Shown: piece after piece, positions 1 to 64,000 of the stretch
Layout of the letters: each line of letters opens with the position of its first letter
Numbering within the stretch: position 1 is the first letter of the stretch
NCBI RefSeq assembly: GCF_965363235.1
Contig: NC_134847.1
Span: 51,708,805-51,772,804 of the forward strand
Origin: Mytilus galloprovincialis
Lineage: Eukaryota; Mollusca; Bivalvia; Mytilida; Mytilidae
Length of the DNA: 64,000 bases
Reading direction: 5' to 3'
Translations under genes and position numbers: made by a program
Notes under the pieces: generated by a model
Seen by the model: only the letters and a program-made list of their open reading frames with translations
Told to the model about the DNA's origin: nothing
Databases searched by the model: none

Positions 1-29
1 ATTCTCTTTAACTTTGTATTTATTTGGCT

Positions 30-135
30 TCATAACTATTTTGATCTGAGCGTCACTGATGAGTCTTATGTAGACGAATGCGTGTCTGGCGTATCAAATT
101 AGAATCCTGGTACATTTGATAACTATTTCAACTAC
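30..135 (-). repeat. Dispersed repeat family M2, minus copy
   Basis: The reverse complement of this segment matches 33375-33510 and 56505-56645, with shared phrases such as tcatcagtgacgctc and the 'cgccaga' block. Related shorter pieces lie near 6140-6200 and 32440-32510. Recurrence within one window shows that it is a repeat; the element class is unknown. Confidence 0.6.
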
Positions 136-654
136 AAAAACGTTGTATTGGCGTCTTTGTCATATTAACTTCAACTACACAATTTTTTGTTGTTGTCTTT
201 GTCAACTAAAAGAACTTTTGGATGTAATCAAGTAGGATTTAAATCTAGCAATTAATCAAGGAGTTACTTGAACCAAGTCAGAAATATGACTGTGTTTTGT
301 CATTTCGTTCCTTTGGTTCATAGAGTTAAACGTTTGATAATATCAACTTTAATGGACATTTCCCTTTGAGCTCATTTTTTTGTAAAACGTTTTTGTCCAT
401 AATATTTAATGCAATCTATGTTAAAATATTTAACAACTTTCAACCGTCCACTGATCTTGTGGTCATTGCGTAGTTTTTATTTCTAATAAATTGTTTTAGT
501 TTCCCCGGCTTTTGTTTTTTTCTTTATGTGGCTCTGGTTTCTTCATCCATCTTGGACTTTGAAGAAACAGATAAAAATTGATCTAGATCTTGAATGAAAT
601 GTGCACATTTTGAGTGTACTGGCCTTTTCAAGTCTTGTATGATTTTTAGTTTTA

Positions 655-865
655 GTTCATTTATATATATCGGAATTTAGTATGACGTCCATTATCACTG
701 AACTAGTACATATTTTTGTTTAGGAACCGACTGAAGCACGCATCCGGATGCGAATTTCCCCTCTGTATTGGAGATCATGTTGGGGCTTTCGGCCGTTTTC
801 TGCTCTTTAGTCAGATTGTTGTCTCTTGGACACATTTCCCATTTCCATTCTTAATTTTAGAATTG
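655..865 (+). repeat. Dispersed repeat family M3
   Basis: The block ends with gttgtctcttggacacattt and a 'cccatttccattc' tail. It recurs reverse-complemented at 14503-14700, with a fragment near 21640-21700. It may be the 3' part of a non-LTR element or SINE. No coding content is visible. Confidence 0.6.
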
Positions 866-1529
866 ATGTTTAAGACTTAAAATGTTTATATATAAAATTA
901 TGTGTTTTACCATAAATATGGCTGTATTTTCTAAAAAAATACAACATTTTTGTATAATCATTTTTTGTTAACTTTGTCAAACAAGCGGAGATTACTCAGA
1001 TAGCAGGTGGGATTATTCGGATAAAGCATCTTTAAAATTGAAAGTGTTGTGAATTTCTCTTTTTAAATAATATATAGCAACAAAAAAAAAAAAAAAAACA
1101 CTTTCGGTGACCTCATTATTTTTTTTTCTTATCTGAAAGCATCTTATAACAGCTTATTCACACATTTTATCTTAACACTCTATCAGGTAGTTATATTTTT
1201 GTAACATTACATTGAATTTTCCATGCCTTATCTGTAATCTTTTTTTAGTTTATTTTCAATCTATGAGTTTTGACTGTCCTTCTGGTATCTTTCGCCCCTC
1301 TTCTATACATAACTGAAAAGTTTTGGACAATCTGTAGCGTGACCCATACTTATTATTATATGTTTGCAATTAAACAAAATTAGATGGCTTATGAACAAGC
1401 CATTTGATATTTCGAGGAAGAACAGACTAAAAAAATATTGAATTAATAACCCTAGCCAGCACAAACAATGATAAAATATTTTTAAAAGTTTATATCTTTT
1501 TAAGATCCAGTCTTCAATATAAAAAAGAA

Positions 1530-1870
1530 GATGTGGTATGATTGGCAAAGAGACAACTCTCAACTAGAACCCAAATGACACAGACCTAACATAAATAGGT
1601 CACCATACGGCCTTCAACAATGAGCAAAGCCAAAACCGAAGAATCAGCTTAAAAAGGCCTTTGAATGACAGATGTAAATCAATTCAATCGGGAAAACTAA
1701 CAGCCTACTTTATGTACAAATAATGAACGATAAACAAATATGTAACACATAAACAAACGACACCACTGAATTACAGGCTCCTGACTTGGGACATGCACAT
1801 ACATACAGAATGTGGCAGGGTTAAACATATAAGCGGGATCCCAACCCTCCCATAACATTGATCAGTGGTG
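1530..1870 (-). repeat. Dispersed repeat family M1, minus copy
   Basis: The reverse complement carries the phrase catcttcttttttata preceded by ggcaatcata-like sequence. The same block occurs at 15066-15352 and 55187-55412 on + and, diverged, inside both arms of the 38352-43768 element. A constant 3' end with variable 5' extent suggests a retroposed family, but this is not proven. Confidence 0.65.
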
Positions 1871-2734
1871 TCACAGTACAACATAAGAACGCACTATAAA
1901 AATCAGTTGAGAAAGGCTTAACTAATCAGATGGATACAAATAGAAAAAGTCTGTCGTCAAGTACTTTTGGTAAACATTTGATATTCAAACACAACTCCGC
2001 TGTTTAAATGACTAGTTAGGAAGGTATTTAACTTGACCAATATCTATATCATTTTTTAGTACTGTGAATTTAAAATATTATTAATTCAACCTGTAGTCTT
2101 ACTATATGAAAATGATAGAATCTGAAGCGAGATGATGTATCAAATATTTCTGCTTCAAACGTTTTCAAACAAGTAAAATCAAATTATCCACGCCTGAATA
2201 CAAACAGGTGTACTTGACTTTCTCTTTTCGATAAAATTATTACCCATATCTAAAATATATATAAAAAACACTATCACCGTGGGCAGGGATGCAACTTAAT
2301 GCTTTGGAAAGGCCAATCTATTATATTTCTGTTGATATTTGTTTGCGGAGTTTGGGAATTTATGCTTTTGCAAAAAAGATCCATATGTATTTGCAACTAC
2401 AACAATCGACTGTTTTCAGAAAACGTGTCTATAATTCAAAAATTTACAAATATCTCGAACCTCCACACTATAAACTAAGTAAAACACGTATATAAGATGT
2501 ATAATATCATAAATCATGCACCTTCATAAAACATTTAAAGCCCATATAAACAGATGTAAATAAACAATTGAAATATACCTATTTAATCTTTTTACCTTTT
2601 CTAACAAAGAGCTCCATTCATTTTGTTTCATTTAAAACTTGGTATGAGTGAAGTTTAAACAGTTTATATTTTAGTAGATAAGACTAGCTACATTGATATG
2701 TTTTTCGTTCTCATATCTAAGTAATACTAAAAAA

Positions 2735-2930
2735 AGATGTCAACTTTACAACAAAAAAAAAAACCCAAGAGGAACGTAAGATACCAGAGGGATATATAGT
2801 CAAACTCGAAAATAAACTGACAACGTCGTAGCTAAAAATGAAAAAGAAAAACAGACAAAAAATATTACAGTTGACACAACATAGATAACTAAACATCAAC
2901 ATGTGATGTAATAATTCACGAACACGGGTG
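2735..2930 (+). repeat. Dispersed repeat family M5
   Basis: The segment contains 'aaataaactgacaac' and 'aaaaatgaaaaagaaaaaca', shared with 36870-37140. The distal half of that family also occurs at 55690-55870. Non-coding. Confidence 0.55.
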
Positions 2931-3869
2931 CAAAATTAGAAGTACAATGAAAAATAAAACCGAATCAGATTCAATTAGGGTTATTGATATTGTCAGAGCA
3001 GGAAATGATACGATCGGGTGGCTTACAGTACAGTTGATACAACTGATTGAATAATAAAACCATGTCAATGTTTTTATCTTGAATTATATTTTACCTTATA
3101 TAATGGAGTGCATTTTTATTTGACGAGGATATTGACTCAATTGAACTAATAAATAAAATAAAGTGAATTATTTCACACTTGAATCCATAGCATAAACACA
3201 TTTCTTATTGTATTTACAAATAGTGCCTCACATATGACGGTACTTTATATAATTCGAATAGACAAAACATTGGTATTAATGCAGAATTATAACAACTGCT
3301 CCGCTAAAACTATTGACACTGCAAAGTAATTTTATACTACATATCGTAGATACATACACATATTTGTAACATTAAATGTCACAGCTTATTAGTACTTTAA
3401 AACCGTAAAATCAAGATATAAGATACATCTGATTCAATTGAAACTATTAACATTCCCCGACTACTCAGATTTGTTTAAGGTAGATCAAAATTTATAACTA
3501 TCTTGTTTATCTAACCGCTCTCTTGCAATTTTCCTTTACCTGTAATATCAAGGTTGAAGCAACCATAACATTACGTCTCTCGTAAAAAGTAAGGATACTA
3601 TGATCTATTATGTAACGTAATAATAAATATATGCATCAATACTTAGTTAAATAGAAACACAAACAAGTTGAACAACGCGTCTGTTATCCATCCATGCCTC
3701 AAACATAACAACTGGCAACGAGTAGTTGAAGAACTCCGCAATATTTAAAAAAAGGGAATATTGCTAACTGAACATTATTGATTAATTGATGTGGGTAGTT
3801 TAAAGTGTCAAATACGTCTTGCATGTTCAGGTTAGAAACAAATTAACAATTAATTACTGGTAAAAAATA

Positions 3870-4640
3870 AAATCACAAAATAATAAACTCCGAGGAAAAT
3901 ACGAAACGGAAAGTCCTAATCAAATGTCAAAATGAAGTGTTCAAACATATCAAAAAGTAATACCACAAAAATACTGAACTTCGAGGAAATTTCAAAAAGG
4001 AAAATCGGTAATCAAATGGCAAAATTAAAATCTCAAACACATCAAACTAATGGATAACAACTGTAGAAAATGGAAAATTATACCTGGTTTTATAGCTAGC
4101 TAAACCTCTCACTTGTTTTAAAGTATATAAAATTCCATTACATTGATCATGATGTGTGTACAAAACAAACAGACATAATAGGCAAAAGTGTCAATAATAG
4201 GGGTACAGCAGTCAACATTGTGTTATTATCTTAATCACTCTAAAACAAACAAAAATATCAACAAACATTAACCATGGCAGAATAACACAATGACGGCATG
4301 TACTAGTACAGAGCAATGTCATATGTAAGAAAGAAACACAAACAGGCATATGGACAACGAATACTAATTAAAATGAAAAAATACAGAAATTATGATTGAA
4401 CAATAACACAATGACGGGATGCATAAGTACAGAGCCACGTCATATATAGGAAAAACACAAAAAGACATCTTCTTATATCTATATAATCAAAGCAAAATTG
4501 GCAAAAATGAATGACAAGAATACAAAAATGGTCAAAGAACATTAACACAATAACGGAATGTATAAGTACCGATTGGATAACAACTGTCATATTCCTGACT
4601 TTGTACAGGCATTTTCTTATATAGAAAATGAGTGTTAATT
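3870..4640 (+). repeat. Dispersed repeat family M4
   Basis: The segment contains 'aaaatactgaact', 'caaatggcaaaat' and 'tttgtacaggcattttctta'. The same ordered phrases recur at 55412-55690, 61550-61720 and 63305-63460, with a short piece at 38195-38260. Internally, the stretch ending in 'cacaatgacgg' is repeated near 4290, 4400 and 4550, giving a short direct repeat. Confidence 0.6.
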
Positions 4641-5713
4641 AGATAGATATAGAGATTTTGTCTTGCAATGGGTCACCTATGGATCACTACAAGAAATTTT
4701 GCAAGGAGTCTTAACGTGCGTGGAGTGATTGTGTCACTCTTTCTTTATACACGGATTAAACGTCCTCATTCTGACCAGATGTGGATGCGTTTTTGATACA
4801 TTCTGCAGAGCCACAACAATCAACTTACTAATATGACATAGTTCGTTTCAATAGGCAGTAGTGATTCCTTACGACAGTAATACCAAACTTTCTTATTCCT
4901 ATACCTGCGATGAACGTATTGAACAGTGATTATCGTATCAAGAATTATCTGTCCAAGACAAAAGCAGTCAGCATGTGCTTTAACAGATTTAATTGGATTT
5001 GTGAATGTTATTTCACTAGGATGTTCCCTGGCCAAGAAACGAAAAAATGAAAATGGGAACACATTTGTAATTATACTAAAATTGACAATATCAAATATAT
5101 ATTTGTTCTGCCTTGTTAAATCAGTCAGTTTTATGCATTATTTAACCAAAATCTGTGACAACGCCCATAAAAATTTCATTACATCAAAACAATATGGAGA
5201 TAGGATGGTAGCTACAAGATCTTTACTTTATCGCTTTGATTGCTGAATAAGGAAGTTATGATATTTGAAGTAAAATTTTTCACATTATTTTTCAAAGAGG
5301 GAAAATATACTGACTTCTTAGATCTAACAAAAAAAGTAAAAATTTCATCTATTTATACATGTTATACTAAAAAGGTTAATAAAAAATGTCTTTTTTTAAA
5401 TTTTAATTTGAATAAATCATTTACCTTCATTCTGTGATTCACCATTGTAGTGTACAAACATGGATATACAAAATAGACAAAAATAAAGGTAAAATGCCTA
5501 ATCAAATATGTAAGTTATCAAGTGTCATGTTCTCACTGGTGGATATAAAAAGATAATTTGAAACAGGAAGTAGTGTCTTACACATAACATTTTAGAGTTC
5601 TTTCAACAAGATACACATTAAAGGTAAATTAGAAAAAAAAACCCAGTAGTGTTAAAATATTGAAAAAAATTCATTTGATTTACAACCAAAGAAACAATAA
5701 AAGAGAGAACTGC

Positions 5714-5751
5714 ATGAACAACAAATACAGCGAAAATGGGTCTACCGACAG
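5714..5751 (+). CDS. Predicted first coding exon of the TPR-like gene
   Basis: An ATG at 5714 opens 12 codons (first residues MNNKYSENGSTD) and leaves two bases (AG) before a strong donor GTAAGC at 5752. The acceptor at 7228-7229 (tctctttatag) begins its exon with a single A, which completes an AGA codon and leads directly into the open frame of the next exon. This phase agreement is the main evidence. A second ATG at 5734 lies in another frame and would run into a stop after splicing, so 5714 is preferred. No transcript evidence is available, and upstream 5' UTR exons cannot be excluded. Confidence 0.55.
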
Positions 5752-7229
5752 GTAAGCGTCTCTTGTACTGTATCAAATGACGTCTGATAGTTTTAGTTTT
5801 AAATTGTTTATTTAAAGTGGATTGGGAAACAAGTTTTGCAACTTATATTAATCCCTTTCCACTTTGCGGGTGCGAGTGCTGCCTTGTAGTGGCATTAGCC
5901 TGCTCTTTTTCGAAATCTACAAGAGTGTTTTAAACGTGCAAGATATATGGCTATCTCTTAGCCATTTATTGTCCCCTTCCGACGGACTATCATCGTTTTC
6001 TCAAGACCATACTCGCAAATGGTGTCAAGGGAGAGCCAAAAATTCAGTCCCTGAAATTGTCATCCCAGATGAGAATCGAACAAGTAACCTTTGTGTTAGT
6101 ACTCCGTTTCATAATTATTTTATAGTCTTAAGACAATCGGTATGTTTTAACGTCTGGCGTACTAAATTATAATCCTGGTACCTTTGATAACTATTAACTC
6201 AGTCAAAAGAAGATTAAAAATCATTGCGGGTCTATATTTGACTTGCATGTAACATGTATCAATGATTTAAGATCCATTCTCTTCGCTCTCACCACATATG
6301 GAATTTACTGACCCCATATATATCGTATTAGGTGACTATAACACCATGTAACTAATATTATGATGTAAAATAAAGAGTCTATGCATTGTTATTTCTTTCT
6401 TGTGTATTTTTTGTATTTCAGTGTAATAATTGAATATAACATGACTGTGACAGCGTGTGTCCCTAAAGGTCGAGTAAAACGCATCCAAACAATTTATGAA
6501 TTGAACCTGGTACTCATGAGACATTTAATCAGCATCATTCATTGAATCGTTGGCAAGACTGCCTTTTAACCCCCATTCTTATCGTGTATGTCTATGTCCC
6601 TATCAATACAGAACGGAAGACATTTTTCTAACTCGTTCCAAATAAATCTTTCTACAGACCGCCAGAGTTTTAAAATGATCATATTTTTTGTTGAATCTTC
6701 TTCCATTTTCCAAGGAATCGGCTTTTCATCTTCTGTTTACATCTTTTATAAATAGATAAAAAAAAAAACAAAAAACAATTGTAATAAAAAGTAAAATAAC
6801 AAAAATACGAAAATCAAAATAAAATTCAAATCTATCGTACAAATTACTAGAAAACCAGGAATAACCATGTCAGGAATATAACAATAGATTTCAACACTTT
6901 TTCTTGGTTGATAACATTTGATTTTGTAATTTTTCATGGACTTCCCATTTTTTTATTACCCTGTAGTACAGTTTCTTTGTTATACTTTGTTTTTATAGTA
7001 ACCTGAAAAACCCGATACAAAATCTGACGAAATTTCGGTATTCATTTGAATATGAAATCTCCGCATTTTCTTTAAAGCAATGTAATAAATATGGTTGCTA
7101 ACTAGTAACTGTTTTATATACAAATATCATTCATATCATCTGAGGCATACGTATTTTAATCTAAATCTTAAAGTGTGTTTTTTTTTTCTTAATACTTACT
7201 TAGTATTTGAATTCTATTTCTCTTTATAG
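5752..7229 (+). other. Intron of the TPR-like gene
   Basis: Predicted GT-AG intron of 1478 bp. It holds repeat-like sequence near 5860-6200, including a family M2 scrap at 6140-6200, and otherwise AT-rich DNA. The 102-codon open frame at 5864-6172 lies in this repeat-like material and is not called as a gene. Confidence 0.5.
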
Positions 7230-8295
7230 AATAATGTATTCATCCACACAAATTTTAAATGAGAGAAATCCGAAAGACTCAGGAGATGAAAAAGAGGTAC
7301 CTGGGAGTGATCTGGGAAAAGAAATAACCCAATCTGTACGAGATGATCCAAATTATGACCGTTGTATGAAGTATGTAATGGATATGAAAAAACAAATCAT
7401 TCTGGACAATAACGACGCACACCGAGCATTTTTAAATTGTGGGACCTCTATCCTGACACCTGCTATGTTTGGCGCTTATCCACAATCACCGACAGCACAG
7501 CAATATTTCAAAGCTTTCAAATATTTCTTTAAAGGACGGTTTATTCTTCATAAATACTCCAAAAGTGTGGTTGAATCTGAAGAGGATTGTGAATTTTTGA
7601 AGCCTGCATTTCATGCATATTCAAATGGTGAAATGACCGAACATCATCTCTTTAGTCAGTTCCAACCTCCAGATAATACCCCTGTTATAATTGACCAATA
7701 TTTAAAATTACGTCCTAGTGATATTTTTGCTAAATATTGTAAAGTAATTCTAGTTCATCATCCAAACTTAAATAAGAAAAAATGCGAACATTTTTCTGAT
7801 TTCGAGTTTCAAAAGAATTTGATTGTTACCGGAGAGAAATTTATACATAAACGATCTCCATACGTTCATTTTTCAGAAATCGACAAGTCTATGGTTAAAA
7901 GTTTATATTACAAACTAGGAGCAATTTATGTAACAACATCTCAGGGGAAAAGGGCACTCAATTCCTTCCAGAAATCTTATGACCTGGACAAAACAAATGT
8001 GTCAGCGTTGTATGGAATAGCTTTCCAGTGTATGGAGATAGACCCAGATAAAGCTATAAGCCTCTTCTTGCAATATATTGATCGAGTACCTGAATGTGAT
8101 AAACAGTATGCGAATGCTCATTACCAGTTGGCAGTTTTATATATAACCCATTATATGAATTTCCAAGAAGGGATGAGATACTATGATCTAGCAGAAAAAG
8201 CTGAAAAGAGGCGGCTTTCATTTTTAATTCGACCTGATATACCTGCCAAAACATTTGTCCAGATGGTCAAGACAATGAACCTGGAATTTAAATGA
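7230..8295 (+). CDS. TPR-like helical protein of unknown function, main exon
   Basis: This exon encodes about 354 residues ending at a TGA stop at 8293-8295. With the 38-nt upstream exon the protein is about 367 aa; if translation starts at the ATG at 7234 it is 353 aa. The N-terminal ~45 residues are polar and probably disordered. The central part is predicted mixed helical with no motif I can name. The last ~130 residues look like degenerate tetratricopeptide repeats: 'YYKLGAIYVTTSQGKRALNS' is followed by 'YGIAFQCMEIDPDKAISLF' and 'AHYQLAVLYITHYMNFQEGM', matching the small/large residue spacing of TPR helices A and B. No signal peptide or membrane segment is visible, so a cytosolic scaffold is likely. 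It has no visible similarity to the C-terminal part of the large gene downstream. The TPR call is moderate; function is not known. Confidence 0.75.
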
Positions 8296-8486
8296 TAAAA
8301 ACCTTATTATCTCTGAAAATATTGGGAAAAAAATTTGTAGGTTAACCGATATGGAATGTAGAAATGGAAAACACATCTCTACAATTATTCAATATAATTC
8401 CTGAAACACACACTGGTGAATGAATTTCACTAATGTTTACCTTCTGCAACGCATTTGTCATTACAATTCTTAGAAATTATCATCTG

Positions 8487-8492
8487 AATAAA
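8487..8492 (+). terminator. Polyadenylation signal AATAAA
   Basis: A canonical AATAAA lies 192 bp after the stop of the TPR-like gene, giving a short plausible 3' UTR. Such hexamers are common in AT-rich DNA, so the support is positional only. Confidence 0.4.
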
Positions 8493-9345
8493 AATATCAA
8501 AATCAAGTACTGTATTTTTCATATATGGCTGTGTGATTTCCTAAAAGATGCGTCATAAATGTATGTCTGATCTAGTAAAAACAGATATATATTAGCCATG
8601 TACAGAATAGTTTGCCGGTATAAGGAAAAAACCCACAAAAATAGATGTAAGACTGGTCTTGCATATATTGATTAAGCACATAACTGTGATAAACAATATC
8701 CCAAAACCCATTTTCAATAGGTTGCACTTTTATATTTTAGTCATTATAAATCATTCCAAAACAGTAACCGATATACAAAAATTGTAAGCAAGATCATTCC
8801 TACTATACATACAAACATACATAATGCTAGAAACAGGAATTACTTCATTTAAACGACACTTCTATCTTCAAAAACATGATAAATAAATTGTGATCAACAA
8901 AATTAATCAGTTCTACAAAATCTATAAAATTGTTAAAATAAACAATACTGTCTGACTCCAATTTAGGTATGAGTATACCATTTCAACCTAAACGAGATAC
9001 GAAAACTACAAAAGGGATAATCAAACTCAAAGGTGAAATAAAAGCAAACATGACATGAATGTTCCTTATGAGGTGCTGACCAAATGTTGCTATTTTGTAG
9101 CCGATCCATCAGCCAAGACGTCCACCAGCACGGGACTTCGTTTAAAATTGTCACATACAATTATTTTCTGTTAGAGAACAACTGAATGGGACAAAACCAA
9201 AATTGGCACTAACGTTCCTTATAATGTGCTTACAAAGTTCAGTAACTTTGAAGTTGATCCACCATGTGAGATGACCGCCAGAGGGGGGCTTATTTTATAT
9301 ACAAATGTGTTCTTTTAGAGAACCACTAATTGACATGAATATGTG

Positions 9346-9449
9346 ATATAGATCGATGGATAAGCGTTGATTTTTAAAAAAGAAACCAAGAGCCCGGAGG
9401 GCGAATGGTTTGTTTTTTACGAATCAACGCTTATCCATTGTATCTATAA
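9346..9449. repeat. Imperfect inverted repeat with GC-rich centre
   Basis: Arms 9346-9375 and 9421-9449 are reverse complements (core gatggataagcgttgatt against aatcaacgcttatccat). The central ~45 bp contains agcccggagggcg. A second hairpin of the same design but with different arm sequence lies at 10466-10554. Confidence 0.7.
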
Positions 9450-10465
9450 CTTAAACTATTGTGTTAATGTCTTTTAAAAATTAGCACATACTTACAACTT
9501 CTCGTCCAATCAAATTGCTTGAATTTGCCTTCTAATTTTCATAGTACATACTTTTTCCGTGTACTAAGTAACTACGCATGAATGACCACAAGGGTAAAAT
9601 TTCATTGTACAAATGTATTGTAATCAAGATATTAGAGCAAAAATTGCTACTGGCTATTTTGAAATAAATGATGTGTTCCAAATTTAACTAAATAGTTTGT
9701 AATTAGTTTTCAAAAAGATTTTTAACATTTTACTAATCAATCTTTTGATCTAAATTTTGTTTTGACAATTAAAAAAGTTTCTTTCATTTAAATAAAGAGT
9801 AATAATAATGGTGCTTTATACCTTGATTAAAGTACAACTCAATCTAAAATTTGTAATCCTTTATCTTCCATGCAATTACTTTGTACACAAAAAGAGTCAA
9901 CCATGAATCTTTTGAAGGGAAATTATTAATAAAGCAATTTGATATATTTAGTCATAAATTGGTCGATAATTGGTTGCCTAATGTCCAGTAATAAATATTT
10001 CATGCATATAAACTATGCACTAGACTACCTATGGGTACATACCAGGGGCAGATCCAGCCATTTTTAAAAGGTGTTTCAACCAAAGATGTGGGAGGGGGAT
10101 CCAACTGTTTGTATTAAGATAGTTTTAGGTTTTATGTGAAATTAAAAAAATGTTTTCAAGAATGTAAAGCTTTCACTGCAATTTAAGAATTGTCTGCTCT
10201 TGGTCAATTCATTTTGTCCTCTTACCATGTAAATAAGTACATGTATAGTAAAACAACGCTTCGTTCATGTCAATAAACATACTTACACCAGCAGCTACCT
10301 GCTTTACATTCTAAAGTCAAGGGCCTTTTGAAATCCCATTTTTACAATGATATTATAGTGAGTAGATTTACAAAACTACGTAAATGAGCTACATCCAGTC
10401 AGCCAAAACATATCAATAGACTAATTACAGGATTACTCAAGTTGTAAATATGTGCTAAATTGGAT

Positions 10466-10554
10466 ATTGTATAGAAAGGTATATACTATAAAAATAAGAG
10501 CTTGGGGCAAAGCCCCTCGCTCTAATTGTCATAGTATATACCTTTCTATACAAT
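10466..10554. repeat. 24-bp inverted repeat around a GC-rich stem-loop
   Basis: Arms 10466-10489 and 10531-10554 are perfect reverse complements (attgtatagaaaggtatata... in the left arm). The centre, 10497-10522, is itself a hairpin around gggg-caaa-gcccc. The outline matches the 9346-9449 hairpin. Confidence 0.8.
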
Positions 10555-10719
10555 AACCGAGACTTAACGCGTATTCTTAATTAGAAGGTATTGTAAGTGA
10601 GTTTAAATAACCATGTTATCGTGTCAAACAATTCATTACAATAAATTGAATATCACAATTAATTGGTTAAATCAAAAAATAAAAATATATTATAACACAA
10701 CACGTCTGTCCTTAAAGTT

Positions 10720-12370
10720 CTTCACCAGACACAAGTTGTTTCCTTTTTCCTTTTTCCTTTTTCGATATTCAAATTTTGAAAAATATTACAAGTCCAAACT
10801 GAATTTTTTTTTTCCCTCAAAATTTTTTTCACAAATTTTTTTTTCCTAAAATTTTTTTTTCCTTAAAAATTTTTCTTTTCAAATTTGTTTTCACAAAATT
10901 TTTTTTCCTCAAAATATTTCTTCCTCAAAATTTTTTTTCCTCAAAAATTTTTTCCTCAAAAATACTTTCCTCAAATTTTTTTTCCTCATTTTTTTCGTTT
11001 CCTTATTCGTTTTCTATTTCCTTTTTCGATTTTCATTTCCTTATTCTGTTTCTTTTTCCTTTTTCGATTTCATTTCCTTATTTGTTTTCTATTTCCTTTT
11101 TCGATTTTCATTTCCTTATTCGTTTTCCATTTCCTTTTTCGATTTTCATTTCCTTATTCGGTTTCTTTTTCCTTATTCGGTTTCCATTTCCTTATTCGAT
11201 TTTCATTTCCTTATTCGGTTTCTATTTTCTTTTTCGATTTTCATTTTCTTATTCGATTTCTATTTCCTTTTTCGATTTTCATTTCCTTATTCGTTTTCTA
11301 TTTCCTTTTTCGATTTTCATTTCCTTATTCGGTTTCTATTTCCTTTTTTGATTTTCATTTCCTTATTCGGTTTCTTTTTCCTTATTCGGTTTCTTTTTTC
11401 CTTATTCGGTTTCTTTTTTCTTATTTGGTTTCCATTTCCTTATTCGATTTTCATTTCCATATTCGGTTTCTTTTTCCTTATTCAATTTTCATTTCCTTAT
11501 TCGTTTTCTTTTTCCTTTTTCAATTTTCATTTCCTTATTCAGTTTCTATTTCCTTATTCGATTTTCATTTCCTTATTCGGTTTCCTTTTTCCTTTTTCGA
11601 TATTCAAATTTTGAAAATATTACAAGTCCAAACTGAATTTTTTTTTTCCCTCAAAATTTTTTTCACAAATTTTTTTTCCTAAAATTTTTTTTTCTTAAAA
11701 AATTTTTTTTTTTCAAATTTTTTTTCACAAAATTTTTTTGTCCTCAAAATTTTTTTTTTCTCAAATTTTTTTTTCCTCAAAAATATTTTCCTCATTTTTT
11801 TCGTTTCCTTATTCGTTTTCTATTTCCTTTTTCGATTTCATTTCCTTATTCGTTTTCTATTTCCTTTTTCGATTTTCATTTCCTTATTCGGTTTCTTTTT
11901 CCTTATTCGGTTTCTATTTCCTTATTCGATTTTCATTTCCTTATTCGGTTTCTATTTCTTTTTTCGATTTTCATTTCCTTATTCGATTTCTATTTCCTTT
12001 TTCGATTTTCATTTCCTTATTCGTTTTCTATTTCCTTTTTCGATTTTCATTTCCTTATTCTGTTTCTATTTCCTTTTTTGATTTTCATTTCCTTATTCGG
12101 TTTCTTTTTCCTTATTCGGTTTCTATTTCCTTTTTCAATTTTCATTTCCTTATTCGGTTTCTTTTTCCTTATTCGGTTTCCATTTCCTTATTCGATTTTC
12201 ATTTCCTTATTCAGTTTCTTTTTCCTTATTCAATTTTCATTTCCTTATTCGGTTTCTTTTTCCTTATAAGATTTTCATTTCCTTATTCAGTTTCTATTTC
12301 CTTATTCGATTTTCATTTCCTTATTCGGTTTCCTTTTTCCTTTTTCGATATTCAAATTTTGAAAATTGAA
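10720..12370 (+). repeat. Minisatellite array, 19-bp monomer with ~840-bp higher-order unit
   Basis: The array is built from two alternating 19-bp forms, tttccttattcggtttcta and tttcctttttcgattttca. These are separated by blocks of cctcaaaa/poly-T (10800-11000 and 11640-11800). A junction phrase, gatattcaaattttgaaaa followed by cagtttgga-type sequence in complement, starts each higher-order unit near 10765 and 11600. Because 3 x 19 = 57 bp, the array stays open in several frames and encodes a meaningless Phe/Ile/Ser-rich 19-residue repeat. The inverted counterpart lies at 16563-17513 plus 19809-21570. Confidence 0.9.
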
Positions 12371-12639
12371 AAGATGGTAGTTGAACTTTTTGACATGGTT
12401 TAGTGAATTGAGAGTAGATTACCGTGAAGAGGAACACTGTGGGGATTATGAAATTAGTTTAGTGTTGAAGGAAAATATTCACTGAATCGATTCATATAAG
12501 GTAGGGATTTTTAGCATTAAGTTGAAAGGTAGAAAAAGTGTCCCAAGCGGAGACTGTCGTGACCTAAAATAAATTTCGTTAGCCACCTTCTTCTATTTAT
12601 ATGGATAGTCGACCTTCGTATGGATAGAAACAAGTGCCT

Positions 12640-12920
12640 GTGAGAAGCGTGGTAAGATCGTGTTGCAATCGGATAACTCGTGCTATGGTCGTAGTGAGAA
12701 CGCGATGAGCGTAGAAAGATCTTGATAAGCGTAGTGAGGTCGCAGAATAAGCGCGGTGAGAACGTAGTATAATCGTAGCGGGATCGTTGTAGAAGTGTAA
12801 TGAGGACGTAGTAGCAACGGAAATTTACATTTTCATGCCGCTCATACCGCGACCTCACCACGATCTGAATTTATTTTAGATTGCGGTGAGCGTGGTGGGA
12901 TCGTGGTCAAGTGGGACTGG
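12640..12920. repeat. Degenerate short tandem repeat of relatively high GC content
   Basis: Words of the form gcgtagtgaggtcg, gcgcggtgagaacg and gtagcgggatcg follow each other with a spacing of roughly 10-12 bp. Base composition is clearly different from the surrounding AT-rich DNA. The minus-strand open frame at 12517-12861 follows from the repeat and is not called as a gene. Confidence 0.6.
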
Positions 12921-13374
12921 GGCTTAATCTTTATCGTTTAAAAATGGTTCTCCAATTCAGAAAAAAATGAGATCTTTCTAGTATACAATGAAAAACGACC
13001 TGGAAAGTCTATATGAGACATTAAAATGATATAAGATGTGCATTTAGAAGCTGTTTCGTAAGAACCCCTACGAAACAATACATGGTAGATTATGAAATAC
13101 CAGCCGGTATTCCCAATTTCGGTATTAATACATGCCCCGTTTTTTTACTTCTTTTACAGAATGGACAAATAACAACCTCAGTAGCCAGGTCAATAATTTC
13201 CTATATATAGATCGGAATTCCTTCTAGATATTAAGACTCTGATTAATATGGTTAGGGACATTTTTTCCGAAACTTTATATAAATAAAAAGAGAATAGGAT
13301 ATAGCAATTATCGTTATTAAGTGATGAAAACATCTGGTTACTCAATGAAATATGACTTATAGTGGAAGGGGCAT

Positions 13375-13600
13375 TAGGTTTTGCTAGCCTTGTCCGTGTG
13401 TATGTCTGTACGTCAAGAAATTAGTTTTCGTTCTTTTATCTCGAGTTTGCCTCAACAAAATGTTATGAAACTTATACACAATCCGTATTACAACAAAATA
13501 CATATCACATTTGATTTTGATGGCTTCATTTATACCATTCTAGGGTTATGCGCCTTAACATATAAAAAAAAAAAAATACTGAATTTTTCGTTTCCGTTTT
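13375..13600 (+). repeat. Fragment related to the 34612-35943 element
   Basis: It shares ordered words with 35260-35430: 'agtttgcctcaac' or 'agtttgtctcaac', 'atgaaa...tatacaca/tatataa' and 'ctagggttatgc'. It is therefore a dispersed repeat piece and not a gene, despite an 88-codon open frame across it. Confidence 0.55.
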
Positions 13601-13979
13601 CTTACCTAAGTTTGCCCGACACCAAAATCAAGACATATACAAAATAAATTTGCAGCAAAGAAACAGCGTCTAAGACTTTATTGCTGTTCTTCATCTTGAC
13701 AAAATACAGTGAGATCTTCAACACAGAGAAATCATTCTCGTCTCAATAAAAGTTGCAAGACAGCCCTAGCACCGGTTTGAGCAGAATTGTAAGTCAATAT
13801 CGTCACAGTTGTACGTGGCATAGAAGACACACAGATTTGAGGCAATACGAACAATTTAATATGAACAGCTGACAAAGAAAGACAAACAAATCTGTCATAG
13901 ATTGCCCGACAATTTTACTTATACATTAATATAAAACGAGACACATTTAAAGTGAAATACAGGGTAAGTTACTAGAGGT

Positions 13980-13981
<2 letters not shown>

Positions 13982-14017
<36 letters not shown>
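13982..14017. repeat. TA dinucleotide microsatellite
   Basis: An uninterrupted run of about 18 TA units, read directly from the sequence. Confidence 0.95.
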
Positions 14018-14019
<2 letters not shown>

Positions 14020-14502
14020 CCCTCAAAAATGAAGTTTTATATGGTATGTATATATGATTAACCAAGTGTGTTCCGTCCTGCCTGTCGATTTGTCCATAGA
14101 TCTGTAAAGTACTAGTAGTTACATTATGTAGGTGGTCTTTTTACCGAGCACAGAAAAAAAATCCATCATACATGTCATTTTTACCGCGCTGAAGTACGTC
14201 CATTATTCATTTTTCATTATTCAAAATTTAATAATGAATAATGGAATAGTTCACTATTCACTATTCAATGTAAATGAAATAGTTTAGGTTTCATTATTCA
14301 AGTTGGAGCGGTGAATAGTGAAATAAAAATTTAAAAAAAAATAACTGACACTATAGCTAAGTTCCGTATTTCTAAATTCGTCATTTTGGTGTTATCAAAC
14401 GAACATTCAAATTATTATAAGAAAAAAATGAAAACACTTTTATTTATTTAGTTCAGGAGGATAAACTAATGGCTTTTCCTTAACTATTTTTAACAGAAAT
14501 TA

Positions 14503-14700
14503 AAATTGAGAATGGAAATGGGGAATGTGCCAAAGAGACAACAACCCGACCATAGAAAAAAAAAACAACAGCAGAAGGTCACCAACAGGTCTTCAATGTA
14601 GCGGGAAATTCCCGCACCCGGAGGCGTCCTTCAGCTGGCCCCTAAACAAATATATACTAGTTCAGTGATAATGAACGCCATACTAATTCCATGTATGGAC
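14503..14700 (-). repeat. Dispersed repeat family M3, minus copy
   Basis: The segment contains 'gaatggaaatggggaatgtg' followed by 'agagacaacaa' and a GC-rich 'cccgcacccggagg'. It is the reverse complement of the 655-865 block. Confidence 0.6.
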
Positions 14701-14839
14701 AACCTTAATACCAAAACATATATATCAAAATACTCTACGTTGTCTTTTTTTATTTCCCCTGGACCTTTGCTATTTTTCATCCTCTGATTAAAGATATAAC
14801 ATATATAAAGTTGATTGTGCAGCAATGACCTTTCGAGGG

Positions 14840-15780
14840 GTTACGGTGGACCTAAATACCAAAACACGCGTGAAAAATTAAGAAATAGCCAATTTTGAAT
14901 AATGAAATGGATATTTTGAATAATGGAATGGAATGCTGTGACCCTTCAGCCCGTTATTGCAGATAAACCTTATACCTCATTCGAAAACTTACTAAGAATG
15001 GAACAAAAGGTATATAGTCAATATGTTTCGCAACGCATATTAGAGGAGTACCGACGGACATTTGAGTATGTGCCTGTCCCAAGTCAGGAGCCTGTAATTC
15101 AGTGGTTGTCGTTTGTTTATGTGTTACATATTTGTTTTTCGTTCATTTTTTTTTTACATAAATAAGGCCGTTAGTTTCCTCGTTTGAATTGTTTTACATT
15201 GTCTAATCGGGGCCTATTATAGCTGACTATGCGGTATGGGCTTTGCTCATTGTTGAAGGCCGTACGGTGACCTATAGTTGTTACTGTCTGTGTCTTTTTG
15301 GTCTTTTGTGAATAGTTGTCTCATTGGCAATCATACCGCATCTTCTTTTTTATATATTAATATCGAAATACGCGTGAACATTGAGAACTAGCTTATTTGG
15401 AATAATGGAACGGACTGCTGCAACCCGTCAGCTCCTAATTCAGGAAAAAAAACATACACCAAATTAAAGCTTATTGATAGAGGAATACATTGAGAATAAA
15501 CGATATGTGCCGCAATGACAATTAGCTGGATTGCGGAGGCCTAAATACAAAAATACGCGTGAAAATTAAGAAATAGCAAATTTTTAATAATGAAATGGAT
15601 ATTTGAATAATGAAATGGACTGCTGTGACCCTTCAGCCCGTAAGTACAGATAAACCTTAGCTTATACCTCACTCGAATGCTTATTAAGAATGGAACAAAA
15701 GGTATATAGTCAATATGTTCCGCATCGCATATTAGAGGAGTACCGACGGACTTAATATCGAAATACGCGTGAACATTAAG
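14840..15780 (+). repeat. Duplicated block with a later M1 insertion
   Basis: 14845-15065 and 15537-15755 are near-copies (shared 'aatggaacaaaaggtatata' and 'gaggagtaccgacggac'). A partial third copy occupies 15353-15540. In the second copy the sequence runs from ccgacggac straight into ttaatatcgaaatacgcg. In the first copy these two are separated by the M1 insertion at 15066-15352, which therefore postdates the duplication. Confidence 0.75.
15066..15352 (+). repeat. Dispersed repeat family M1, inserted copy
   Basis: It runs from 'gtatgtgcctgtcccaagtc' through 'gggctttgctcattgttgaa' to a T-rich end. It interrupts a duplicated unit, so its boundaries are defined by comparison with the uninterrupted copy at 15750-15770. 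No transposase or reverse transcriptase coding is visible. Confidence 0.7.
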
Positions 15781-16255
15781 AAATAGCTTAATTTTAATAA
15801 TGGAATAGACTACTGCAAATCGTTTTATGACCCCTTCAAGCTGTCGTTAATTCTCGTTGACCTCGAATTTAAGCCCTTATATAAGTTGAATATTTGTCTT
15901 CATGTAGTATAGAATTTTATCAATAAAAGGACATCAAAGATTCATCAAAGATGTAATTTAATATATGATATATAAACCAAAAACAAATACCGATCACTCC
16001 AGTGACATTTCGAAATATAAATATAAATATTTATGAAAAGCCAAAAAAGAAATGTACAGTGAAAACCTACCGCTTAGGACCGCTTAAATGATGTTGAGAC
16101 CCCCGGTCTTTCAATGTCCTAAATTTGACGAAATAATAGACTCTGTAATATATAAAACTTATACCAAATGGATGTAGATACACACGTGATTAAAAAGGAA
16201 CTTGGGTTCTGGGTATTGTATTTATGTTAAAGAGCAACTTTGAACCTCTGTGGTT

Positions 16256-16330
16256 GCCAGACGGGCCCGGATCTCAGAAAAATATCTAAGTGGGAAATAG
16301 CCTAGGTCAATACCTTTGAAATGAGCTAGG
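16256..16330 (+). repeat. Direct copy of the 16431-16562 hairpin arm
   Basis: It contains ccagacgggcccggatc and gggaaatagcc...gtcaatacctttga, which match the left arm of the downstream hairpin in the same orientation. Confidence 0.7.
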
Positions 16331-16430
16331 TCCGATTCAGAACTTTGATGTAGGGATATGCAGAGAAGTACCGAATGTGTGGTTAATACGGAAAATTACG
16401 TTAAGGGTCACCTTTGAACCGAGCTCTGTG

Positions 16431-16562
16431 GTGGCCAGACGGGCCCGGATCCCCAAGAAATATTTCAGTGGGAAATAGCTTATGTCAATACCTTTGAAAG
16501 GGATTGACACAAGCTATTTCCCACTTAAATATTTTTCTGGGATCCGGGACCGTCTGACCACC
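16431..16562. repeat. ~65-bp-arm imperfect palindrome
   Basis: The left arm (16431-16495) reads gtggccagacgggcccggat and onward to gtcaatacc. The right arm (16500-16562) is its diverged reverse complement, ending in gatccgggaccgtctgacca. The spacer is only a few bases. It abuts the start of the minus-oriented minisatellite. Confidence 0.8.
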
Positions 16563-17513
16563 GTATTGAAAAAGAAACCGAATACGGAAACAGAAACCAG
16601 ATAAGGAAATGAATTTCGAATAAGGAAAAAGAAACCGAATAAGGAAACAGAAATGAAAAAAGGAAATGAAAATCAAATAAGGAAATAGAAACCGAAAAAG
16701 GAAATGAAAAAGGAAAAAGGAAAAAGAAACCGAATAAGGAAATGAAAATCTTATAAGGAAAAAGAAACCGAATAAGGAAATGAAAATCGAATAAGGAAAA
16801 AGAAACCGAATAAGTAAATGAAAATCGAATAAGGAAATAGAAACCGAATAAGGAAAAAGAAACAGAATAAGGAAATGAAAATCAAAAAAGGAAATAGAAA
16901 CCAAATTAGGAAATGAAAATCGAAAAAGGAAATAGAAACCGAATAAGGAAATGAAAATCGAATAAGGAAATAGAAACCGAATAAGGAAATGAAAATCGAA
17001 AAAGGAAATGGAAAACGAATAAGGAAATGAAAATCGAAAAAGGAAATAGAAACCGAATAAGGAAATGAAAATCGAATAAGGAAATAGAAACTGAATAAGG
17101 AAATGAAAATTGAAAAAGGAAAAAGAAACCGAATAAGGAAATGAAAATTGAATAAGGAAAAAGAAACCGAATAAGGAAATGAAAATCGAATAAGGAAATG
17201 GAAACCGAATAAGGAAAAAGAAACCGAATAAGGAAATGAAAATTGAAAAAGGAAATAGAAACCGAATAAGAATAAAGAAACCGAATAAGGAAATGAAAAT
17301 CGAAAAAGGAAATAGAAAACGAATAAGAAAATGAAAATCGAAAAAGGAAATAGAAACCGAATAAGGAAATGAAAATCGAAAAAGGAAATAGAACACGAAT
17401 AAAGAAATGAAAATCGAATAAGGAAATAGAAACCGAATAACGAAAAAGAAACCGAATAAGGAAATGAAAATCGAAAAAGGAAATAGAAAACGAATAAGGA
17501 AATGAAAATCGAA
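16563..17513 (-). repeat. Minisatellite array, inverted orientation, left part
   Basis: The repeat is ggaaatgaaaatcgaaaaa and aaggaaatagaaaccgaat, i.e. the reverse complement of the 10720-12370 monomers. It is cut at 17513/17514 by an inserted element and resumes at 19809. The very long open frames on the minus strand here are artefacts of periodicity. Confidence 0.9.
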
Positions 17514-19808
17514 CTAGAGGGTCCAAGGACCCTGTGTCGCTCATCTGATATTTTTATTTACAATTGATGCATGATAAATGCAACTGTTGTACTGTCGTTT
17601 AGTTTCAGAGATATAATACTAAAAAGTGCATTTTCAGCCATGTGGGCAGGCAGGGTCATCATACACAGTGGTCCCTGAATATCCTAGTGGTGATTTAAAC
17701 CAAGTTTGTTTAAATTTGACAGTTGTTTCAAGGGAGAATTTTGTAAAATTTATCTAACGAGAAATGCAAAGTAATGAGAAAGTTGTGAAGTTGTTTTGTT
17801 GTTGCGCAACCCCCTGCTCCCCCTTTGCCAAAAAAACCAAAAAGGTAATAAAAAATTATCATATAAGGGCAATCTATCCTATTAATGATTTCTGCAAAAT
17901 TCAGTTGATTGTGCAAGGGTTGTATAGCCATCTGAAGTCGTTAAAAACTCTCTTTTGTTGTTGCAGATAGATCTTGACCTGATAAACAATTTTACCACAT
18001 GTCAGATTTGCTCTAAATGCTTTGGTTTTTGAGTGATAAGCCAAAAACTGCATTTTACCCCTATGTTCTATTTTTAGCCATGGCGGCCATCTTGGTTGGT
18101 TGGGCGGGTCATCGGACACAATTTTAACTAGATACCCGAATGATGATTGTGGCCAAGTTTGGTTTAATTTGGCCCATTAGTTTCAGAGGAGAAAATTTTT
18201 GTAAAAGATAACTAAGATTTACGAAAAATGGTTAAAATTGACTATAAAGGGCAATAACTCCTAAAGGGGTCAACAGACCATTTTGGTCATGTTGACTTAT
18301 TTGTAGATCTTACTTTGCTGAACATTTTTGCTGTTTACAATTTATCTCTATAGATCTATAATAATATTCAAGATAATAACCAAAAACAGCAAAATTTCCT
18401 TAAAATTACCAATTCAGGGGCAGCAACCTATCAACGGGTTGTCCGATTCATCTCAAAATTTCAGGGCAGATAGATCTTGACCTGATAAACAATTTTACCC
18501 CCATGTCAGATTTGCTCTAAATGCTTTGGTTTTTGAGTGATAAGCCAAAAACTGCATTTTACCCCTATGTTCTATTTTTAGCCATGGCAGCCATCTTGGT
18601 TAGTTGGCCAGGTCACCGGACACAATTTTTTTAACTAGATACCCGAATGATGATAGTGGCCAAGTTTTGTTTAATTTGGTCCAGTGGTTTCAGAGGAGAA
18701 TATTTTTGTAAAAGATAACTAAGATTTACGAAAAAAGGTTAAAAATTGACTATAAAGGACAATAACTCCTAAAGGGGTCAACAGACCATTTTGGTCATGT
18801 TGACTTATTTGTAGATCTTACTTTGCTGAACATTTTTGCTGTTACAGTTTATCTCTATCTATAATAATATTCAAGATAATAACCAAAAACAGCAAAATTT
18901 CCTTAAAATTACCAATTCAGGGGCAGCAACCTATCAACGGGTTGTCCGATTCATCTCAAAATTTCAGGGCAGATAGATCTTGACCTGATAAACAATTTTA
19001 CCCCTCTCAGATTTGCTCTAAATGCTTCGGTTTTTGAGTTATAAGCCAAAAACTGCATTTTACCCCATTGTTCTATGTTTAGCCATGGCGGCCATCTTGG
19101 TTGGTTGGGCGGGTCATCGGACACAATTATTAAACTAGATACCCGAATGATGATTGTGGCCAAGTTTGATTTAATTTGGTCCAGTGGTTTCAGAGGAGAA
19201 GATTTTTGTAAAAGATAACTAAGATTTACGAAAAATGGTTAAAAATTGACTATAAAGGGCAATAACTCCTAAAGGGATCAACAGACCATTTTGGTCCTTT
19301 GACTTATTTGTAGATCTTACTTTACTGAACATTTTTGCTGTTTACAGTTTATCCCTATCTATGATAATATTCAAGATAATAACCAAAAACGGCAAAATTT
19401 TCTTAAAATGACCAATTCAGAGGCAGCAACCTATCAACGGGTTGTCCGATTCATCTCAAAATTTCAGGGCAGATAGATCTTGACCTGATTAACAATTTTA
19501 CCCCATCTCAGATTTGCTCTAAATGCTTTGGTTTTTGAGTTATAAGCCAAAAACTGCATTTTACCCCTATGTTCTATTTTTAGCCATGGCGGCCATCTTG
19601 GTTGGTTGGCCGGGTCACCGGACACAATTTTTTTAACAAGATACCCCAATGATGATTGTGGCCAAGTTTGGTAAAAATTGGCCCAGTAGTTTCAGAGGAG
19701 AAGATTTTTGTAAAAGCTAACGACGGACGACGAAGGACGCCGGACGACGGACGCCGGACGCCAAGTGATGAGAAAAGCTCACTTGGCCCTTTGGGCCAAG
19801 TAAGCTAA
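17514..19808. mobile_element. Non-autonomous element with hairpin ends and ~500-bp cassettes
   Basis: The element interrupts a minisatellite monomer. The left flank ends 'aatgaaaatcgaa' and the right flank starts 'aaaggaaatag'; joining them restores the exact array sequence, so both ends are fixed to within the ambiguity of a few A residues. The left end has a hairpin agggtcc-aa-ggaccct. The right end has a 9-bp stem acttggccc-ttt-gggccaagt followed by aagctaa. The interior is about 3.5 tandem cassettes. There is no transposase ORF. Hairpin plus CTAA-like 3' end, cassette structure and no clear target duplication fit a Helitron/Helentron-derived element such as the 'pearl' elements of bivalves. 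That class assignment is inference. Confidence 0.8.
17964..19730 (+). repeat. Tandem ~501-bp cassettes (about 3.5 copies)
   Basis: The phrase gcagatagatcttgacctga recurs near 17964, 18466, 18969 and 19469, giving periods of about 502, 503 and 500 bp. Each unit contains 'ccatcttggttggttgg' or a variant, 'gacaattttt...actagatacccga' and 'caataactcctaaagg'. The last cassette is truncated and ends in a run of gacggacgccgg words. Confidence 0.9.
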
Positions 19809-21570
19809 AAAGGAAATAGAAACCGAATAAGGAAATGAAAATCTAAAAAGGAAATAGAAACCGAATAAGGAAATGAAAATCGTATAAGGAAATGAAAATC
19901 GTATAAGGAAAAAGAAACCGAATAAGGAAAAAGAAACCGAATAAGGAAATGAAAATCGAAAAAGGAAATAGAAAACGAATAAGGAAATGAAAATCGAAAA
20001 AGGAAATAGAAACCGAATAAGGAAATGAAAATCGAATAAGGAAATAGAAACGGAATAAGGAAAAGAAACCGAATAAGGAAATGAAAATCAAAAAAGGAAA
20101 TAGAAACCGAATAAGGAAATGAAAATCGAAAAAGGAAATAGAAAACGAATAAGGAAATGAAATCGAAAAAGGAAATAGACATCGAATAAGGAAATGAAAA
20201 TCGAAAAAGGAAATAGAAAACGAATAAGGAAACGAAAAAAATGAGGAAAACAAAATTTGAGGAAAATATTTTTGAGGAAAAAATTTTTGAGGAAAAAAAA
20301 ATTTGAGGAAAAAAATATTTTGAGGAAAAAAAATTTTGTGAAAAAAAATTTGAAAAAAAAAAAATTTTAAGGAAAAAAAAATTTGAGGAAAAAAAAATTT
20401 GTGAAAAAATTTTTGAGGGAAAAAAAATTCCTCAAAAAAATTTTGTGAAAAAAAATTTGAAAAAAAAAAAATTTTAAGGAAAAAAAAATTTGAGGAAAAA
20501 AAAATTTGTGAAAAAATTTTTGAGGGAAAAAAAATTTGAAAAAAAAATTTGAAAAAAAAATTTGAAAAAAAAATTTGAAAAAAAAATTTTTGAGGGAAAA
20601 AAAATTTTAAGGAAAAAAAAATTTGAGGAAAAAAAAATTTGTGAAAAAATTTTTGAGGGAAAACAAAATTTGAGGAAAATATTTTTGAGGAAAAAATTTT
20701 TGAGGAAAAAAAAATTTGAGGAAAAAAATATTTTGAGGAAAAAAAATTTTGTGAAAAAAAATTTGAAAAAAAAAAAATTTTAAGGAAAAAAAAATTTGAG
20801 GAAAAAAAAATTTGTGAAAAAATTTTTGAGGGAAAAAAAAAATTCAGTTTGGACTTGTAATATTTTCAAAATTTGAATATCGAAAAAGGAAAAAGGGAAC
20901 CGAATAAGGAAATGAAAATCGAATAAGGAAATAGAAACTGAATACGGAAATGAAAATTGAAAAAGGAAAAAGAAACCAAATAAGGATATGAAAATTGAAT
21001 AAGGAAAAAGAAACCGAATAAGGAAATGAAAATCGAATAAGGAAATAGAAACTGAATAAGGAAAAAGAAACCGAATAAGGAAATGAAAATCAAAAAAGGA
21101 AATAGAAAACGAATAAGGAAATGAAAATCGAAAAAGGAAATAGAAACTGAATAAGGAAATGAAAATCGAAAAAGGAAATGAAAATCGAAAAAGGAAATAG
21201 AAAATCGAAAAAGGAAATGAAAATCGAAAAAGGAAATGAAAATCAAATAAGGAAATAGAAACCGAATAAGGAAAAAGAAACCGAATAAGGAAATGAAAAT
21301 CAAAAAAGGAAATAGAAACGGAATAAGGAAATGAAAATCGAAAAAGGAAATAGAAAACGAATAAGGAAACGAAAAAAATGAGGAAAATATTTTTGAGGAA
21401 AAAAAAATTTGAGGAAAAAAAAATTTTGAGGAAAACAAATTTTGTGAAAAAATTTGAAAAATTTTTTTGAGGGAAACAAAAAATTCAGTTTGGACGTAAT
21501 ATTTTTCAAAATTTGAATATCGAAAAAGGAAAAAGGAAAAAGGAAACAACTTGTGTCTGGTAAGATCTTC
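19809..21570 (-). repeat. Minisatellite array, inverted orientation, right part
   Basis: It continues the array cut at 17513. Two A-rich blocks (20238-20850 and 21370-21490; words gaggaaaaaaa and gtgaaaaaattt) separate 19-bp repeat blocks. The right edge, aaggaaacaacttgtgtctg at 21541-21565, is the reverse complement of the left edge of the + array at 10725-10745. The two arrays are therefore inverted copies of one larger unit that includes unique flank. Confidence 0.9.
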
Positions 21571-21977
21571 ATACTATCAGGCATCTGAATATTGTCTGTT
21601 CTTTACAAAATAAAATATATTCGAACTTATTTCTATTAAAATTGAAAATGGAAATGGAAAAGGTGTCAAAAGAGAATACAACCCGACAAAGAACATTCTA
21701 ATTCTAGGAACATCACGATTTTCTAGCATAGGAATTTACGAATTAACAGTTGTAAAATTGTGTAGTAAAACAAATGAAATCATATTATATAAATTAATAA
21801 AACAAAAGTGGACAAATCATGAGAATGTAATCAGTTTTGTTTCAAACATGTGGAATAGCCAACAATAATCCAAAAATAAACGACCAAACTCGTTTTTATT
21901 ACACAAATTAACCACAATTACATACAAAACAAGAACAAAAACTTGAAAAGTAGAGAATAGGGACAACCAAGATAATT

Positions 21978-22058
21978 CAGGGATTCGAACCTAAATAGAC
22001 AAGTCCGTACCTTAAACTCATTTATCTTAACCATGAAACCTCGTGGCTACCAATTCAT
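21978..22058 (-). repeat. tRNA-derived SINE or tRNA pseudogene, minus copy
   Basis: In reverse complement it reads from 'gaattggtagccacgaggtt' (A-box like) to 'ggttcgaatcc' (a perfect B-box). Spacing is longer than in a normal tRNA and I cannot fold a convincing cloverleaf, so it is called a derived unit and not a functional tRNA. Confidence 0.5.
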
Positions 22059-22171
22059 ACTATTCGTTTGCCTATTATGTATATATAAAGGTAGAAGCCC
22101 TGTGTGTCTGTTTTACCGATGTATTTCATACATTCATTTATATATATAAAATAGACATTTAAATCGGAACC

Positions 22172-22259
22172 GATTGGTAGCCCAGAGGTTTCGTCGATAT
22201 GTTGATGTCAGTAACACGTATCAGAATTCATGGACGTGTTCGAATCCCAGTGAAAGCAT
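22172..22259 (+). repeat. tRNA-derived unit, copy 2
   Basis: It begins gattggtagcccagaggttt (A-box like) and carries tgttcgaatcccag (B-box). It is followed by 'atagaaat.acaaaaattaaa', which is shared with the next copy, so the repeated unit is longer than a tRNA. Confidence 0.6.
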
Positions 22260-22334
22260 AATATAGAAATCACAAAAATTAAAGGTAAGTTTTTAAAACA
22301 ATGCCATTAGTGAACAGAAATCAGTTAATTAGTC

Positions 22335-22422
22335 AATTGGTAGCCCAGAGGTTTTGTCGATATGTTAATGTCAGTAATAAGTTGTAAAATTTATTGACGG
22401 GTTCGATTCCCAGTGAAGGCAT
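22335..22422 (+). repeat. tRNA-derived unit, copy 3
   Basis: Near-identical to copy 2 (attggtagcccagaggtttt and gggttcgattcccagtgaag) with the same downstream tail. Copies 2 and 3 form a direct repeat of about 163 bp period. Confidence 0.6.
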
Positions 22423-23714
22423 ATAGAAATTACAAAAATTAAAGGTTAGTTTTTAAAAATAATTCCATTAGTGAACAGAAATCATGAAATTAGTCAATTC
22501 AAACTTAATGATATTAGGCACACAAAGGAAACAAAAGAATCTAATATGTTGAGCCCATTTCAGCGACAGATTTAGGAAGCGTTGATTCTAGAAAATGAAT
22601 CCACGGTAAATGAATAGGCTGACGTCACCACAATGGTTTAATCATTATGAGGTGCTGTGCTGACAAAGTGTTACTCCTTCGAATCTAAACCAGCAACCAC
22701 GATGGCTGCCAACAGGGGCCTTAGAAATATACACACATATATATATAATTAGTTAATCAAAGGACCCTTATAATGGAAACTATATACAAATGCTTTTTTT
22801 CTAGAAAACCACTAAATTGATTGAAACCTAACATGGTATGAATGTTTCTTTTGAGGTGTTAACCAAGTGGTGTTACTATGAAGGGATCAAGGGGGAGGGG
22901 ATAATTAAATGACCCTATGGTAAATACATACAAGTGTTTTCTTTTAAAAACCAGATTCATACAAACGTTTTTTTAGAGAGTCACTAAATTATGTTAAAGG
23001 TTCTATAAAAGAAAACATTTTGGCTATCTTTGATGATGGATCGGCTTATGGGCTCTAGTTAATTTTTTTTTATGGAATGCAGTATCAGTTCTCTTATTTA
23101 AAGATTGCAGCGCAACAAAAACTCTTTTTTCTAATAAAAATCTGTATACATTGGACATTTCACATGACATTGTTCTTTTCTTGAACGAATTCTACTCGGT
23201 GAGACCGATATACAAACAAACGGCATGATTTAACCACACTGCGATAAGTTTGATAAAGTACTATTGTTTATTTGTGCACGGATATTATTGTCTGTAAAAA
23301 CAGTACTGATGGCTTAATTTTGGCACATTTTAAACATTTATATGCACCGAAATTCTAAGAGTTTAAACTAAACACAAATCTAAACTACCCCTACTTTCAC
23401 TTTGGGTCTTCCTAAGAATTAAATTTCGCCTCCACCATGTGTATTTATACTAGTCGCAGTCTAAAATATGGTGATTTTAAAAGCTTAGTAATGTACTCTT
23501 ATGAAGAGATATTTTTAACAAAGAGAAATAAGGCTTTTGAAATAGATCTATTTACAAACCAAATTTTTTTACATTTTGAAAATTTATGTTAAAATTGAAA
23601 TTCAAGACCATATTTGGCCTAAATTGAACCTGGTCCTTTAAGCCTTATTCACTTACTACTGGGTATGAAATCAGAATCGTGAGTGACGATTTGAACGGTA
23701 ATGCGTGCATATCA

Positions 23715-23898
23715 GGGTTGCGTTCAACATCGTAGCAGCTAAATAATGCTACGTAGTGCTACGTAGATTCATGACTTTTGAACATGTAGCTAGCCTAACT
23801 GCAATCAACATCTGTGTAGCAGCTAGGCTAGCTACACGTTCAATAGTCATATATCTATACGTAGCCCTATGTAGCCGCTACGATATTGAACGCAACCC
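23715..23898. mobile_element. 184-bp foldback MITE
   Basis: Its ends are perfect inverted repeats gggttgcgttcaa and ttgaacgcaaccc. The interior is made of imperfect palindromes rich in gctacgta and agctaggctagct-like words. Possible 3-bp target duplication CAG (713-715 and 898-900 of the 23-kb block), depending on where the ends are drawn. Superfamily not assigned. Confidence 0.75.
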
Positions 23899-24651
23899 AG
23901 GAAAATGCTTACCTTCCAACATTCGTTTGGTGTTTATAAAATTGTGACATATATGACTGTTATACTTCTAATTGTTGTATTTCATATACCAGAAAAAGAG
24001 AAGATAATTAGGAAAAAAGAATTAGACAAATGTATCGTCATAATAATATACAATCGTCCTGTGGGTTTCAGGGGTCTAGGTTGAAAACTGTAGTTAGAGT
24101 GATTACACTAAACCTCTTTCATAGCATGATTCATGACACAATTGAAGAATTGAAGTATATCCACCTTTCCCGCTGCCTGCCAGTCCCCCCGGTCCTACAT
24201 AACCATAATTCGTCTAACCCGGCAAAATAATCTTCCTATACTTTTTTATTCATTCGAAATGTATACTTTGTGTAAAGAATAATATGAATGATTTATATGA
24301 TTCCTTTTATTTCCAACAATTGTTTCATATCGAAACGAATTTAGAATATATATATAACACACATGTTGTATTATAGTTCTTCAACTCAAGTTTAAGGCCA
24401 TCGGAAGACCCTATCTTAAACAATAGTTTACGTTATACGTTCTAATTTTACCTCTTACTTGTTTTATATCAGCTTAATCAGGATAGTATTGACTTATAAA
24501 CATATCATTTGATATAGGAAGATACGCAGTTTATAAAACAAGTAAATAAACACACACTGGTTGAGGTTAACCAGCTTATTTTACTAGCCTATCACAATCA
24601 AATAAAAAGAGAAATCGTGACAGCTTATTTATCTCAAGGAAGGAATTGAAT

Positions 24652-24731
24652 ATGATGGAGGAATTTGCATTTGTTGATGTTATCTGTAATGGAGAAAATA
24701 AATCTTTGAATAGATTGTCTTATCAAACCAG
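24652..24731 (+). CDS. Candidate small first exon (weak)
   Basis: Two consecutive ATGs open 26 codons (MMEEFAFVDVICNGENKSLN and on) and end in CCAG followed by a strong GTAAGC donor. The next acceptor, tattttcag at 25085-25093, keeps the frame, adds 12 residues and reaches TGA at 25131-25133. The product would be only about 39 aa and I do not recognise it. It could be the 5' end of a decayed gene. Confidence 0.25.
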
Positions 24732-25093
24732 GTAAGCTTTAAACATTCTTTATTATCTTATAATTATAGATCGATTAGTGTGAAGTTTACACCGCAGCTA
24801 TAACAATTGTTAGGGTGTAAAAAATAAAAGAAACAGGAGTTATTCGTTATTGTCAATAAGATACCCAAGATGTACAGATGTATAAAACATGATTTGTTAT
24901 GTCTTTTTTGACATCATTAGTCTGCGAATTCAGAAAATTAAGCATACCTACTTGTCTTTTAACTAATACACATATATACATTGTATGTATCGTTACTAAT
25001 ATATAAACAACACAAAGTAAAGTTTTTTTTTTTATAGACTACGATTGGTATAGTATGGTTATTTTAATCCCTTATAAAGAGTATTATTTTCAG

Positions 25094-25133
25094 GGGACCA
25101 AGTGCCCGTGAAATTAAAATAAAATATTTATGA
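25094..25133 (+). CDS. Candidate second exon of the same small ORF (weak)
   Basis: It begins after ttttcag. One G completes an AGG codon, followed by 12 codons and TGA. Phase agreement with 24652-24731 is the only support. Confidence 0.2.
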
Positions 25134-25607
25134 TAATGTGAAATATTACAACAACTTGAAAAAAGAACGGTTTTTATACTACCGAGTAGTCAATTTCACC
25201 AATAAATACAACAGTGGTCAACAGCCGTATGATCTCCGATCTGACCCCTTATCAATGAAAAAGGTAACACCACTTAGAATATTATGCACGTCTAACGCAA
25301 ATACAAAATTTCATTCCTGGTATATATGATGAGTTCATTTTCTATGTGCAATTTTATAAGCAAGTCTAGCAACAGGTTTAAACAATTGATATGTCCTTAC
25401 TCCCAATGTAAATCAGCTGTACGTCCATTCATTATTTATCATGTAATTAACCTCCAATGTAGTCTTGATCCGCGACCCATTATAGAATCTGTCAACCCTT
25501 ATGTCGCTTCTATTTCAATGATGGCTATGGAACAGATTCACGAATAGGGTAATATAACTTTCGGATGTGATATGACTGTTAGCCAGAACGATATAACACT
25601 TGTAAAC

Positions 25608-26246
25608 TGAAGCGCCAACCGTTATTGTAAATGGTTGGCAGATATTATATAAATATCAATTTTAAAGTCGAAGGAATAAAACTGTTTTGAAGTCCAAACT
25701 TTGAATAATCAAGAATAAGATTTGTTGGAATTAAATAAAAGCAGCTTTATTAAAAGCTAATATCATAAATAATAATTATGAATCAATTACAATATATCTC
25801 AATAGAATTGCAGTGTATGCTACAATAGTGAAAATACATGAATAGTAAAATCTAGGTCACTTACTAAAAACAGCTGATCTGTCTGCGATCTAATTTGAAA
25901 CTGACTATACTTTTCTCCAAGCGTTTAAAAGATCAAGTTAATCAATACACCTAAAAATAGTACGTGTGTACACAATATGAAAGTAACCAAAATGGCCATA
26001 AAGTTGACAAGTTCGATTTGGGATAATTCTAACATTATAAAAGGATAAATATGGATTAAATAGGATGCATTAATAACTTCTGAATAAGGTAATTATGTTG
26101 TAACTATAGAAAATCATTCCGCATAACAAGCAAGTGTACAAAAAGTGAAAACATGTATGACCTAGTTTCGCGGAAAATATACGCCGGGAAATACGAATGA
26201 ATGAACGTTATTATTAAAATAAACTGCAAATAATCGTGGCACAACA
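25608..26246 (-). repeat. 3' LTR of the rearranged element
   Basis: Begins (minus strand) tgttgtgccacgatta and ends gcgcttca. It has the same length as the LTR at 29037-29675, with only a few substitutions seen (for example gcgcc/gtgcc at the terminal end, acgccggg/acgtcggg). TG...CA ends. Confidence 0.9.
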
Positions 26247-26258
26247 CTGCTCCTCTTA
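26247..26258 (-). promoter_or_regulatory. Polypurine tract
   Basis: On the minus strand taagaggagcag immediately precedes the TG of the 3' LTR, where the plus-strand primer of an LTR element is expected. Confidence 0.65.
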
Positions 26259-26417
26259 AAGAAAAAAGATTTCTGTCCCTAGAATTGATATAAAATGAAT
26301 GAATATTCAAATTTCAACTAAGAAGCATACATACAATGTATATAAACAGTAAAATAATAAATATTATATATATAAATCTCATAAAATTAAAGTTCAATAT
26401 GATTACAAAGTTCTTTC

Positions 26418-26996
26418 CTATTTTCTTGAATTCACAACACAGACGGAACTTCTCATCTTCTTAGCGGAATTACATGTTAATTGATTTTTAAGTGTTCTGA
26501 CTTCTTCTTTCAGCTCTGTCTTTCTTTTCTCCAGTCGTTCAATAAAATTCCCAAAACGAAGGCACTCAAATTTATGTTTTTCTTCTAATTCCTTTAGTTG
26601 ATTGGCATGTGTTGATTGTAAATCAATATATTTATTTTCTAATTCTACAATTTTTTCATCTTTTGGGTCAATCTTTATTTCTACAATTTCAATCTCTTCT
26701 TCTTGTATGACTATTTGATTCTTCATAAATGTTGCTTCATCAACTTCTTTAATGTCTTCACTAACTATTACCACATAAGGAATACTGCTTTTCACACAAA
26801 TGTGTTCTTTATTAACATGAGGTTTTTTAGGATCTTTTATGTGCCTTTGCCACTTAGCATTTGAAATGGTCTTGAAATTACATGTTTGGCATAAAAATGG
26901 GACTCTGTCATCCGATGTATGTTTTATAATAAAATGTTGGATGGTATTTTTGGTATTTCCTCGAAAAGGACACTTGGAACATTGAAACAGTACCAT
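26418..26996 (-). CDS. C2H2 zinc-finger/coiled-coil accessory protein of the LTR element
   Basis: An intact 192-aa ORF lies between integrase and the 3' LTR, where env sits in retroviruses. Residues 5-24 form a C-x2-C-x11-H-x4-H finger (begins CSKCPFRG). Residues 35-58 form a second C-x2-C-x12-H-x7-H finger (begins CQTC). Residues ~100-180 are highly charged with heptad-like Leu/Ile spacing ('LENKYIDLQSTHANQLKELE'), predicting a coiled coil. There is no signal peptide and no transmembrane segment, so it is not an envelope. Four bases upstream of the ATG region the minus strand carries tttattattacag, a good splice acceptor, suggesting expression from a spliced subgenomic RNA. It may have been captured from a host zinc-finger gene. 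Function unknown; DNA, RNA or protein binding are all possible. Confidence 0.75.
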   Translation of the reverse strand: MVLFQCSKCPFRGNTKNTIQHFIIKHTSDDRVPFLCQTCNFKTISNAKWQRHIKDPKKPHVNKEHICVKSSIPYVVIVSEDIKEVDEATFMKNQIVIQEEEIEIVEIKIDPKDEKIVELENKYIDLQSTHANQLKELEEKHKFECLRFGNFIERLEKRKTELKEEVRTLKNQLTCNSAKKMRSSVCVVNSRK

Positions 26997-26998
26997 AT

Positions 26999-27014
26999 TT
27001 CTGTAATAATAAAA
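26999..27014 (-). promoter_or_regulatory. Predicted splice acceptor for the zinc-finger ORF
   Basis: The minus strand reads ttttattattacag with the AG at 27001-27002, just upstream of the ATG at 26996. It lies in the non-coding spacer after integrase. Inferred from consensus only. Confidence 0.4.
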
Positions 27015-27121
27015 TTAATCAATAACTAAAATACTTTAAATTAACAAGTATAAAATATTATTTTTTAAAACAGGAATAAATACATGAAATAAATACATTT
27101 ATACAATATTTAGGTTTACAC

Positions 27122-28626
27122 TTAACATAACATTTTTTCCAAATGGTTGAGTTTTCTATTAACCCAGTCTGGTATTTCACCTACGTACGGTATTAATTTA
27201 TCAATATGAACAACTTCGGTTCTAGTTTTAAAACAAATTTCATAGACCACTGTGCTCAAAACTTTTGAAATTAAATAGGGACCAAGCCATGGGGATTTAA
27301 ATTTTTGTCTTATAGTTTTGTCAAATTTATACACAAGATCCCCTTTCTTATATTTATATTTTGTAAGTCTCGTGTCATGGTTCTTTTTGAGTCTTTCAGC
27401 ATTTGTCTTAAGATGTTTCCTGGCAATCTGGTATACGTCTTGTAATTTATCTTGAAGGTGTTGAGCATATTCAGATTGCCCTCCATATTTATGGTCTGGT
27501 AATGGATATATCAGTTTGATAGGAATACTGATTTCTCGACCTAGCATTAGAAAATTAGGTGAGAAGCCTGTAGCAGGATGTGGTGTACTACAATAAGCTG
27601 CCAATAGTAGGTTGATGTTTACATCCCAGTCAGTATCATTCTTGTTGATGAAACTTTTTATCATCCCTGCTAGGGTTCGATTAAACCTCTCAATAAGTCC
27701 ATTTGAGGCAGGATGGTAAGGTGTTGTCCGGGTCTTTGTGATTTCTAAAATGCTACAGACAGCCTCAGAGAGACAGCCTTAAACAATTCACTCTGGAAAT
27801 TACTGCCTTGGTCACTGTGCAGTTCTAGTGGTATTCCAAATCTTGTTATAAATTCCATTACAAATTTTTGTGCTACAATATCAGCTTTTTGGTGTGGCAA
27901 TGGATAAACTTCCATCCATCGGGTGAAATTATCTCCTATTACCAATAAATATTTATTTCTTCTCTGTGTTTGTGGTAAGGGTCCAATTACATCAATACTA
28001 ACTCTGTCTAAAGGGTAACCCACTCTATCATCAACCACCCCAGCTTTTGATTTTCTACTTTTACTTTTAGTACAAATTACACAATTTTCTATGTGTACTC
28101 TGACGTCTTTTGTCATTTGATACCATGTAAAATAATTTTTCATTTTCTGGACTGATTTCTTAATACCAAAATGACCAGAATATGCAGTATCGTGACAGCT
28201 GATTATTATTTCTTTCTTTATAACAGCTGGTACCAGAAGTTGTAAATGATCTAGTTCACTTTTAACTTCTCTCCATTTTTGGTATATTACTCCACCAATA
28301 CGGACAAGATTACTCCAATTCAGCCAATAATGTCTTACTGCTGGGCTGAAACTGGCACATTTATCTCTATCTGGTGTTTCTCCTGCATTTACCCATTTAT
28401 GTAAAAAACTGTAATCTGGGTCTTCTTTCTGGAATGTACTCATCTCTTTTTCTGTGTATTTAGTTAACCAACTGGAACAATTACCATCACTTGACTGTGT
28501 TATATTCCTTATCATAGGTTTATTGGTTAAATTCTTTACATTATCAACCTTTTTTCTAAATTCTGACCATTCTTGTTTCCATTCAATGCATTCAGCGCAA
28601 CTGGAATCAAGATTTCTGGCGCCCAC
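27122..28626 (-). pseudogene. Frameshifted integrase region of pol
   Basis: Two minus-strand frames together cover a Ty3/gypsy-type integrase. The upstream part (28626-27745) has the HHCC zinc motif ('SGHFGIKKSVQKMKNYF' then 'CVICTK') and the first two catalytic Asp contexts ('VSIDVIGPLP' and 'LHSDQGSNFQ'). The downstream part (27664-27122) has the C-terminal segment after the catalytic Glu, with 'ATGFSPNFLMLGREI' and 'WLGPYLI' (GPY-like). The break near 27750-27780 coincides with a short local duplication of the word ggctgtct, an insertion not divisible by three. The first in-frame codon at 28626 is GTG inside the displaced PBS, so it is not a natural start. Reverse transcriptase and RNase H are missing upstream. 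Confidence 0.85.
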
Positions 28627-28636
28627 GTAGGGACTC
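28617..28636 (+). other. Displaced, inverted primer-binding site
   Basis: TGGCGCCCACGTAGGGAC on the + strand resembles a lysine-tRNA-type PBS (compare TGGCGCCCAACGT at 46261). It lies in the middle of a minus-strand element and points away from both LTRs. It should directly follow the 5' LTR, so it marks an inverted segment. It sits between inverted copies of a 21-bp sequence at 28591-28611 and 28636-28656. Confidence 0.7.
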
Positions 28637-28655
28637 TTGATTCAAGTTGCGCTGA

Positions 28656-28922
28656 ATGATGATAAAAACGGAGAAGATGGACAGTAGACGGCAATCTAGT
28701 TGTGTTATCCAGATAGACAGAGTGAGGTCAGCAACAATTAAAGTTCCCATAAGTATTAATGGGCAGGTGACCAAAGCTGTTTTGGATACAGGAGCGGAAG
28801 TGACGGTTCTTAATAGCAGTCTGTATTTTGGGATTCCTGAGGAAAAGAGACCAATATTAAAGAAAGCAACCAGAAATTTAGTAGTAGCTGAGGCAGGGAA
28901 AATTCATGGTTCCCAAGTTTAA
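28656..28922 (+). pseudogene. Inverted retropepsin fragment
   Basis: An 88-codon + strand frame contains an aspartic protease active-site motif, 'AVLDTGAEVTVLNSSLYF', followed by a normal retropepsin-like continuation. It ends in a stop right after the inversion junction. It is in the opposite sense to the integrase and LTRs. No gag lies between the PBS and this fragment, so gag was deleted. Confidence 0.75.
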
Positions 28923-29032
28923 CATTCATCATAGCTATTCCATGGGTCTCCATACTTTTCCCTGCCTCAGCTACTACTAAATTTCTGGTTGCTTTCTTTA
29001 ATATTGGTCTCTTTTCCTCAGGAATCCCAAAA
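28825..29032. repeat. Internal inverted repeat of protease sequence
   Basis: 28825-28902 (from attttgggattcctgagg to gaggcaggg) and 28956-29032 are reverse complements with essentially no difference. The spacer is ~53 bp. The right arm joins the 5' LTR directly. Confidence 0.85.
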
Positions 29033-29036
29033 TTTT

Positions 29037-29675
29037 TGAAGTGCCAACCGTTATTGTAAATGGTTGGCAGATATTATATAAATATCAATTTTAAAGTCGA
29101 AGGAATAAAACTGTTTTGAAGTCCAAACTTTGAATAATCAAGAATAAGATTTGTTAGAATTAAATAAAAGCAGCTTTATTAAAAGCTAATATCATAAATA
29201 ATAATTATGAATCAATTACAATATATCTCAATAGAATTGCAGTGTATGCTACAATAGTGAAAATACATGAATAGTAAAATCTAGGTCACTTACTAAAAAC
29301 AGCTGATCTGTCTGCGATCTAATTTGAAACTGACTATACTTTTCTCCAAACGTTTAAAAGATCAAGTTAATCAATACACCTAAAAATAGTACGTGTGTAC
29401 ACAATATGAAAGTAACCAAAATGGCCATAAAGTTGACAAGTTCGATTTGGGATAATTCTAACATTATAAAAGGATAAATATGGATTAAATAGGATGCATT
29501 AATAACTTCTGAATAAGGTAATTATGTTGTAACTATAGAAAATCATTCCGCATAACAAGCAAGTGTACAAAAAGTGAAAACATGTATGACCTAGTTTCGC
29601 GGAAAATATACGTCGGGAAATACGAATGAATGAACGTTATTATTAAAATAAACTGCAAATAATCGTGGCACAACA
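29037..29675 (-). repeat. 5' LTR of the rearranged element
   Basis: 639 bp, direct copy of 25608-26246. It is followed internally (minus strand) by protease sequence and not by a PBS. Confidence 0.9.
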
Positions 29676-29728
29676 TAAACTTAAACTGGGTAAACTTAAT
29701 ACTCACTTCGAACGTAAATAAATATGTA

Positions 29729-30911
29729 GGACTCTAAAGTGCGATGGTTCTCTAAAGTGCGATGGTCACGCTAAAGTGCGATGGTCTACGCTTAAGTACG
29801 ATGGTGTCTCACGCTAAAGTGCAATGGTTGTTTGTTCGCTAAAGTACGATTGTATATCACGCTAAAGTGCGATGGACCAATAGGGTAAGGTTCTAGGGCT
29901 TTATAAAAAACGTTAAAAAACGCTTAATGTAAAAATAGTCCTTTTGTATAATCTAGTATTATAAGGTATACCATAAATGTGAAAGGCATTATAATTTAAC
30001 CGTAGTCTTAAGTGAATGATTCTAAAAGACCGACCACGTAATAATTGCTAAAAAGTAATTTAGGTGGCACAGAATACTATATTGTACTAGTCAATGAATT
30101 TTTTACAATGTGGGTGTATTTACAAATATTGTGATAATTGGTGTAGCTTGCCGTTCACATGTAGTCTATCACTTATTGGAACTCCTCCCCTTACAATTGT
30201 CCTTATAATTAAAGATACAAAATGTAATTATTATCGGAATATGTAACATTTATTTGTTTAATTTAAATGATAGAAAAAGGTGATGTTTGCCGAGCTTAAT
30301 TTACGCCTTTTCTGTAGCGACTACACATCCATGTTATATTATCCTGCAATGTGCATGCTAATGATTTAGCCGACAATTTATAATTTACGCATGAAAACAT
30401 GTCCTTTTATTTTGCCGACGTTGCTTTTCAATAAGAGCGACAACATTTTAACGGAGACCGCACAATAAACTGCAACAAAAACAATGATTTAAATGCATCC
30501 GTTCGCTTCCAATAAAAGCAGGATACAGAATATATATGCACATACTACTTGTATCGACAGGGAATATGGTAAAACGGTCGACAGCAGGATACAAGTTCTT
30601 CTTCAAGCCACCAAAATAAAACACCTTTGCTTTACCCGACATAGCACGGTATTGTTTAAATTAATTAAATTAATTAAGTCATTGACATTTGTTTTTAAAG
30701 TTGTTAATCAAATGTCTGTAGTTTATTTTCCGGTGTGTTCATTTTTAGTTTGTATAAACGACTGTTAACGTCATAATCCAACTACATTTCTAACGTCTTT
30801 ACTTTCGCGGACCATCGCACTTTAGCGTATGGAAGCATCGCACTTTAGCGTATACCATCGCACTTTAGCGTGTCCATCACACTTTAGCGTCCCCATCGCA
30901 CTTTAGAGTCC
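29729..30911. mobile_element. TA-flanked MITE with tandem-repeat termini
   Basis: Ends are exact inverted repeats, ggactctaaagtgcgatgg and ccatcgcactttagagtcc, flanked by TA on both sides (29727-29728 and 30912-30913). Each end carries several copies of a ctaaagtgcgatgg word (left 29733-29880, right 30808-30905) in opposite orientation. No transposase is visible. TA target duplication points to Tc1/mariner-type mobilisation (established for that superfamily; applied here by inference). It lies only ~50 bp from the end of the LTR element. Confidence 0.85.
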
Positions 30912-31009
30912 TACAAATGTAAACTGTCATTTTCGTTTGTTACTGTTCATTAACAATTGTACGATAGAAGCTACGTTTAGTAGGCATCATTAATGCTTTA
31001 TTCTAGAAA

Positions 31010-33000
31010 TGATTATATTTAGCAGAACAGTACATTGTAGTATATTTATCAAATCCTAGCTTTTTTACCTAGATTAATTCGACAGTAATACATGTACACT
31101 AGACTACATAATGACCTAGGATTCAGTAATTTCAATATATTACTAAGATAGCTGTATAGTTTGATGAAAGTCCAAGTTGATTTGAAAAAGTTATAAAAAG
31201 AATGGAAGTGTACTTTCTGAATATAGTCCGAACTGCAAATTCTACCTTTTTTGAAATAGATTAATTTAATCTTTAGATTTGACAGCCATATACCAAACTA
31301 CTTAACGACATGTGATTCAGTAAGATCAATATATTACCAAGGTAGCTGCATAGTTTGATGAAAATTTGAAAAAGTCATAAAAAAAATTCAAGTTTACTAT
31401 CTATATTTTGTCCTAACTACAAATCCTAGATTTGTTTACCTTGATTAATTTAACTCTTATATTTGACAGCAATACACCAATCTACACAATGATCTGGGTT
31501 TCAGTAAGATCAATATATTACTAAGATAACTGTATAGTTTGATGATGTCCAAGTTAATTTGAAAAAGTTATAAAAAGAATTAAAGTGTACCATCTGAATA
31601 TAGTCCGAACGGCAAATTCTACCTTTTTATACGACCGAAAAAATATTTTGGGATCATATAATGTCGTCATCGTCTTCGTCGTCGTCTGTGTCGTCGTCGT
31701 CCAAAGACACATTTGGTTTCGGGACAATAACTTTAGTTGAAGTATATGAATCTCTATGAAATTTAATAAAATGGTTTAATACCACAAAGGAAAGGTTGGG
31801 ATTGATTTTGAGGATGATGGTTCCAACCGTTTTGGAATTAGGGGCCTAAAAGGGGCCCAAAACAAGCATATTTTCTACTTTCAGGATAATAACTTGTGTA
31901 TAAGTAGTTTAATTGCTCTGAAAATATACCACAATGTTGAATACCACAAGTAGAATGTTTGGATTTATTTTGGGGGTTATGGTGCCAACTATTTAGGAAT
32001 TAAGGGCCAAAAAGGGTCTAAAAACAAGCATTTTTGTAGTTTCAGGCCAATAAGTTGTGTTTAAGAGTATGGATCTATCTAAAAATTGTACCAAGGTTCC
32101 ATACTACGAAAGAAAGACTGGGATTGATTGTGGGGGTAATTGCTCAAAGGAGAATTTCAAAAAGTTTTTTTTTGGAGGGGGGGGGGGGGGGGGGGGGTGG
32201 GGTCAAATTATTTTTCAAAATTTTTAAAATTTCTTATTTTTTTTTAAATTTCAAGAAGAATCTTTGATTGTACAGTATTGCGCAATAGATTGGTAAAATC
32301 TTGACAATTATTTTGTGTCAGAAACCTATACCATGTATACTATGTCAAAAATGTGATCGCAATCCAAATTCAAACGGTATCAAGCTTGAATATTGTGTCC
32401 AAATTTGGACCCTCAATGCTCTTCAACTTTGAACTTGTTTGGCTTTATAAATATTTTTGATATCTGGCGTACTAAATTATAATCCTGATACCTTTGATAA
32501 CTATTTGCTCCAGCTGTTCAGGGTTCAACCTCTGCGGTCGTATCAGGCTGCGCTCAGCAGAGCAATTTATTTGATCTAGATTAATTCTATCTTTATATTT
32601 GACAGCAATATACTAAACTACATGTACATAACGACCTGTGAGTTCAAAATATCATTAAGATAGCTGTATAGTTTGATGAAAATCTAAGTTGATTTGAAAA
32701 AGTTACAAAAAAAAATTGAAGTGTACTATCTGAATTTTTGTCCTAACTGCAAATCCTAGCTTTTTTTTAAAACTTTTTTACCTAGATTAATTTAATTCTA
32801 ATATTTGACAGCAATACACCAAACTACACAACAACCTGGGATTCAGAAATATCAATTTATTACTTATATAGCTGCATAGTTTGATGAAAATCCAAGTTGA
32901 TTTGAAAAAGTTATAAAAATATTTAAAGATGCATGCCTATCTGAATTTAATCGTTTTTTTAACCTATTAATAAATTCTTTAATTTCACAGCAATGATCCA
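31010..33000 (+). repeat. ~180-210-bp satellite array, interrupted
   Basis: Units share gaaaaagttataaaaa, atttgacagcaatacacca and tagctgtatagtttgatgaa. The first motif falls near 31185, 31366, 31563, 32698 and 32909. The gap between the third and fourth is explained by the 31629-32566 insertion. Confidence 0.85.
31629..32566 (+). mobile_element. Cassette-bearing element A inserted in the satellite
   Basis: It begins atacgaccgaaaaaata and ends near ctgcggtcgtatcaggctgc...agcaattta. The flanks 'tctaccttttt' and 'ttgatctagattaatt' rejoin to a satellite unit. The interior has ~165-bp cassettes ('aaaacaagcat', 'aataacttgtgtataagta') and gtcgtcgtcg words. It contains a 21-base G run at 32177-32197. 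It is a relative of 34612-35943. No ORF of a transposase type. Confidence 0.75.
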
Positions 33001-33726
33001 AACTGCCAAATAAACAGAAATTTCGCGTAAGATCTATATTTTATTTAGTTAGATTGGCTGATTTACACCAGTCAAGACTAAATTTAGTAGAGTAGTCGAG
33101 ACTGGTAGAGCCTTGGTCAAAACAATTCAGACTCCACCAAGATCATCTAGCACTAAATCAGACTAGTTAAGTAAAGTTTAGACCTAGTCGAGTACAGTTA
33201 AGTAAAGTTTAGACCTAGTCGAGTACAGTTAAGTACAGTTAAGTACTGTCAAGACAATGTCAAGACTAGTCGAGTAAAATGTGTGCTCTACTAAACTGGT
33301 CGATCACAAAATCTGGTCTTTTCAGACTCAAAGCAGTTCGTAGTGTTAAGAATAAACTACCGGTAATCATAGATACCAAGATTAGAATTTTACATATACG
33401 CCAGATGCGCCTTTCATCTACAAAAGACTTATCAGTGACGCTCGAATCAAACAAAGTTAAAAGGCCAAATAAAGTACGAAGTTGAAGAGCATTGACATAC
33501 AGTACAAATTTTTTATGAGACACCAATTTTTAAGCTTTTTCATGTTTGATTGTATAGCTTGAATTGTTTAATCATGTGTATAGTACGTTTTATTTTGGAC
33601 ACTTCAGTTGTTTAACAAACTACTATCGAACCACATCTCCTTATTTTTATAAAAACCACAGTCATTCTTATTGCTTGTTAAATATTTGTTATTTTAGAAG
33701 AAAAGGCTGACGTTAAAACCAACAAA
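33001..33726 (+). other. Region upstream of the HEPN-STAND gene
   Basis: It contains short direct repeats of gacctagtcgagtacagtta (33180-33240) and an M2 copy at 33375-33510. A possible splice acceptor (ttgttattttag, AG at 33696-33697) lies 29 bp before the start codon, so an untranslated upstream exon is likely. No clear TATA box or promoter motif can be assigned. Confidence 0.4.
33375..33510 (+). repeat. Dispersed repeat family M2
   Basis: It shares tatacgccagatgcgc-like, 'ctacaaaagact' and 'aagttgaagagcattga' with 56505-56645 and, inverted, with 30-135. Confidence 0.65.
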
Positions 33727-33808
33727 ATGGCATATTTACAGTTTAAGACAAATATCCCAGACGAACTCATTGCTGATATCTTGCAGATTCCAAGTTCATC
33801 TAAACAAG
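33727..33808 (+). CDS. HEPN-STAND gene, exon 1
   Basis: The ATG at 33727 starts 27 codons ('MAYLQFKTNIPDELIADILQ' and on), leaving one base before the donor GTAGTT at 33809. The base G joins TC of exon 2 to make Val, preserving frame. The context aaaatgg is a fair start. The peptide is a short amphipathic lead-in to the HEPN region. Confidence 0.65.
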
Positions 33809-36800
33809 GTAGTTCTGCCATTTTTAACAAATTGTCTCATGATAGCATTTTGTACCTGTGTAAGATCTTGTGAATATTGACTATCTGTACTTTCACTATT
33901 TTTTTTTGTAGATCTTATAAATAACTTAACATGTATTGCTATAAGCTTATGGCTTTGCATCATGTATAATTGAATTACTGTATTACCGGTAGTATTGCAC
34001 AAAGTCATGCTTTTTAAGCTGCTTCTGACGTGTTAACATGTTCTCCATTGGAGGTGTACTGAATTTTATTTAAGTTTGGAAACATGGTCAAGTTTTTATT
34101 TAAGTAGAGGTTTGAAATGTCTTTTGTAATTCATTGGTCAATGTTGACTACTGCATATTATATTTAGTTTCCGTTTGTTGTTTTATGGAATAATCATGCC
34201 GTATGTTCCACGGGGCTATGCGGTAAGAAGATATCTCATTGTTGAAGGTCCACGAGTTATGTTCCAATAGTTGCTAACATATACATCATTTTATCTCTGG
34301 TTGGGCTTTGTTTTATTGACCACATTTCATTATTAGTTCAATAACTACGAGTACTAGACTGTGCTGTGTTGTTTTGTCGTTTTGTTAGTCGTTTTGTCTT
34401 TTTCGAATAATTTTTACATTTTTAGATTTTGTACTGATGTTCCAGCTAAGGAGGAGGCCTGAGGATTGATGCCAAACATACTCTTAATCCCTTAAATTTT
34501 CTATGTGACTGTCCCAATCTAAGAGCATGTATGCCAGTGGTTGGGGTTGGTTTAATAAAGTTTATAACCATTTTACATTTGATTATATTAGGTTGAATAT
34601 GCCGTAAGTTTTATATGACCGCAAAAAAAATTGCGGTCGTATATTGGTATCATGTCGTCGTCGTCGTCGTCAGCGTCGTCCGAAGACGGATGATTTCCGA
34701 ATAATAACTTTAGTATAAGTAAACAGAAATCAACAAAATTTTAACACAATGTTTATAACCTAAAAGGAAGCTTGGGATTGATTTTGGGGGTTATGTTCCC
34801 TAAGGTATATAGGAATTAGGGGCCCAAAGGGCCAAACAATAGCATTTATCTAATGTCAGAACAATAAGTTGTGTATAAGTATTTTAATTGTTCTGAAATT
34901 GTACCACAATGTTTAATACCATAAGTAGAAGGTTGAGATATATTTTAAGGGTTATGGGGCGAACAGTCTAGGAATAAAGGACAAAAAAGGGGCCAAAAAC
35001 AAGCATTTTTGTAGTTTCAAGTCAATAAATTGTAGTTATCTTTCTTTGTCCAGAATGGTTGTTGAATCACCTAAAACCAATGTTTTATATAATCTTCTTT
35101 GAAAATTGGAGTTATCTTTCTTTGTCCTGAATAGAAGTTAAATCAACTTAAATCAATGTTATATACAATATACAATGCAATATTCACTTTACTTCCAACT
35201 GATAAATTAAAGCAATCTTTACCATTCAGTGATTACAAGCACTTTGATTACAATTCTAGGGTTATGCCCTTTTACAAGTGGAAAAATTGAAGAATTTATT
35301 AGTTTCTGTTCTCTTAACTTAAGTTTGTCTCAACTAAATTTAATGAAATGTGTATATAATGCTTATTACCTCTAAATTCAGTTTAAGTTAAATTTTTGGG
35401 AGCTTCACTTTTACAGTTCTTGAGTTATGTCCCTTTATCACGTTATATGCTAGCGGGGGCATCATCTGTGTCCTTTTGGACACATTCTCCATTTTATTTT
35501 TAGAAGTTACTATTAATTAATATTAAATTTAACAATGACTGTATGACATTTTATATTTTAATATTTTATGAAGTATTAAAATGAGTAGTTATTTTTGCAA
35601 ACTCCATTAGAAATTTGAACTGAGATCATTTTTGGAATAAGGGAAAGGGGGAAGTGAAGAAAAAAATTGGGATGGGGGTCATTTTTTTTTCTCATTTCAG
35701 ATTTCAGAATTTAAAAAGAAAATTTCTTCAAATATTTTTTCTTTGAGATGATTAATATTCAACAGCATAGGTAATTGCTCAAAAGCAAAAAAAAAAAATT
35801 AAGTTCATTAGACCACATTCATTCTGTGTCAGAAACCTATGATGTGTCAACTATTTAATCACAATCCAAATTCATACTTGCCCCAACCGTTCAATGTTCC
35901 ACCTCTGCGGTCTTATAAAGCTGCGCTCTGCGGAGCATCTGGTTGTTTTTGCAGTTTTGCACGTTTCTTTATCGGCGCCTTTTTGTAGGCAAGTATACGT
36001 ATACTATATGGGATTTTGCCATTGTTGAATACACTGTATAAAGATTATGAGCTGTGATCAGCTGTGGTATGATTGCATATGAAATAACTCTCCATCAGAG
36101 TTCAAATGTGGCTGGTTACAATCTTGTCCTGCGGTCTTAATGTTGGTAGTTTCTCGTTGTAAGTTGTTTTTAACATGTCTCCATATATCTATGTATCCTC
36201 TGTCAGTCTCAGAAAAATATATATATAAGAAGCAATATGAGCACAACGTTATCTGGGTAGATATTGAAGGATAGAAATGCACTATAGACTGAAAGATACC
36301 AGTTTGTTTTCAATTGGTTTGTCTCATATGATAGTCACCCCTATATGTAATAAACAACCACTGAATGAAATACACAAAATGTATTATGTGTCGATAATAC
36401 CTTATGCTGAAACTAACTAATCATCTTCATGTCAGTTGGCATATGAGGATGAAACCAGGTCTCTCCAATGTTGTCTGTCCATACCAAGAAATCCTCGCTA
36501 AAAATTCTGGTGGACCTCCTACGGCACCCATAAGTAGTTCAAGATTTGATTTCATTCAATAAATTAATTTACGACCTGCGTGTACGTCTCATTTAGAACA
36601 CAGCCATGCATCAAATGGTCAACATTAATCATGCATGTAATTTGCTCTATGGGATGTTTGCCAAATTTCAACAGAGGCAATTTCTTCGCATGCTAAATAT
36701 AAACTTCTCCATTTCACCCCAGGTCTTCCCCATGCTTTCAAATTCACTGTCAATTGCCCTTTCCCATGTTCTTGATAATACGTCATAGATGTGTAATAAA

Positions 36801-39800
36801 TATAAAAAAAAAAAACGTTCATGCAAGACATAGATTAGTACATATGCATGCATTGGATCGAAAAAAGTGGTGAAGATAGCAGAAGGACAGTCAAACTCAT
36901 TAATAGAAAATAAACTGACAACACCATGGCTAAAAATGAAAAAGACAAACAGACAAATAATAGTACACAAGAAAAAGGAGGCTCAAGAAACAACAAGGAA
37001 AACAAAAGACTGAGCAACACGAACCCGACCAAAACATAGCAGATCCTGCTCCACATGTTGCACCCATCGTGTTTCTCATGTTATTACAAACCCGGTGAAT
37101 TATCTAATTCGGTAGGTCACATTCATGAAAAGGGAAGGGGATTGATCAATAATTTCGATAATATTAATTTTTTTAGAAATGTTTCATATGACACTTAGGG
37201 TTAAGTCAAATAAGAATTACAGCATTTACGAAGTTGGTATAGCATAAACGTGTCTACCGTTCATTTCATATGTTTCGGAGTAACATACAGTACCCACCAA
37301 TAAATTAACAAAAGTCGTGTAAGTACGACTATTCTATTAACTAGAAATATTGTGGTATCCTCTTATTTGATCTACATTTGTTAGTTATTTTTTGGGGGTG
37401 GTTTACAATCTAGTCTGAATGGTAAATTGATATTTCATTTCAGTCACAAAACCTGATTTGGATGATGAAAAGAAAAGATGGTTGATAGTTGGCATCTGTG
37501 TTCATACAATAGTTGCTCCCGCATTAAGGAGCTATATCGAGCCTATAATAAACAGCTTGTATCGGTCAATGAAGCAAAATCACAATATACACAGCCAAAA
37601 TTTCCCTAACCATTTGAAGAAATATATTCCGACGCACAGAGACTTAAACTATGAAGCAATAAACAATAACAAAAACAAGAAGAAGAAGTTCTCCAGTTAC
37701 GATTACAATGTACAGAATGAAGTGGATTTTGCCAAGCTGTTTTTGGTTACACATATGGCTCACTTTACTGGTTTCGACCACACCTGTGACTCTTCAGCAC
37801 TCCTTGGGCTACTTATCAACATAGATAAATTTCCATCCATAGTCCAGAAAGTCGCAGACAAGGTTTGTATTAAAGGACTAACATGAATTCACCGATGCAA
37901 ACCTTAGTTTGGCTATTGCATGTTTATTTTCTTTGCTCAATAGAAGTTTATAACAAGATTTACCATTGTATTATTTTTGACGGAGTTGATTCGAATCAAA
38001 TACGGATTTATTTGAATATTTTGGATATGTGATTAAGACCTTTAATTTAATTCAATTTAATTTAATTTAAAACGTATTCTTACCTTTCTGTACGTTAAAC
38101 TTCAATCTTTTGTGATAATTATAAGATATCTAAAACAAGAATAAACTTTTTCTTTGTGAAAGAAGAAAATGTCATGCAAAGTTTAAAACGTATAACAAAA
38201 ATACTGAACTCCAAGGAAAATTGAAAAACGGAAATTACATAAAAAATTAAAAAATTAAACGTCATGAACGTTTCTAACAGAACGATATAGTTTTAGGAAG
38301 AAAACAATAAATCGCCCCTTCCATTTTTTTCAAGAAAAAACTTAATAAACTACGGAAGCCGATAAGGGCCATTCAAAAAAAATAAATTAAGTCGTAATTA
38401 CGACATAGCATGTCGTAATTACGACAAAGCATGTCGTAATTACGACATAGCATGTCGTAATTTCGACATAACATGTCGTTATTACGACATCGCTATGTCG
38501 TAATTTCGACATAACATGTCGTTATTTCGACATAACATGTCGTTATTTAATAACGACATCGCTATGTATATAAAAGAATATGTATTATGATTGCCAAGAG
38601 ACTAAATGACACAGAAATTTACAACTATATGTTATCATAATGCCCCCATTAATTAGAAAAGCCCCCGCATAGTCAGCTATAAAAGAGGGACGAAAGATAC
38701 CAGAGGGAGAGGCCCCGAAATGCTGTGTGGCAGACAGTGTTAACATTATTAATTATTAGCTCCCTTGGAAAAACTCCAAATTTCATATTTAAAGTATTTC
38801 ATTGTTGATTAATTTACATGATGCTTAATAAGTATATATTTGTTAATTGCATAGCTTTTGCTATTTGAATTCATTGGTTAAAAATATTTATTCATATTGT
38901 AAAGTTTAATATTTGTATCGTTGCAAAATCTTTGGTCACCTTCTTTGGTTATCTTCTGTGAGAAACTTATATAATTTATAGATCCTAATTGAGTGCTTGA
39001 AGATACCGACCGTGAAAGGGATGCAGAGTTAGTCAAGGTCTTATAAACCTTCTACTTGTTCGAACAAATTAGTGTGGGATTACGTGAGAACTGACACACA
39101 GTCCTACCTATAAACAAGCGCTAACTACATGCCTTCGTGTAATAAGGGTGAATTGAAATATTGATTGCTCTTTTTCTACTTTCAAACGTTGGACACGATG
39201 TTCCTACAACCTCTAGGATTTAAAACAGAATCTTCGAAATTTCATCCGCAAAACAAAATAAAAATGTTAGAAAACACGAACCAATATTAAAACAAATTCA
39301 ATATATGTTTCAAATTATGTTTTTACAGCTCTTGATCATATACTAAGTAATATCTAGTATATTTGATGATTAGATTAGCAAAGCTATGTGAAAAAAACCG
39401 GATGTCCAACGTTACATTTATGAAAAACTGTTTTAAATCTTATGTATAGTGATCCTATTTCTTATTCTCTGATCTTCTTGATACTTGGCAGGAACAACGA
39501 CAGGTGTCGGTTCTTTGTGGCGTTAAAGCCGTTATTTTTGCCAAATTTTATTTGACTTCGGTGGCTTCATATTAAGCGGGAATAAGAAAAATGTCCAACG
39601 ACGTTTTTCGTCATCTCAACGACTGAAAGTGAATTTTGTAAGTAGCAGAAAATGAATAAAAAGAGTAAGACAATAATAATATCTAACAAAAGTACAAATA
39701 TTTGCCTCATTGTTCGTGAGTTCAAATATTGCTGATTCAATAAAATCTTCTCTACACAGTCGTTTTTCAAACGGTAGCCATTTTGTCCAAGTTGATATTT

Positions 39801-42800
39801 CATTTTTCAAAGCATTTAAGGAGGCTCGAGGGTATAAAAATTTCAGAAAAAAATCAAACATTTGTTTTTCATTACAAATTTTATTTATTTCCTTTTGTAA
39901 TTGTTACTTTATCATATGATACAAAATTCTTTCAAAACAATCAATTCGTGTTGGCCCCAGATGACTTTTAAAATGTATACATTATTGAAAAAGTTCCAAA
40001 TTATCTCCCTTTGGTGGAAAAATGCCATTTTTTGGCTTTAAAATTGAAATATCTTTTTCAACTCATCGGTGACCTATCTTTTTTAATATAATTTCCATAT
40101 AAGCTGTACTTAAACTAAATCATTGTAAAATTTGAGCGATTTCTGTAATAAATTTCTTTTTTTATTTCGATATTTACCTTTATTTCTCCTATTACTTCAA
40201 CAGAAAAAAAACACCTTTACAAAAATGTATGCTTCTTTCGAAGGCAGATTGTGAGCGCAAATGAACGGTGACCCCACTTTTTTATTTTATTTTTCTATTA
40301 ACTATAAGATAAAGTTCATTTATAGAAAAATATAGAGAAATCCTATATAAATGATTTAGACCCGCGAACCCCCTTTGTGTTGATGATTGCTGCCGAAAAA
40401 AAAGAATAGCGCATGTTGCTATAGACTCCACCCGGGGACATAGGTTCGACACAGGTTAAATTTTGCAATTTTTATTAATCGTTTATAGCTTTTAACGATT
40501 TATTTAAAAGAATGGTGAAATTGGGGAAAACATTTCATTACATGAACTTCGTCCAACTTTTGCAAAGACAAATTTTAGACACCAAGACAGTCCTCTAAAT
40601 GTAAAATTCGAATTGAAATTTATATTGTGGAAGTACTCCATAGATCATTTAAAGTCGTCACTTCAGTAAGGTGCAATCACCAATATTAAAAGACTTATAC
40701 CAGTTCACGGAGTGTTTTACTTCGCGATTTGTCCTGCTATTCATGTTATAACTGTCGTGATGAAATAAATTCCTGTACTAGCGAAGCCGGAACTTTTCGT
40801 CAATATAAACTTGTGCATGAAATGGAGGTACTAGTAATTGAAAGACAAATCCCAAACAGCGACGAAAACCGTTTCATCGAATTTTAAAAACCCGGGATTA
40901 TTTAAGCCGTTTTCGCGGACGATCCAGGAGTAGATTACTATATTTTAAAATGTATATCAGAAATTAAACACTATAGATGACTTGCGGAAATAATTCTCAA
41001 GCCAAGGTTCAAGTAATTTAAGGGGTGTATTTCGACAACTTATGTACCAGGGAAAATACAATTCTATTCAAATTTAACCAAGGGTAAAAATGTTCGATGT
41101 ACTTGCAGAGTGTCAGATATATTTGTATTGGGGTTGAGTTAAGATATAGAAATTTTACAATGACAGATGATATGCACCTTGAAAGTTAAACATCATATGA
41201 TAAAAGTTTAGTACATCTAAAAAAAAATATCTTTTTTTATGGAAAACTGTAACACATCTTCCTATATCGGGTTCGATGACTTACAGAAAAGAGCGACGAT
41301 TTACAGAAAAGAACCGAAAAGGACCGAAAAGGACCAAAAAGAACCGAAAAGGACCGAAAAGAACCGAAAAGAACCAAAAAAGAAGAAGTTTTTTGTATTT
41401 GAAGAAAATTAGCAAATTTTAAAATTATATAAGTCTATTATAAATGAAAAGATATTTTTCACAAAAGTTTATTATTAAGTTTTGAATTCATTCGAACATT
41501 ACAACAGTTCTTTATAATTTTTTGAAATGTGTTCGATTCATCAGTGATGATATATATAACACGGACATTCGGACAATCGGGCAAAAATAAAATAAAACCA
41601 AAATATCGTTTAAAACATGATTGAAAACTTTACAGGAGTTAATGAATAAATACGAATATTTCGTTCTTTTCGTGTGTGTGTGTATGTGTATTAAATTTTA
41701 AATGAAAACACATTGATTGTTACTTTGACACGTTAAACCTGTCAAGGATTTGAATTCGTCAAGGAAAAGACCCGTTATCTCCATGCACAAGTTTCTCTAT
41801 AGATACACGTAGCACCGAGGGCCAAAATTTATCACCATCTGCCATCATTTCACTAATCTACATATCTGTTTTAAGTGGTTTATTAGATAAAATTAATAGA
41901 AATCAACAGGCCATTAACTTTTTCACACCCTTTAATCTATACGCTATTATGGCGGCTATATAAAGAGTAAACAATTATCAATTATACCGAAAGCGGGTGC
42001 GCTTTTCATTTATTTATATTTCTTGAAAGACGAAATGAAATGACTTTGTTTTGCACAAAATTTATAATATATATAGATAATGATGTATTTTTTTTTTTTA
42101 TTAATCTCCTTTTATTCCCATGTAGCCCATCGTTTAATACCGTAAATTGAATTAAGAAATTGGAACGAATCAAGAACATCGTAAAGTTTGCCAAGGTTTA
42201 CATGTAGCAGGAATTGAAATTTTATTCAAATGTTTTTTACAATTCTATTTTCGAAAACAACGGAAATGACACTTTGATTCTTTATTTCAAAAATATTTAA
42301 ATGCCTTAATCTGATACAGGGAAATCTAACTTTTTATGAGAGCCCAGGTGGTCGTGTGGTCTAGCGGGACGGCTGCAGTGCAGGCGATTTGGTGTCACGA
42401 TATCACAGTAGCATGGGTTCGAATCCCGGCGAGGGAAGAACCAAAAATTTGCGAAAGCAAATTTACAGATCTAACATTGTTGGGTTGATGTTTAGACGAG
42501 TTGTATATATATATATATATATATATATACATTGTTTTAACTTTAAACAATAATGATCAATAATTATATGTGTGCTCTTTTCGGTTCTTTTCGGTCCTTT
42601 TCGGTTCTTTTTGGTCCTTTTCGGTTCTTTTCGGTTCTTTTCTGTAAATCGTCGCTCTTTTCTGTAAATCGTTGGACCGTCCTATATCTACTTCCGTCCC
42701 ATCTTTCTTTTCCACATTACTTGCGACAGTAATGCATTTTTAGTTGAAATAACTTAAAGGGTAAACATTATTAAATAGATTTTCACAACTTGAGGTAATT

Positions 42801-45800
42801 TATGATAAAATGACATCACAAAACGAACAGAACCAGAATCAGAAATTTTAAAAATTTTGTAATATAATGAATAAATCAACCAACATATAAAAATACGAAT
42901 AAAACTTGTAAAAATTAATCAAAAACCCTTTTTGACGCCGCTTTTTATGTGTATTGTCGTGTTTTAGGAACATCGTGCCCATGACAGTAAATACAGAGCA
43001 ATCGATACGTCCTTTCACCCTTATTACAACAAACCATGGAGTTGTACGCTTCTTTAATGAGAGGTGGAGAGCTTTGCTTGCCTTGATAGGACATGACAAT
43101 AGTTCTTATAGTCCCGGTTTCTTATTACTTTCAATCAGGATCTATAAAATATATATGTTTCTCACAGAAGGTAACCAAAGAAGGTGACCAAAGATTTTGC
43201 GACGATACAAATATTAAACTTTACAATATAAATAAATATCTTTAATCAATGAATTCAAATAGCAAAAGCTATGCAATTAACAGATATATACTTATTCAGC
43301 TTCATGTAAATTATTTAACAATGAAATACATTAAATATGAAATTTGGAGTTTTACCAAGGGAGCTAATAATTAATTAATAACACTGTCTGCCACACAGCA
43401 TTTCGGGGGCTCTCCCTCTGGTATCTTTCGTCCCTCTTTTATAGCTGATTATGCGGGGGCTTTTCTAGTTATTGGGGGCATTATGATATGACCTATAGTT
43501 GTTAATTTCTGTGTCATTTAGTGTCTTGGCAATCATAATACATATTCTTTAATATATATAGTGATGTCGTTATTACGACATAGCTATGTCGTTATTACGA
43601 CATGTTATGTCGAAATTACGACTTAGCGATGTCGTTATAACGACATATTATGTCGAAATTACGACATAGCGATGTCGTTGTAACGACATGTTATGTCGAA
43701 ATTACGACATGCTATGTCGTAATTACGACATAAAATTTTTTTTTTGAATGGCCCTTATCGGCTTCCGTAATAAACTATAGTGTTTTTTTCAAACATGTAC
43801 TTATACCAATCATAAGACAAAAAGGTAATTTAAAAAACCAAATCATCCAGATATTTCTGTTTTCTGTTTTAAAGAGAAGCAACATCACCTATATATTTGT
43901 GTCTACGTTTAGTTCTCGTTTAAGAATTTTGTCCGACGATAGTGACTTCTTTGAGAGTGTTCAATCGATTTCTTATAAACGTATGCAGTCTTTGGCTAAA
44001 TTCTTGTTTCACAAACCTATAGACTTATAGAATATTGTTAGATGAGTTTTAAATCCCCCACCGTCGAAGTCGAAGGAAACTTAAGGTTTGCACTTTGTCC
44101 GTCCGACTTGTCTCTGTCTGTGTGATCATCTGTCAGTTCGGCAAATCAATTTCCGCACTCTTTTTCTTTAAAATGATATAATTACGAGACCACAAATTTG
44201 TTGACATGATTTGTGACAGATTGCAGATGCAGTAAAACCTGAAAGGGTGCCATTGATATTTACCTGGTTTTTTTTCTATAACCTTATCTGATTTATTATC
44301 ATTTATTTGTGTCACCTTGTAGTATGCATATAACATCAGAGAACGATTACACGACACAAAATAAACCAAATTTATAGGCCCAAACGTGAATATGGGCGAA
44401 CGGACGTGAGGAGAAAAGCTAAGGGATTGAGTTACTAGTAGTTATTCATAAATTTGCTTTAAACATATGAGTACAACACATTCCAAACTCATTTATTCGT
44501 TGTTGTCGTTTTTGTTTATTGATGTAAATAGACTGATTATTTTTAATTCATGTTCTCAATTTCAAAAACAATAAATAAAATAAGTGAATTAGATAGTTTC
44601 TACACTTGCAGGAGAACAATAGGGCTATGCCTTATCTACACATATTTGTTGTAACACTATCTTTTTGTAATTGATGTTCCATTAAATCAGACAAGTTCTC
44701 TTTTACTGACACGGGAAAAAATGTAAAAGGCTTTGATATTCCTAAATTGATGTAAAGAGATATTGTTGATATATTAATGCGATAAGATAGTTACTAACTA
44801 CTGTTAGGCCTGAAATAAATGACAGCATGTTAATATCACCTTGTTAAAAGACATTATTCTAAGTCTCACCAAGTCAAGAGCCCTTAGTGTGGTAGAGCTA
44901 TATTTTTATGTTTTATGTTATTTAAAATTTTATGTTATTAGAATATATACTGGATATATTCTATTTACAGTTATTATAATTTGTAATATGCTAGTTTACT
45001 CAGGTAGAACATTTCTTATTGTTTATATCTTTTCTATTGGTCAGTATGATTTAGGCGGGAATCTTTTGTTTAACTATTCTTTGTTCTGGTCACTTGGCTA
45101 AAATATTTATATGAAGTGGTAGCCATTTTCTTCAGCTCTATTGGAAGTTGTTATATCTTTAATTTGATATTGAAATAGTCTAGGACTTTCATATTCTTTT
45201 ATAAGGTCAGTTTATTACTAATATATTCATTACAATAATATTCCAGTTTTAATGTCCAAGAGTGATTGATATACAAGTGTATAATTGTATGAATAGGTGA
45301 CCGTATTATGAAAGGTGTGTGCGATTGATTAAATAGTAAAGTTATGTGTAAACTATTCATAACTCATAAAGTAATAAAGATAAACTTGATAATATAGTTT
45401 TATTTGTAAGATTTAATAAACTATATAAATTCTACATAAAACTGGTAAAAGTATGATTTATACTTTAATTTCTAGTAACATTAATATATAATCTATTTTA
45501 ACAGTTTGTATGAGTGAGCGTTAAATGATTTATACTTCTTTAAAGTTAATACAAGTAAATATTTGATTTACCAGATTTAAGGATAGATAACTCTGATTAT
45601 TCTAATCTAGCAGTATAAATAAGGTTTCTATGATTTTAATATTTTGTCTTCAGGTTATATTATTGAAACAGAATGTAAACTGATTCAAATCAATCAGTTG
45701 GTGAAAAGACCTTTGCACTACATGTGAGGTATGTTTATATGTATACAGTTTGTATTGTTCATGTTACTTTTATGTTGCTTTGCTTAAATGTATTGTCTAC

Positions 45801-48800
45801 TTTGTGTAACTGTTGCAAAACGGAATGTCTTGTTTGCACTTACAATTGCGTGTTATAATTATGTTAAACTAACTATTTTTGGTATGATACTACAAGCATA
45901 GCTACGTATTAGCTGTGAACTTAGTCTGTCGTTGCATATTTCACAATGCACTAAATACAGGGAAATATAGAATGTACTTATTTAATACAGAATTCGGAAT
46001 GGTGTAATATCGTTTTGTGTAGCTTGTACAAATATTATTTTAAAGAGCAAAGGAAATCTACAGTTTCTTCTATGCATATAGATATATTGATTTTATAGTA
46101 ATTGATAATTACTACTTATTGAAATGTATAAGAAATATATTGTTATTATTTCAGGGTCATTTTTGTTAGAATATTAACATCAATTCTGATGAAATAAAGA
46201 ACCTAAGACCTATCAACGTGTTTGTGTTTATTTAAATACATGGGAAGCACTACTACATTTTGGCGCCCAACGTAGATTTCATCAGTGTTATTAAAGATCA
46301 ACGATTTCCATTACCTGTGGAGGGAACTCCGTTATTACATAATAGACATTTAGTGTATCGATACGTCACAAGAAGTGGTACGTCACTGGTCGACATACGT
46401 ATATTGAACTTTGTGTTTACATCCGGAAGTCAAGAAATAGGACGTCAACAACACGGATTTTCAGTGAAAATATATTGCAGTTTTATGGTAACTATAATCA
46501 ATGTCATTGTTCACTGTTGTGTTTGTTTGATGTTTTGTCTATACATGTGTGTTCATATAATATATGTCATATAGATTTGAACTTTAATTTTTTTTTTTAA
46601 AAGCGAACTTTGAAAAAAAAAAAAACTTTGATTTTTTTTTTACGTTTGTAAACTTAGAAACATTTAGATAATTAGCATCAGAAAACAAATTTGAAATTTT
46701 ACGATTTGGTTTAACTGATTTAGAGTTATTACATACAGTGATTGTACAGTAGTTGTAATAGTATATAGACATTTATATATGATGTGTTTGTACATGTTGT
46801 AATTGTACTTTGATTTTTTTTTTTGTAATTGAGACTTGACCCCCCCATTTATTTACCCAACCCCCCAGGGTGAGGTCAAGGTCAACCGGAACCGGAAGTT
46901 GTATACACAAAGCTTGTTTACATTAGCATCCACTTATTACACTAAGCTTTACTGATTTAGATAGACTTTTGCACAGCTGAAACTTACTTTGTACATACAC
47001 ACATACACTTAGGGTGTACATTTAAAATATTTTAAAATATTTTTACACACTTTACATATCAAGTTGGACTTAGACTTGACATAGTCATACATCAATACAC
47101 ACATGATTGATTGATTGTAGCTATTACATACACAGTTACAGTTACTTGTTTACTTGTGCATATTTACTTACATACACATACACATAGCATACCTAGTACC
47201 CTATACCTTATAGTTGATACTTGTACTTTATTTGTGTTATATGTGATATAGTGTATTACTATATTTGTATTGTCATTGTGTATTGATAGATTGTATTTGT
47301 GTGTTGTCACTGTACATTTATACTGACTTTTGTGTTTTGATACTTAGTGTACATTGTGTTTATGTTGAATATTTGTATGATGATTCATTGTTGTGTGTCA
47401 TATTGATATAATTCAAATTTTGAGTTTACATATAAATAGGACATAAATTAGTTAAATCTTAAACTTTAATAGGTACATATTAAAAGTTTAGATAGAGCAG
47501 TAGTGAGACTGAATACCTCGTAACACTTTGTCACTTTAACATTATTAACTATCCTTATCCCTCAAGCATGACACTATTACCCACTTTAGCACTTGTCTGT
47601 TAGTTAATTCTTTCAGGACTTAGTGAGTTATTTTTTTTTTCAGAGTTTGGGTAGATTATTAGTGTGTTTATTGTAGTTGAGTTTAGTCTTGATTGGTTTT
47701 TGAGGTGATTTATATTGGATTTGTCTATTGCCATACTCTAGTCTTATATTTGTATACTGACTTTACCATACTTATAGATAGTTGATATTCGTATATATAA
47801 GTACTTTCTTATGAGTTGAGTGTAAACGTAGAAGCTTTACAACTCAAATCCAGGTTTAGATATTGCATTTTGATTGTATTTATTGTGTATATATTACCTT
47901 ATCTGTTCATATTGACTAGACTGCATTCATTAATCTTGATTCATTTTCAGTTGCATTGATTTATATTTATATTTACATATTCATAATATATATACTAATT
48001 ACTTTAGTTTGAATTTCAGATAGTAGACATACATCATACTTATTGTACTTAGTACATATTTCTTTGCATAAATTTATTAATAAAATTTATTTTTACAGGA
48101 CATATTTCATATGTAGTTATTTGATTGATTTTTTTTCTTTCTTCTACATTTAGATTATTTTAGTTAATAGCCTATCTTACTTTTCAGATTACTTACAAAC
48201 TATTGTTTGTCATTTATTTACTATTTTTCATTGGCTATAGTTAGATAGTCTTTAAGTACTTGACATTTTTGTCATATAGTTATAGCTTTATTTCACACTA
48301 TTACTAGTTATACTTGGATTTATACTACATAATCATGCCAAAAGAAAATACAATATCGGAAGAGGATTTCGCACTCTTGCAATTACTCAAGAAGGAAGTA
48401 AAAGAGAAACCAAAAGGAGATGATGTTCAAGGATTGAAAGACTGGATGAAAGAATACTTAGCCACTAGTGGAGAAATAGTTACACCGAAAGAGGAATCAC
48501 AAGAGAAGGAAACATCTAAAACCAAGACAACTGTCACATATACTAACATGAGAGATCCACCCAAAGTAACAAATTTTTCAGGATCCAACAGCAAGGGTGA
48601 AGCCACTTATGCCTTTTGGAGATATGAAGTTTGTGGACTCATGGAAGATAAAGTATATGACACAGATAACATCAGCTATGCTGTACGGAAGTCACTTAAA
48701 GGAGAAGCAGGAACTATTGTTATGCACCTTGGTCCTAAAGCTAGTCTACCAGATATCATACACAAGTTGGACAGCATTTATGGAGATGTAGAAAAGAAAG

Positions 48801-51800
48801 AAGATCTACTTGCTCAATTCTACAGAGCCAGACAGGGTGATGATGAAAGTGTAACTAAATGGAGTTGCAGATTAGAGGATATTATTGGGAAAGCAATTGA
48901 GAAAGGAATGGTACAACACAAGGATGCCAACACTATGCTACATTCCATGCTATGGTCAGGACTTAAAACAGAACTTAAAGATATATCTGGACATAAGTAC
49001 GATACGATCAAAGACTTTGATGAACTGAGGATAGCACTGAGACATATTGAGAGAGATCATGAGGAAAGGAAAACATCAAAGAAACCACAAACAGCCAAAG
49101 CTGCAGCAATATCAGAACCTATCAACAATACATCTGAATTTGAAGAAGTTAAAGGACTTATTCAACAACTCACCACAAGATTTGATAGAATGGAGACCGA
49201 TTATAGAGGACGAGGCAGAGGCTATATTAACTACAGAGGTCAGAATAACAACAGATATACAGATACCAGACAACGAAGATGGCAAGACCGATCTAAACCA
49301 CAAGCTTCATCAGCCAACCAGGATGAACGAAGATGTTTTAGATGTGGAAAACCAGGTCACTTGAAGTTGGGATGTATTGAGAAACTGGATAAAGATGGTA
49401 AACCTTTAAACTTCAAGAAGTCTATGGAGCAGGACCATCGATAGACTTATGTACATCAGGAACAGCATCAGGTCCTTATAGTTTACCACCAGGATTGCAT
49501 GGAAAGCCAACAGAAACTGAAGTTGTACTTTATGGAAAAACAGTGAAGACTTTACTTGATACAGGATCAACAGTATCTACTATCAGTCATACATATTACC
49601 ACAGCAACCTAACAGATATACCTTTACTACACATGAACGAGCTACTTGATATTGAATGTGCTGATGGAAAACAACTACCATATGAAGGGTATTTGGAAAC
49701 TGAAATTATTCTCCCACATCAGACCAACACTTATCCATGCTTGCTGTTAGTGATACCGGATAGCAACTATAACACTCAGATACCATTGCTTCTTGGAACT
49801 AACACTCTTCAACCAGTCATGGAGTCATTGAAAGATCAACATGGGACAAGATTTCTACAGTCATGCAACTTAACAACACCATGGTACTTGACTTTTAGAT
49901 CCATCACACTTAGAGAAAAGGAACTTAGCCGCAATGACAACGCATTAGCTATAGTCAGAAATGCTGTGAACAAACCTGTTACCATCAAACCAAATTCAAC
50001 CATAAAGATAGAAGGATACACTGATAAAGAGATACCATACAGTACAACTGCAGCAATGTTGCATTCATCTGAACTTCAACCGAATTGGAAAGATTTAGAT
50101 ATAGAACCTATACTTTTGGATTACAGATACAGGAACAACGGAAAGATATACGTTCAGATTGCAAATGTTACCACAAGGACTATTACCATCCAACCAAAAG
50201 CTGTCTTATGTGCAATACAACCAGTCAACATTGAGCAACAACCAACAGATACTTCATCAACATCATCAATACTTGAACAAGTGGAAATTACAGAAAGTGA
50301 CTTAACCGAAGATCAACTAGACAGAGGGATAGAATTCATCAAATCATTTGAAGATATATTTGCCAAGAATGATGAAGATATTGGAAATACCGAAGTGAAA
50401 CACCATATTGATTTGATTGATACAAGACCATTCAAACAACGATATAGAAGAACTCCACCAGCTATGTACGATGAAGTTAAGTCGCATCTTCGACAACTAT
50501 TGTCAAATGGTACCATCAGACCATCACACAGTCCATATGCATCTAACGTGGTACTAGTACGCAAGAAGAATGGGAAACTGAGACTGTGTGTGGATTACCG
50601 TCAATTAAACAACCTGACAATAAAGGACAGCTACGCATTACCAAGAATAGAAGATCTGCTCGATTCGCTAGCTGGAAGTACGTTTTTTACCTGCGTAGAT
50701 ATGAAAAGTGGATACCATCAGGTAGAGATCCTTGAAGAGCACAAAGAAAGGACTGCATTTACGGTAGGTCCACTAGGATTTTTCGAATATAACCGGATGC
50801 CATTTGGATTGACCAATTCACCTGCCACGTATCAGAGGATGATGGAAGAATGCTTATCTGACTTACATCTCAAGATCTGCTGTATCTTCATCGATGATGT
50901 CATCATCTTTGGTAAGACCTTCGAAGAACAACTGGAAAATCTTCGCCTGGTTTTCGACAGGATACGCCAACACAACATGAAGTTAGCACCAGATAAATGT
51001 TCCTTCTTCAAGAGGAAAGTCAAATACGTCGGTCATGTTGTCTCAGCAGATGGTGTTGAGATCGATCCAGCAAAGACAGAGAAGGTAGTGAGTTGGCCTA
51101 AACCTACTAACCCGGAAGATGTCAGGAGATTTCTTGGATTTGTTGGCTATTACCGACGATTCATCAAACAGTTTAGCCAAATCAGCAAACCACTTACCGA
51201 TTTGATGCCAAATCCAACTGTAAAGAAATCATCAAAGAAACACCAACAGAAACCATGGCAATGGGGAGAAGGCCAGGAGTCAGCATTTAAGAGGTTGAAG
51301 GAGTTGCTTATATCAGCACCTATACTCGGATATGCCAACAGTGAATTACCCTACGAACTTCACACAGACGCCTCCGGTACAGCACTTGGAGCAGTTTTAT
51401 ACCAGGAACAACAGGGAATTAAAAGGGTAATCAGCTATGCCAGTAGAGGTCTTACAAAGTCGGAAAAGAGATATCCACCGCATAAACTGGAGTTTCTAGC
51501 ACTGAAGTGGGCAGTTAGCGACAAGTTCAAAGATTATCTCTACGGAAGCAACTTCACGGTACTTACAGATAACAACCCCATGACCTATGTACTTACAACA
51601 GCAAAGCTTGATGCCACTGGACACAGATGGTTGGCTGCTTTAGCCGCATTCAACTTTAATATCGTTTACCGTCCAGGAAAGAAGAATGGTGATGCAGATG
51701 GACTTAGTCGTCTACCACAACCAACTGACAAGGATTCCACCAACAGAGAGACTATCTCCATAGAATCTGTAAAGACCATCTGTAACTCTATTCTTCCAGG

Positions 51801-54800
51801 AGCATACATTGACAGTCTTGCTGTTAATCCAACTGTAATACCATCACAGGAAGAAGATATACCGGATACTGAAACAGTTGATTGGGCAGCTGCACAAGCC
51901 ATGGATACTACCATCAAGTCTCTTATAAAGTATGTCATTGAAGGAAAAAAACCGACAACTGCAGATATTGGACCAACACCACTACTGCGACAGTTCCAAT
52001 ACCTCAAGATGAAAGATGGTGTACTTTACAGAGAAGTTACTATTGGAGAAGACAGGAAGTCACAGTTAGTTCTGCCATCAGCAAACATCAGCGTTGTATT
52101 AGAGGCACTTCACAACGACATGGGACATCCCGGAAAGGATAGGACTCTGTCACTGATTCGTGACAGATTTTACTGGCCTGGGATGGACAAAGATGTGGAG
52201 GATTGGATACAACAGTGTGGCAGATGCATAAAGAGAAAAACACCAGCCCGTCAGAGAGCACCTTTGGTCAGCATTGAAACTCAGTTTCCACTACAACTTG
52301 TCTGTTTGGATTTTCTCACACTGGAGCAGTCAAAAGGAGGTCACCAGAACATACTGGTTATTACCGACCATTTCACCAGATATGCTCAAGCAGTAACAAC
52401 CAGAAATCAAACAGCAAAGACCACAGCACAGGCACTCTTTGATAACTTTATTCTACATTACGGAATACCACAGAGGATCCATTCTGATCAGGGAGCTAAT
52501 TTCGAAAGTAAAGTTATCAAGGAGCTATGCAATCTAACTGGAATGAAGAAGTCAAGGACTACACCCTATCATCCCATGGGGAACGGGATGTGCGAGAGAT
52601 TTAACCGTACTCTTCTTGGTATGCTTGGAACCTTGGAATCTCATCAGAAAGCCAACTGGAAGCTCTACGTTTCACCTATGGTACATGCGTACAACTGTAC
52701 CCGTCATGAGTCCACTGGAGTAGCACCCTACTTTCTAATGTTTGGAAGAAACCCAAGACTACCCATCGACTTAGCGTTTGGCCTACATAAAGATACCAAG
52801 TTACCAACAACTCAGTATGTAAAGGATCTACGAGACAGATTATCACATGCATACCAACTTGCAGCTGAAACATCAAAGATTGCACAAGCCAATCAGAAGG
52901 AGGGTTACGATCTACGTGTAAGAGGAGCAGCAGTACAGAAGGGAGATCGTGTACTTGTAAAGATTGTGGCTTTTGACGGCAAGCACAAACTAGCGGATAC
53001 ATGGGAAGATACTCCATATGTAGTCATTGACCAGCCGAATTTAGATATTCCTGTTTTCACAGTTGTCAAAGAGAACGGAGAAGGACGAACAAGGAATCTC
53101 CACAGGAATTTATTGCTACCTGTCGGGTATATCAGAGAAGAAACACCAACTGTTATACCAAAACCAGTTCCAAGACCAAGGACAAGATTACAGAGGACAA
53201 TAGCTGAACACCGGACTACTTCAAGTGAATCCAGTGATGAGTCATCTGATGAATCAGTGGATTATTTTGATGTAGACTATGTGCTGGAGAGGACAGTTGA
53301 CAGTGAACCTACATTCACTGATGAACCAGCTGTAGATGCAACAGAACCAGCACAGGATGCCTTCATTCCATTAGGGGACGCCCAGCCTGAGGGGAACCAA
53401 GGGCCAGAAATGGAGACAGCTTCAGGAAGCGCTTCAGATATTGATGGGGATGTTATTCCACAGGAGTATACACCTGTAGAACAGGAAGAACAACCTCAGG
53501 AACTAGAGATGTCTCCGGTACCAGTCAGAAGATCCGGGAGAGACCGTAAACCACCAGCATGGATTTCTTCCGGTCTGTACGACATCTCAGCTATTGGGAC
53601 TACCTCTGTTGGTCACACTATCACCGAGGAACATTCGAAGCCAACAGCTGAGTGGCAAGAGAAGGCTGAATACATTACATCTTTAGCGAGAACACCATTA
53701 TTCTCAGGATTACAACGAGAAGCAGCCTTAGCCATTCTAGATATAGTGAACCACCATTAGTTTGAGGAATGACGGGACGTCATTTTATAGCTGGGGGGAA
53801 TGTGTGGTAGAGCTATATTTTTATGTTTTATGTTATTTAAAATTTTATGTTATTAGAATATATACTGGATATATTCTATTTACAGTTATTATAATTTGTA
53901 ATATGCTAGTTTACTCAGGTAGAACATTTCTTATTGTTTATATCTTTTCTATTGGTCAGTATGATTTAGGCGGGAATCTTTTGTTTAACTATTCTTTGTT
54001 CTGGTCACTTGGCTAAAATATTTATATGAAGTGGTAGCCATTTTCTTCAGCTCTATTGGAAGTTGTTATATCTTTAATTTGATATTGAAATAGTCTAGGA
54101 CTTTCATATTCTTTTATAAGGTCAGTTTATTACTAATATATTCATTACAATAATATTCCAGTTTTAATGTCCAAGAGTGAGTGATATACAAGTGTATAAT
54201 TGTATGAATAGGTGACCGTATTATGAAAGGTGTGTGCGATTGATTAAATAGTAAAGTTATGTGTAAACTATTCATAACTCATAAAGTAATAAAGATAAAC
54301 TTGATAATATAGTTTTATTTGTAAGATTTAATAAACTATATAAATTCTACATAAAACTGGTAAAAGTATGATTTATACTTTAATTTCTAGTAACATTAAT
54401 ATATAATCTATTTTAACAGTTTGTATGAGTGAGCGTTAAATGATTTATACTTCTTTAAAGTTAATACAAGTAAATATTTGATTTACCAGATTTAAGGATA
54501 GATAACTCTGATTATTCTAATCTAGCAGTATAAATAAGGTTTCTATGATTTTAATATTTTGTCTTCAGGTTATATTATTGAAACAGAATGTAAACTGATT
54601 CAAATCAATCAGTTGGTGAAAAGACCTTTGCACTACATGTGAGGTATGTTTATATGTATACAGTTTGTATTGTTCATGTTACTTTTATGTTGCTTTGCTT
54701 AAATGTATTGTCTACTTTGTGTAACTGTTGCAAAACGGAATGTCTTGTTTGCACTTACAATTGCGTGTTATAATTATGTTAAACTAACTATTTTTGGTAT

Positions 54801-57800
54801 GATACTACAAGCATAGCTACGTATTAGCTGTGAACTTAGTCTGTCGTTGCATATTTCACAATGCACTAAATACAGGGAAATATAGAATGTACTTATTTAA
54901 TACAGAATTCGGAATGGTGTAATATCGTTTTGTGTAGCTTGTACAAATATTATTTTAAAGAGCAAAGGAAATCTACAGTTTCTTCTATGCATATAGATAT
55001 ATTGATTTTATAGTAATTGATAATTACTACTTATTGAAATGTATAAGAAATATATTGTTATTATTTCAGGGTCATTTTTGTTAGAATATTAACATCAATT
55101 CTGATGAAATAAAGAACCTAAGACCTATCAACGTGTTTGTGTTTATTTAAATACATGGGAAGCACTACTACATTAGTTCGGTGAATGTCTGTCTTTGTTT
55201 TTCTAAAATTTTCTTGTTATAATTAGGTCGTTAGTTTTCTCAATTGTATTGCTTCAAATTTTCATGCCGGACCCTTTTATAGCCGACTTTACGGTATATG
55301 GTTTTCTCATTGTCAATGGCAATACGATTGCATATAATTGTTTACATCCACTTCATTTTAAAATTTGGTGGATAGTTGTCTCATTGGGAATCCTGCCACA
55401 TCTCCTAAAAAGTAAAATCACAAAAATACTGAACTCCGAAGAATACCGAAAACGAAAAGTCCCTAACCAAATGGCAAAATCAAACAAAAAAAACCCACAC
55501 AAAACGAATGGACAACAACTTTCATATTCCTGACTTTGTACAGGCATTTTCAAATGTAGAAAATGTTGGATTGAACCTGGTTTTATAGTGCTAAACATCT
55601 CACCTGTACAACAGTTGCATCAAATTCCAGTTCATTGACAACGATGCGTGAACAAAACAAAGACATAATAGGGGTGCAACAGCAACACGAACCCCACCAA
55701 AATATGTGGGTGTTCCGGAAGTGTAAGCAGAACCTGCTCCACATCTGACACCCGTCGTGTTGCTCATGTTATTACAAAGCCGGTAAATAGTCTAAATCGG
55801 TAGGTTACATATGTGAAAAAGGGAACGGGATGGTAGTTACGACATAAGGAACATATCCGATATCATCGGAATAGAGATTTTCCGTAATTTTGTTACATCA
55901 CCTTACAAACAGTCTTGTAGCAAAATGGAAATTAAAAGAAACGGGCATTAACAACGTTCTGTTTTTTTAATGCATATAAACTATTTACTTGTCATACATA
56001 TATTATTTACTTTATTTAGATTCGTTCTGATATAAGGAACCCATGGGCTCATTGTGACTTTTCGCAGTGGGATGCAAACAAATATATTTCATCATTTCAA
56101 CTCATGTACCAGCTCATAAGGAATTTGGGATTCACAACTACAGAAGAAAATAGGATATTGGGCGACTTAACTATCTGGGAAACCAATGGCAAGTGTTATT
56201 TTACGCGTGATTACCAAATGAATGAAAATGTCTTTAGAGCTTGTTCCAATCGTCTGAAACTCCATACAATATACAAGAATCTTGAATGAAATTAAAAGGG
56301 GTGGGGACATTATTTCTATATTTTACACTGAATTAATGCACATTTGTTGTCGAAATGCGCAATTCGTGCAGAAAATTATTACTGTTAATGTTATGATATA
56401 TATGTTAATATATAATTTACCACTATCGCTTTTAAAGCAGCAGGTTTTGATCAATGTAAAGAGGTAGATTTTTTGGCAACATTTTGTAGCTCGCACTAAA
56501 TAAACTCATCATAGATACCATGATTAAATTTTTATATTTACGCCAGACGCGTGTTTCGTCTACAAAAGACTCATCAGTGACGCTCGAATCCGAAAAAGTT
56601 AAAAAGGCCAAATAAAATACGACGTTGAAGAGCATTGAATACCAAAATTCTTAAAACTAAGTTAAATACAACTAAAGTAATCTATTCCTGAGGTAGAAAA
56701 GCCTTAGTATTTCAAAAATTCAAACGTAAACAGTTAATTGATAAATATGACCATATCCATAATAATTCATGTCAGAACAAAAGTGCTGACTACTAAAAGG
56801 AACATTATATAAGAAACAATCTTCTGTTTTTCCACAGGCATTCTGTTTCTTCAAGGGAAAACCATAGGCCTGGATTTGCTTGAAGAGGTAACAAAGCAGA
56901 CCACTGTTCTTGCCAAATATGCCATAACAGTTACCGATGAAACAGAGGAAAGTTTTAAAAATGTTGAAAATGAATTGTTGAGCATTCAAAATAGGTTAAT
57001 ATCTTTCACTCAGCAGATCCTGCAAATTGAGAGTAAACAAGAGGCATTTCAAATTGCTATTGAAGAAGCTGGTAACAAGATTGCAGTACTGAGGGATAAA
57101 CATACAAAGTTTGAAAACAGGCAGACAAATAATGAAGAAAAGATTGAGATTGCGAAACAAGTTTTGGAAAAAACTATAGAACAAATTGAAGAGTTGAATA
57201 TTTCAACTAGTGAAATAGTTTCAAATGTTGGTTATCTATCCGAAACGCAAGCAAGTACTAAAAAGGGTTTAACTGAAATTAAAGAAAGTATTGGTGGAAT
57301 CAAGGAAGATATTGAGAAGATGAAATATAATTCTCACGTAAGACAAGAAGGAAAAGTTTATTTTTATCCACCAGACCGAATAAAGTTCTTTGTAGGTAGA
57401 CGCAGAGAATTGAAAGCCTTACAAGCAAATTTTATAAAAAACAAAGATTCTCAATATGCTCAGGTTGTTTGTGGACTTGGAGGATGTGGCAAAACTACCG
57501 TTGCTATAGAGTATGCCTGGCAATTTCAGAACTTTTATCCAGGGGGTATATTTTGGATGTCTGCTGAGTCTAACGAAATATTAGAAACATCAGTCTCAAA
57601 TCTGGCAATAGATGTAAACACAACTGGAAACACCGCAAGAGAAACACTTTTGCGAACCCTTAAATGGATAGCCACATTACATACTCAATGGCTCCTTATT
57701 ATAGACAACGCTGATATTGATGAACTCTCATTTTACATGAAAGAATTGTTTATAGGTACATGGAAACGAAACACGTGTGGACATATACTAATAACCTCCA

Positions 57801-60800
57801 GACGGGAACCCAAAGAAGTAGAAGAATCTTTCCAAATTGACCAAGATGATTGTCTTTACCTAGATGTATTATCTCCGGAACAGGGTTTGGAGTTTCTAAA
57901 AACAAGAACAGGGATAAACAGTGAGCATGAAAATGAAATTATTCTGGAACTAAGTACAGAACTTGATGGGCTTCCTCTAGCACTTGAACAAGCAGGTGCA
58001 TATATTAAGGCAAAACAGTGTTCATTTGAGCAATATATGGGAAAGTTTACGAAGCAAAGACAAAAACTTTTGAATGCTATGCGCATTAAAACGTCTCAAA
58101 TCACTCAGAAAGAAAGACTAGCAGTGAAAACTACCTGGCAGTTGAACATTGATTATATACAGAAAGCATCCGAGGAGGAAGGACTAGGTGCATCTGCTGT
58201 GAAAATCATGGAAATCGCATCATTTCTGTCGCCCGATGATATACCAATTGAAATTATTAATGATGGTTCACCTCCAATTGAAGATGAAGAAATGAATGAG
58301 TCACTACAAGATTCATTTGGAGGAAAGCAGATAATTGAGATCTTAACAAGGTTTTCCCTTTTCCAGCAATATCGAGAAGATACTCTATCAGTACATAGAT
58401 TAGTACAAGAAGTAATAAGAGACAGCTTGCGAGATTTGAGCAATGTTAAAATAATTTTACAACATGCGACAAGAATGATCAACAAAGCTCTTATTTCAAC
58501 ATTATCTCCTTACAAGGCTCTTTGTGTTGAAAAAGGAGAAGCTCCAGGAAGAGGGTCACTTTATTTATGGAGTAAATTGGCTACAAATGCAAACATATTA
58601 AAGAGTCACATTGTTTGTTTTATAAAGGAAAAAGAGAACGACGGCTCATTGCATTTGAACTTGGAAATGGCAAATCTTCTGCACACATCAGCAGTATTTC
58701 ATAGTGTATATCAACGCCAAGATGAAGCACTTGCAGATCAAGAGCAGTTACTTCATATCATGACAGTTATAGACATTCCGAAAGAAAAGTGTTTGGAATT
58801 TACATCGGTCAAAATACCCTTATTAGAACGAGACAGAAATATGATTCAAGATTGTTTGTCCGCAGTTTTAATAAACTTCAGAGATGATGGAGAGTTTAAG
58901 TTGCCAGATGAAATAGACAGTTTAAGGATAAAAGGCAACGATGCGTTTAGGGAGAATAGATACCATGATGCAATTCAGTATTACACAGAAGGTATAAAAT
59001 CTTCTCCAGAAAAAACTATTGACTTTAAGTTGTTTTCCAACCGAAGTTTACTGTATCTGAAAGTTAACGATTATGAAAATGCTTTAAAAGATGCAGAAAA
59101 ATGCATTGTGTTAGCTCCTAACCATTGGAAAGGGTACTGCTGGAAAGCGTATGCTCTAGCAAACTTAGTGAGAAATGGTGAACTAACTTTTGAATTTGAA
59201 AAAGTAGGTCTGGCATCAGCTTGTATTGCGGCAAATCTAAATAGTAAAGTTTTGGTGGAATATAACATGAAAGTGAATTATCCACTTGTTGTCTACAAGA
59301 TTATAGAAAACTCAAGTGATCTCTGTTCAGAAATATCATCAATACAGGGTCGCCCGTATTCAACAATTTTGTTAAAAAGTGGATACTATACGCTAACAGA
59401 TCATGTTATCATCTCCAAAAGTATTCAAATTATTGGCATAGACAATAATGTCGAAATTGACTTAAAAAATTATCTTAAAATATTTAACCTACCTACTTCT
59501 GTATTCAGCATTCATTTCAAAAGTGAATGGCAAATACATATTCATTTTGAAAACCTTTCATTTGTACCAAATAGCGCACAAATTGGAATCCTTTCAAACG
59601 CAACAGCTACTTTTTACAAATGTAAAATATCAAATGGGGCTAGAGGATGTGACGATTACCCTCGATGTAAGGGTGGATCTGGTTGCATAAAGCATCCAGT
59701 GAAATGTTCAAGGCTAATGGAGGTCCCTGGGTTGGCAAATTTTGCTACAGGTGAGCAAGGTTATCCTGGACTTTGGGTAGGGTCTGGTGGCAAACTGATT
59801 GTACAAAATTGTGTATTGGACAAATGCGGCGGAGGAGGAGTCCTCTCTGATGGGGATGGGGCCCATCTTGAAATACGGTATTGTACAATACGAAATATGA
59901 GAAGTACTGGAGTAGAAGCTAGAAATGGTGGAATGGTGAAAGTTGAGGACAATGTAATTATTGATAACCAGTTACATGGAATCATGATAGCTCCCAGAGG
60001 TAATGGGATAATACACAGAAATAATATCCAAGGGAACGGTCAAGAAGGTATATTCTGTGGTGGAATACTCAACCCAAATAATTTTGGCCAAATCATTGGG
60101 GACATGAGGTCAAAAGAAGCATCACAAGCTGTTATTGCTGATAACATTATTCTACAAAATGGATTATCTGGTATATCATTAGATGGGGGAACATATGAGG
60201 TGTCAGGGAATAGAATTGTAGAAAACTGGCTATGGGGAATGATGATTAAATCAAGATCGTCGGTTTATGTTGTAGGCAATGATATTTTTGAAAACAAATG
60301 TGGTGGTATACGCATTGGATCAAACTACTCAGCCTCTGTCATTATTGATGGTAATACGATAAGAGACCACACAGGGCCAGATATTTATGTAACCAATTCC
60401 CCTGAAAAATTGATGGATCAGAGATTGCAAACGGTATTTAAAGCTATGAGTAAAGAAATCGAAATGGCAGAAGAAAGTTCTATGTACACCAGACCTCCAA
60501 TTATCACAAACAGAAACATCAGAAGAAATAATAACAAAGGCGTCCAGCACCCAAAGGAAGCAGTTCAAATAATCCAAACCTGTTGCTTCTGTTATCGTTC
60601 TTCACTTCGACTTAAACGGTGTAGTAAATGTGGAGCAGCCACTTATTGTTCCAAAGAATGTCAGGCTAATCACTGGAAGAAACACAGACACATGTGTAAA
60701 CTTCTTCATAAAGAATATACTATACAGATCAAAATGAAAAACACAGAACCTTTTATGAAACCAGGTATGGTGAGAAACTTCAATCCTTCTTTAAAAGGAA

Positions 60801-61096
60801 TAAAGGAAGGTCCAAAACCAGACCCAAAAAGCTCAAAAAAGTTCATAGTCAAAGTTCAGTCAGGTCAGGAATATGGACCATTTGATCCACTGAAAATTCT
60901 TGTGCTTTACGATAGAAGCGTGACGTTAGACATTAAGCTATCAAACCCTGAACTTTATTGTCTTGTAAATGAATGTGGCATTCTTGCGGGTGAATCACTC
61001 TCAACAAAGAAAATATTTTGTTGGGCTTCTTTCAAAGACAATGGTTCAATCCTTTGTATTCATACGGACAATTTACCTCCATTTCAAACATGGTAA
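33727..61096 (+). CDS. HEPN-STAND-TPR-beta-helix-MYND protein (whole gene)
   Basis: Four coding exons (33727-33808, 37444-37862, 56020-~56194, 56838-61096) give about 1644 aa. Order: HEPN-like domain (aa ~29-225, motif R173-N-x3-H178), coiled coil (~240-395), STAND/NB-ARC NTPase (P-loop GLGGCGKT 438-445, Walker B 'WLLIIDNAD' ~510, 'GLPLAL' ~602, 'VHRLVQ' ~744), TPR (~919-1002), right-handed beta-helix (~1066-1408), MYND finger (1474-1512) and a ~130-aa tail. HEPN domains are often RNases and STAND NTPases are signal-triggered oligomerising switches; both facts come from the families. I infer a cytosolic innate-immune or stress sensor in which the switch activates HEPN. Exon phases agree throughout. 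Introns 1-3 contain transposons. The joining is predicted, not observed; the exon 3 donor is the weakest point. Confidence 0.75.
34612..35943 (+). mobile_element. Cassette-bearing element B in intron 1
   Basis: It starts with a hairpin atatgaccgcaaaaaaaatt followed by gcggtcgtat, then gtcgtcgtcg words. It has cassettes shared with element A ('aataagttgtgtataagta', 'acaagcatttttgtagtttc') and ends in ctgcgctctgcggagcatct, a GC-rich 3' hairpin (gctc-tgcg-gagc). The last 34 bases of the window (63966-64000) are the reverse complement of this end, so at least three family members are present. No transposase; Helitron-like by structure only. Confidence 0.65.
36870..37140 (+). repeat. Dispersed repeat family M5
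   Basis: It shares 'aaataaactgacaacacca', 'gcagatcctgctccacatgt' and 'ctcatgttattacaaa' with 2735-2930 and 55690-55870. Confidence 0.65.
37444..37862 (+). CDS. HEPN-STAND gene, exon 2 (N-terminal half of HEPN)
   Basis: The acceptor atatttcatttcag precedes 37444. Two bases complete the split Val codon and 139 codons follow, ending at AAG with a donor GTTTGT (phase 0). Residues include 'KKRWLIVGICVHTIVAPALR' and 'HMAHFTGFDHTCDSSALLGL', a helical pattern I associate with the DZIP3-like HEPN family in molluscan proteins. That family assignment is recognition from pattern and should be tested. Continuing past the donor gives only nine more residues and a stop. Confidence 0.7.
38391..38566. repeat. 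Tandem palindrome array, left arm
   Basis: About eight ~21-bp units of gtcgtaattacgac followed by atagcat or ataacat. The 14-bp core is a perfect palindrome; later units have aatttc or ttattt variants. Strong cruciform potential. Possible transposase binding array. Confidence 0.9.
41270..41395. repeat. Inner inverted repeat, left arm (gaaccgaaaaggaccgaaaa)
   Basis: It begins ttacagaaaagagcgacgat and continues as tandem 10-bp words gaaccgaaaa/ggaccgaaaa. It is the reverse complement of 42574-42690. Together they bound a ~1.4-kb segment nested in the 5.4-kb element. Confidence 0.85.
42345..42530 (+). mobile_element. tRNA-derived SINE
   Basis: It starts gcccaggtggtcgtgtggtc with an A-box-like tggtctagcggg and a perfect B-box ggttcgaatcc at ~42416-42427. 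This is followed by a non-tRNA body (aatttgcgaaagcaaattta, gttgggttgatgtttagacg) and a TA-repeat tail (42505-42528). Pol III promoter plus body plus simple tail is the SINE layout. It lies between the inner inverted repeats. Confidence 0.75.
42574..42690. repeat. Inner inverted repeat, right arm
   Basis: ttcggttcttttcggtcctt words ending in ctgtaaatcgtcgctctttt, reverse complement of the left arm at 41270-41395. Confidence 0.85.
43562..43728. repeat. Tandem palindrome array, right arm
   Basis: Units of tgtcgttattacgacatagc and tgtcgaaattacgacat, the inverted counterpart of 38391-38566. Confidence 0.9.
43777..44887. other. Intronic AT-rich spacer between the two large elements
   Basis: No gene, RNA or complete repeat is recognised. 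A GC-richer stretch near 44051-44145 (cccaccgtcgaagtcgaagg, ccgtccgacttgtctctgtc) looks like a repeat fragment but has no second copy in this window. Confidence 0.5.
45614..45621 (+). promoter_or_regulatory. LTR TATA box
   Basis: tataaata in the second half of the LTR, a likely Pol II core promoter placing the start of R near 45645. Only consensus evidence. Confidence 0.45.
46191..46196 (+). terminator. LTR polyadenylation signal
   Basis: gaaataaagaac, followed by a GT-rich stretch gtgtttgtgttta, which is the usual downstream element. Together with the TATA box this implies a long R (~570 bp) and a very short U5. Confidence 0.5.
46261..46273 (+). other. Primer-binding site, lysine-tRNA type
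   Basis: TGGCGCCCAACGT matches the complement of the 3' end of the animal tRNA-Lys(1,2) over 13 bases, three bases after the LTR end. The extra bases between CA and TGG are expected because integrase trims the ends before insertion. Confidence 0.75.
46274..48334 (+). other. Untranslated leader of the retrotransposon
   Basis: A 2.06-kb AT-rich leader with many potential upstream starts but no coding signal. The 104-codon frame at 46260-46574 starts in the PBS with a TTG and is not called. The leader is unusually long, so ribosome access to gag may need splicing or internal entry. Confidence 0.6.
48335..49444 (+). CDS. gag: Gag polyprotein
   Basis: 369 aa from the ATG at 48335 (the frame is open a further 21 bp upstream only through a TTG). 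It forms the particle and packages element RNA. The charged N-terminus (MPKENTISEEDFALLQLLKK) is followed by a capsid-like helical region (residues ~75-255; 'YAFWRYEVCGLMEDKVYD', 'GLKTELKDISGHKYDTIKDF'), an Arg/Gly-rich stretch ('RGRGRGYINYRGQNNNR') and one CCHC zinc knuckle C334-x2-C337-x4-H342-x4-C347. This is the standard Metaviridae Gag layout. It overlaps pol, which is entered by -1 frameshifting at 49405. The stop is at 49442-49444. Confidence 0.93.
   Translation: MPKENTISEEDFALLQLLKKEVKEKPKGDDVQGLKDWMKEYLATSGEIVTPKEESQEKETSKTKTTVTYTNMRDPPKVTNFSGSNSKGEATYAFWRYEVCGLMEDKVYDTDNISYAVRKSLKGEAGTIVMHLGPKASLPDIIHKLDSIYGDVEKKEDLLAQFYRARQGDDESVTKWSCRLEDIIGKAIEKGMVQHKDANTMLHSMLWSGLKTELKDISGHKYDTIKDFDELRIALRHIERDHEERKTSKKPQTAKAAAISEPINNTSEFEEVKGLIQQLTTRFDRMETDYRGRGRGYINYRGQNNNRYTDTRQRRWQDRSKPQASSANQDERRCFRCGKPGHLKLGCIEKLDKDGKPLNFKKSMEQDHR
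49402..53760 (+). CDS. pol: Pol polyprotein (PR-RT-RNase H-IN), expressed by -1 frameshift
   Basis: The frame is open from 49402, right after a stop at 49399-49401, so Pol is made as a Gag-Pol fusion; a TTG at 49495 is not a credible start. Domains in order: retropepsin with LLDTGST (Asp codon 49558), reverse transcriptase with 'CVDMKSGYHQVEI' and the FIDD catalytic box near 50890, RNase H beginning 'ELHTDASGTALGAVLY', integrase with the zinc motif 'HNDMGHPGK...CGRCIKRK' near 52110-52240 and D,D-35-E residues near 52309, 52486 and 52590 ('CLDF', 'HSDQGANF', 'GMCERFNRTL'). A GPY-like module and a ~190-aa acidic tail containing 'RRSGRDRKPPAWI' follow. No stop or missing catalytic residue is seen. 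It ends 42 bp before the 3' LTR. Confidence 0.95.
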   Translation, partial: TFKLQEVYGAGPSIDLCTSGTASGPYSLPPGLHGKPTETEVVLYGKTVKTLLDTGSTVSTISHTYYHSNLTDIPLLHMNELLDIECADGKQLPYEGYLETEIILPHQTNTYPCLLLVIPDSNYNTQIPLLLGTNTLQPVMESLKDQHGTRFLQSCNLTTPWYLTFRSITLREKELSRNDNALAIVRNAVNKPVTIKPNSTIKIEGYTDKEIPYSTTAAMLHSSELQPNWKDLDIEPILLDYRYRNNGKIYVQIANVTTRTITIQPKAVLCAIQPVNIEQQPTDTSSTSSILEQVEITESDLTEDQLDRGIEFIKSFEDIFAKNDEDIGNTEVKHHIDLIDTRPFKQRYRRTPPAMYDEVKSHLRQLLSNGTIRPSHSPYASNVVLVRKKNGKLRLCVDYRQLNNLTIKDSYALPRIEDLLDSLAGSTFFTCVDMKSGYHQVEILEEHKERTAFTVGPLGFFEYNRMPFGLTNSPATYQRMMEECLSDLHLKICCIFIDDVIIFGKTFEEQLENLRLVFDRIRQHNMKLAPDKCSFFKRKVKYVGHVVSADGVEIDPAKTEKVVSWPKPTNPEDVRRFLGFVGYYRRFIKQFSQISKPLTDLMPNPTVKKSSKKHQQKPWQWGEGQESAFKRLKELLISAPILGYANSELPYELHTDASGTALGAVLYQEQQGIKRVISYASRGLTKSEKRYPPHKLEFLALKWAVSDKFKDYLYGSNFTVLTDNNPMTYVLTTAKLDATGHRWLAALAAFNFNIVYRPGKKNGDADGLSRLPQPTDKDSTNRETISIESVKTICNSILPGAYIDSLAVNPTVIPSQEEDIPDTETVDWAAAQAMDTTIKSLIKYVIEGKKPTTADIGPTPLLRQFQYLKMKDGVLYREVTIGEDRKSQLVLPSANISVVLEALHNDMGHPGKDRTLSLIRDRFYWPGMDKDVEDWIQQCGRCIKRKTPARQRAPLVSIETQFPLQLVCLDFLTLEQSKGGHQNILVITDHFTRYAQAVTTRNQTAKTTAQALFDNFILHYGIPQRIHSDQGANFESKVIKELCNLTGMKKSRTTPYHPMGNGMCERFNRTLLGMLGTLESHQKANWKLYVSPMVHAYNCTRHESTGVAPYFLMFGRNPRLPIDLAFGLHKDTKLPTTQYVKDLRDRLSHAYQLAAETSKIAQANQKEGYDLRVRGAAVQKGDRVLVKIVAFDGKHKLADTWEDTPYVVIDQPNLDIPVFTVVKENGEGRTRNLHRNLLLPVGYIREETPTVIPKPVPRPRTRLQRTIAEHRTTSSESSDESSDESVDYFDVDYVLERTVDSEPTFTDEPAVDATEPAQDAFIPLGDAQPEGNQGPEMETASGSASDIDGDVIPQEYTPVEQEEQPQELEMSPVPVRRSGRDRKPPAWISSGLYDISAIGTTSVGHTITEEHSKPTAEWQEKAEYITSLARTPLFSGLQREAALAILDIVNHH
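49405..49411 (+). promoter_or_regulatory. -1 ribosomal frameshift slippery site TTTAAAC
   Basis: T-TTA-AAC is in phase with gag codons CCT-TTA-AAC and reads TTT-AAA after a -1 slip into pol. It lies 3 nt after the last pol-frame stop and 30 nt before the gag stop. Nine bases downstream a stem can form (tct-atgg at 49421-49427 with ccat and aga at 49435-49445). Confidence 0.85.
53793..53802 (+). promoter_or_regulatory. Polypurine tract
   Basis: ggggggaa followed by tg directly before the 3' LTR; primes plus-strand DNA synthesis. The two bases TG between tract and LTR fit end trimming by integrase. Confidence 0.8.
53803..55172 (+). repeat. 3' LTR (1370 bp)
   Basis: Identical to 44888-46257 in length and, as far as I can compare by eye, in sequence except for one base at 54181. 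Confidence 0.95.
55187..55870 (+). repeat. Dispersed M1, M4 and M5 fragments in tandem
   Basis: 55187-55412 matches M1 (ttgtctcattgggaatcctg), 55412-55690 matches M4 (aaaatactgaactccgaag, tttgtacaggcattttc) and 55690-55870 matches M5 (cagaacctgctccacat). The same order suggests they are parts of one longer family. Confidence 0.65.
56020..56194 (+). CDS. HEPN-STAND gene, exon 3 (HEPN catalytic motif)
   Basis: The acceptor tattatttactttatttag precedes 56020, phase 0, matching exon 2. The exon encodes 'IRSDIRNPWAHCDFSQWDAN' and on to 'LGDLTIWETNGK'. The R-N-x3-H motif (R173, H178 in the joined protein) is the HEPN signature. A phase-1 end is required by exon 4; GT at 56195 satisfies it, but GTTATT is a weak donor. 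The alternative GT at 56193 gives the wrong phase. The exon end is therefore uncertain by a few bases. Confidence 0.7.
56505..56645 (+). repeat. Dispersed repeat family M2 in intron 3
   Basis: acgccagacgcgtgtttcgt, tcatcagtgacgctcgaatc and gttgaagagcattga match 33375-33510 and, inverted, 30-135. Confidence 0.7.
56838..61096 (+). CDS. HEPN-STAND gene, exon 4 (coiled coil, NTPase, TPR, beta-helix, MYND)
   Basis: The acceptor ctgtttttccacag precedes 56838. GC completes a split codon and 1418 codons follow to TAA at 61094. The frame is uninterrupted for 4.25 kb, strong evidence of a real gene. Coiled coil at 56876-57340; NTPase with P-loop at 57473-57496 and Walker B 'LLIIDNAD' at ~57689; helical arm with 'VHRLVQEVIRD'; TPR 'GNDAFRENRYHDAIQYYTEG' (58930-59170), of the co-chaperone type; beta-helix coils of ~22 residues with Gly/Asn turns, e.g. 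'VSGNRIVENWLWGMMI' (59356-60380); MYND finger beginning CCFCYRSS and ending HRHMC (60581-60697); a tail with no recognised fold. The beta-helix resembles the CASH/pectate-lyase type. Single-exon coding of all these domains suggests retroposition or intron loss in its history. Confidence 0.9.
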
Positions 61097-61549
61097 TGTA
61101 ACTTGTGATGAATTTTCAAATATTTGTACTGAGCCTCAATTTATATTTATTCAATAGAAATCACTCGTGATATGATTAGTCATTAACAGTTGTGTGTATT
61201 TTACTTTTTGTATAAAAGAAAACATACACGTTAAACTTAAATACAGAACACGGTACAAAGTTTTCTCTGATATTAAACTATTTCTGTTCCTGATTTTCTT
61301 ATTACAACCGAAACCGATATGTGATATATACTAATGGTAACGGTATAGGATTCGACTCGGAACTTGTCAAATATTGGTTATATCTATTTTGTGGAAAACA
61401 AAAGGGCCTGGAATAACGAAATATTTAATTAACCACGTTGTCCTATATAGTAGTTATGACTAAAGTTGAATTATTTCATTAGTCGTGTTTATGTCATGTT
61501 GGCTAACAAATTAGACCTCGTAATTATAGTAGTAAAGATATACAAATTA

Positions 61550-61720
61550 AAATGTGATCGCAATACTGGTCTAACTCCAAGGAAAATTCAAAATGGAAAC
61601 TTCCTAATCGTATGGCTAAATCAAAAGGTCAAAACAGACCAAACTAATGATTAACATATTTTTGACTTGCATTGGTACAGGCATTTTCTTATGGTCGATA
61701 AAGCATGACGCGATATTTGA
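61550..61720 (+). repeat. Dispersed repeat family M4 fragment
   Basis: Contains aaggaaaattcaaaatggaa and ggtacaggcattttctta, matching 3870-4640 and 55412-55690. Confidence 0.6.
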
Positions 61721-62571
61721 AACCCAAGTAGAAAATTTATTTGGATTAATGCCATACTTGAAATATTAAAACATTTTTTGCGTTTTCATTTGATCGAGAC
61801 TAAGTAATGAATATATGTATCAGAGCTGGTATGCAAAAAACTCGTACGTTAAGATATATAATCGTAGTACTACATGTGTATTCATTAATAAGGGGGGGGG
61901 GGGGAGTGAAACAAAGGGATGCAGGAAAAAACAGTTTCGTTTACTAATCCAGAACTCAAAAAGTCATTCTTATACAGGTAGAACGATGTTTTTTAAAGTT
62001 AAATTAACTAATAACAGTTTTATCACGTCTTTGTTGTTTAACATCTATGTCGTCTGTCTGCTAAGTACCGAACATGTCCCATACCGAATATCGAAATATA
62101 ACTTAGAATATGACTGTTGTCTTTTAATGTTTCTGATATGGTTTCGATTGGATAATGTGTTATGTCTTATCGTTCGAAGTCTAAATAATTATAAAATTGC
62201 CTTTCACTACCCGTATTGCCATGAAAGTTTTTGGGAATGGTATTGTGAAAATAATTGCATAAAGTTTGAAATTGCATGTCTGTCACTGTTTGTGATATCA
62301 TGTTGTTGTTGTTCTACAGTTTGCATGTTGTGTCGACTATAGTGTTTGTTTGTACGTTTCTCTGTGAAGAGAGTTCATGCATGTGTTTGTGCTGTATATC
62401 TGTTACGTAGTGTTGTGATTTTAGATTTTTTTTCTCACCTTGTCATATAAGCAGGAGTTTTGGCTAGCCATAAAAACAGGTTCAACCCACCATTTCTTCT
62501 AAAATGTTCTATACCAAATCAGAAATATGACAGTTGTTATCAAATAGTTTGTTTCTTTGTAAGTTGGAGTT

Positions 62572-62920
62572 GGTTTTCATTGCACTTCAATGTTCCTGAT
62601 GTTCGTTTGTTTCCTCTTATAATTGGCATGTTTCCATCGGTTTTCATTGCACTTCAATGACCCTGATGTTCGTTTGTTTTCCCCTTATAATTGGCATGTT
62701 TCCATCGGTTTTCATTGCACTTCAATGTCCCTGATGTTCATTTGTTTCCCCCTTATAATTGTCATGTTTCCATCGGTTTTCATTGCACTTCAATGTTCCT
62801 GATGTTCGTTTGTTTTCCTCTTATAATTGGCATGTTTCCATCGGTTTTCATTGCACTTCAATGTTCCTGATGTTCGTTTGTTTTCCCCTTATAATTGGCA
62901 TGTTTCCATCGGTTTTAGTT
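62572..62920 (+). repeat. 68-bp tandem repeat, 5 copies
   Basis: ttttcattgcacttcaatg begins units near 62572, 62641, 62709, 62777 and 62845 (periods 69, 68, 68, 68). Units also share cctgatgttcgtttg and ttggcatgtttccatcgg. Few substitutions, so the array is young. Confidence 0.9.
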
Positions 62921-63304
62921 TGTAACCCGGTTTTGTTTTCTCTAAATCGAATTATGACTTTTGAACACCAGTATACTATTGTTGCTTTTATTCATACATA
63001 TATTTTGGGTTCAAACCAGATTTGCCAATTAGTATGTGTTTGTTCTCCATAGAGCAAGCAGCATTTGGGAGTAAGGGCAAAGATTGGTTTGCCTTGGAGT
63101 CATTAATAAATAGAATGGCATGTCTTCCTGCAAACTGTTACCTTGTTAATTAGCACATTGAAGGTTTAGGACTAAGAAGGGTTTATAGTCATACATAGAT
63201 TTTATGTTCTTGTCATAAAAAATCCTTTTAATTTGCCACTAGACATTAAACAGTCGTCCATCATAATCAGCATGGTATGTATAAATATGATCTTAATTTG
63301 CCAC

Positions 63305-63460
63305 TAAAAAGTAATATCACAAAAATACTTAACACCAAGGAAAATTCAAAATGGAAAGTCCCTAATCAAATGGCAAAATCATAAGCTTAAACACATCAAA
63401 CGAATGGGAAACTGTCATATTCCTGACTTGGTACAGGCATTTTCTTAAGTAGAAAACAGT
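63305..63460 (+). repeat. Dispersed repeat family M4 fragment
   Basis: Contains aaaaatacttaacaccaagg, caaatggcaaaatca and ggtacaggcattttctta, as in the other M4 copies. Confidence 0.6.
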
Positions 63461-63965
63461 GGATTAATTGTATAACTTTATGTATGAAGGTGCAAATATT
63501 TAAAGAAGACAGCCATCTGTAATGATTGACGTCAAAAGGATGTATCACATGTATCGGAAGTGATGGTAACAGCTGGTACTGCCCTTCATGGTAAAGTAGG
63601 CTACATATAAATGATAAAACTATATTAAGTATTTTTTAATATTTTTTATTTTTCAAATTGGAGGACCAGATTTAATGATATTTTTTATACTATTTTTGTA
63701 CATTTTTTTAAATTTCATGATATGCAAAAATCAAAAGAGAGTTCATTTTTACATAAATTTGTAAAATTTATAAATTCTATTTATAACCATAAGAATAATT
63801 ATATATGTCATCATGTACAAATTTTTATTCAATAAATTTAACCCCAATTATCCCTATAATTTGACACTGGTAAACTGGCAAAAAAGTTTGCAATAAATCT
63901 ATCATCTGAACCTTTCTATTAGAATGACTAAATGCATATATAATCTAATCATCCTAAAATTTTAA

Positions 63966-64000
63966 AAACCAGATGCTCCGCAGGGCGTAGCTTTATACGA
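63966..64000 (-). mobile_element. Edge of a third cassette-bearing element (partial)
   Basis: ccagatgctccgcagggcgt is the reverse complement of the 3' end of the 34612-35943 element. The rest lies outside the window. Confidence 0.55.

Follow-up and report, generated by a model that had tools for sequence, protein, structure and literature searches.

A predicted Mytilus galloprovincialis protein with HEPN, NB-ARC, TPR, beta-helix, and MYND domains resembles NLR-type STAND receptors and shares its layout with proteins of distant animals

The window analyzed here, a stretch of 64,000 nucleotides from the Mytilus galloprovincialis genome, contains on its forward strand a four-exon gene predicted to encode a protein of 1,642 residues in which a HEPN domain is followed by a coiled coil, an NB-ARC/DUF7779 module, a TPR region, a right-handed beta-helix, a MYND finger, and a conserved tail. 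We hold with moderate confidence that this protein is an NLR-like STAND receptor, that it belongs to an old animal family which keeps this order from HEPN to tail, and that its output upon triggering by a ligand would be RNase activity. Judged from sequence comparisons, the gene and its HEPN-to-MYND architecture are almost certainly real, and the protein is very likely an NLR-type STAND switch. An immune role for this mussel HEPN-STAND protein is probable, and the proposal that its HEPN domain acts as an RNase could equally prove right or wrong.

A preliminary description of this DNA had proposed four phase-consistent exons encoding about 1,644 residues, with a GLGGCGKT P-loop and an R-N-x3-H motif embedded in much the same domain order. 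The gene model stood at 1,642 residues plus a stop codon when exons 1 to 4 were joined in phase, with joins identical to those of the M. edulis protein P0001, and the order and both motifs were borne out by Pfam profiles and motif positions. Exon 1 (33727..33808) supplies the start codon and residues 1 to 27 and is identical to that of the M. edulis model; exon 2 (37444..37862) encodes the main part of the HEPN domain and is joined in the same way in that model; exon 3 (56020..56188), also present in three paralogues, encodes the part of the HEPN domain with the R-N-x3-H motif; and exon 4 (56838..61096) runs as one open frame from the coiled coil to the stop codon. The introns between them (33809-37443, 37863-56019, and 56189-56837) have GT, GT, and GC donors, in that order, and AG acceptors throughout. 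Two of the junction combinations tried kept the frame, and the one with recognizable donors was chosen. At the GC donor of intron 3 (ATG/GCAAGT), three paralogues have GT at exactly that place, and apart from the GC, the donor G/GCAAGT presumably agrees with the donor consensus.

The open frame of exon 4 comprises 1,427 codons, compared with a maximum of 120 among 200 base shuffles. Because exon 4 is a single frame that holds all of the Pfam matches above cut-off, the order from NB-ARC to MYND is independent of any splicing assumption, and the join of exons 1 to 3 to exon 4, with an 18.2-kb intron separating exons 2 and 3, is the part that needs support. Were exons 1 to 3 and exon 4 separate genes, the full architecture would be an artifact, as might be imagined from the length of intron 2, the retroelement inside it, the one GC donor, and the possible pipeline origin of the models from other species. 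We consider this highly improbable. In M. edulis, P0001 (1,639 residues) has the same joins and is 98% identical to the predicted mussel protein, its differences, 22 substitutions plus a single gap of 3 residues, all lying beyond residue 246. The HEPN motif and the P-loop also lie in a single predicted chain in M. trossulus, Mercenaria, Ruditapes, Tachypleus, Branchiostoma, Montipora, and Stylophora, these joined models being predicted proteins that may stem from annotation pipelines instead of RNA. Finally, 14 of the 15 genomic copies of exon 4 are paired with a HEPN exon.

Several other features were recorded in the window. The retroelement in intron 2 (48308-53760, forward strand), labeled by eye as probably Ty3/gypsy-like, has a gag-like frame, in which PNMA scored above cut-off and CCHC below it, that overlaps a long pol-like frame, the first 400 codons of which gave protease and dUTPase matches below cut-off; a search of 46500-55600 for direct repeats of at least 60 bases, as candidate LTRs, found none. 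The same intron has palindromic tandem repeats of the ATGTCGTAATTACGACAT type at 38391-38583 and 43564-43731. Dispersed repeats are shared between intron 1 (36985-37130) and intron 2 (55670-55815; 86% identity over 85 columns) and between the region before exon 1 (33401-33500) and intron 3 (56540-56640; 89% identity over 96 columns). Upstream of the gene, large arrays with repeat units of 15 to 63 bases lie on the forward strand at 10808-12354 and, in the opposite orientation, on the reverse strand at 16568-17508 and 19810-21375; these arrays are open in several frames. A 363-residue open frame at 7204-8295 (forward strand) with TPR matches below cut-off may be a neighboring gene, and a frame at 26418-28641 (reverse strand) with weak C2H2 zinc-finger matches adjoins retroelement integrase fragments. 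Downstream of the gene, a tandem array at 62572-62916 contains 5.1 copies of a 68-base unit with 94% matches.

Exon 4 begins with a coiled-coil region (56870..57325; borders estimated), which the Tropomyosin, DUF2408, and SMC profiles matched weakly and which has the lowest identity among the large segments. This is followed by the NB-ARC NTPase domain (57407..58057; Pfam NB-ARC, 1.6e-9, above the curated cut-off), with the P-loop GLGGCGKT at 57473-57496, and by DUF7779 (58178..58432; 6.2e-10, above the curated cut-off), which contains VHRLVQ and which we take to be winged-helix-like. The K and T of the P-loop were kept in all 24 chosen homologue rows, and the Walker B D, the GLPLA P, and the MHD-like H were kept in 23 or 24 of them. 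The features of a STAND/NB-ARC protein (NB-ARC profile, P-loop, Walker B, GLPL, and winged helix with MHD-like His) were thus all found, and the STAND-type, NLR-like switch that had been proposed earlier is supported by both profiles and by the conserved motifs. A Pfam scan of exon 4 revealed no death, CARD, or TIR domain, and neither exon 4 nor P0001 gave a Pfam match to an LRR, the C-terminal element of an NLR in the strict sense.

By sequence, the nearest solved structure to the NB-ARC domain was Apaf-1 (E value, 3.7e-4), which has a CARD and WD40 repeats. This likeness, together with a widespread layout that is under purifying selection, would suit a cell-death platform similar to Apaf-1 that serves in development or stress without sensing pathogens. 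We regard such a role as very improbable, since the mussel protein shares the NB-ARC domain with Apaf-1 but carries a HEPN domain and a beta-helix in place of the CARD and WD40, and since the clustered duplicates and broken copies described below would resemble an immune-type birth-and-death family.

The switch module has prokaryotic relatives in at least 505 stretches, of which the best 80 loci, containing 86 switch frames, were analyzed. Within these best 80 of at least 505 loci, the matches span the switch module, with 26 to 34% identity over approximately 320 to 550 residues, and at a threshold of 1e-3 none of the 86 frames matched the HEPN, TPR, beta-helix, MYND, or tail profiles. In eight frames hand-picked from the 86 and scanned, an N-terminal domain was recognizable in seven (four with TIR/SEFIR and one apiece with HD-CE, phosphoesterase, and CHAT), and TPRs were found behind the switch in all eight. 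Because TIR/SEFIR, HD-CE, phosphoesterase, or CHAT domains sit in front of the switch in these relatives, the comparison suggests that the N-terminus is an effector position and that HEPN is its occupant in the mussel protein. The prokaryotic NB-ARC-DUF7779-TPR STAND proteins are therefore like the mussel protein in the switch module and unlike it in having front domains of their own. The nearest named model, NF040586 (FxSxx-COOH system TPR protein), matched exon-4 residues 187 to 541 at 7.9e-58, with 196.6 bits against an equivalog cut-off of 300 and through the switch module alone; PADLOC returned weak matches only.

The HEPN assignment, also made in the preliminary description, draws its support from a nearly invariant R-N-x3-H motif, with HEPN profile matches that lie below cut-off. 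The motif, RNPWAH at residues 173 to 178 (56035..56052), is of the active-site type Rx4H and agrees with the Rx4-6H motif of the HEPN superfamily, which usually begins with R-N. In 38 rows chosen from the 120 HEPN matches listed, R and H were invariant and N was kept in at least 90%, with columns averaging 27% identity. The pattern RN.W[AS]H occurred in 117 of the 120 matches listed and in 28 of 28 new rows from a further search. In a separate list of 120 rows, it occurred in all 24 that have more than 330 residues ahead of the P-loop, and the stricter RN.WAH occurred in 27 of those 120.

Profile searches placed this domain near two HEPN families. An N-terminal slice of 228 residues matched Pfam DUF4559 (PF15112), which we take to be the CXorf38 family, at 1.4e-4 (21.9 bits; cut-off, 27) and HEPN_Swt1 at 1.4e-3 (19.4 bits; cut-off, 27.5), and each of the two profiles matched four of six aligned rows. 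With a 385-residue N-terminal piece, HEPN_Swt1 was matched at 1.1e-3 and DUF4559 was absent from the list; with whole-length P0001, HEPN_Swt1 at 0.026 was the sole HEPN profile match; and HEPN_Swt1 matched 7 of 24 full-length homologue rows (E values up to 0.1). The M. trossulus relative P0161 exceeded the DUF4559 cut-off (28.8 versus 27 bits), and upon Pfam rescanning, P0171, P0180, P0215, and P0183 fell below it while P0162 and P0232 gave no match. Precomputed labels among the 120 matches listed were PF15112 in 11 and PF18731 in 1, and of the labeled rows rescanned, P0171, P0180, and P0227 were narrowly under the DUF4559 cut-off. A DZIP3-type HEPN (PF18738) was not matched at E values up to 1 by either the 228-residue slice or the 385-residue piece; the short relative P0162 is named DZIP3-like by UniRef, and its rescan gave no HEPN match. 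Searches of solved structures with HEPN profiles found no HEPN, one search being empty and the other giving one weak hit (E value, 0.78; molecule NF6). Overall, the N-terminal domain looks like a HEPN of the CXorf38/Swt1-like and not the DZIP3-like kind.

MYND and TPR are peptide-binding modules, and the HEPN domain might itself be a noncatalytic adaptor that binds RNA or protein, with the output passing through partners of the coiled coil, TPR, or MYND. A precedent is that the HEPNs of Swt1 have been called inactive (PMC3710099). We consider such an adaptor rather unlikely, because an invariant R and H and an almost invariant N, at so low a mean column identity, would be needless for an inert scaffold.

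Mytilus also has HEPN-nSTAND3-ankyrin proteins, which share the HEPN domain (45 to 61% identical, with the same motif) and differ in their NTPase class and in their ankyrin repeats. The nSTAND3 assignment comes from the precomputed label PF20720 in 23 of 24 ankyrin rows and was confirmed for P0122 by a scan. A HEPN tree separates the NB-ARC type from the nSTAND3-ankyrin type with one or two changes, which gives no support to the idea that HEPN has recently been swapped wholesale from one STAND type to another.

Behind the switch, the HOP-like TPR region (58922..59215; TPR_2, 5.7e-8, above the curated cut-off) had STIP1/HOP as its best solved match (2.3e-32). The right-handed beta-helix (59348..60361; borders estimated) contains the best stretches matched by Pfam Beta_helix (1.4e-21, above cut-off) and NosD (1.3e-13). 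The MYND zinc finger (60581..60697; Pfam zf-MYND, 7.7e-8, above the curated cut-off) kept its Cys/His columns, presumably the zinc ligands, in 18 or 19 of 19 rows, and the last such column in 19 of 20, as expected of a MYND domain. The C-terminal tail (60698..61093) found no match in Pfam and was conserved among Mytilus rows at a mean identity of 60% (56 pairs), equal to that of NB-ARC (90 pairs).

The beta-helix of FBXO11 picks a client. A chaperone-coupled STAND protein acting as a switch in proteostasis, with its TPR bound to Hsp70/Hsp90 tails and its beta-helix selecting a client, would agree with the proximity of the TPR to STIP1/HOP and with the source name FBXO11 carried by one lancelet homologue. 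The residues at the clamp positions, mapped by hand, were R,N,N,K,W in the mussel protein and P0001 and R,N,N,K,R in B. floridae, two rows from corals, and one further row, which would also favor such a switch. We nevertheless judge it improbable. The strict carboxylate clamp, given as K5N9-N6-K2R6 where PMC2939883 defines it, was not found, Arg replacing Lys at the first place and Trp occupying the last, as it does in 15 of 24 rows, and no F-box was matched by Pfam in the mussel protein or in six scanned homologues.

The same domain order was found in other bivalves, where a search for it had been suggested, and also in horseshoe crab, lancelet, and coral. Pfam detected NB-ARC, DUF7779, TPR, Beta_helix, and MYND, together with the HEPN motif, in Tachypleus, B. 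belcheri, and Montipora. Across 24 chosen rows, clams included, Pfam matched NB-ARC in 24, DUF7779 in 23, TPR_2 in 22, Beta_helix in 21, and MYND in 19, some of the models being incomplete. By Pfam, Stylophora P0100 gave no match to MYND, and B. lanceolatum P0144 gave none to TPR or DUF7779 and only a subthreshold one to NACHT; the B. floridae model P0034 lacks the HEPN motif. An NB-ARC tree of 28 regions, rooted by choice on corals, placed the lancelets in one group and Tachypleus, on a long branch, with the bivalves (support of 99 to 100), thus following the species, with separate duplicates within mussels and within clams. Because the layout recurs in clams, horseshoe crab, lancelet, and coral and because the tree follows the species, the family seems to be old and no novelty of mussels, and the simplest reading seems to be that the layout predates the cnidarian-bilaterian split.

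The exon-4 product gave 32 matches in the M. galloprovincialis genome, which were grouped by hand into 15 copies, the remainder being short matches elsewhere. These copies, located at C10:51.66-51.91, 75.27-75.44, and 77.79-77.96 Mb and at C5:36.8-37.15 Mb, comprise 13 long ones (including that of the window) and 2 in pieces (C10:51.69 Mb and C5:37.11 Mb). Among the long copies, L093 carries a single stop, L098 is detached from its first part, and L101 has its last 30 codons in another frame. An exon-2 match was paired by eye with 14 of the 15 copies, 2 to 32 kb upstream on the same strand; the copy without an upstream HEPN exon is the broken one at C5:37.11 Mb. Exon 3 was found within 1.5 kb upstream in 4 of the 13 long copies (the window's included) and partially in a fifth, and for the remaining long copies the pairing rests on the exon-2 search. 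The other copy in pieces has a HEPN exon, runs in the opposite direction (C10:51691708-51706612, reverse strand), and ends 2.2 kb before the start of the window. The exon-2 product itself gave at least 72 genome matches (itself and fragments included), five of them with stops. By eye, 58 of these at least 72 matches were unpaired with exon 4, and 35 of the at least 72 lie on C12 and C14, at sites such as C12:21.7-22.8 and 31.9 Mb and C14:58-73 Mb. The HEPN exon has undergone a large expansion in the mussel.

Exon 4 was under purifying selection in all nine paralogue pairs with a whole-exon dS below 2: omega was 0.19 to 0.32 for the five in which dS was below 1 and 0.12 to 0.17 for the four in which it was 1.6 to 1.8. 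The stop-bearing copy L093 was excluded from the dN/dS analysis, and in three distant pairs most or many segments had reached saturation. The exon-4 copies have been retained and show no strong signal of an arms race. Change tends to be fastest in the coiled coil and in the linker that precedes MYND; among ten Mytilus rows, mean identity was 40% in the former, 44% in the latter, 52% in the beta-helix, and 60% in NB-ARC. The top four windows by ratio included exon-4 residues of approximately 870 to 995, at the start of the helix, in three of five pairs, with all ratios below 1. A beta-helix serving as a hypervariable substitute for LRRs is not supported by its 52% identity and by the finding that 0 of 432 sixty-codon windows across the five pairs had an omega above 1.

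HEPN-STAND fusions have already been published. CXorf38 was placed in the Abi2/Swt1 HEPN group and called active, the human protein was proposed to act against RNA viruses, and CXorf38-family HEPNs were described as fused to NACHT STAND NTPases and DEATH in cephalochordates and cnidarians (Anantharaman et al. 2013, PMC3710099). Those proteins and the mussel protein probably have the same HEPN group before a STAND NTPase; however, the passages of that study on such fusions name NACHT, dsRBD, ankyrin, CARD, and DEATH as partners, whereas the mussel HEPN is accompanied by NB-ARC, TPR, beta-helix, and MYND, and molluscs are not among the taxa named there (PMC3710099). HEPN-NACHT proteins occur in pearl oyster and in cnidarians, with expansions in pearl oyster and anthozoans, corals have NACHT/NB-ARC proteins with an N-terminal DZIP3-like HEPN, and coral NB-ARC proteins mostly carry TPRs (PMC9646362, PMC8260672, PMC10236652). 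The DZIP3/hRUL138-like HEPN-NACHT proteins likewise have HEPN before a STAND NTPase, but theirs is NACHT where the mussel has NB-ARC, and the relevant passages of these papers mention neither a beta-helix nor MYND. Literal spellings searched in open PMC text returned no animal protein joining a beta-helix with MYND, NACHT, NB-ARC, NLR, or TPR, the single listed paper dealing with fungal NLRs. A HEPN-STAND protein with beta-helix and MYND was thus not found in print, nor was a family name; because the search covered open PMC text and literal spellings, such absence is weak evidence.

In the receptor that we favor, the NB-ARC/winged-helix module would bind ADP at rest and hold the protein closed, perhaps with chaperoning via the HOP-like TPR. 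Binding of a ligand at the C-terminal beta-helix/MYND half, either directly or through a partner, would free the switch, and ATP-bound protomers would then oligomerize through NB-ARC and the coiled coil. The oligomer would pair the HEPN domains so that their R-N-x3-H motifs form an RNase site, and cleavage of host or invader RNA would lead to a stop in translation or to cell death. A bolder version, which we offer as a tentative possibility, is that this unnamed family, older than the cnidarian-bilaterian split, is an ATP-driven HEPN ribonuclease assembly and the direct animal counterpart of the prokaryotic effector-STAND-TPR proteins; its beta-helix/MYND half would read a ligand so constant that the domain has stayed under purifying selection since that time, and a second STAND type in mussels bears this HEPN as well.

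To our knowledge, the output of NLR-like proteins of marine invertebrates is largely open, and human CXorf38 is not known to be an RNase. By analogy with the prokaryotic proteins, a conserved HEPN domain at the effector position would give the receptor layout found in mussels, clams, horseshoe crab, lancelet, and coral a direct and testable output in the form of RNA cleavage. The common switch ties this layout to prokaryotic STAND proteins, and the finding would also bear on human CXorf38, a member of the HEPN group that the mussel domain resembles.
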